Positions 1 through 24,635 of a stretch of DNA of 24,635 nucleotides are shown here, piece after piece. Origin of the DNA: a virus. The notes under the pieces were generated by a model. It saw only the letters and a program-made list of their open reading frames with translations. It was not told the DNA's origin and searched no databases. Each line of letters starts with the position of its first letter. Position 1 is the stretch's first letter. The translations under genes and the position numbers were made by a program. The stretch is taken from IMG/VR virus record IMGVR_UViG_3300044535_002404, positions 1-24,635 of that record. One strand, written 5' to 3'.

Positions 1-366
1 TGCAAAAGAGCAGAGAATAGAAAGCATCATTAGATTACGAAACGGTACATAATTAACCGGCTGTGGATCACCAAGAACATCTTTAGTCTGAGCAACAGCA
101 ATATCATTATTGGTAATTGAAGAGCTAATAGCAATCTCACCAAAGAAGCTTAGATCAATGTTTCGGTGATAGATATTAATCTCTGGGTACTTTTCCTTTA
201 AAGTATTAACAGATTTAGTTGCACAAGCCAGCTCATTCGTAGCATGACGCTGACCGTAATAAAAACTAATCGCGAAGATATCTGAATAGGTCTTAGATGC
301 AGCAGCATCATAAAGCATGACCGTTGAATCAATGCCACCACTAACAGGAATTACACACTTACTCAT
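1..366 (-). CDS. queC: QueC, 7-cyano-7-deazaguanine (preQ0) synthase, partial (N-terminal 122 residues)
   Basis: The reading frame starts at 366 and runs off the left edge of the window. Residues 9-16 are SGGIDSTV, the ATP-pyrophosphatase PP-loop typical of QueC. Near residues 105-109 there is VPFRN, which corresponds to the VPGRN segment of bacterial QueC with Gly replaced by Phe. QueC converts 7-carboxy-7-deazaguanine to preQ0 using ATP and ammonia. The zinc-binding C-terminus lies outside the window. Together with folE, queD and queE further along it completes the GTP-to-preQ0 route. It is separated from the uvsX block by a terminator and appears to have its own promoter, with a -10 element exactly 6 nt before the ATG. 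Family identity is clear; whether the full-length protein is intact cannot be seen. Confidence 0.9.
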   Translation of the reverse strand, partial: MSKCVIPVSGGIDSTVMLYDAAASKTYSDIFAISFYYGQRHATNELACATKSVNTLKEKYPEINIYHRNIDLSFFGEIAISSSITNNDIAVAQTKDVLGDPQPVNYVPFRNLMMLSILCSFA

Positions 367-372
367 ACACAC

Positions 373-401
373 AGTATATATGAAAACAAAATTAAGGGCA
401 A
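373..401 (-). promoter_or_regulatory. Sigma70-like promoter of queC, flush with the start codon
   Basis: On the minus strand TTGCCC (396-401) is followed after 17 bp by TATACT (373-378) and after 6 more nt by the queC ATG at 366. The -35 hexamer lies inside the stem of the preceding terminator. The predicted transcript would begin at the ATG. Placement matches several other genes here; the -35 match is only moderate. Confidence 0.5.
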
Positions 402-423
402 CAAGTTTTATATCGTTGCCCTT
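394..423 (-). terminator. Rho-independent terminator after the uvsX block
   Basis: A perfect 9-bp stem (AAGGGCAAC / GTTGCCCTT, 394-402 and 415-423) with a 12-nt loop is followed on the minus strand by the T-rich run AATTTTGTTTT. It sits just downstream of the small ORF that ends at 437 and just upstream of queC, so it separates the replication block from queC. On the plus strand the stem is followed by a T run too, so it could also stop antisense transcription. Confidence 0.8.
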
Positions 424-436
424 TTTCGTTGAAGTC

Positions 437-508
437 TTACTTACCCTTCTTGACTTCCTTCTTTACGTCCTTTACAACTTCCTTCTTGATTTCTTTAGTC
501 TTGGCCAT
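437..508 (-). CDS. Lysine-rich 23-residue micro-protein overlapping the uvsX end
   Basis: A short frame starts at 508, overlaps the last 14 bp of uvsX and stops at 437, just before the terminator. The product is 23 residues with about 11 Lys, alternating K/E/V pairs (for example KKEVVKDVKKEVKK), consistent with a short charged amphipathic helix. It is preceded by GGAGGGGG with about 10 nt to the ATG, a Shine-Dalgarno-like sequence of a kind not seen before the other starts I inspected. That sequence also encodes the acidic uvsX tail, so part of the signal may be coincidental. No family is recognised. It could be a real phage micro-protein that interacts with UvsX or DNA, or a chance frame. 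Confidence 0.45.
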   Translation of the reverse strand: MAKTKEIKKEVVKDVKKEVKKGK

Positions 509-1640
509 CTTCAACACCCCCTCCCTCATCTGGAAACTCTTCATCGATTTCGATGTTAGCACTTGTGCTGGAGTTACCATATTTGTATTTTTCCTTAATT
601 ATCTTTTCTACTTCAGGGATGATTTTATTGTCCCAGAAATTTTTGTCCTCCTTAAATTTGCTATAGTAACCTAACTTGGTTCCATCTGGCAAAGTATACG
701 TGCTTCCGGTTTGAATAATAACACCATGGTTAACAGCAAGACCGAGAATGCCAGCATACTTATCGAGGCCAGTAAGGAAGTTCAGATACATTTCTGCTTC
801 AAGATAAGGAGGCACAAATCTGTTTTTTACAGTAAGAGCTCTGAGAGTAACACCACTATAGTTTTTAGCCTCAGGGAGCATCTTATCGTTTTCGTTTTTA
901 TCGTCCTGCTTTTCAGAACGGCTGGCTAATTGCACAAGCAAACTAGCCATGTAAATTGGACCAGAGCCACCAGACTGCTTCTTTACAAGCGTCGGATACA
1001 TAGCAGCAGGGTCATCGTAAGTATGGTTACTGAATAGAATAGTAGTTCCAGTACGAGCAGCCTTGTAAGTCAAAGTTCTGAGCATTGACTTCAATTGCTT
1101 GGCTCTCAAACCCATATCGCCAGCTGACTTACCAGCCTCAGCGTCATTGAGTTCTTTCTGTGCAGACAAGTTACCTAGCGAATCAATGCTAATAATAAAC
1201 TTACCCTTTAAACTAGGATTCTTTTCAATACCATCGAGTAGAGCAAAGATCTGATTACGGCAATTTTCAACAGTATCAACAGGTACATGCTTTGTCTTTT
1301 TAGGATCAAGACCAACATTTTCTGCACCACGACTCTCAACAGCAATTTCAGTATCGAAAATGACTGGGATCATTCCCTTCTTCTGAGCATTGCCGAGAAT
1401 CTTGTTGATAATATAGGTCTTACCTGTCTGAGATGGTCCAATAAACCCTGTGATTCGGCCCTTTGGAATACCTCCAGTTAGGAGAGACCCTGACATAATG
1501 GCGTTAAGTACATAACAGCCTGTATCGATAAATTCACTAACTTCAGAAAGCGTTTGTTCTGAAAGATAGTTTGCTTCAGGATTAATTTTGTTTAATGCTT
1601 CAAATACGTTATCAATTGCTTTTTGCGTTTCTTTACTCAT
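495..1640 (-). CDS. uvsX: UvsX, RecA-like recombinase
   Basis: This 381-residue protein is a RecA/Rad51-fold strand-exchange ATPase of the T4 UvsX type. It forms filaments on single-stranded DNA for recombination-dependent replication and repair. Visible motifs are Walker A GPSQTGKT (residues 68-75), the VIFDTE segment around 93-98 that carries the catalytic glutamate, and the Walker B-like FIISIDSL (149-155). The C-terminus is strongly acidic (DEEFPDEGGGVEDGQD), as is common for UvsX. Length is close to T4 UvsX (about 390). It lies downstream of the DNA polymerase and a small protein, an arrangement seen in other T4-like phages. Its start is supported by a promoter whose -10 ends 7 nt before the ATG. 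Confidence 0.93.
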   Translation of the reverse strand: MSKETQKAIDNVFEALNKINPEANYLSEQTLSEVSEFIDTGCYVLNAIMSGSLLTGGIPKGRITGFIGPSQTGKTYIINKILGNAQKKGMIPVIFDTEIAVESRGAENVGLDPKKTKHVPVDTVENCRNQIFALLDGIEKNPSLKGKFIISIDSLGNLSAQKELNDAEAGKSAGDMGLRAKQLKSMLRTLTYKAARTGTTILFSNHTYDDPAAMYPTLVKKQSGGSGPIYMASLLVQLASRSEKQDDKNENDKMLPEAKNYSGVTLRALTVKNRFVPPYLEAEMYLNFLTGLDKYAGILGLAVNHGVIIQTGSTYTLPDGTKLGYYSKFKEDKNFWDNKIIPEVEKIIKEKYKYGNSSTSANIEIDEEFPDEGGGVEDGQD

Positions 1641-1647
1641 ATTTTCT

Positions 1648-1675
1648 ATTATATTGTTTTCTATTTGTTATTCAA
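1648..1675 (-). promoter_or_regulatory. Sigma70-like promoter of uvsX, flush with the start codon
   Basis: Minus strand TTGAAT (1670-1675), 16 bp, TATAAT (1648-1653), 7 nt, then the uvsX ATG at 1640. The -35 overlaps the stop codon of the upstream gene. A perfect -10 with 16-bp spacing makes this one of the better sites in the window; it predicts a leader of 0-1 nt. Confidence 0.6.
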
Positions 1676-2054
1676 ATAGTTTAACAACTTTAGCTGCAGT
1701 ACCCGCAGCAGCAGGAGTTACCTGGCGCTCAGGAGTAATGATCTTGGAGTTGCTAAACATTCTCTCGTACTGGCTGACCAACTTATCATCCAAGTCGAGT
1801 TCTGTTGCCTCCACCACACTCTTGGCACTAAACTTCCATACAGTCTTAGGCTCTTCCTTGTTCTTTAGAAACTCTCCAAAGAAGTAAGGCAACACCTGGA
1901 CCTGTAGCTGGCCAGAGCTAGGGTTCGGCACAATATTTATGATGGCTGGGTTCTTAACGAAGAAATACTTTTCTTCACGTGAAACAAGCTCACCATAGAT
2001 GTTACGACCAACGTTATCAACGAATACAATTAGGTTTTTCTTTTCCATACTCAT
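1668..2054 (-). CDS. Small conserved-looking phage protein between gene 43 and uvsX (unknown function)
   Basis: A 128-residue frame. The first 70 residues read as short beta-strands separated by turns (LIVFVDNVGRNIYGELV, EEKYFFVKNPAIINIV, QLQVQVLPYFF), reminiscent of the small beta-barrel (Lsm-like) proteins that many T4-like phages carry, but I cannot confirm this without a search. The C-terminal third is Ala/Val-rich and ends VVKLFE. A similar small gene between polymerase and uvsX is, to my knowledge, common in marine T4-like phages. Two in-frame starts exist, 2054 and 2048; a TATATT box lies exactly 6 nt before the second, favouring MEKKN as the N-terminus if leaderless. Real gene; function not known. 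Confidence 0.75.
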   Translation of the reverse strand: MSMEKKNLIVFVDNVGRNIYGELVSREEKYFFVKNPAIINIVPNPSSGQLQVQVLPYFFGEFLKNKEEPKTVWKFSAKSVVEATELDLDDKLVSQYERMFSNSKIITPERQVTPAAAGTAAKVVKLFE

Positions 2055-2084
2055 AATATATAAAGGCTTTTTTCAAGATTTCAA
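2055..2084 (-). promoter_or_regulatory. Possible sigma70-like promoter of the small gene before uvsX
   Basis: Minus strand TTGAAA (2079-2084), 18 bp, TATATT (2055-2060), then 6 nt to the ATG at 2048. The 18-bp spacing is longer than elsewhere in the window, so confidence is moderate. The -35 overlaps the end of the polymerase gene. Confidence 0.4.
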
Positions 2085-4687
2085 GAGAACAACTCAAATA
2101 AATTAGCCTTGAGTTGCTGTCCTGGTGGTGCAAACTTAAAGTCGACAGCCTCATAAAATCTCTCAATAACATTGCTTACAATCTTCTCAAACATCATGTC
2201 AACATCAGGCTTGAGAAACTCTTTAAACTCTTCTGGAAAGTTATACTTGTAAGCAATTGACTTAACACCAAACTTGTTAGGTTCTTCAACTCGAATAAAT
2301 CGAATCTTATCACCTGATACAATTGGCTCATACTTGTGCTTCAAGTTAAGCTTATCCAACAACAAGTTATAAAAGTATGCAGACTTAACATGATAAGGCA
2401 TACCCTTAACAGTCTTGAAGCCTTGACACTTAAATGCATAGTGATCGTAATTAGATACACCCATTACCTGTGCGTAGCTCTCAATAGGTAGCTCTTTAAA
2501 CACAGCATAAGTCTCATTAAACAGCTTGTTAGTCTCTGGATAACTCTTAGTTAAGATCAAAGTCTCAATCAACTTCTTGACCAATGGCTTGATCGGATTC
2601 GGCATTGTAGATCTCACAACCTCAACACCAGTATACTTAAACTTATTACACTTAAGACCTTCGTCATCAAGCTTGTGCAATACATAACGCTTCTTTTGCA
2701 AGAATAAGCCAGTATCACAAATAGACTCCCGCTTGAACTTAAACCAAGGGTCTTTAGAGTTCAAACAGTTCTTAGCCCAATCAACAATCTCTTTATTCAA
2801 GACAGATTCAATATCATTTACAATATTGTATATCTCAGCTGAGACTTCTTTATCGTTAAAGAAGTTAATCTTATTACGTTTAACGATTTCTTTAATGGTA
2901 ATATACACAGAGTCAGTATCGTTATAGATAACTGGATCAAACTTCTCAATCTCTTGATCAGTCATATTAGTCTTCTCTTTGATATAACGTCTAAGAACTT
3001 CGTTACTCTTCTTAATAACTCCTTGACCAGTAAGAGTAATTGAACGAGCAATATCAGGATCACCCATTGGCGAACTCTTATTACCAAAGTATCCGTAAAT
3101 ACGATTGATCAAAATCTTATAGGTAAGCTGCTGAATCCAAAGACGTTCAACCTCAATGCTAAGCTTCTTATACTCTTCGGAGTTCTTATCAAGCTTAGAT
3201 TGTTGAGCTCGAGTCTTATCCCATTGCTTCTTATAGTCTTGACGAACTCGCCAGAACCTCTCAGTAATAGTCGGAAAAATACCTTTCTTATTCTGCAAGA
3301 ATAGTTTATCAGCCTTAGTAATAGCAATACCTTCTTTTTGACAAAAGGCCAAGAACTTAGTTGGAGTCAACTTATATTCACTGTTGTTGACATCCCTTAC
3401 AACAACGTAATCCTTATTCTTAGATACAATACTACCGAACTTAGTCTCTGGTGAAAGATTAAGTGAAATCATAACTGAAGGATACAGCGAGTTAGCATCG
3501 AAAGATACAACATAGTCTTGAAATCCTTTCTGAGGATCACTCACATATGCTCCTTCGTACTTCTCAGCTCGCTCATCATCAGTTCTCACAAATGTTGGAA
3601 TAACAACATTATTTCTACGAGCCTCAATAATAGCAGCACCAGTTACAGTAGAAATAGTACCGAGAGCATTCTCGAGAGGAGTAAGTCCAACGAATGCCAA
3701 AGTACGAAGCAGCTTAACATACATCTTAGCCTGATCGAGCTTAACAAGCAGCTTAACGTCTTGAACGTTATAATCAATAAACAGCTCCCAGTTCTTCTCT
3801 GCCAAAGATGCAAGATTAGACTCACCATAGTCAATCTTAGCCTCACCCAACTCAAGCTGAGCAATAGCATTCAACTTGTAACTTTCTCGAGGTTGCTGAG
3901 TAAACGTCTTATATAACTCAATATAATCTACGCAAGAGATACCTTCAATACCCCACTTAGTCTGAAGTTTACCAAACGCAGTTCTAATCTCACGAGCACG
4001 AAGACGTCCAACAGGAGACAAACGCTTAGGTTCATCTTCATCGAAGAGCAGAGCCAAACGATTAATCAAGTAAGGTAAGTCGAAAAACTCTGAGTTCCAA
4101 CCAGAAATAATATCAGGATAATCTAGAGCCTCAAAGTCAAGAAACTTCTTGAACATGTCTCGTTCATCAGAACAACAAAAGTATTCATGATCAGCAGACT
4201 TAGGAGTATACTCTTTATAACCCCAAGAGAAGTATTTCTCTTTAAGAGTATCATAAATCGTAATTACATTAACAGGGTGAGCTGCCTTAGAAGCCTCAGG
4301 GAATTCATCTGGTGAGTACACCTCAATATCAAGAAACCAGGTCTTAAGAGGCATTTCAACTGGATTGATATTATCCCAGTTCTTCCAATAATAGTCGACT
4401 AGGAATTGGTGCTCGACACGAAGATTTTCATAAACTCGTATAACTCCTCGATCTTCTCCACCCTTTGAGCGAATAGAAGTATTGCGATCATACTCAGTAT
4501 CAAAACTAACCTTTTCAAGCTTAGTATTATAGATGCTTGTATGAGTCGATCGCTCACTAGTTGTTTCACGATAGTAATAGGGACGAACGGTGTGTTCTGT
4601 GACAATTCGTTTACCGTTTTCGTCCCACGTGAAATGATAGACAACACCCTCTCCATTTTGCTGTCGATATGCTACGTTTCTGTACAT
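2081..4687 (-). CDS. 43: T4 gp43-like family B DNA polymerase
   Basis: Replicative DNA polymerase with proofreading, 868 residues (T4 gp43 has 898). Exonuclease motifs are FLDIEVY (acidic pair about 120/122), a GWNSEFFDLPYL block near 196-207 and YNVQD near 306-310. Polymerase motif A is SFDANSLYPSVMISLN (about 395-410), motif B KILINRIYGYFGN (about 524-536) and motif C YNDTDSVYI (DTD about 590-592). All catalytic acids are present, so it should be active. The C-terminal KANLFELFS resembles a sliding-clamp-binding peptide. I chose the start at 4687 rather than the in-frame 4711 because it clears the stop of the upstream glycosyltransferase gene by 4 bp. No intein or intron is visible. The clamp and clamp-loader genes that lie near gene 43 in T4 are not in this window. 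Confidence 0.96.
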   Translation of the reverse strand: MYRNVAYRQQNGEGVVYHFTWDENGKRIVTEHTVRPYYYRETTSERSTHTSIYNTKLEKVSFDTEYDRNTSIRSKGGEDRGVIRVYENLRVEHQFLVDYYWKNWDNINPVEMPLKTWFLDIEVYSPDEFPEASKAAHPVNVITIYDTLKEKYFSWGYKEYTPKSADHEYFCCSDERDMFKKFLDFEALDYPDIISGWNSEFFDLPYLINRLALLFDEDEPKRLSPVGRLRAREIRTAFGKLQTKWGIEGISCVDYIELYKTFTQQPRESYKLNAIAQLELGEAKIDYGESNLASLAEKNWELFIDYNVQDVKLLVKLDQAKMYVKLLRTLAFVGLTPLENALGTISTVTGAAIIEARRNNVVIPTFVRTDDERAEKYEGAYVSDPQKGFQDYVVSFDANSLYPSVMISLNLSPETKFGSIVSKNKDYVVVRDVNNSEYKLTPTKFLAFCQKEGIAITKADKLFLQNKKGIFPTITERFWRVRQDYKKQWDKTRAQQSKLDKNSEEYKKLSIEVERLWIQQLTYKILINRIYGYFGNKSSPMGDPDIARSITLTGQGVIKKSNEVLRRYIKEKTNMTDQEIEKFDPVIYNDTDSVYITIKEIVKRNKINFFNDKEVSAEIYNIVNDIESVLNKEIVDWAKNCLNSKDPWFKFKRESICDTGLFLQKKRYVLHKLDDEGLKCNKFKYTGVEVVRSTMPNPIKPLVKKLIETLILTKSYPETNKLFNETYAVFKELPIESYAQVMGVSNYDHYAFKCQGFKTVKGMPYHVKSAYFYNLLLDKLNLKHKYEPIVSGDKIRFIRVEEPNKFGVKSIAYKYNFPEEFKEFLKPDVDMMFEKIVSNVIERFYEAVDFKFAPPGQQLKANLFELFS

Positions 4688-4691
4688 CGTA

Positions 4692-5954
4692 TCATGATGA
4701 TACGCTAACACTCGCAGGAACGCAAGCTATTCCATTAAATTCATTCAGGAGCTTTCTTTCTGCTACACCATACTTGAAGTGGTACATTTCTTTCCACTTG
4801 CCCAGATTCTCTGGATTCTCTAAGAAGCGCTTTTCAGAGCGAGCTCTATGCTTTCTGGAAGACTTCATGTAGTCGTCTTTGTGCTTCAAGACTTTTCTAA
4901 TCTGATCTCCAAGTTCATCTCCAGTCTTAAATTTAAAGTCTGCCTCCTTGTAGGTTACCAAGTCTTGACAAATAACAGGAGTACCGAATGCCCCAGCCTC
5001 AATGAGTTTAATATCACTCTTGCCTTGATTAAAGACATTGTCTTGCAATGGAGCAATCATGAGCTGAGCATTCAGGCTAGCAATCTTCTCAGGGAAGTCA
5101 TACAGCTTAGTCCAATTATGGAATTCAATCTTACCAGACTTATAAAGATCAACAAGAGGGATTGGCAAGGCTCCAAAGAATACCCACTGGAACTCGTTTA
5201 CTGTTTTACGTACAAGTTCGTTAATATGATAGAAGTCGTCCTTATACTTGCAGCGACCTTCAACGTCAATATGAGCACCAGAGCCTGCATAAAGGATACG
5301 AGGCTTCTTACGGTTCTTATCGAAGTTCTGGCTAATCTTCTTCTCATCATAGTGGTTACCTATCCACCAACGAGGTGGATAGTTAGGGATAACAGTTACA
5401 TTCTTGTTACCAGTCTTGTCAGCGTAATAATCTCCAATGAACTTATTAGTGGTTGTAATCTCATCGCAAGTCTGCATGATCTTTGTGCAGAACTCAGCAA
5501 TCTTAGGGTCACTAAATCCAGGCTTGAATTTATTATACTCAGGAATGTCTGAGTAATACATAATGTCATCGATTTCGTATGCGAGATTGAAACCAAACTT
5601 GTTTCTCATCTTCTCAAGATAAGTTACATAGCGGTATTGATTCTCAGTAGCCTGTCTTTGAATACGAACAGTCTTTAAGGTACTAAAGAACATTTCGTCA
5701 TGAATCATCTGACATGAATTCATAACAACAGATTCGATTCTTGAATTGAGTTGATCAGCTGGCCAAAACAATCGCCAAAAACCACAACCAGAATGATCTG
5801 CCAAGAAGTTCACACTCTTTGGAAGTTGGGTCTCTGCTTGTACTAGATCTTTTCTAGGTGGTTTATTTTCATACTCAACAATAGTGTTATTTGTATTAAC
5901 AGAAGGAGTTCCAATAGTTGGGCGACCAAGAACGTTAAAACCAGGACGTATCAT
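4692..5954 (-). CDS. GT-B-fold glycosyltransferase (GT4-like) in the replication operon
   Basis: A 420-residue protein. The C-terminal half contains KSDIKLIEAGAFGTPVI, the EX7E-type sugar-nucleotide-binding element of GT-B glycosyltransferases, and RILYAGSGAH at the start of the second Rossmann domain. YEIDDIMYYSD in the first half resembles phage glycosyltransferases of the same type. It probably transfers a sugar from a nucleotide-sugar donor; the acceptor (modified DNA base, or a virion protein) cannot be told from sequence. It lies between genes 46 and 43, where T4 has clamp, clamp-loader and regA genes. Expression with replication proteins fits a DNA-modifying role, which is inference. 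Start at 5954 follows the gene 46 stop by 15 bp. Confidence 0.8.
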   Translation of the reverse strand: MIRPGFNVLGRPTIGTPSVNTNNTIVEYENKPPRKDLVQAETQLPKSVNFLADHSGCGFWRLFWPADQLNSRIESVVMNSCQMIHDEMFFSTLKTVRIQRQATENQYRYVTYLEKMRNKFGFNLAYEIDDIMYYSDIPEYNKFKPGFSDPKIAEFCTKIMQTCDEITTTNKFIGDYYADKTGNKNVTVIPNYPPRWWIGNHYDEKKISQNFDKNRKKPRILYAGSGAHIDVEGRCKYKDDFYHINELVRKTVNEFQWVFFGALPIPLVDLYKSGKIEFHNWTKLYDFPEKIASLNAQLMIAPLQDNVFNQGKSDIKLIEAGAFGTPVICQDLVTYKEADFKFKTGDELGDQIRKVLKHKDDYMKSSRKHRARSEKRFLENPENLGKWKEMYHFKYGVAERKLLNEFNGIACVPASVSVSS

Positions 5955-5969
5955 TTGTTTTATTTACAG

Positions 5970-7775
5970 TTACAGACCAGTAAATTCCATACGTTGAGTA
6001 AGACCATTATACTTCTCAAGATAAATAATCTCTCCAGTAGCAGCCTTAATAGATTCTTTGCGATGAGAAATAATGTAGCAGCATTCGCTATACATGTCAG
6101 AGCGGTCTTTTAGTACATCTAGTACCAACTCTACACCTTTCTCATCAAACGAGGAGTCTAGCAGTTCATCGAACAAGCAAACATTATATGCAACATCACC
6201 TTGCAAGCGTCTAATATCCATAAACGCAAACAAACATGCCAAGTCAATAGTCTTCTTCTCAGCACCAGAGAAATTGTTATAGCTACACTCAATACCCTTA
6301 TCATTGATAATCTTCTCTTCGAAGTATTCATCAAAGGTAAGAACACAGTTAGAGTCTAGCTTGCTCAAATAATAAGCAATCTTGTTATTAAACAATTGCA
6401 AAATCTTCTTGATAATATAAGACTTAACACCTTCTTCAGAGACAACAAACTTGACGTTATCGAGAACCTTGGATAGATTCTTAATTGTCTCAATCTTAGT
6501 CTCGCTTTCAGTTATGCTGTTCTTAGATTCAGTCAGGATTTTCTTATAGGTGTTCTCTTGCTTAGAGACTACATCGATATCATCGTCCAAAGTAGTGAGC
6601 CAGCCTTTGAGCTGTTCTTTACGCTCTAAGTTGTTTTTGTACTTAACAAGCTCTAGTTCTGCCTCTTTAAGCTTCTGATTAAGATCTTTAATTTGACTAC
6701 AAACAAAAGCCTTTACAGCATCAAACTTTTGGTTATCTGCTTCAATCTTTTGTTTGTCTTGTTTCTTTTGATTAATTTCATCAAGAGTAGTCTTCTTTTC
6801 TGAATCGATATGCTCTCTATCATGATCAAGAATAGATCTTGCACACACAGGGCACTTATCCTCTTTTGTACCAATAGTCTTATAACGATGGTTCAAATGA
6901 GTAATTTCAGTCTCAACTTGAGATATCTTAGTAAAAAACTCATTAATTTTAGTATCTGTTTTCTTTAAGTTCTCATTAGCAGTAGCAATCTTCTCCTTAA
7001 TAGGAGCAATTGAGACATCTTTAAACTCTCTCAAGTAGTCTTCAATAACAGCCAATTCAGCATTGTTGTTCTTCTTTCTATTGAGATACTTCTCGAGTCG
7101 ATTGCGACGGTCTTCTTCAAAGGAATCACTTTGAGAGTTAAGACTATTATAGTTAGACTGTAAAGTACTGAGACGAGTAAACTCTGTATTGTAAGAGTTC
7201 TTAACTTCGTTAATATCAGCCTTGAGTCTATCAGACATTCTAGAGAATACTTCTAGATTAAAGATGCTTTCGATAAACTTACGCTTATCTCCTTTCTTCT
7301 TACCCATGAAAGGAATAGTGTTATTGATAGTCAATGTAACACAGTTCTGAAAGATATCAGCATTAGTAGAAAGAAGAGACTCTATATAGGTATTGGTGTT
7401 AGCAATACTATCGCGAGTCTTATCTTCGCCGTTAATCTTGAGAAAAACCTTAGCCGGGTTCAGAGTACGCTCAACATATATTTCAGTTGTAACATTATTA
7501 GAGACGATCTCAAATTCTAGAGCCACTTTGACCTTACCATCTGTGAGATTGTTCTTGATATACTTTGTATTGATCTCGCGAAGAGTGTTTCCAAAGATAG
7601 CAAAGTAAAGAGCATCAGCAACAGTAGACTTACCGACTCCGTTGCGACGATCTTCTTTATCTTTATTAGTGCCGGTAATAATGTTGAGACCTGGCTTAAA
7701 AGTAAGCTCAACAGGCTTCTCACCAACAGACAAAAAGTTCTTGATGGTGAGATTTTTAAAATTGACGTGCTTCAT
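5970..7775 (-). CDS. 46: gp46-like SbcC/Rad50 recombination endonuclease subunit
   Basis: A 601-residue SMC-like ATPase that with gp47 forms the T4-type Mre11/Rad50 complex, resecting DNA ends for recombination-dependent replication. Walker A NGVGKST is at 45-51, the zinc-hook CPVC at 308-311 sits between two long charged coiled-coil arms, the ABC signature FSGAEKK is at 502-508, and Walker B CLFDELLD at 533-540. Slightly longer than T4 gp46 (560). It overlaps the end of gene 47 by 4 bp, typical of translational coupling of the two subunits. Confidence 0.95.
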   Translation of the reverse strand: MKHVNFKNLTIKNFLSVGEKPVELTFKPGLNIITGTNKDKEDRRNGVGKSTVADALYFAIFGNTLREINTKYIKNNLTDGKVKVALEFEIVSNNVTTEIYVERTLNPAKVFLKINGEDKTRDSIANTNTYIESLLSTNADIFQNCVTLTINNTIPFMGKKKGDKRKFIESIFNLEVFSRMSDRLKADINEVKNSYNTEFTRLSTLQSNYNSLNSQSDSFEEDRRNRLEKYLNRKKNNNAELAVIEDYLREFKDVSIAPIKEKIATANENLKKTDTKINEFFTKISQVETEITHLNHRYKTIGTKEDKCPVCARSILDHDREHIDSEKKTTLDEINQKKQDKQKIEADNQKFDAVKAFVCSQIKDLNQKLKEAELELVKYKNNLERKEQLKGWLTTLDDDIDVVSKQENTYKKILTESKNSITESETKIETIKNLSKVLDNVKFVVSEEGVKSYIIKKILQLFNNKIAYYLSKLDSNCVLTFDEYFEEKIINDKGIECSYNNFSGAEKKTIDLACLFAFMDIRRLQGDVAYNVCLFDELLDSSFDEKGVELVLDVLKDRSDMYSECCYIISHRKESIKAATGEIIYLEKYNGLTQRMEFTGL

Positions 7776-8803
7776 TTACTTTTCTGGTAAAGTTCCAAAG
7801 TGTAATCAATTATACTCTTTTTATTCTCAATATCCAGCTTATTAATGAATTCTTTTATTGCGTCTGCAACATCGACGCTTGCGAAGTCAACATCACTCAC
7901 TATTTTTTGTACAGCTGTATTGTACTTATAATCAATTGTTAAGTTGTTAGGGCTAGCTGTATTAACAGTTTTAATAAGCTCTTCAACCTCTTCTGGTTCA
8001 TAATTAGTATCAACAATAATTTTAATAAAGTTGTTCTTGACTAACTTTTTGTTAAGAACAACACTATCGTTTTTTACTTCGGAAAGGCTAACTTTAATAT
8101 GAACAGGAGACACATCGTTTTGAACAAAATCCATTTGATTGTTTTCAATATCGAGAATTGTAAAGCCTCTTGGTCCAGAATCTCCAAAGTCCATATGGTA
8201 TGGAGAACCAAGATAAACAATCTTACCAGTGCTATACTCTCTTTCTTGACGAGTATGAAAGTGGCCAGAGATAACCAATGGAGCTCTTGATAACAAGTTC
8301 TCGCTAGTCATACCATGCTCACAAATTTTAATCTCGTTTAGTTTAAAGGTAGCAATTTCAAAATGACCGAAAATAATATCACTAGCAGGCATTTCGGTCA
8401 TATCAGTACCCCAAGGCGCAAACGTAAGCGTCTTACCGAAGAAAATCTCAGTAGTGGGCTTATCAAGCACTGTAATATTCTTATGACCTTTTAATATAGA
8501 CAAAGAATGTACTGAAGAGTTATTCTTAAAATAACAATCATGGTTGCCTGGAATCATGATTATGTTGAACTCTTTGAGAAGATTTAAAAATTCTGAAGTA
8601 GCTTGAATAGTGTTTACTGCAATCTCATCTCTATAATGCAAGAGATCACCACAAAAAATAATGTCTTTGATGTCCCGTTCTTTGAGCTCTCTCTTTAACC
8701 ATTTACCAAACTCGATAGCAATATCGTGCCATTGAGAAGAGTTCTGATGGACACCAAGGTGTAAATCACTAAAACAACATACTTTGGAATTTTTTAAAGT
8801 CAT
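7772..8803 (-). CDS. 47: gp47-like SbcD/Mre11 nuclease subunit
   Basis: A 343-residue calcineurin-like phosphoesterase, the nuclease partner of gp46. Metal-binding motifs are in order: FSDLHLG (about 11-17), CGDLLH (51-56), IPGNHD (84-89), FGHFE (145-149) and SGHFHTRQ (179-186). An upstream in-frame start exists at 8857, but that would overlap gene 55; the start at 8803 is 1 bp after the gene 55 stop and gives MTLKNSKVCCFSDLH, the expected N-terminus. The stop overlaps the gene 46 start. Confidence 0.95.
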   Translation of the reverse strand: MTLKNSKVCCFSDLHLGVHQNSSQWHDIAIEFGKWLKRELKERDIKDIIFCGDLLHYRDEIAVNTIQATSEFLNLLKEFNIIMIPGNHDCYFKNNSSVHSLSILKGHKNITVLDKPTTEIFFGKTLTFAPWGTDMTEMPASDIIFGHFEIATFKLNEIKICEHGMTSENLLSRAPLVISGHFHTRQEREYSTGKIVYLGSPYHMDFGDSGPRGFTILDIENNQMDFVQNDVSPVHIKVSLSEVKNDSVVLNKKLVKNNFIKIIVDTNYEPEEVEELIKTVNTASPNNLTIDYKYNTAVQKIVSDVDFASVDVADAIKEFINKLDIENKKSIIDYTLELYQKSK

Positions 8804-8804
8804 A

Positions 8805-9311
8805 CTAGGCTTCGTTATAATTATCTTCCCTGTCAGGATCGATATAAACACAATCACCGTTAGGTAAGGATTGCATAGCCTCTCTAAACTGCGCTTCTTG
8901 ATAAAGGGCTATAGTGTCTTTCTCTTTCTTTTCTTTCTTAATTCTAGTGATAAATGCGTGGAATGCAATGGTTGTAAAGTAACTAAACGGGTTATAATTG
9001 TAGCCGTTTTTATCCTTGGTCTTAACGTTAAACTTCTTATTCTTTAGGGCTGTATACATCTTTACGACAGCATCACCAACCATGTCGTCTCGATAAGAAT
9101 AATTAATAAAATTAGGTGCGTAAGAAAGACCTTTTGCAATCTTATAGATAGATTCTGCCAAATAATCGTTTATTTCTCCGCTCTTATAATAGTCTTTTAT
9201 CTGCCTATAAAACTCTTTAGGATCAACGTAAAATTGTTCTTTGGGTGGCTTGGATGTTGGATCCATCACAAAGGTTTCAGGTTTCTTAATTTTTGGTAAA
9301 TTATTTTTCAT
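8805..9311 (-). CDS. 55: gp55-like late transcription sigma factor
   Basis: A 168-residue protein resembling T4 gp55, the sigma70-family factor that directs host RNA polymerase to late promoters (TATAAATA). Recognisable segments are YYKSGEINDYLAESIYKIAK (about 41-60), GLSYAPNFINYSYRDDMVGD (61-80) and NPFSYFTTIAFHAFITRIKK (107-126), the region 2-like core of the family. The longer frame from 9386 would be buried in uvsW; I chose the ATG at 9311, which overlaps the uvsW end by 11 bp. Its expected recognition motif is found upstream of several genes in this window, which supports the call. T4 gp33 and the clamp, which act with gp55, are not seen here. Confidence 0.9.
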   Translation of the reverse strand: MKNNLPKIKKPETFVMDPTSKPPKEQFYVDPKEFYRQIKDYYKSGEINDYLAESIYKIAKGLSYAPNFINYSYRDDMVGDAVVKMYTALKNKKFNVKTKDKNGYNYNPFSYFTTIAFHAFITRIKKEKKEKDTIALYQEAQFREAMQSLPNGDCVYIDPDREDNYNEA

Positions 9312-10743
9312 GGCAGTTAGTAAAGGTATGTGGTATTTTCTCTTGATTGTAAAGCTGCTTTCTTTTTTGATAGTGCTGCATGCCATACTTTAGGTTATCA
9401 GCAATGTCAATAATGATAAGCTCTTTCTTATCTTCGTGTAATCGTAATCCACGACCTATTGATTGTACTATCTTTACCTTCGCTTTTCCACCTCCAGCAA
9501 AGATTAAATAGTGAAGATTTTTGATATTAATACCTGTCGAAAATATTTTAGAGATAGCAATTACACAAACGTTAGTTTGCTTCTCCATTAAGGTCTGAAC
9601 TCTCTTACGTTCTTCTACTTCTACTTCACCTCTGATGAAATAAACCTCTTTAGTAGTAGAGCTTGTAGTAATTTTATCATAAATGGCTTGACCGTGGTCA
9701 ATTAAGTCCACAAGAACAAGAGAGTTATTGTCAAACTTGTTAACTAGGTGATTGATAACCCCATTACGAAAATCGTTTGTTAGCAAGAACTTCAGCTCAG
9801 CAATATACTCATCAGCTGGTGTGCTGTCTTTAGTTCTTTCAAATTGAGGGCCAGTTTTATAATTAATAACAAGAGCAGTTACCTTGGCTGGAGTAACATA
9901 ACTCTCAGACTTTAGCTCGTGAGACATCTTGGAATAAATTCTATCTCCAAACTTAGCAAAAATATTCCATTGATCTAATACCTCTTCAGGCAAGGTACCA
10001 GTAAAGCCAAACTTATGAATAGTATAGATCTTTTTAATAATGTCGTTGATCTTATTGCCTCTACGAACTTTGTGAACCTCGTCAACAATGAGAAGATCAA
10101 CGCTTTCCGTCCATTCAGTATCGGATATCTCAGATTGTAAGATACCCATATTAGCAATAATTACATTTGTACTTAAATCCAACTCAGAACTACCTGTCCA
10201 AGTACTATAAGTAAAGCTAACGTTATAATCTTTAAAGTCATTAAACGATTGATTAACAAGACCTAAATCAGGCACAATGAGAAGACATTTAAAGTTTGGG
10301 TTTTGATGATAAATGTTTTCTAGGATAGAAGACATTATGAGAGTCTTGCCACCCGCGGTTGCTAACTCGATAATACCAAAACCAGATTTTAAAGCAGTTT
10401 GGACTACATCGGTTTGATAATCACGTAAATCAAGACGTAATTTCTTATCAAGGTAGTCTAGCTTTAATTTGGGTGAGAATAACTTTTTAAAGCTCTCTGT
10501 TAAGACAATTTCAGTTGGGTCTTCACTTTGTTGAGCGTATTTTTGAAGAACAGTATGGAAATGAGGTTCTATTCTACCAGTTGGTGTAATAACATATGTT
10601 CTTTCCGGTGCAAAGAAACCCCGTTTACGAGCAAAGACAGCAGTCTTATTTTTTATAGAGAAGTGTTCTCTAACTGCTTTAAAGTCTCCACTTAAAGAAG
10701 CAGTATTACGTCTGTTATCAACATCAATGGTTAAAACCGTCAT
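9301..10743 (-). CDS. uvsW: UvsW-like SF2 RNA-DNA/recombination helicase
   Basis: A 480-residue superfamily 2 helicase. LRDYQTDVVQ precedes Walker A ATAGGKT (128-134); DEVH is at 221-224; GFTGTL (motif III-like) follows; and QSIGRGLRL (motif VI) is near the C-terminus. T4 UvsW (503 residues) unwinds R-loops and branched DNA, shutting down origin replication and promoting fork regression. The start at 10743 overlaps the stop of the upstream uvsY-like gene by 4 bp. Confidence 0.93.
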   Translation of the reverse strand: MTVLTIDVDNRRNTASLSGDFKAVREHFSIKNKTAVFARKRGFFAPERTYVITPTGRIEPHFHTVLQKYAQQSEDPTEIVLTESFKKLFSPKLKLDYLDKKLRLDLRDYQTDVVQTALKSGFGIIELATAGGKTLIMSSILENIYHQNPNFKCLLIVPDLGLVNQSFNDFKDYNVSFTYSTWTGSSELDLSTNVIIANMGILQSEISDTEWTESVDLLIVDEVHKVRRGNKINDIIKKIYTIHKFGFTGTLPEEVLDQWNIFAKFGDRIYSKMSHELKSESYVTPAKVTALVINYKTGPQFERTKDSTPADEYIAELKFLLTNDFRNGVINHLVNKFDNNSLVLVDLIDHGQAIYDKITTSSTTKEVYFIRGEVEVEERKRVQTLMEKQTNVCVIAISKIFSTGINIKNLHYLIFAGGGKAKVKIVQSIGRGLRLHEDKKELIIIDIADNLKYGMQHYQKRKQLYNQEKIPHTFTNCHEK

Positions 10744-11153
10744 GTAGTCTCAAGTTTCATTATCTCGACGATGTTCTTTATATCATATGTTATTGATGAA
10801 AGAACTTTTTCTACTTTTTCGAGATACTCTATTATGAGTGTATTATAGTATATCTGATTGTTAAGATCCACAATTTTCTCATTACTTTCCATAGCTTTCT
10901 CCACTTTAGAGAAGTCTAGGGCTACAGGAGCAGCCTTTGCAGCAGCGTGGGCTAGTTCAGAGCGGAGCTTTTCTTTTTGAGACTTTAACTTACTAGCATA
11001 GATTTTATGTCTAATAAGGCGGCCTACGAACAAGTGTTTAAATGCTGGTAATTGAAGTTGTTTTTCTTTTACAGTAAACTCATTAATAGTACAGAAATCA
11101 GTTAGTTCTTTACTATATCTTTCGAGAACCGTTTCGTCAGCAACAACACTCAT
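10740..11153 (-). CDS. uvsY: UvsY-like recombination mediator
   Basis: A mostly helical 137-residue protein, the same length as T4 UvsY, directly upstream of uvsW as expected for a uvsY-uvsW pair. The basic stretch LIRHKIYASKLKSQKEKLRS (about 46-65) and the helical C-terminus (YNTLIIEYLEKVEKVL, YDIKNIVEIMKLE) resemble the UvsY arrangement, where the protein loads UvsX onto gp32-coated ssDNA. The call rests on length, order and these weak similarities, so it is less certain than its neighbours. It heads the minus-strand block and has a promoter whose -10 is 6 nt before the ATG. Confidence 0.7.
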   Translation of the reverse strand: MSVVADETVLERYSKELTDFCTINEFTVKEKQLQLPAFKHLFVGRLIRHKIYASKLKSQKEKLRSELAHAAAKAAPVALDFSKVEKAMESNEKIVDLNNQIYYNTLIIEYLEKVEKVLSSITYDIKNIVEIMKLETT

Positions 11154-11159
11154 AAAGGA

Positions 11160-11187
11160 ATTATATACAATAAAAAACAGAATGCAA
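11160..11187 (-). promoter_or_regulatory. Sigma70-like promoter of the uvsY-uvsW-55-47-46 operon
   Basis: Minus strand TTGCAT (11182-11187), 16 bp, TATAAT (11160-11165), 6 nt, then the uvsY ATG at 11153. The -10 is perfect and the -35 weak. It is divergent from the late-type site of the 11200 gene and shares one base with it. Confidence 0.5.
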
Positions 11188-11194
11188 ATAAATA
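11187..11194 (+). promoter_or_regulatory. Late promoter (AATAAATA), 5 nt before the start
   Basis: AATAAATA at 11187-11194 is followed by exactly 5 nt and the ATG at 11200. In T4 the TATAAATA box spans about -13 to -6, so the transcript would start on the ATG. This spacing is shared with three other genes here. Confidence 0.55.
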
Positions 11195-11199
11195 GTTAT

Positions 11200-11448
11200 A
11201 TGCTCTCATACGAAAAAAGATTCTTTTCTGAAATGAACCTAGCTGGAGGTACTAATTCATCATTTGGAAATGCATATGCTCCGGGTGGTATGGGTAGCTT
11301 TGGTAATGCCATTCAAACTACAGACTGGTATGCCAGTAACGACGCTCGTCAGGTATTTCCAAAAGGTTCTACTAGATTGAATAAAAGACCCAAATCGCTA
11401 AATAAGAAAAAGAAAAAATATGAATTGGCCATCCAAAGAAGATCTTGA
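11200..11448 (+). CDS. Small Gly-rich protein with basic C-terminus, possibly head-packaged
   Basis: An 82-residue protein of unknown function. The N-terminus MLSYEKRFF shares YEKRFF with the otherwise unrelated protein at 21070, which suggests a common N-terminal targeting peptide; no clear (L/I)xE cleavage site follows, unlike the other candidates. The middle is Gly/Ser/Asn-rich (GGTNSSFGNAYAPGGMGSFG) and the C-terminus is Lys/Arg-rich (NKRPKSLNKKKKKYELA). I prefer the ATG at 11200 to the one at 11182 because of the late-type box 5 nt upstream, which the longer frame would swallow. The 3' end overlaps the next gene by 29 bp. Confidence 0.65.
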   Translation: MLSYEKRFFSEMNLAGGTNSSFGNAYAPGGMGSFGNAIQTTDWYASNDARQVFPKGSTRLNKRPKSLNKKKKKYELAIQRRS

Positions 11449-11962
11449 TAGTATTGACATGTCTGGTGTTCTTAATAGAATTCCAAAGGAAGATGATTAC
11501 GCAAAGTATATACCAATGCAAGCTGGAATTGAGCATTATAGGCTACTTGTTTGGTTAGGTTACCAATTTAATAAAACCTCATTGGTTGAAGTTGGTGTTT
11601 TAAAAGGTATGTCTGGTTGCGCATTAAGTGAAAATATTGAAAATAAGGTAACTGGTTTTGATTTAAATAATAGTATTACTTGTACCCTTCCAAGTAATTA
11701 CACATTTATAATAGGAGATGTTCTTTTAAGAGAGGATTTAATTAAAAATTCTCCATTTATAATGTATGATACTGATCATAATGGTATACATGAAAAGCTT
11801 TTTTATGATTGGCTTATAAAGATTAACTATAAAGGGCTTTTATTATTTGATGATATCCATCTTAATAATGAAATGAGAGCTTTTTGGAATAATATTATTC
11901 ACAAAAAAGAAGATATTTCCCACATCGGACATATTACCGGGACAGGTGTAGTGTGGATGTAA
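11420..11962 (+). CDS. Class I SAM-dependent methyltransferase-like protein
   Basis: A 180-residue protein. VEVGVLKGMSG (about 56-66) looks like the glycine-rich SAM-binding motif I, VTGFDLN provides the acidic end of strand 2, FIIGDV follows, and MYDTDHNGIHEKLFYDW with LLLFDDIH matches the later part of methyltransferases of the Methyltransf_24/cephalosporin-hydroxylase type. The substrate is unknown; in T4-like phages such proteins often accompany sugar or glycan genes. Codons are more AT-rich (AAA, TTA, TTT) than in the replication genes, hinting at an accessory gene. Overlaps both neighbours (29 bp and 10 bp), so it is probably translated with them. Confidence 0.65.
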   Translation: MNWPSKEDLDSIDMSGVLNRIPKEDDYAKYIPMQAGIEHYRLLVWLGYQFNKTSLVEVGVLKGMSGCALSENIENKVTGFDLNNSITCTLPSNYTFIIGDVLLREDLIKNSPFIMYDTDHNGIHEKLFYDWLIKINYKGLLLFDDIHLNNEMRAFWNNIIHKKEDISHIGHITGTGVVWM

Positions 11963-12363
11963 GTTGGCAAAATTTGGCAGAAGATATTAACCTAGACGAC
12001 TATGTAGGCTTCGTCTATAAAATTACCCATATACCAACTGGTAAATATTACATTGGTAAAAAGTTCTTCTGGAAGATTCTAAAGAGACCACCACTCAAAG
12101 GCAAGAAAAATAAGCGGCATGAAAAGCAATCTTCTGATTGGAAAGAGTACTGGGGCTCGTCAGAAGAGTTATTAAAAGATATTCAGAAATATGGAAAAGA
12201 AAGCTTCAAGAGAGAAATACTATTCTTGGCTAAATCTAAGTGGGACTGTGCGTACGAAGAAGCAAGACTTCAGATGGAGAGCAGAGTGCTTTTTGACCCG
12301 AATTGTTACAACGGTATTATAAATATTAGACTGAAAAAGTTTCTTAAGAAACCAGTTGAATAA
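11953..12363 (+). CDS. GIY-YIG family endonuclease
   Basis: A 136-residue protein. GFVYKI (about 19-24) and YYIGKK (32-37) form the GIY-YIG signature, followed by DWKEYWGSSEELLKDI and a later CAYEEARLQMESRVL segment whose glutamate could be the metal ligand. Such nucleases occur in T4-like phages as free-standing seg-type homing endonucleases or DNA-processing enzymes. No DNA-binding repeat domain is evident and the protein is short, with a basic C-terminus. There is no disrupted gene or intron around it, so homing is possible but not shown. Confidence 0.75.
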   Translation: MDVSWQNLAEDINLDDYVGFVYKITHIPTGKYYIGKKFFWKILKRPPLKGKKNKRHEKQSSDWKEYWGSSEELLKDIQKYGKESFKREILFLAKSKWDCAYEEARLQMESRVLFDPNCYNGIINIRLKKFLKKPVE

Positions 12364-12383
12364 GAATAAATCACCGTTACAAT
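12356..12383 (+). promoter_or_regulatory. Sigma70-like promoter flush with the GTG start of the 12390 gene
   Basis: TTGAAT (12356-12361), 16 bp, TACAAT (12378-12383), 6 nt, then GTG at 12390. The -35 overlaps the end of the GIY-YIG gene. Spacing matches the promoters of folE and queE exactly and supports the GTG start. Confidence 0.55.
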
Positions 12384-12389
12384 CTCGTT

Positions 12390-12923
12390 GTGGAGAAGAA
12401 AAAATATATAAAGAAGCTTAATCTTAACACGATTTCGTTAATAGATTTAAAATTCTTATTAGAAGAGGAAATTATACCACAGACGATAAGCGATGTTGTT
12501 GAGTACTACGGTCAATTATTTTCAATAAACACAGACCACCACAAACAGTTTTTCTACCACAACTTTATTAAGACAGTTTGTGAAATCTATAACAAAGAAA
12601 AAACATATTTTGCTTATGTTTTTTATTTTAACACTCAAGATAATTTATCAGATAAAGAGGTAGAATTATTAATTAGTAGATTAAACAAGACTTTACCTAT
12701 TGTTTTTTACTGTGATAAACTTCCATTTGAATGTATTGATGATAAGTTTAATTCAGGAGAAATGCAGGAATTAAAAGAAAAGCTAAAGATTCAGATAGAT
12801 AAAAAGAACAAAAAAGATTTTTCATTTAGAAGTATTAAAACATTCGCAAAGAAGTATAAATTAACGTTTTTATCAGAAGAGTACTTTAACGATCTGAAAG
12901 TAAAGCATGGATTGTATAAATAA
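12390..12923 (+). CDS. Hypothetical protein, Lys-rich, GTG start
   Basis: A 177-residue protein I do not recognise. It is rich in Lys, Phe, Tyr and Asn and lacks signal peptide or membrane segments. The C-terminal part (FSFRSIKTFAKKYKLTFLSE) is basic and could contact nucleic acid, but no motif is diagnostic. It starts with GTG, supported by the promoter placed 6 nt upstream. Codon use is AT-rich. Its end contains the late-type box of the next gene, so it is probably expressed earlier than, and independently of, the genes that follow. Confidence 0.7.
   Translation: MEKKKYIKKLNLNTISLIDLKFLLEEEIIPQTISDVVEYYGQLFSINTDHHKQFFYHNFIKTVCEIYNKEKTYFAYVFYFNTQDNLSDKEVELLISRLNKTLPIVFYCDKLPFECIDDKFNSGEMQELKEKLKIQIDKKNKKDFSFRSIKTFAKKYKLTFLSEEYFNDLKVKHGLYK
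12915..12922 (+). promoter_or_regulatory. Late promoter (TATAAATA), 5 nt before the start
   Basis: A perfect TATAAATA at 12915-12922, then exactly 5 nt and the ATG at 12928. It lies in the last codons of the upstream gene. It probably drives the 12928-14442 group late in infection. It is the best late-promoter match on the plus strand. Confidence 0.75.
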
Positions 12924-12927
12924 TAGT

Positions 12928-13389
12928 ATGAGTAAATTTGAGGAAACTCTTAACAAATACTACAGTCTTCTTGAGTATTCGTCAGCAGGTACTTTCGGCC
13001 AATCAGGCAATACAGGTATTAATCCTAATGCTAGCCCTATTAGACCATTGCCAGGTATGATGGATGCAGGTGATTTAGAACAAGATATTGACAAGACAAA
13101 AATTAGAGCTGGTACACCAAGATCTATTGCAAGATTACAACTTCAGGACAATGAAGGTGATATCAGAACTACAATTAACAAGCTAGCTGTAGGTAAGCCT
13201 TTGACTCAGCCTGAGCAAGAAATTGTTGCTAAGATAAAGACCATGAGTAAGATTAAGAAGACTGGTAATGTTAATTCCTTAAATCCGGATGTAGATAAAG
13301 AAGCCAATCTTTCAAAGACAGTAGTAAGCGATAACGTTGAAACCTTAAACAATCCAAATAGACCAAGAGTAAGCTATGCCCAAGCCTAA
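12928..13389 (+). CDS. Unknown late protein with capsid-targeting-like N-terminus
   Basis: A 153-residue protein starting at the ATG 5 nt after a perfect late box; a longer in-frame start at 12907 would contain the promoter. The N-terminus MSKFEETLNKYYSLLE is aromatic/amphipathic and ends in LLE, which fits the (L/I)xE site of T4-type prohead proteases. The rest is polar and low in complexity, rich in Asn, Ile, Thr and Pro, with no recognised domain. Late promoter, N-terminus and neighbours suggest a virion or head-core protein; this is inference. Confidence 0.7.
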   Translation: MSKFEETLNKYYSLLEYSSAGTFGQSGNTGINPNASPIRPLPGMMDAGDLEQDIDKTKIRAGTPRSIARLQLQDNEGDIRTTINKLAVGKPLTQPEQEIVAKIKTMSKIKKTGNVNSLNPDVDKEANLSKTVVSDNVETLNNPNRPRVSYAQA

Positions 13390-13816
13390 TATATCATCCT
13401 TTGACGCTACCGTTGTAAAATACCTTCTTCAAATTAATGAACAGGGTGAAGGTGGTGTCGCAATTCCTTCTTCTCCTCAAATTGGAGATGCTCCTGAAGG
13501 ACCACAGTCATTGGCAACAGGTGATATGCCAATGCCACAAGACGCAACTACTCCTATTGATGACGAGCCAGAAGAGGAAGAAGATAAAACACCAACCCCA
13601 GAAGGTGTAATCTATCTCATTAACCTGATAAAAAAAGCCTTCTGGTTAGATCCTAATACAGTTGATCTTAGTGGATTTCAAACCAATTTACTCACTAAGA
13701 AAGTAACGGCCAAGAACGCTGAAGAAATGTTAGGTGTATTAAAGAAGGTTATTGATGATGCTGGTCTTCTTGAAATTCCATCTGAAACAGATACAGCTGA
13801 AACTAGAGACGAATAA
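13376..13816 (+). CDS. Unknown acidic late protein, possibly head-packaged
   Basis: A 146-residue protein overlapping the previous gene by 14 bp. The N-terminal 22 residues (SSFDATVVKYLLQINE) are amphipathic and end in INE, again like a prohead-protease site. Residues about 24-75 are a Pro/Gly/Glu-rich, probably disordered linker (with DDEPEEEEDK), followed by a helical C-terminal domain (VIYLINLIKKAFWLDP; AEEMLGVLKKVIDDAG). No family recognised. The TAATG junction with the next gene implies coupled translation. Confidence 0.7.
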   Translation: MPKPNISSFDATVVKYLLQINEQGEGGVAIPSSPQIGDAPEGPQSLATGDMPMPQDATTPIDDEPEEEEDKTPTPEGVIYLINLIKKAFWLDPNTVDLSGFQTNLLTKKVTAKNAEEMLGVLKKVIDDAGLLEIPSETDTAETRDE

Positions 13817-14442
13817 TGAAAACCTTTAATGAGATATACGAGGCAGTTGTAACTCATGCAGACTTAAACTCTAAGCAGAAGAAAGATGCTGCATACTTTA
13901 TATTTGGAAGAATGCATCCTCCAACAGCTGGTCATGACTACCTAATTAAACTCGCTAAAGAATACGCAGATAAAAATAACGCAGACTTCTATGTATTCTT
14001 ATCTCCAAGTGAAAAGGGAGATAAGAACCCTGTTCCATACAAAGCAAGGCTATCTGTATTTAAAACCAATCCAAACTACGCAGATATTAACGTTGTTGAA
14101 AATGATAGAATTACTACCCCTCAACATGCTGCAGGTTACTTACACAACGTTTTAAAATACCCTATTGTAAGCATAATTAGCGGTAGTGATCGTAAAGCTG
14201 ATAACGAAGAAACATTTAAGACTCCAATGAGAGATGGAACTAAGGTTGGTGTTGTTTCTCTAGGTGGTGAAAGAGCAATGTCGGGTAAAATAGATCCTAA
14301 TGATGTAAAAACAGTAAAGGGCTCTAAAGTAAGAGCCCTTGCTAAAGCTGGTGATTATTATGCTTTTAAAGCTGCATTGCCACCTGGTACAAGTGAAGAG
14401 GATGCCAAAACTTTATTCGACATCCTCAACAAGGCTAAGTAG
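13816..14442 (+). CDS. Nucleotidyltransferase (cytidylyltransferase/NadM-like) with possible capsid-targeting N-terminus
   Basis: A 208-residue enzyme of the HxGH nucleotidylyltransferase superfamily. FGRMHPPTAGHDYLI (about 30-44) carries the HxGH-type motif (here TAGH, with a His two residues before PP), FYVFLSPSEK follows the second strand, IISGSDRK is in the centre, and GSKVRALAKAGDYYAFKAALP near the C-terminus is the ISxTxxR-like loop. Such enzymes activate phospho-sugars, pantetheine or NMN with an NTP; the substrate is not predictable. It begins MKTFNEIYE, strikingly like the T4 capsid-targeting sequence with an I-x-E cleavage site, so it may be packaged in the head. The end overlaps the convergent FtsZ-like gene by 8 bp. 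Confidence 0.8.
   Translation: MKTFNEIYEAVVTHADLNSKQKKDAAYFIFGRMHPPTAGHDYLIKLAKEYADKNNADFYVFLSPSEKGDKNPVPYKARLSVFKTNPNYADINVVENDRITTPQHAAGYLHNVLKYPIVSIISGSDRKADNEETFKTPMRDGTKVGVVSLGGERAMSGKIDPNDVKTVKGSKVRALAKAGDYYAFKAALPPGTSEEDAKTLFDILNKAK
14317..14340 (-). terminator. Likely terminator of the folE-ftsZ-like transcript, inside the convergent gene
   Basis: A perfect 9-bp stem (AAGGGCTCT / AGAGCCCTT) with a 6-nt loop lies about 95 bp beyond the FtsZ-like stop. On the minus strand it is followed by TTTACTGTTTTTAC, an imperfect T tract; on the plus strand no T tract follows. The stem start AAGGGC is the same as in the terminator at 394-423. It sits within the coding sequence of the opposing nucleotidyltransferase. 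Confidence 0.55.
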
Positions 14443-15541
14443 ATAACTTCTTAAGCTCTTCTATTTTAGCGGTTGGTTTACCTAAACCACCGATTGCAGT
14501 AAAGATACTCAAGCCAGCCTTGTTACCTTTATAGATACCTTGGTGTACAGTTGAGTTGTTTTTCAATGTACGGGTAAGCTGCTCAAAAGCCTGATCAAGA
14601 TACTCTTGTGGAATATTGTCAAGAGCATTTGAATCTCCAACAACAACTGCAGCAGCAATGTTACCAGTACCGAGATCAATGCCACCAGACAAGATATTCT
14701 TCTTGAGGTTATCTCTCATAGCTTTAGAAATCTCAGTACCGTCAGACCATTGAGTAACTTGGGTTGCACCGAATACAATAATACCACTATCAAGCACTGT
14801 CTTATAATCCTTATTATCAAAAGAAGTATAGCTACTGTTCTTTGTAATAATGTTATTGAATAGATTGAATAGAGAACAGATGCTGTTGTTAGAAGTATTC
14901 CAGAACTGATTAATAGACAATCTTGGATAGATTGTATTAATCTTCTCATTATCAATAATAACCAATGGAGAAACAATTCCTTGATCTACGAGCTCAAGAA
15001 CCTCAGTTAAAGTCTTAAGAGCGTTCTCAGCACACTTCTTACCTTCAGTGTTCTTTGGCAAGGCTAAAAATACACCAACCTTTTCAGAAGTAGATTTAAT
15101 TGAATCTTGGTAGTCTTTAGCAATCTTAATTAGCTCAGTTGTTGTTCCAGAACCAGTACCACCACCAGCACCAGCGCAAACAAAAATACGATCAAAGTTA
15201 CCAGCAAAAGACTTTCTGAATAGATCAAGAACATCTTCTCTCTGTTCAATTAAAGCCTGTTTAGCAACTTCTCTATTCTTACCTGCTCCAGAATCAGTAC
15301 CAATCTTAAGCTTGTTTGGAACTTCAATTGTTGCCAAGTCTTGCTGAGCGGTATTAAGCACACAGGTTCTCTTGTAGCCAAGCTTGTGAAAGGTTTCAGC
15401 GATTCTTGAACCACCTTGACCAGCTCCAACAAAGCTAAACTTAAACCCTACTTGTATCTTGTCTTCAATGTCGGTATTAATTTCTTGACCAGGCATTGGA
15501 ATGTCTGGCAACTCCATATCGAAAGATGTATCATCACTCAT
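14435..15541 (-). CDS. FtsZ/tubulin-like GTPase
   Basis: A 368-residue protein of the tubulin/FtsZ superfamily. After a 30-residue polar N-terminal tail come the T1 loop VGAGQGGSR (38-46), T3-like IGTDSGAGKN (80-89), and the tubulin signature AGAGGGTGSGTT (123-134). PLVIIDNEKI (192-201) matches the FtsZ segment before helix 7, and SFDNKDYKTVL (240-250) aligns with the FtsZ catalytic loop NxDxxD, retaining both Asp (242, 245). GTP hydrolysis and polymerisation are therefore likely. It resembles FtsZ more than the PhuZ phage tubulins, which I judge from these motifs only. Phage tubulins position or segregate DNA or capsids; a role against host division is another option. A perfect late box lies 5 nt before the ATG, so it should be made late. 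Operon partners are folE and the unknown at 15550. Confidence 0.88.
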   Translation of the reverse strand: MSDDTSFDMELPDIPMPGQEINTDIEDKIQVGFKFSFVGAGQGGSRIAETFHKLGYKRTCVLNTAQQDLATIEVPNKLKIGTDSGAGKNREVAKQALIEQREDVLDLFRKSFAGNFDRIFVCAGAGGGTGSGTTTELIKIAKDYQDSIKSTSEKVGVFLALPKNTEGKKCAENALKTLTEVLELVDQGIVSPLVIIDNEKINTIYPRLSINQFWNTSNNSICSLFNLFNNIITKNSSYTSFDNKDYKTVLDSGIIVFGATQVTQWSDGTEISKAMRDNLKKNILSGGIDLGTGNIAAAVVVGDSNALDNIPQEYLDQAFEQLTRTLKNNSTVHQGIYKGNKAGLSIFTAIGGLGKPTAKIEELKKLST

Positions 15542-15546
15542 AATTT

Positions 15547-15554
15547 TATTTATA
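15547..15554 (-). promoter_or_regulatory. Late promoter (TATAAATA) of the FtsZ-like gene, 5 nt before the start
   Basis: Perfect minus-strand TATAAATA, then 5 nt, then the ATG at 15541. It overlaps the stop codon of the upstream gene, so the FtsZ-like gene can be transcribed late, independently of folE. Confidence 0.7.
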
Positions 15555-16086
15555 ACTTAGGTTTAAAGGCTTCAAGAAATAGCTCATAAGTTGACTTTTC
15601 TTTTTCTGGTAACACCCCAGTTGGAATTTCTACAACGTCTGCTTGTGGAGCGCCAGTATCATAATCACCATAAATCTTATCATTCTCAAATTCGGTAAAG
15701 TCAAATTTAACTACCGGAGCATCAGCTACAGGAGATACAATGCCTGTATTTTCAAGCTTATTCTTCTTATGAATGTCTTCTAGAATTACAGAACACAATT
15801 GCTGTGTTTCAGTATCTCTTTTGGCTCTAGATAAGAAATCTTCAATTTCAGCTCTGGTAAATGCTCCTTCGAGCCTATCAATGGGGTTTTTAATTTCACC
15901 CCAAACATGGTGTACGAGATACTTTTCAGTAATTTTTGCACAATCCCTAATAACAAAATAAGCCGACTTCTTGACTATAGTAACACCTGTATCGGGTTTA
16001 CTAGCAGCGATTTTCGCTGGGCCAAGAAGACCGGCTTGCTTTGACTGACTAACAGTTAAAATTTTATGTTCAAATGCGCCTGACAT
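15550..16086 (-). CDS. Hypothetical protein upstream of the FtsZ-like gene
   Basis: A 178-residue protein of unknown function. The first 115 residues look folded and mixed alpha/beta (VTIVKKSAYFVIRDCAKI; RAEIEDFLSRAKRDTETQQL); the remainder is acidic and probably disordered until a short amphipathic end (STYELFLEAFKP). No transmembrane segment or catalytic motif is apparent. It lies between folE and the FtsZ-like gene, 32 bp and 8 bp from them. A short C-terminal helix after a disordered linker is the sort of element that can dock on a polymer, so an accessory role to the tubulin is conceivable but unsupported. Confidence 0.7.
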   Translation of the reverse strand: MSGAFEHKILTVSQSKQAGLLGPAKIAASKPDTGVTIVKKSAYFVIRDCAKITEKYLVHHVWGEIKNPIDRLEGAFTRAEIEDFLSRAKRDTETQQLCSVILEDIHKKNKLENTGIVSPVADAPVVKFDFTEFENDKIYGDYDTGAPQADVVEIPTGVLPEKEKSTYELFLEAFKPKL

Positions 16087-16118
16087 ACAGTATTATTTAC
16101 TGCAGCCAGGTAGAAAGA

Positions 16119-16775
16119 CTACTCTTCAGCCATTTTAATAAAGTCGTAAAACTCCTTGCGAGTCTTCTCGTCATCATAGAAGTCTCCAGACAGCTTAGAT
16201 GTAACCATATAACAACCTTGATGTCTCACACCTCGATTACAAGCACAAGTATGCTGAGCCTTAACAACAACTGCAACACCCTTGTTATGCTCGCAGACCT
16301 CGTTAATAGCCTTATGAATCTGCATCGTCAAACCTTCTTGAATCTGAGGTCGACGACCATAAAACTCAACAATACGATTGAGCTTACTCAAGCCAATAAC
16401 ACGACCTTCAAGACTAGGAATATAAGCAACATGCACCAATCCAGTAAAGGCCAAATGGTGATGGCTACACATACTAGTCAACGGAATATTCGTCTGAGAG
16501 ACGATGCCATCATAACCATCAGCAGGAAAAGAAGTAATCTTCGGCGGAGCCTCATAGCACCCAGAGATTAAATCAAACACGTACGACTTTGCAACACGTC
16601 GAGGAGTACCTGCGCTATTCGGATCATTACGCCAGTCAATGCGAAGAGCATCCAAAAAAGTCTCATATGCCTTAGCACCCTTGTCGATAATAGCAAGCTT
16701 TTGCTCTTCTGTCAAAGCCATAGAACTGTTAGCAGTCGGGAGGAGGTAATCTTTCTCTCTAATCTCATCATTCAT
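16119..16775 (-). CDS. folE: GTP cyclohydrolase I (FolE)
   Basis: A 218-residue enzyme that converts GTP to 7,8-dihydroneopterin triphosphate, the first step to preQ0 (and folate). SMCSHHHLAFTGLVHVAYIP (101-120) carries zinc ligands C103 and H106 and the catalytic His; GLSKLNRIVEFYGRRPQIQE (128-147) and the HTCACNRGVRH segment (175-185) with the third zinc Cys are all present. Length equals bacterial FolE (about 220). It is divergent from queD, with both promoters between them, which argues for coordinated expression and for a role in deazaguanine synthesis rather than folate. Promoter TTGACT-16-TATAAT lies 6 nt from the ATG. Confidence 0.95.
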   Translation of the reverse strand: MNDEIREKDYLLPTANSSMALTEEQKLAIIDKGAKAYETFLDALRIDWRNDPNSAGTPRRVAKSYVFDLISGCYEAPPKITSFPADGYDGIVSQTNIPLTSMCSHHHLAFTGLVHVAYIPSLEGRVIGLSKLNRIVEFYGRRPQIQEGLTMQIHKAINEVCEHNKGVAVVVKAQHTCACNRGVRHQGCYMVTSKLSGDFYDDEKTRKEFYDFIKMAEE

Positions 16776-16781
16776 ACGCCT

Positions 16782-16809
16782 ATTATAGAGACAAATTCGT
16801 TCAAGTCAA
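16782..16809 (-). promoter_or_regulatory. Strong sigma70-like promoter of folE, flush with the start codon
   Basis: Minus strand TTGACT (16804-16809), 16 bp, TATAAT (16782-16787), 6 nt, then the ATG at 16775. This is the best sigma70-type match in the window and predicts a leaderless folE mRNA. Confidence 0.8.
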
Positions 16810-16812
16810 GGC

Positions 16813-16840
16813 TTGATTCTAGGAAAAATGTTCATAACAT
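16813..16840 (+). promoter_or_regulatory. Sigma70-like promoter of queD, back-to-back with the folE promoter
   Basis: TTGATT (16813-16818), 16 bp, TAACAT (16835-16840), 8 nt, then the ATG at 16849. Only 3 bp separate its -35 from the divergent folE -35, and the 11-bp palindrome TCAAGGCTTGA (16806-16816) spans both. Confidence 0.5.
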
Positions 16841-16848
16841 ATCTGAGT

Positions 16849-17544
16849 ATGAGATATTATTCCACGAAGGTTATTGAACTCGGAAGTGCTGCATTTCGTC
16901 AGCCTAATGCAAAGTCCCATTGCAGATTCATTCATGGTTATCGATTGGTTGGTAAATTTACGTTTACTTCTGATTCTCTTGACGGCAACAATTGGGTTGT
17001 TGACTTCGGAGACTTTGACGAATTGAAGGGATTCTTGCAGGAGAAGTTTGATCATACTCTCGTTCTTGCTAAGAATGACCCTGCTATGAAAGAGTTTGAG
17101 GCTCTTGAAAAGGCTGGAGCTGCCTCAATCGTTGTTATGGATGAAGGGGTTGGAATTGAGTTGTTTGCAAAGTATTGCTTTAATGCTGCAGATAGCTACG
17201 TGAAGCATAAGACTAGCGGTCGAGTTCGAGCTCATTCTGTTGAGGTGTTTGAGCATGAGAAGAACTCTGCTATTTATTCTGCTGAAACTGCTCAAGAATC
17301 TACAGCAGAAGTTGCTGATGAAGCTGAGGCTGCGCCTGCTAAAGGCAAAGGCAAGAAGGGTAAGACTGCTGAACCTGTCTGGGCTCCGCCTGCTAAGTCT
17401 GAAAAGCAGACTGAAGCCTTGGCTTATGACACAAATAAACCAGTTAGGGTTACCCCTAAGCAGACTGATGCTCCTCCGCAAGGGGTTCCAGTCGGTGGTA
17501 AGAATCGTCCTAGTACCTGGGACTTTGGTACTAAATGGGCTTGA
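16849..17544 (+). CDS. queD: QueD-like 6-carboxytetrahydropterin synthase with altered zinc site and long C-terminal tail
   Basis: A 231-residue protein. Residues 1-145 resemble QueD/PTPS, which makes 6-carboxytetrahydropterin from dihydroneopterin triphosphate: catalytic Cys25 in SHCRFIHGY, NNWVVDFGDFDELK (47-60), FDHTL with Asp68/His69 and VEVFEH (131-136). Of the three usual zinc histidines (AAH ... HGH) only one is kept: AAF at 16 and HGY at 29-31. The HGY variant appears, from memory, in other phage homologues, so the site may be rebuilt rather than dead. Residues 145-231 are a Lys/Ala/Pro-rich low-complexity tail ending WDFGTKWA, absent from bacterial QueD (about 120). In-frame starts at 16813 (TTG) and 16828 also exist; 16849 fits homology and the promoter. 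Confidence 0.82.
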   Translation: MRYYSTKVIELGSAAFRQPNAKSHCRFIHGYRLVGKFTFTSDSLDGNNWVVDFGDFDELKGFLQEKFDHTLVLAKNDPAMKEFEALEKAGAASIVVMDEGVGIELFAKYCFNAADSYVKHKTSGRVRAHSVEVFEHEKNSAIYSAETAQESTAEVADEAEAAPAKGKGKKGKTAEPVWAPPAKSEKQTEALAYDTNKPVRVTPKQTDAPPQGVPVGGKNRPSTWDFGTKWA

Positions 17545-17568
17545 ACTTAAGAGTGATTCCTATATCAT
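17541..17568 (+). promoter_or_regulatory. Sigma70-like promoter of queE, flush with the start codon
   Basis: TTGAAC (17541-17546), 16 bp, TATCAT (17563-17568), 6 nt, then the ATG at 17575. The -35 overlaps the queD stop codon. Confidence 0.5.
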
Positions 17569-17574
17569 TAAATT

Positions 17575-18306
17575 ATGAGTTCATTATTTCTCTCTGATGA
17601 CTTTGTCTTTGAAACTATCGAAGGTGAAGGTCATTTGGTTGGTAAGCCAAGCATCTTCATGCGATTGGCAATGTGCAACTTGACTTGCATCGGGTTTAAG
17701 TCTCCTGATTCTCCGTTTGGTTGTGATAGCTATGTTAGCTGGTCTAAGAAGAATAAGCTAACCTTTGAAGAGATCTTTAAGATCTTTGAAGATAATGATT
17801 ACCTAAATAAGTTGAAAGGCAATCATGTTCTTAAGATTACTGGTGGTGAACCTCTTATTCAGCAAAAGGCTTTGATTGAGTTTATTGAAGCCTTTTTCAG
17901 AAAGTTCGATTTCTATCCTGTTATTGATTTTGAAACTAACTGTACGATTAATCCTTCAAGTTTTTGGGAAAGTATAAATGCTACTTTTACTGTGTCTCCT
18001 AAGTTGTCTACTAACGGAGATCCAGAAGAGAAGAGATACGTTCCAGAGGTTATTGCTTACCACGCTAGTATCTACTCTTACTTTAAGTTTGTTGTGCAGA
18101 AAGATAGTGATGTTGAAGAGATTATCGAAAAGTATATCAAACCTTTTAGTATTACTGAAGATCAAATTTGGTTGATGCCTTGCTGTGGTTCTCGAGATGA
18201 GCATAATGCTGTTGCTCCTTGGGTAGCAGAGGTTTGCAAGAAGCATGGTTTTAACTTTAGTCCTCGATTGCAATTGGTCTTGTGGAATAAAGCTCTCAAG
18301 GTTTAA
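17575..18306 (+). CDS. queE: QueE-like 7-carboxy-7-deazaguanine synthase (radical SAM)
   Basis: A 243-residue radical SAM enzyme catalysing ring contraction of carboxytetrahydropterin to 7-carboxy-7-deazaguanine. FETIEGEGHLVGKPSIFMRL is the QueE N-terminal substrate-binding element and KITGGEPLI the SAM-binding GGEP motif. The cluster cysteines are C34, C38 and C50 (CNLTC ... GCD), giving CX3C-X11-C instead of CX3CX2C; non-canonical spacing is known for some QueE proteins, but this should be confirmed. Later motifs (DFETNCT, VSPKLS, KFVVQ) fit the family. It follows queD by 30 bp with its own promoter, and supplies the substrate of QueC. Confidence 0.9.
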   Translation: MSSLFLSDDFVFETIEGEGHLVGKPSIFMRLAMCNLTCIGFKSPDSPFGCDSYVSWSKKNKLTFEEIFKIFEDNDYLNKLKGNHVLKITGGEPLIQQKALIEFIEAFFRKFDFYPVIDFETNCTINPSSFWESINATFTVSPKLSTNGDPEEKRYVPEVIAYHASIYSYFKFVVQKDSDVEEIIEKYIKPFSITEDQIWLMPCCGSRDEHNAVAPWVAEVCKKHGFNFSPRLQLVLWNKALKV

Positions 18307-18326
18307 GGGCTTGAAAGTCTGATACA

Positions 18327-18334
18327 TATAAATA
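18327..18334 (+). promoter_or_regulatory. Late promoter (TATAAATA) 9 nt before the 18344 start
   Basis: A perfect TATAAATA at 18327-18334 lies in the short gap after queE, with 9 nt to the ATG (a predicted leader of about 4 nt). It probably starts late transcription of the 18344-18972 pair and perhaps beyond. Confidence 0.65.
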
Positions 18335-18343
18335 ACTAGATAT

Positions 18344-18691
18344 ATGAGCTTGTTTGATTTAAGCGTATGTCTAGTTATTTTTATTTCGTTGTTAATTTAC
18401 ATCTGGAAGGACACTAGTCTTATTCCAGATGTTCTTTCTTTTGTATCAATGGATCAAGTAGGCCTTGTGAGGAGATGGCGAAGAAATTTAAACAACATTG
18501 ACTTCCCTTTGTTTTTAGAAACAGAATATAAAAATGTTATTACCAGTCTGCTGGCTTGCCCGTTTTGTATTTCTTTTTGGTCTTCAGTATTATTGTTCAG
18601 TATAAATATTATTCCAGACTTTTTTTATGTATCATTGTATTGGTATGGTATCTATATTTCATACTTATTAATTAAAAAGCTAGAACTATGA
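18344..18691 (+). CDS. Small membrane protein with a CxxC motif (DUF1360-like)
   Basis: A 115-residue protein with a hydrophobic N-terminal segment (about 5-21) and two more near the C-terminus (about 76-90 and 93-110), consistent with three membrane spans. LLACPFCISFWSS (about 68-80) contains CxxC followed by an aromatic, as in DUF1360-type small membrane proteins of phages and bacteria; their function is unknown. Codons are AT-rich. It overlaps the next gene by 4 bp (ATGA), so the two are probably co-translated. It could act at the host inner membrane late in infection. Confidence 0.7.
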   Translation: MSLFDLSVCLVIFISLLIYIWKDTSLIPDVLSFVSMDQVGLVRRWRRNLNNIDFPLFLETEYKNVITSLLACPFCISFWSSVLLFSINIIPDFFYVSLYWYGIYISYLLIKKLEL

Positions 18692-18972
18692 GCGAACATA
18701 TTTTTAAAAACTTCAACGAGTTTTACGATTTTCTTAATACAAACAATACTCACTTTACAAGCACTAAGATACAAAGCTTCATGGGTGTTGTTAGTACTGC
18801 TAGAAAGACTAGCTGTGGTATGTGCAAGCGAAAGAACATTAATATAGCAGACGAGACATATAGAAATATGTTTACACTTCTTACACAGGAAGATAAACAA
18901 AAGATTAAATCTCTATTGAATGTTGGGTCTGTTAAGTTCTTTCAGGGAGAGTCACCAATGTTTAACTTTTAG
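18688..18972 (+). CDS. Hypothetical small protein with CxxC
   Basis: A 94-residue protein of unknown function, translationally coupled to the upstream membrane protein through ATGA. TSCGMCKRKN (about 42-51) is a single CxxC in a basic setting; with only two cysteines it is not a full zinc ribbon unless it dimerises. The rest is helical with Phe/Asn-rich N-terminus (FKNFNEFYDFL). Confidence 0.65.
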   Translation: MSEHIFKNFNEFYDFLNTNNTHFTSTKIQSFMGVVSTARKTSCGMCKRKNINIADETYRNMFTLLTQEDKQKIKSLLNVGSVKFFQGESPMFNF

Positions 18973-18995
18973 TAGATTTATCAATACATGAACTA

Positions 18996-19001
18996 TATAA
19001 T
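18996..19001 (+). promoter_or_regulatory. TATAAT box 6 nt before the 19008 start
   Basis: A perfect TATAAT at 18996-19001, then 6 nt, then ATG at 19008. No convincing -35 lies 15-18 bp upstream. Supported mainly because the placement matches the other flush promoters. Confidence 0.4.
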
Positions 19002-19007
19002 AGTATC

Positions 19008-19724
19008 ATGAGAATTGCCATTTCCGGTGCCCAGTGCATGGGCAAATCTACTCTGATTAAAGATTTTCTTGCTGAGTGGACTAACTATAAATCTCCAGAA
19101 AAGACATATAGAGATGTTTTAGTTGAAAAAGGTTTAACCCATAGCTCAAAAACTACTAAAGAATCCCAACAGGCTATTCTTGACTTTATGGTCAAGCAAC
19201 TAGAAGGTACTCGCAAAAGTGATAGAATTGTATTTGATCGTTGTCCGCTAGATAATCTCGTGTATTCTATGTGGGCCTATCATCACAACGTTGGAGATAT
19301 TGATTTTGACTTTATTAAGAAGTGTATCCCAGTTGTTCGTGATGCTCTAAAACATATTGATATTATTTTCTATATCCCAATTACAAGAGCAGCCAAGACT
19401 CCTGATATTCAAGAAGATGGTATGAGAGATGCTAACCCTTTTATGCGAGTTGAGATTGATAATCTCTTTAAGGTGTTTGCAATGGAAAATAGAGATAATC
19501 CAAAATCTAATTATTTTCATGCTGATGATCGACCACCTATTATTGAAACATACGGTGAGCGTAATGAACGTATTCAGATCATGAAGCTCTATCTTGATGC
19601 GGATGGAGACTCAATGGACCCTAATGCTAATATCTTTAACGATCCAAATCTCGGCATGGAAGATATTGAGGCCTTAGAAGCCTTGGCAAGACCTGAGCAA
19701 AAGAAACCTGAAAAAAATAAATAA
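19008..19724 (+). CDS. P-loop kinase / NadR-like AAA ATPase
   Basis: A 238-residue protein. Walker A is GAQCMGKST (7-15) near the N-terminus in IAISGAQCMGKSTLI, as in the NadR/Ttd14 AAA group and nucleoside kinases. FDRCPLDNLVYSMWAYHH resembles the DR-type active-site segment of deoxynucleoside kinases, and IDIIFYIPITR follows as the next strand. It probably phosphorylates a small metabolite; sugar, nucleoside or nicotinamide riboside are all possible. The C-terminal 40 residues are acidic then Lys-rich and look unstructured. The next two genes (nucleotidyltransferase and HAD phosphatase) suggest a shared nucleotide-sugar or nucleotide pathway. Confidence 0.75.
   Translation: MRIAISGAQCMGKSTLIKDFLAEWTNYKSPEKTYRDVLVEKGLTHSSKTTKESQQAILDFMVKQLEGTRKSDRIVFDRCPLDNLVYSMWAYHHNVGDIDFDFIKKCIPVVRDALKHIDIIFYIPITRAAKTPDIQEDGMRDANPFMRVEIDNLFKVFAMENRDNPKSNYFHADDRPPIIETYGERNERIQIMKLYLDADGDSMDPNANIFNDPNLGMEDIEALEALARPEQKKPEKNK
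19716..19723 (+). promoter_or_regulatory. Possible late-type box (AATAAATA) before the 19733 gene
   Basis: AATAAATA at 19716-19723 overlaps the stop of the kinase gene and lies 9 nt before the next ATG. The local sequence is a run of A-rich lysine and stop codons, so a chance match is quite possible. Confidence 0.3.
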
Positions 19725-19732
19725 AGAGACAT

Positions 19733-20458
19733 ATGAGCAAACTAACTGTAATTATACCTGCAGCTGGTAAGGGTAGTAGGTTAAAATTACCATATTCAAA
19801 AGAAATCCTTAGAGTCGATGAAGATTCTTCTCTAATTGATTTTTCGTTTAATTTTTTTAGAGATTACGGTAGAAAAGATGTAGAGTTTGTTATAGTTATA
19901 AACGAAAATAAACTAGATGTTGTAAATTATCTTTCCAAGTATAAAGATAGGTTTGATATTAGTTTTACTTTTCAAAACCCTAATGAGCAAGAATATACAG
20001 GTGCTATAAAAAGCGCAAAACATTTGTTTGGAGAACACAATGTTATATTACTACCCGACACATTAATGAAACTAGGTTTAGGGGTGGATTTATTTACATC
20101 TGTAGAAAATAGTCTTACAGAAACCGGATTCTCTTTTTTTTATAAAAGAGAACAGAACCCTGCTATGCTTAAAACAAAAGGTTCCCTTTATATTAATGAA
20201 AACAATATAATAGAACTATATGAAGATAAGCCGCAAGAAAAATTAGAGAGATTTAATGCTTTTTGGTGTAGTTTTGCGTTTAGAAAAAGAGCATTCGATC
20301 AAAGCATAACATTTATGGAAAAAAGTACCTTGAAGCAGCGGGTACTTTTAAACGAGATAAAAAGTACCCCTTTGTATTTAAGTAAGGGGATCGAAGTAGA
20401 GGATTATATTGATTTAGGTACTTGGCAAGAATTAAACAAGTATATAAAAAATGCATAA
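19733..20458 (+). CDS. Sugar-phosphate nucleotidyltransferase (NTP-transferase fold)
   Basis: A 241-residue protein. TVIIPAAGKGSRLKLPYSKE (residues 5-24) is the GXGXRL...PK-type nucleotide-binding signature of the RmlA/GlmU/GalU superfamily, here with PYSKE. LLPDTLMKLG corresponds to the D(T/S) metal site and VEDYIDLGTWQELN is the usual C-terminal GTxxE-like element. It should make an NDP-sugar from NTP and sugar-1-phosphate; substrate unknown. Codon use is strikingly AT-rich (AAA, TTT, TTA, ATA) relative to the replication genes, suggesting later acquisition. It overlaps the HAD gene by 8 bp. An internal 9-bp inverted repeat sits at 20321-20349. Confidence 0.8.
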   Translation: MSKLTVIIPAAGKGSRLKLPYSKEILRVDEDSSLIDFSFNFFRDYGRKDVEFVIVINENKLDVVNYLSKYKDRFDISFTFQNPNEQEYTGAIKSAKHLFGEHNVILLPDTLMKLGLGVDLFTSVENSLTETGFSFFYKREQNPAMLKTKGSLYINENNIIELYEDKPQEKLERFNAFWCSFAFRKRAFDQSITFMEKSTLKQRVLLNEIKSTPLYLSKGIEVEDYIDLGTWQELNKYIKNA

Positions 20459-21023
20459 GAAATTAATCACTGATTGTGACGGTGTTTTACTTGACTGGTC
20501 TTTTGCTTTCGATGTATGGATGAGTGAGCGAGGCTATGAAAGATTACCTAACACCGACCACATTTTTTATCAAGGTGCTAGATATGGGCTACCTGAAGAG
20601 GTAGCCTTAGATTGTATATCAAGGTTTAATGAAAGTGGAGCAGTTGGTTTTCTTCCGCCTTTCCGAGATGCTCAAGAATTTGTAAAAAAATTAGCAGAAG
20701 ATGGTTGGAGGTTTGAAGTTATCAGTTGTTTACATATTGACAAATACGCTCAAAGGTTAAGAGTAAACAATTTAAAACACCTATTTGGAGATGTGTTTGA
20801 CTATATTAATTGTAGTTTAGATTTTAAAAAAAGTAAATTAGATTTTCTTAAAGTTCAGTACAAGGATAAAAATTATTTTTGGTTAGAGGATAGTGTTTCT
20901 CATGCAGAAAGCGGTAAACAAGTTGGGTTGCGAAGTATAATTATGGATCACCCATACAATAAAAACTGGACAGGGGATAGAGTTTATAATTGGGAGAGTT
21001 TATATACGTTTTTAAAAAAATAA
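20451..21023 (+). CDS. HAD-family phosphatase
   Basis: A 190-residue haloacid dehalogenase-type hydrolase. TDCDGVLLDW (7-16) is motif I with nucleophile D8 and acid D10; FEVISCLH carries motif II-like Ser; KKSKLDFLK gives the Lys of motif III and YFWLEDSVSHAESG the acidic motif IV. Similar phage proteins are annotated as 5'-nucleotidases or sugar phosphatases. Overlap with the upstream nucleotidyltransferase, preceded by a kinase, recalls kinase/phosphatase/nucleotidyltransferase sets that build NDP-sugars such as activated heptoses; this is inference. AT-rich codons as in the previous gene. Confidence 0.75.
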   Translation: MHKKLITDCDGVLLDWSFAFDVWMSERGYERLPNTDHIFYQGARYGLPEEVALDCISRFNESGAVGFLPPFRDAQEFVKKLAEDGWRFEVISCLHIDKYAQRLRVNNLKHLFGDVFDYINCSLDFKKSKLDFLKVQYKDKNYFWLEDSVSHAESGKQVGLRSIIMDHPYNKNWTGDRVYNWESLYTFLKK

Positions 21024-21055
21024 ACTAATATCTTTGGCGCGAACAAACTAAAAAG

Positions 21056-21063
21056 AATAAATA
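21056..21063 (+). promoter_or_regulatory. Late-type box (AATAAATA) before the basic protein at 21070
   Basis: AATAAATA at 21056-21063, then 6 nt and a GTG start at 21070. Supports the GTG start and late expression. Confidence 0.5.
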
Positions 21064-21069
21064 ATTGTA

Positions 21070-21285
21070 GTGAACAAGTACGAAAAGAGATTTTTTACTC
21101 TTTTAGAAAAAACCACCCGCACCACTCCGCGAGGTGGTAAAGGTACTCTTAAAGCTAAAGCTACCAAGAAATTCGGTAAAGGCAAGATGACTTGTAGCAA
21201 GGCTAGAAAGCTAAAAACCAAAAAGGCTACTGCTCATACAAAAGCACAGTCTAATTGGTTTTTAAATTTTCATTGCAAAAAATAA
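21070..21285 (+). CDS. Very basic small protein, candidate head-packaged internal protein
   Basis: A 71-residue protein beginning with GTG. The N-terminus reads NKYEKRFFTLLE, sharing YEKRFF with the 11200 protein and ending in LLE, a possible prohead-protease site. The remaining 58 residues are about 40% Lys/Arg (GGKGTLKAKATKKFGKGK; SKARKLKTKKATAHTK), with two Cys. After cleavage it would be a small histone-like polycation, as expected for a protein packed with DNA in the head. A late-type box lies just upstream. No domain family recognised; a DNA-binding role is inferred from charge only. Confidence 0.65.
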   Translation: MNKYEKRFFTLLEKTTRTTPRGGKGTLKAKATKKFGKGKMTCSKARKLKTKKATAHTKAQSNWFLNFHCKK

Positions 21286-21288
21286 ATA
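21281..21288 (+). promoter_or_regulatory. Late-type box (AATAAATA) 5 nt before the 21294 start
   Basis: AATAAATA at 21281-21288 overlaps the upstream stop codon and is exactly 5 nt from the second of two tandem ATGs (21294), the same spacing as at 11200, 12928 and 15541. Confidence 0.5.
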
Positions 21289-21293
21289 CTATG

Positions 21294-21509
21294 ATGAAAG
21301 AATTCAATAACAACTTCAATAAATTACTCGAGAACTATGCCCCGTTAAGAACACAGTCTCGATTATTTTATCCAAGAAATCTAAAGTTGTCTGAAGAGTT
21401 TATTACAAGCTTCAAAAGCGAGTACAATAGACTTTTAAAAGAAGGAAATCATCCTAAAAAGATTATGGAAAAGATTTCCAAAGCTCTTAAGTTTCACATC
21501 AACGGTTAG
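21294..21509 (+). CDS. Small protein with capsid-targeting-like N-terminus
   Basis: A 71-residue protein. The first 13 residues MKEFNNNFNKLLE are aromatic/amphipathic and end in LLE, a possible prohead-protease site; the rest is helical and basic (FKSEYNRLLKEGNHPKKIME). Tandem ATGs at 21291 and 21294 are both possible; the late box 5 nt upstream favours 21294. A longer frame from 21255 would overlap the upstream gene and contain the promoter. The stop overlaps the convergent phoH gene by 11 bp. Function unknown; head-packaging is inferred. Confidence 0.65.
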   Translation: MKEFNNNFNKLLENYAPLRTQSRLFYPRNLKLSEEFITSFKSEYNRLLKEGNHPKKIMEKISKALKFHING

Positions 21510-22185
21510 ACTTAAGTTCATTAAGCTTACCAACAATAAACTTTAAGATCTTACTTCTTTTAATATCATCTTCTGTGAGAGTGAAGGATTGAATGCCAAC
21601 ACTCTTACATTCCTCACTATTAAACTTAGCTACAACATTTCCGTAGCTCTTCTTATCTCTAATATCTACTTGGTTACTATCTCCGATAACAACAAGCTTT
21701 CCGTGTTCTCCAAGACGGGTTAGAACAATGATGAGCTGATCGAGTTCAGCATTTTGAGCCTCATCTAGCAATACAATCTTATCATGGAATGTAGTACCTC
21801 TCAAGAAGTTAAGAGGCTGAATATCTAAAGCGCTTTCAGATGCTAACTTAGTAATTGCAGCCTCTGAAATCATTTCGCTAAGCTTTTCCAAAAATGGGGC
21901 TCCAAACGGACCAATCTTCTCATGCAACTCTCCAGGTAATGAACCTAGTTTTTGACTAGAACATTCAGCAATGCTTCTCAAATAAAGAATGCTCTTGAAG
22001 CTCTTTCTTTGAACAAGTTTTAAGGCTGCTAATACAGCACAGTATGTCTTGGCTGAACCTGCTGGTCCATCAATAAAGATAAGCTTATTGTCTCTATCTA
22101 ATATAGCATCTACAATCCGTTTGTGATTTTCAGAAAGCTCAAACTTCTCTGCTACATTAAATGTCTTTGGAGTTTTGGATGACAT
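21499..22185 (-). CDS. phoH: PhoH-like ATPase
   Basis: A 228-residue PhoH-family P-loop protein. Walker A GPAGSAKT is at 40-47, LRSIAECSSQKLGSLPGEL (69-87) matches the family-specific segment, and Walker B IVLLDEAQN at 137-145 is followed by IGDSNQVD. PhoH genes are widespread in marine phages; the proteins are thought to be RNA-associated ATPases or helicases with uncertain roles. The start at 22185 is preferred over the TTG at 22191. Upstream is a TATATC box 7 nt from the ATG without a clear -35. The gene lies alone between convergent and divergent plus-strand genes. Confidence 0.93.
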   Translation of the reverse strand: MSSKTPKTFNVAEKFELSENHKRIVDAILDRDNKLIFIDGPAGSAKTYCAVLAALKLVQRKSFKSILYLRSIAECSSQKLGSLPGELHEKIGPFGAPFLEKLSEMISEAAITKLASESALDIQPLNFLRGTTFHDKIVLLDEAQNAELDQLIIVLTRLGEHGKLVVIGDSNQVDIRDKKSYGNVVAKFNSEECKSVGIQSFTLTEDDIKRSKILKFIVGKLNELKSNR

Positions 22186-22211
22186 AATCAAAGATATATA
22201 TGTATATTTAG

Positions 22212-22239
22212 TTGAAAATCCAAATTTTTACTTTAAAAT
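22212..22239 (+). promoter_or_regulatory. Sigma70-like promoter flush with the 22247 start
   Basis: TTGAAA (22212-22217), 16 bp, TAAAAT (22234-22239), 7 nt, then ATG at 22247. Both hexamers match consensus at 5 of 6 positions. Supports 22247 over the upstream in-frame start at 22175. Confidence 0.6.
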
Positions 22240-22246
22240 AAAATGT

Positions 22247-22951
22247 ATGTTCTTACTACATGAGGAAACTGACCCACCTATTATATGGGCTGAAAACTTT
22301 CTTCCAAGAGCTGTTGTTGATACTATCTATAAAGAAATGACTGATATCAAACAGTATTTTGGTACCCCTGTTTGGAAATTTGGAGATGGTGCAACAAGAC
22401 AGCAAGATACTTCTACTGATTTTGAAACAACTAAGAATAATTTAAACCATCTTTGTTGGGGTAGTGATGTTTGGCTTCCTGATCATAACATTCCAGCTGG
22501 CTATGCATTAAACAACCTTGATAAGTTTTTCTTTCATCAAGGCATACTCAAGTTTATGGGTCAATGCAAGAGTAGAGAGTTTCAATTGGGTTCTCGATAT
22601 GGTCTTAATGGAAGAACTCATATTATTAGCTACGGTAATGGTGATTATTATAATTGGCATTCTGATGATGGAATTTACGGTCTTTCAATTAAAGGTAAAG
22701 AAGTAGCTATGACACCTGTCTTTACCATGTCGTATACTCTTGTCAAAGATGAATCTCTACTTAAGGGTGGTAGCCAGCTGTTTATGCATGAGGGTAAATG
22801 TTATGAATACCCTCTTAAAAATAATTTCTTATGTATTTTTCCATCTAGATTACCGCATGCTTGCTCAGAAGTAATCTGTGATCCAGCTATGCCTTGGGAA
22901 AATAATCGGTTTAACCTCCAAATATGGACTTGTCAAGATGATAGAAACTAA
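22247..22951 (+). CDS. Fe(II)/2-oxoglutarate-dependent dioxygenase-like protein
   Basis: A 234-residue protein with a double-stranded beta-helix pattern. YYNWHSDDG (134-142) supplies the HxD pair (H138, D140), RLPHACSEV (201-209) the distal His (H204), and NNRFNLQIW (219-227) the Arg that binds 2-oxoglutarate (R221), the order and spacing expected for prolyl-4-hydroxylase/PKHD-type phage enzymes. KGGSQLFMHEG is the intervening strand. It likely hydroxylates a protein side chain or modified base; the substrate cannot be read. It overlaps the following glycosyltransferase gene by 14 bp, suggesting a hydroxylate-then-glycosylate sequence (inference). Confidence 0.82.
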   Translation: MFLLHEETDPPIIWAENFLPRAVVDTIYKEMTDIKQYFGTPVWKFGDGATRQQDTSTDFETTKNNLNHLCWGSDVWLPDHNIPAGYALNNLDKFFFHQGILKFMGQCKSREFQLGSRYGLNGRTHIISYGNGDYYNWHSDDGIYGLSIKGKEVAMTPVFTMSYTLVKDESLLKGGSQLFMHEGKCYEYPLKNNFLCIFPSRLPHACSEVICDPAMPWENNRFNLQIWTCQDDRN

Positions 22952-23756
22952 AACAAAACAAAAAATCGGACTGGGTATTATTACCTGCAATCGACCTGTA
23001 TTCCTTAAACAGGTTCTTAAAACAATACCTTTTAATAGGCTTGATGAGGTTGTTCTTGTAGACGATGGTAATGAGCCTTTACCATCAATAGTAGATACTC
23101 TGAATTTAACATACTTAAAGAATGAAAAGAATATTGGTGTAGGTCGTAGCAAAAATAAAGCTATGCTTCATTTGCTTAACCAAGATTGCACTGATATCTT
23201 TTTGCTTGAAGATGATATTTTTATTAAAGACTCTAACGTCTTTGATGAATATATTAAGGCGAGTAAAGATTCTGGCATTAAACACCTAATGTTTGGATAT
23301 CACGGTCCAGCTAATAAGAAAGATAAAAAGCCAGACCCTCGCTGTGTAGTTGAATATAGTAAAACTAAACTAGCATTCAACCCTAATTGCGTAGGTGGCT
23401 TCTGTTACTATAGCAGGGATCTCCTAATGAGAATTGGTTTGTTTGATGAGACTTTTGTTAATGCTTGGGAACATGTAGAACACAGTTATAGAGCTGTTCT
23501 AAACGGGTATCTACCAGCCTATTGGTGGTGGCCTGATATTGTTAATTCAAGTGATTTTCTCGAAGAATTGGCTTGCTCAGAAAACGATTCTACTATTCGA
23601 CCAAGATCAGATTGGAAAAAGAATATTCAAGATGGAGCCAATTATTTCAGCTTGATATATAAAGACTCTCCTGTATCTATTTCTGATACTAAGCAGGACA
23701 TTGTTCTGCAAAGATTAAAGGCTATTAAGACTAAAACTCTATGGACGTCGATGTAA
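22938..23756 (+). CDS. Family 2 (GT-A) glycosyltransferase
   Basis: A 272-residue protein. IGLGIITCNRPVFLKQVLKT near the N-terminus is the GT2 nucleotide-binding start, VVLVDDGNEP the next strand, EKNIGVGRSKNKAML the N/R element, and IFLLEDDIFI the DxD metal motif. FDETFVNAWEHVEHSYRAV fits the acceptor/catalytic region (ED/EH). It transfers a sugar from an NDP donor. The in-frame start at 22878 is deep in the dioxygenase gene; 22938 gives the expected GT2 N-terminus and overlaps by 14 bp. The end overlaps the next glycosyltransferase by 16 bp, so the three genes form a tight operon. Confidence 0.85.
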   Translation: MIETKTKQKIGLGIITCNRPVFLKQVLKTIPFNRLDEVVLVDDGNEPLPSIVDTLNLTYLKNEKNIGVGRSKNKAMLHLLNQDCTDIFLLEDDIFIKDSNVFDEYIKASKDSGIKHLMFGYHGPANKKDKKPDPRCVVEYSKTKLAFNPNCVGGFCYYSRDLLMRIGLFDETFVNAWEHVEHSYRAVLNGYLPAYWWWPDIVNSSDFLEELACSENDSTIRPRSDWKKNIQDGANYFSLIYKDSPVSISDTKQDIVLQRLKAIKTKTLWTSM

Positions 23757-24631
23757 TTATTCTTAGCAACACAACTACTAACGAGTTGTTTGATATTCTT
23801 AAACAAACTGTTGATTCTATTCATGATTCAGAACCAGAGCATAAATTTAACGTAATTGTTGTTGAATCTTGCAAAGAAGTTTCTTCTTTGTTTACTCACA
23901 AGCTTTCTGAAATAAGAGCAAAGTTTCTTATCCCACAAGTACCTAAATTTAATTACAATCTATACTTAAACATTGGTTTGAGAGAATGTAAAAACGATTT
24001 GGTGCTAATTACAAATAATGATGTTATTTATTACAAGGGTTGGTTTACTGCTATTGCAAAACAATTTGAAATTGATCCTGAGTTAATGTCTGTTAGCCCA
24101 ATTGATCGTAAGTGGCACAGACATACCGAGTCTATCTTTAGCTCATTAAAAGAACTTCACATTGGAACAAGAACCTCTTACGAGTTTACTGGTTGGAGTT
24201 TTATTATTCGTAGAAAGTTATTTAATATTTTAGGTGGTTTTGATGAACGCTTTGCCTTTTATTATCAAGACAATGACTGGGTCGAGATGTATAACTCTTA
24301 CAATGTGAAGCATGGCTTGTGTACAAGCTCTCATATACATCATTTGCTTAGTAAGTCTCATGGAACTATTAAAGCAGAAGATCGTAATTTATGTAGTATG
24401 GATTTTCAGCATGCTATCTTCAAAGAAAAATGGAATACTAGATTTGTTCCAAAGCCTTACAAGAGACTTAGTTTGCTAATTTGCACAGTGAATGGTAGAG
24501 AGAATTATCTTGAGCGCCTTAAAACAAGACTAAAACCTCAACTAACCCCAGAAGTAGAAATTCTTGTAGCAAAAGATAATAGAGAGCTAACTATTGGTAA
24601 GAAGCGTAACGACTTAATTCATAATAGTTAG
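23741..24631 (+). CDS. Family 2 glycosyltransferase with truncated second GT2 domain
   Basis: A 296-residue protein. Domain one (1-240) is GT2-like: DVDVIILSNTTTNELF, FNVIVVESCKE, LVLITNNDVIYYKGW (NND in place of DxD) and GGFDERFAFYYQDNDW. Then comes a fresh GT2 start: RLSLLICTVNGRENYLERLK, PEVEILVAKDN and TIGKKRNDLIHNS, which ends in a TAG stop exactly where such domains normally continue into their DxD motif. The window ends 4 bases later. Either the gene is a bifunctional enzyme broken by a stop or frameshift, or this short tail is genuine and the rest is re-initiated downstream. Family call sound; integrity uncertain. Confidence 0.75.
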   Translation: MDVDVIILSNTTTNELFDILKQTVDSIHDSEPEHKFNVIVVESCKEVSSLFTHKLSEIRAKFLIPQVPKFNYNLYLNIGLRECKNDLVLITNNDVIYYKGWFTAIAKQFEIDPELMSVSPIDRKWHRHTESIFSSLKELHIGTRTSYEFTGWSFIIRRKLFNILGGFDERFAFYYQDNDWVEMYNSYNVKHGLCTSSHIHHLLSKSHGTIKAEDRNLCSMDFQHAIFKEKWNTRFVPKPYKRLSLLICTVNGRENYLERLKTRLKPQLTPEVEILVAKDNRELTIGKKRNDLIHNS

Positions 24632-24635
24632 CTCT

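Follow-up and report, generated by a model that had tools for sequence, protein, structure and literature searches.

Why should promoters in a T4-like phage lie directly against the start codons of the genes they serve? The question is raised by the window analyzed here, a 24.6-kb T4-like phage contig that shares uvsX and uvsY with a 230-kb contig, G001. The preliminary description had listed eight sigma70-type promoters and two weaker ones in this position, and every spacing it gave was recovered (written as -35, spacer, -10, gap and start codon):

366..401, minus strand: flush sigma70-type promoter of queC, with -35 TTGCCC (396-401), a 17-nt spacer, -10 TATACT (373-378), gap 6 and ATG 366
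1640..1675, minus strand: flush sigma70-type promoter of uvsX, with TTGAAT (1670-1675), spacer 16, TATAAT (1648-1653), gap 7 and ATG 1640
2048..2084, minus strand: weaker flush site, TTGAAA-18-TATATT-6-ATG2048
11153..11187, minus strand: flush sigma70-type promoter of uvsY, with TTGCAT (11182-11187), spacer 16, TATAAT (11160-11165), gap 6 and ATG 11153
12356..12392, plus strand: flush sigma70-type promoter of the 12390 gene, TTGAAT-16-TACAAT-6-GTG12390
16775..16809, minus strand: flush sigma70-type promoter of folE, TTGACT-16-TATAAT-6-ATG16775, matching 11/12 consensus positions
16813..16851, plus strand: flush promoter of queD, TTGATT-16-TAACAT-8-ATG16849, read from sequence
17541..17577, plus strand: flush promoter of queE, TTGAAC-16-TATCAT-6-ATG17575
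18973..19010, plus strand: weaker flush site of an AAA_28/dNK-like kinase gene, TAGATT-17-TATAAT-6-ATG19008
22212..22249, plus strand: flush promoter of a 2OG-Fe(II) oxygenase gene, TTGAAA-16-TAAAAT-7-ATG22247

The uvsY promoter can alternatively be read as TTTGCA with spacer 17, an identical site. For queD the start meant is ATG 16849; the earlier start codon at which the ORF opens, at 16813, is overlapped by the -35. The queC promoter overlaps a terminator-like hairpin at 394-423. Promoter-like sites are no commoner in the window than in shuffles (47 vs 38.2; 38 vs 39.8), so it is their position, rather than their number, that is unusual. This geometry is directly observed: among 19 TTG-(16/17)-TA...T sites with at most one mismatch to TATAAT, nine have an ATG or GTG at gap 6-8, where the rate at gaps 13-40 predicts 1.5. 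This bears out the earlier judgement that so constant an offset is unlikely to be chance. Two of the nine, at GTG 22123 and GTG 16678, lie within genes and are spurious.

A second flush class, absent from the preliminary description, consists of T4-late-type ATAAATA elements, which occur in the window before the start codons at 11200, 12928, 15541, 21070 and 21294. These elements, and a homologue of the sigma factor that would serve them, are located as follows:

8805..9386, minus strand: gp55 homologue (late sigma factor of T4-like phages), identified via the G001 copy
11188..11202, plus strand: T4-late-type ATAAATA, 5 nt upstream of ATG11200, an in-frame start of ORF 11182-11448
12915..12930, plus strand: T4-late-type TATAAATA, 5 nt upstream of ATG12928, an in-frame start of ORF 12907-13389
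15539..15554, minus strand: T4-late-type TATAAATA, 5 nt upstream of ATG15541 of an FtsZ/TubZ-like gene
21057..21072, plus strand: T4-late-type ATAAATA, 6 nt upstream of GTG21070
21282..21296, plus strand: T4-late-type ATAAATA, 5 nt upstream of ATG21294, an in-frame start of ORF 21255-21509

The gp55 copy of G001 matches that of the pelagiphage HTVC008M at 64.7 bits and adjoins uvsW, likewise in the window, where the ORF at 8805..9386 has no Pfam or NCBIfam match of its own. A gp55 homologue was found by phmmer in all six large contigs searched; gp45 matched weakly in G001 and G005 only and gp33 in none of the six, and either protein, gp33 being short, may be too divergent for the search. One T4 study places the late promoter consensus TATAAATA (gp55/gp33/gp45) at -13 to -6 (PMC1524935), so that an ATAAATA at gap 5 would put +1 on the A of the ATG. 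The exact 8-mer TATAAATA alone gives a weak signal in G001 (4/26) because its first T is poorly conserved, and the 7-mer ATAAATA was used instead; 6-mers before ATG were also scanned without choosing any in advance. TAAATA and ATAAAT, at +5 and +6, were the top 6-mers in G001, where 33 of 119 ATAAATA have an ATG at +5 (background 1.89, P ~3e-29).

Because per-gene counts rest on simple gene calling, gene-call-free counts were added, pooled over 30,447 non-redundant open ATGs from 220 related loci on at most 142 contigs. ATAAATA precedes ATG at gap 5 in 235 cases, compared with 4-10 at gaps 0-4, 62 falling to 17 at gaps 6-11 and 6-14 at gaps 12-19. A sigma70-type -10 lies at gap 6 in 407 cases vs 149-254 at gaps 12-25, where leadered sites remain near background; a lesser shoulder covers gaps 7-10. 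The two-hexamer geometry is also present: within the gap-6 set TTG peaks at spacers 16 (79 cases) and 17 (64 cases), compared with 2-19 cases at the remaining spacers and 2-12 for -10s at gaps 12-25. The late-type element has no such -35, with TTG at spacers 16 and 17 in just 6/235 and 4/235; a slight TTG excess is seen at spacers 14-15 (10 and 13 of 235). The offset count over many genes that the preliminary description had proposed therefore gives a sharp sigma70-type peak at gap 6, enriched across related loci. Its sigma70-only framing holds for that peak but leaves out the T4-late-type promoters, which make the feature more than a sigma70 matter. The predicted leaderless geometry is thus confirmed to be larger in extent than had been stated, spanning two promoter classes and many relatives.

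Recurrence in relatives is likewise directly observed. In G001, a bipartite site at gap 6-7 precedes 12 of 208 called genes, vs 0.4 in dinucleotide shuffles, and a flush bipartite promoter precedes uvsX in 18/55 relatives, with about five distinct upstream sequences. A flush promoter was recognized in G001 at 13/46 divergent heads and, among genes behind a neighbor, at 13/63 with a distance >60 nt and 12/26 at 21-60 nt; many genes have no recognizable flush promoter in these counts. The observed split between the classes follows gene function, with late-type sites before structural genes and sigma70-type sites before replication genes (9:0 vs 1:6, Fisher P = 0.0009), the T4 homologues with a late-flush site being nine structural genes and one nrdB. 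The pooled gap peak is seen with ATG, and GTG cases are few (12390, 21070, and gp15 in G001, G005 and G008). The lack of Shine-Dalgarno motifs is also observed directly: strong ones had been described as not apparent at flush starts, and in the pooled sets 0/143 sigma70-flush and 8/235 late-flush starts have a motif. G001 has such motifs at 6/208 genes (10.2 in shuffles) and the nearest relatives at 0/81 and 0/29, while they are partly kept in G006 (8/78 vs 3.6) and G005 (20/242 vs 13.0).

Could these patterns arise without leaderless transcripts? In an ordinary compact genome, shrunken intergenic space would leave promoters flush, with meaningless leaders of 1-8 nt, in a host that does not need Shine-Dalgarno sequences. 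The unidentified host, the overall scarcity of Shine-Dalgarno motifs (36/630 genes; 24 in the control window) and the shoulder at gaps 7-10 are compatible with this, but we consider it very unlikely given a one-base offset peak in two classes of different geometry, a pyrimidine signature at the ATG, and the absence of the pattern from the T4 and Syn9 stretches examined (100 kb each). This signature is a direct observation: position -1 is occupied by a pyrimidine at 94% of the late gap-5 sites and 87% of the sigma70 gap-6 sites, compared with 51-52% of all open ATGs or operon-internal genes and 67% of all called genes; it is also raised at further gaps (late gap 11, 94% of 17; sigma70 gap 10, 74% of 31).

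The AT-rich motif might instead be no promoter at all but a translation-initiation enhancer, a ribosome signal of non-Shine-Dalgarno type. Such a role would suit the missing Shine-Dalgarno motifs, and phages of high AT content often have AT-rich initiation regions; however, the gap-6 -10 is coupled to TTG at spacers 16-17, the second class matches a known T4 late promoter and is divided by gene class, and the G001 genes lying ≤20 nt behind a neighbor mostly lack either motif (11/73 have one). We give this possibility even less credence. Least credible of all is that the promoters are real and the true start codons lie farther downstream, which would leave the mRNAs leadered and the flush ATG unused. 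Starts were indeed called by a simple caller and some genes have several possible ones, for example 2054 and 2048. Against this, Ala or Ser is the second codon at 106/211 late-flush ATGs vs 3,315/23,185 open ATGs (14%), which indicates that these are mostly real starts. The uvsX ATG that was read lies within two codons of its alignment-expected place in 32/55 relatives, the rest being 4-8 codons off, and 9/9 ATAAATA-5-ATG sites in HTVC008M coincide with independently annotated starts.

We therefore consider it very probable that this T4-like lineage has moved many recognizable promoters, early and late, against start codons, with leaderless first genes as the predicted outcome. Leaderless status remains a prediction, transcript 5′ ends being unmapped. 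At TTGA..-16/17-TATAAT, early and replication genes would be transcribed by the RNA polymerase of the host together with its principal sigma factor; at ATAAATA, RNA polymerase with gp55, the phage sigma factor, would transcribe late and structural genes. Both assignments are inferred. In both classes, transcription would begin, again by inference, at the A of the AUG, and the first gene of the transcript would need no Shine-Dalgarno pairing. A 5′-terminal AUG can be read by 70S ribosomes or via an IF2-dependent route, and which translation route applies here, and any benefit, can only be inferred. For downstream operon genes, which overlap or abut, ribosomes would arrive by termination-reinitiation. 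The gene for the major capsid protein is an exception: it is not flush, and in many relatives a structured upstream region contains a purine-rich stretch that is Shine-Dalgarno-like in 24/80. The suggestion that either the host or the phage favors leaderless initiation survives as a feature of the phage lineage, but a preference on the host's side cannot be demonstrated, given an unidentified host and this partly Shine-Dalgarno-like region before the capsid gene of many relatives. A GTDB scan with a UvsX alignment returned one distant match, at 30% on a contig of an archaeal MAG, and did not yield a usable host.

By their core genes the phages qualify as T4-like and appear to be relatives of Kyanoviridae and Straboviridae. 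Twelve genes (gp17, gp18, gp20, gp21, gp23, gp41, gp43, gp44, gp46, gp47, uvsX and uvsW) were tested in six contigs and all were found in G001, G008, G010, G011 and G012; G005 gave no gp20 match. The gp23 of G001 is truncated at the contig end. Named relatives among the matches listed are only ~28-37% identical. The group is not uniform: G006 has no sigma70-flush sites (0 vs 0.44 expected), G008 shows no late-flush excess by ATAAATA (3 vs 2.7), and in G010 and G012 sigma70-flush sites are few and their -1 signature is poor (1/4 each). Late-flush sites are not in excess at uvsX-region loci of 70-85% identity (0/13 ATAAATA) or of 50-60% identity (2/67). Neither bS21 nor peptide deformylase was matched in any of 15 relatives, several of them fragments, and Rfam gave no match in the window or in four gp23 loci. 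A formyltransferase-domain protein of G001 was considered as a candidate Met-tRNA formyltransferase and set aside, its best score being PurN-like and all scores below cut-offs.

Leaderless mRNAs in phages are usually regarded as a minor mode. It is confirmed that in a large, mostly uncultured T4-related group early- and late-type promoters are often flush with start codons, the mRNA starts being predicted without RNA data. Such phages may offer a natural system for ribosome handling of leaderless messages at high flux, and gene callers based on Shine-Dalgarno sequences may misplace their starts, a matter that concerns the gp23-bearing stretches of such viruses, of which one scan gave at least 578. 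The patterns ATAAATA-N5-ATG and TTGA..-16/17-TATAAT-N6-ATG provide a base-exact annotation rule. A broader reading, possible but tentative, is that a widespread uncultured T4-superfamily branch has abandoned Shine-Dalgarno initiation for nearly all transcripts in a two-tier translation program. If so, host-sigma and gp55 promoters would both be placed to the base, transcription units would open with AUG, and 70S-type leaderless initiation, perhaps aided by a phage-encoded initiator-like tRNA, would serve most of the proteome. A covarying structured region would be retained upstream of the capsid gene as a regulated, high-output leader, and leaderless messages might be unaffected by leader-directed nucleases or shut-off.

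How does this compare with known systems? T4 late promoters share the motif with its poorly conserved first T, the structural genes downstream and gp55. Yet the 100 kb of T4 sequence analyzed contains no ATAAATA followed at gap 5 by an open ATG, and 1/45 when any ATG is counted, and T4 genes retain Shine-Dalgarno motifs (67/125). Without the open-frame filter, T4 has four bipartite sites at gap 6 vs 1.57. The controls Cr30, C48C1 and phiM12 (50 kb each) are little informative, with just 1, 8 and 11 ATAAATA. HTVC008M has the nearest named UvsX (34%), and 9/45 of its ATAAATA have an ATG at +5, 8/9 with a -1 pyrimidine. However, 77/171 of its genes look Shine-Dalgarno-led and there is no sigma70-flush excess (2 vs 1.89), so only the late half is shared, and this cultured pelagiphage makes that half testable now. 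In the Bacillus jumbo phage AR9, whose 5′ UTRs have been mapped, the authors remark that phage transcripts are often leaderless, but its UTRs of 26-491 nt are not, and AR9 encodes its own RNA polymerases (PMC5312081). We found no title or abstract on leaderless transcription in T4-like phages, subscription journals being mostly outside coverage. Leaderless mRNAs are known from lambda cI, transcribed from PRM, and from mycobacteria (PMC4633059), and to our knowledge the cases that can be named involve either individual phage genes or promoters belonging to the host itself. The resemblance lies in a -10 some 6 nt ahead of the start codon, an mRNA predicted to begin at AUG and no Shine-Dalgarno sequence; what differs here is that two temporal promoter classes of one phage, one of them of phage-sigma type, adopt the same geometry genome-wide.

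All eight sigma70-type promoters previously proposed to abut start codons and to give leaderless mRNAs are present in the window exactly as they had been written, together with the two weaker ones (2048 and 19008). The flush arrangement is confirmed, and its leaderless interpretation is supported in silico. Promoter-like sites per se are not in excess (47 vs. 38.2 and 38 vs. 39.8, observed vs. shuffles), and the claim therefore depends on position. A start codon follows at a gap of 6-8 nt (gap being the distance from motif to start codon) in 9/19 bipartite sites vs. 1.5 expected, although two of the nine are spurious, lying inside genes. A T4-late-type class, additional to what the preliminary description had reported, places ATAAATA 5-6 nt upstream of five further genes (starts 11200, 12928, 15541, 21070, and 21294). 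The small ORFs at 11200 and 21070, each behind a late-type element, have similar N-termini (..YEKRFF..).

Window 14435-15541: gene for an FtsZ/TubZ-like GTPase of the T4-like phage, preceded by a perfect flush element of the late type.

This complete virus record of 24,635 bases from a T4-like phage carries uvsX, uvsY, uvsW, DNA polymerase, gp46/47, a gp55 homologue, folE, queD, queE, the start of queC, PhoH, and the FtsZ/TubZ-like gene, with part of the names assigned from position and homology to T4-like genes. Its UvsX matches the copy in the 230-kb contig G001 at 100% identity, as does its UvsY, and G001 repeats the upstream sequences of the window as judged by eye. Among the matches listed, the named relatives are distant on sequence identity: 34% for UvsX of the cultured pelagiphage HTVC008M, 31-33% for cyanophage portals, and 29-33% for the polymerases of Phage C48C1, Caulobacter Cr30, a Sinorhizobium phage, and HTVC008M.

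The genome-wide offset count was made on 30,447 non-redundant ATGs, each open for ~30 codons, from 220 loci (L001-L140, L152-L231) of at most 142 contigs, L063-L140 being pieces of ten contigs; near-identical relatives are counted repeatedly because only identical 30-mers were removed. ATAAATA occurred 235 times at gap 5, vs. 4-10 at each of gaps 0-4, 62, 39, 26, 29, 19, and 17 at gaps 6-11, and 6-14 at gaps 12-19. The expected sigma70-type enrichment was borne out, with 407 -10 hexamers (≤1 mismatch) at gap 6 vs. 149-254 at gaps 12-25. Upstream of the gap-6 hexamers, TTG was found 79 times at spacer 16 and 64 times at spacer 17, compared with 28/14 at gap 7, 4-16 at gaps 8-11, and 2-12 at gaps 12-25. 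Individual contigs are given below; in G010 and G012, -10-like hexamers form a second, unexplained peak at gap 11, with 12 copies per contig.

Flush sites in related contigs: late-type at gap 5, observed (expected); sigma70-type at gap 6-7, observed (expected); ATAAATA with ATG at +5, of all ATAAATA
G001: 32 (0.82); 20 (2.11); 33/119
G005: 22 (1.00); 22 (2.44); 23/119
G011: 14 (0.61); 7 (0.89); 14/105
G010: 9 (0.54); 4 (1.67); 9/87
G012: 9 (0.21); 4 (1.44); 9/69
G006: 8 (0.29); 0 (0.44); 8/38
G004: 5 (0.32); 6 (0.56); 5/32
G003: 3 (0.11); 6 (0.22); 4/25
G008: 2 (0.79); 12 (1.44); 3/121
G002: 7/38 (last count only)

The last count is free of gene calls; its background is 1.89 per position in G001 and 2.7 in G008, where there is no excess. 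A scan of G001 6-mers with ≥20 copies (≥8 for the +6/+7 scan) ranked TAAATA at +5 and ATAAAT at +6 as the top motif before ATG. In uvsX loci the late rule (ATAAATA, ATG at +5) was met in 14/77 at 60-70% identity (background 1.47) and 17/128 below 50% (2.3), and was weakly visible at ≥85% (3/27 vs. 0.38), but was not seen at 70-85% (0/13) or 50-60% (2/67 vs. 1.49). Upstream of uvsX itself, readable in 55/62 relatives, a -10 (≤1 mismatch) lies at gap 5-8 in 27/55; 18/55, representing about five distinct upstream sequences, also have a -35 (≤2 mismatches to TTGACA), the other nine have no good -35, and many of the remaining relatives appear by eye to be operon-internal. In the regions listed next, what resembles a terminator hairpin of the preceding gene appears to overlap with the -35 element of the following flush promoter, giving a compact fusion of terminator and promoter.

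uvsX upstream regions of L025-L029, L031-L033, and L059 (by eye), and window queC 394-423: terminator-like hairpin over the -35.

The -10 of sigma70 promoters covers -12 to -7, so that with a 6-nt gap +1 falls on the first base of ATG. The bases favoured by bacterial RNA polymerase are a pyrimidine at -1 and, at +1, a purine. A pyrimidine directly precedes ATG in 94% of late gap-5 sites (n = 235) and 87% of sigma70 gap-6 sites (n = 143), compared with 51% among open ATGs overall, 52% among operon-internal genes (n = 781), and 67% among all called genes (n = 2,704, flush genes included). Other gaps are mixed, both for late sites (gaps 6-11: 56, 69, 58, 72, 74, and 94%, the last with n = 17) and for sigma70 sites (gap 5: 75%, n = 16; gaps 7-12: 71, 52, 70, 74, 47, and 35%). 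T4 late promoters cover -13 to -6, according to PMC1524935, so that a 5-nt gap would likewise put +1 on the A. Ala or Ser is the second codon at 106/211 late-flush ATGs vs. 3,315/23,185. Across six contigs, structural T4 homologues with a flush site had nine late and no sigma70 elements, and replication/other homologues one late and six sigma70 (Fisher P = 0.0009 for the class split); this table allowed any in-frame ATG/GTG ≤45 nt from the called start and leaves out the 122/138 homologues without a flush site.

The capsid gene gp23, surveyed in the best 80 of at least 578 loci, is an exception. No ATAAATA lies within 50 nt upstream in 78/80 (in the other two it stands at gap 6 and at gap 14). 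A strict Shine-Dalgarno tetramer precedes the gene in 24/80. Only 2/65 distinct upstreams have ATAAATA within 180 nt; the gp23 promoter was thus not found in this stretch, and the gene may be transcribed from further upstream. The late-flush rule is strong across these same 80 loci (120/436 ATAAATA with ATG at +5 vs. background 5.7). Many gp23 upstreams share TGAGG-loop-CCTGA, followed by GGTCGA and finally a purine-rich stretch. The hairpin shows covariation in 30 aligned leaders, where 23 cells changed on both sides vs. 10.1 in shuffles (0/500 as high), and Rfam gave no match to the leader in the four gp23 loci searched.

About 60-100 nt upstream of gp23 in L160, L166, L170, L175, L226, L231, and other gp23 loci: conserved structured region of hairpin, GGTCGA, purine-rich stretch, and ATG.

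Both promoter classes would yield leaderless transcripts, and operon-internal genes would be reached through coupling; where transcription starts, which route translation takes, and any advantage gained rest on inference. Literature searches listed no paper describing leaderless transcription by T4-like phages; the sources consulted included PMC5312081, PMC9004378, PMC4631060, PMC6678273, and PMC1524935.

L070:15310-15382 (G001): initiator-like tRNA-Met, unpaired 1-72 (T1-T72 mismatch).
G012:72695-72767: initiator-like tRNA-Met, C1-A72.
L070:2843-3222 (G001): phage-encoded tmRNA (RF00023, 113 bits).
Window 1-372, 16119-16775, and 16813-18306, and L074:6886-9405: preQ0 pathway (folE, queD, queE, queC), with QueF and a formyltransferase resembling PurN in G001.

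The G001 tRNA-Met shares 83% identity over 70 nt with an E. coli tRNA-Met in which C1-A72 is combined with a GGG/CCC anticodon stem, features that mark an initiator. The phage tRNA-Met genes are consistent with a tie to initiation but do not prove it. G001, which bears the tmRNA, has 24 tRNAs. The preQ0 genes probably point to 7-deazaguanine DNA modification, perhaps formylated, both being inferences.

The T4 and Syn9 stretches examined lack the late-type signal, with ATG at +5 of ATAAATA in 1/45 cases in T4 and in 0/10 and 1/13 in Syn9; 50-kb stretches of Cr30 (0/1), C48C1 (0/8), and phiM12 (0/11) hold too few motifs to be informative. When bipartite sigma70 sites are counted ahead of any ATG or GTG, reading frame not considered, gaps 6 and 7 hold 17 and 13 in G001 (background 4.29), vs. 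4 and 2 in T4 (1.57), 5 and 6 in HTVC008M (4.07), and 1 and 0 in Syn9 (1.32). Among 208 called genes of G001, 12 have a flush bipartite sigma70 site, 35 a flush late element, and 49 any flush site, vs. 0.4, 1.0, and 4.7 in 60 dinucleotide shuffles, and Shine-Dalgarno sequences are present in 6/208 vs. 10.2. In 100 kb of T4 no called gene is flush in any class and 67/125 have a Shine-Dalgarno sequence, whereas HTVC008M (n = 171) has 2 sigma70-flush, 9 late-flush, and 16 flush genes of any kind, and 77 with a Shine-Dalgarno sequence. ATG stands at +5 in 9/45 of its ATAAATA motifs, and every one of these nine sites is at an annotated gene start.

L141 (HTVC008M) 6280, 7562, 19456, 31132, 49760, and four more: ATAAATA-N5-ATG sites.

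Many HTVC008M genes are Shine-Dalgarno-led in appearance, despite the late-flush sites of this phage.
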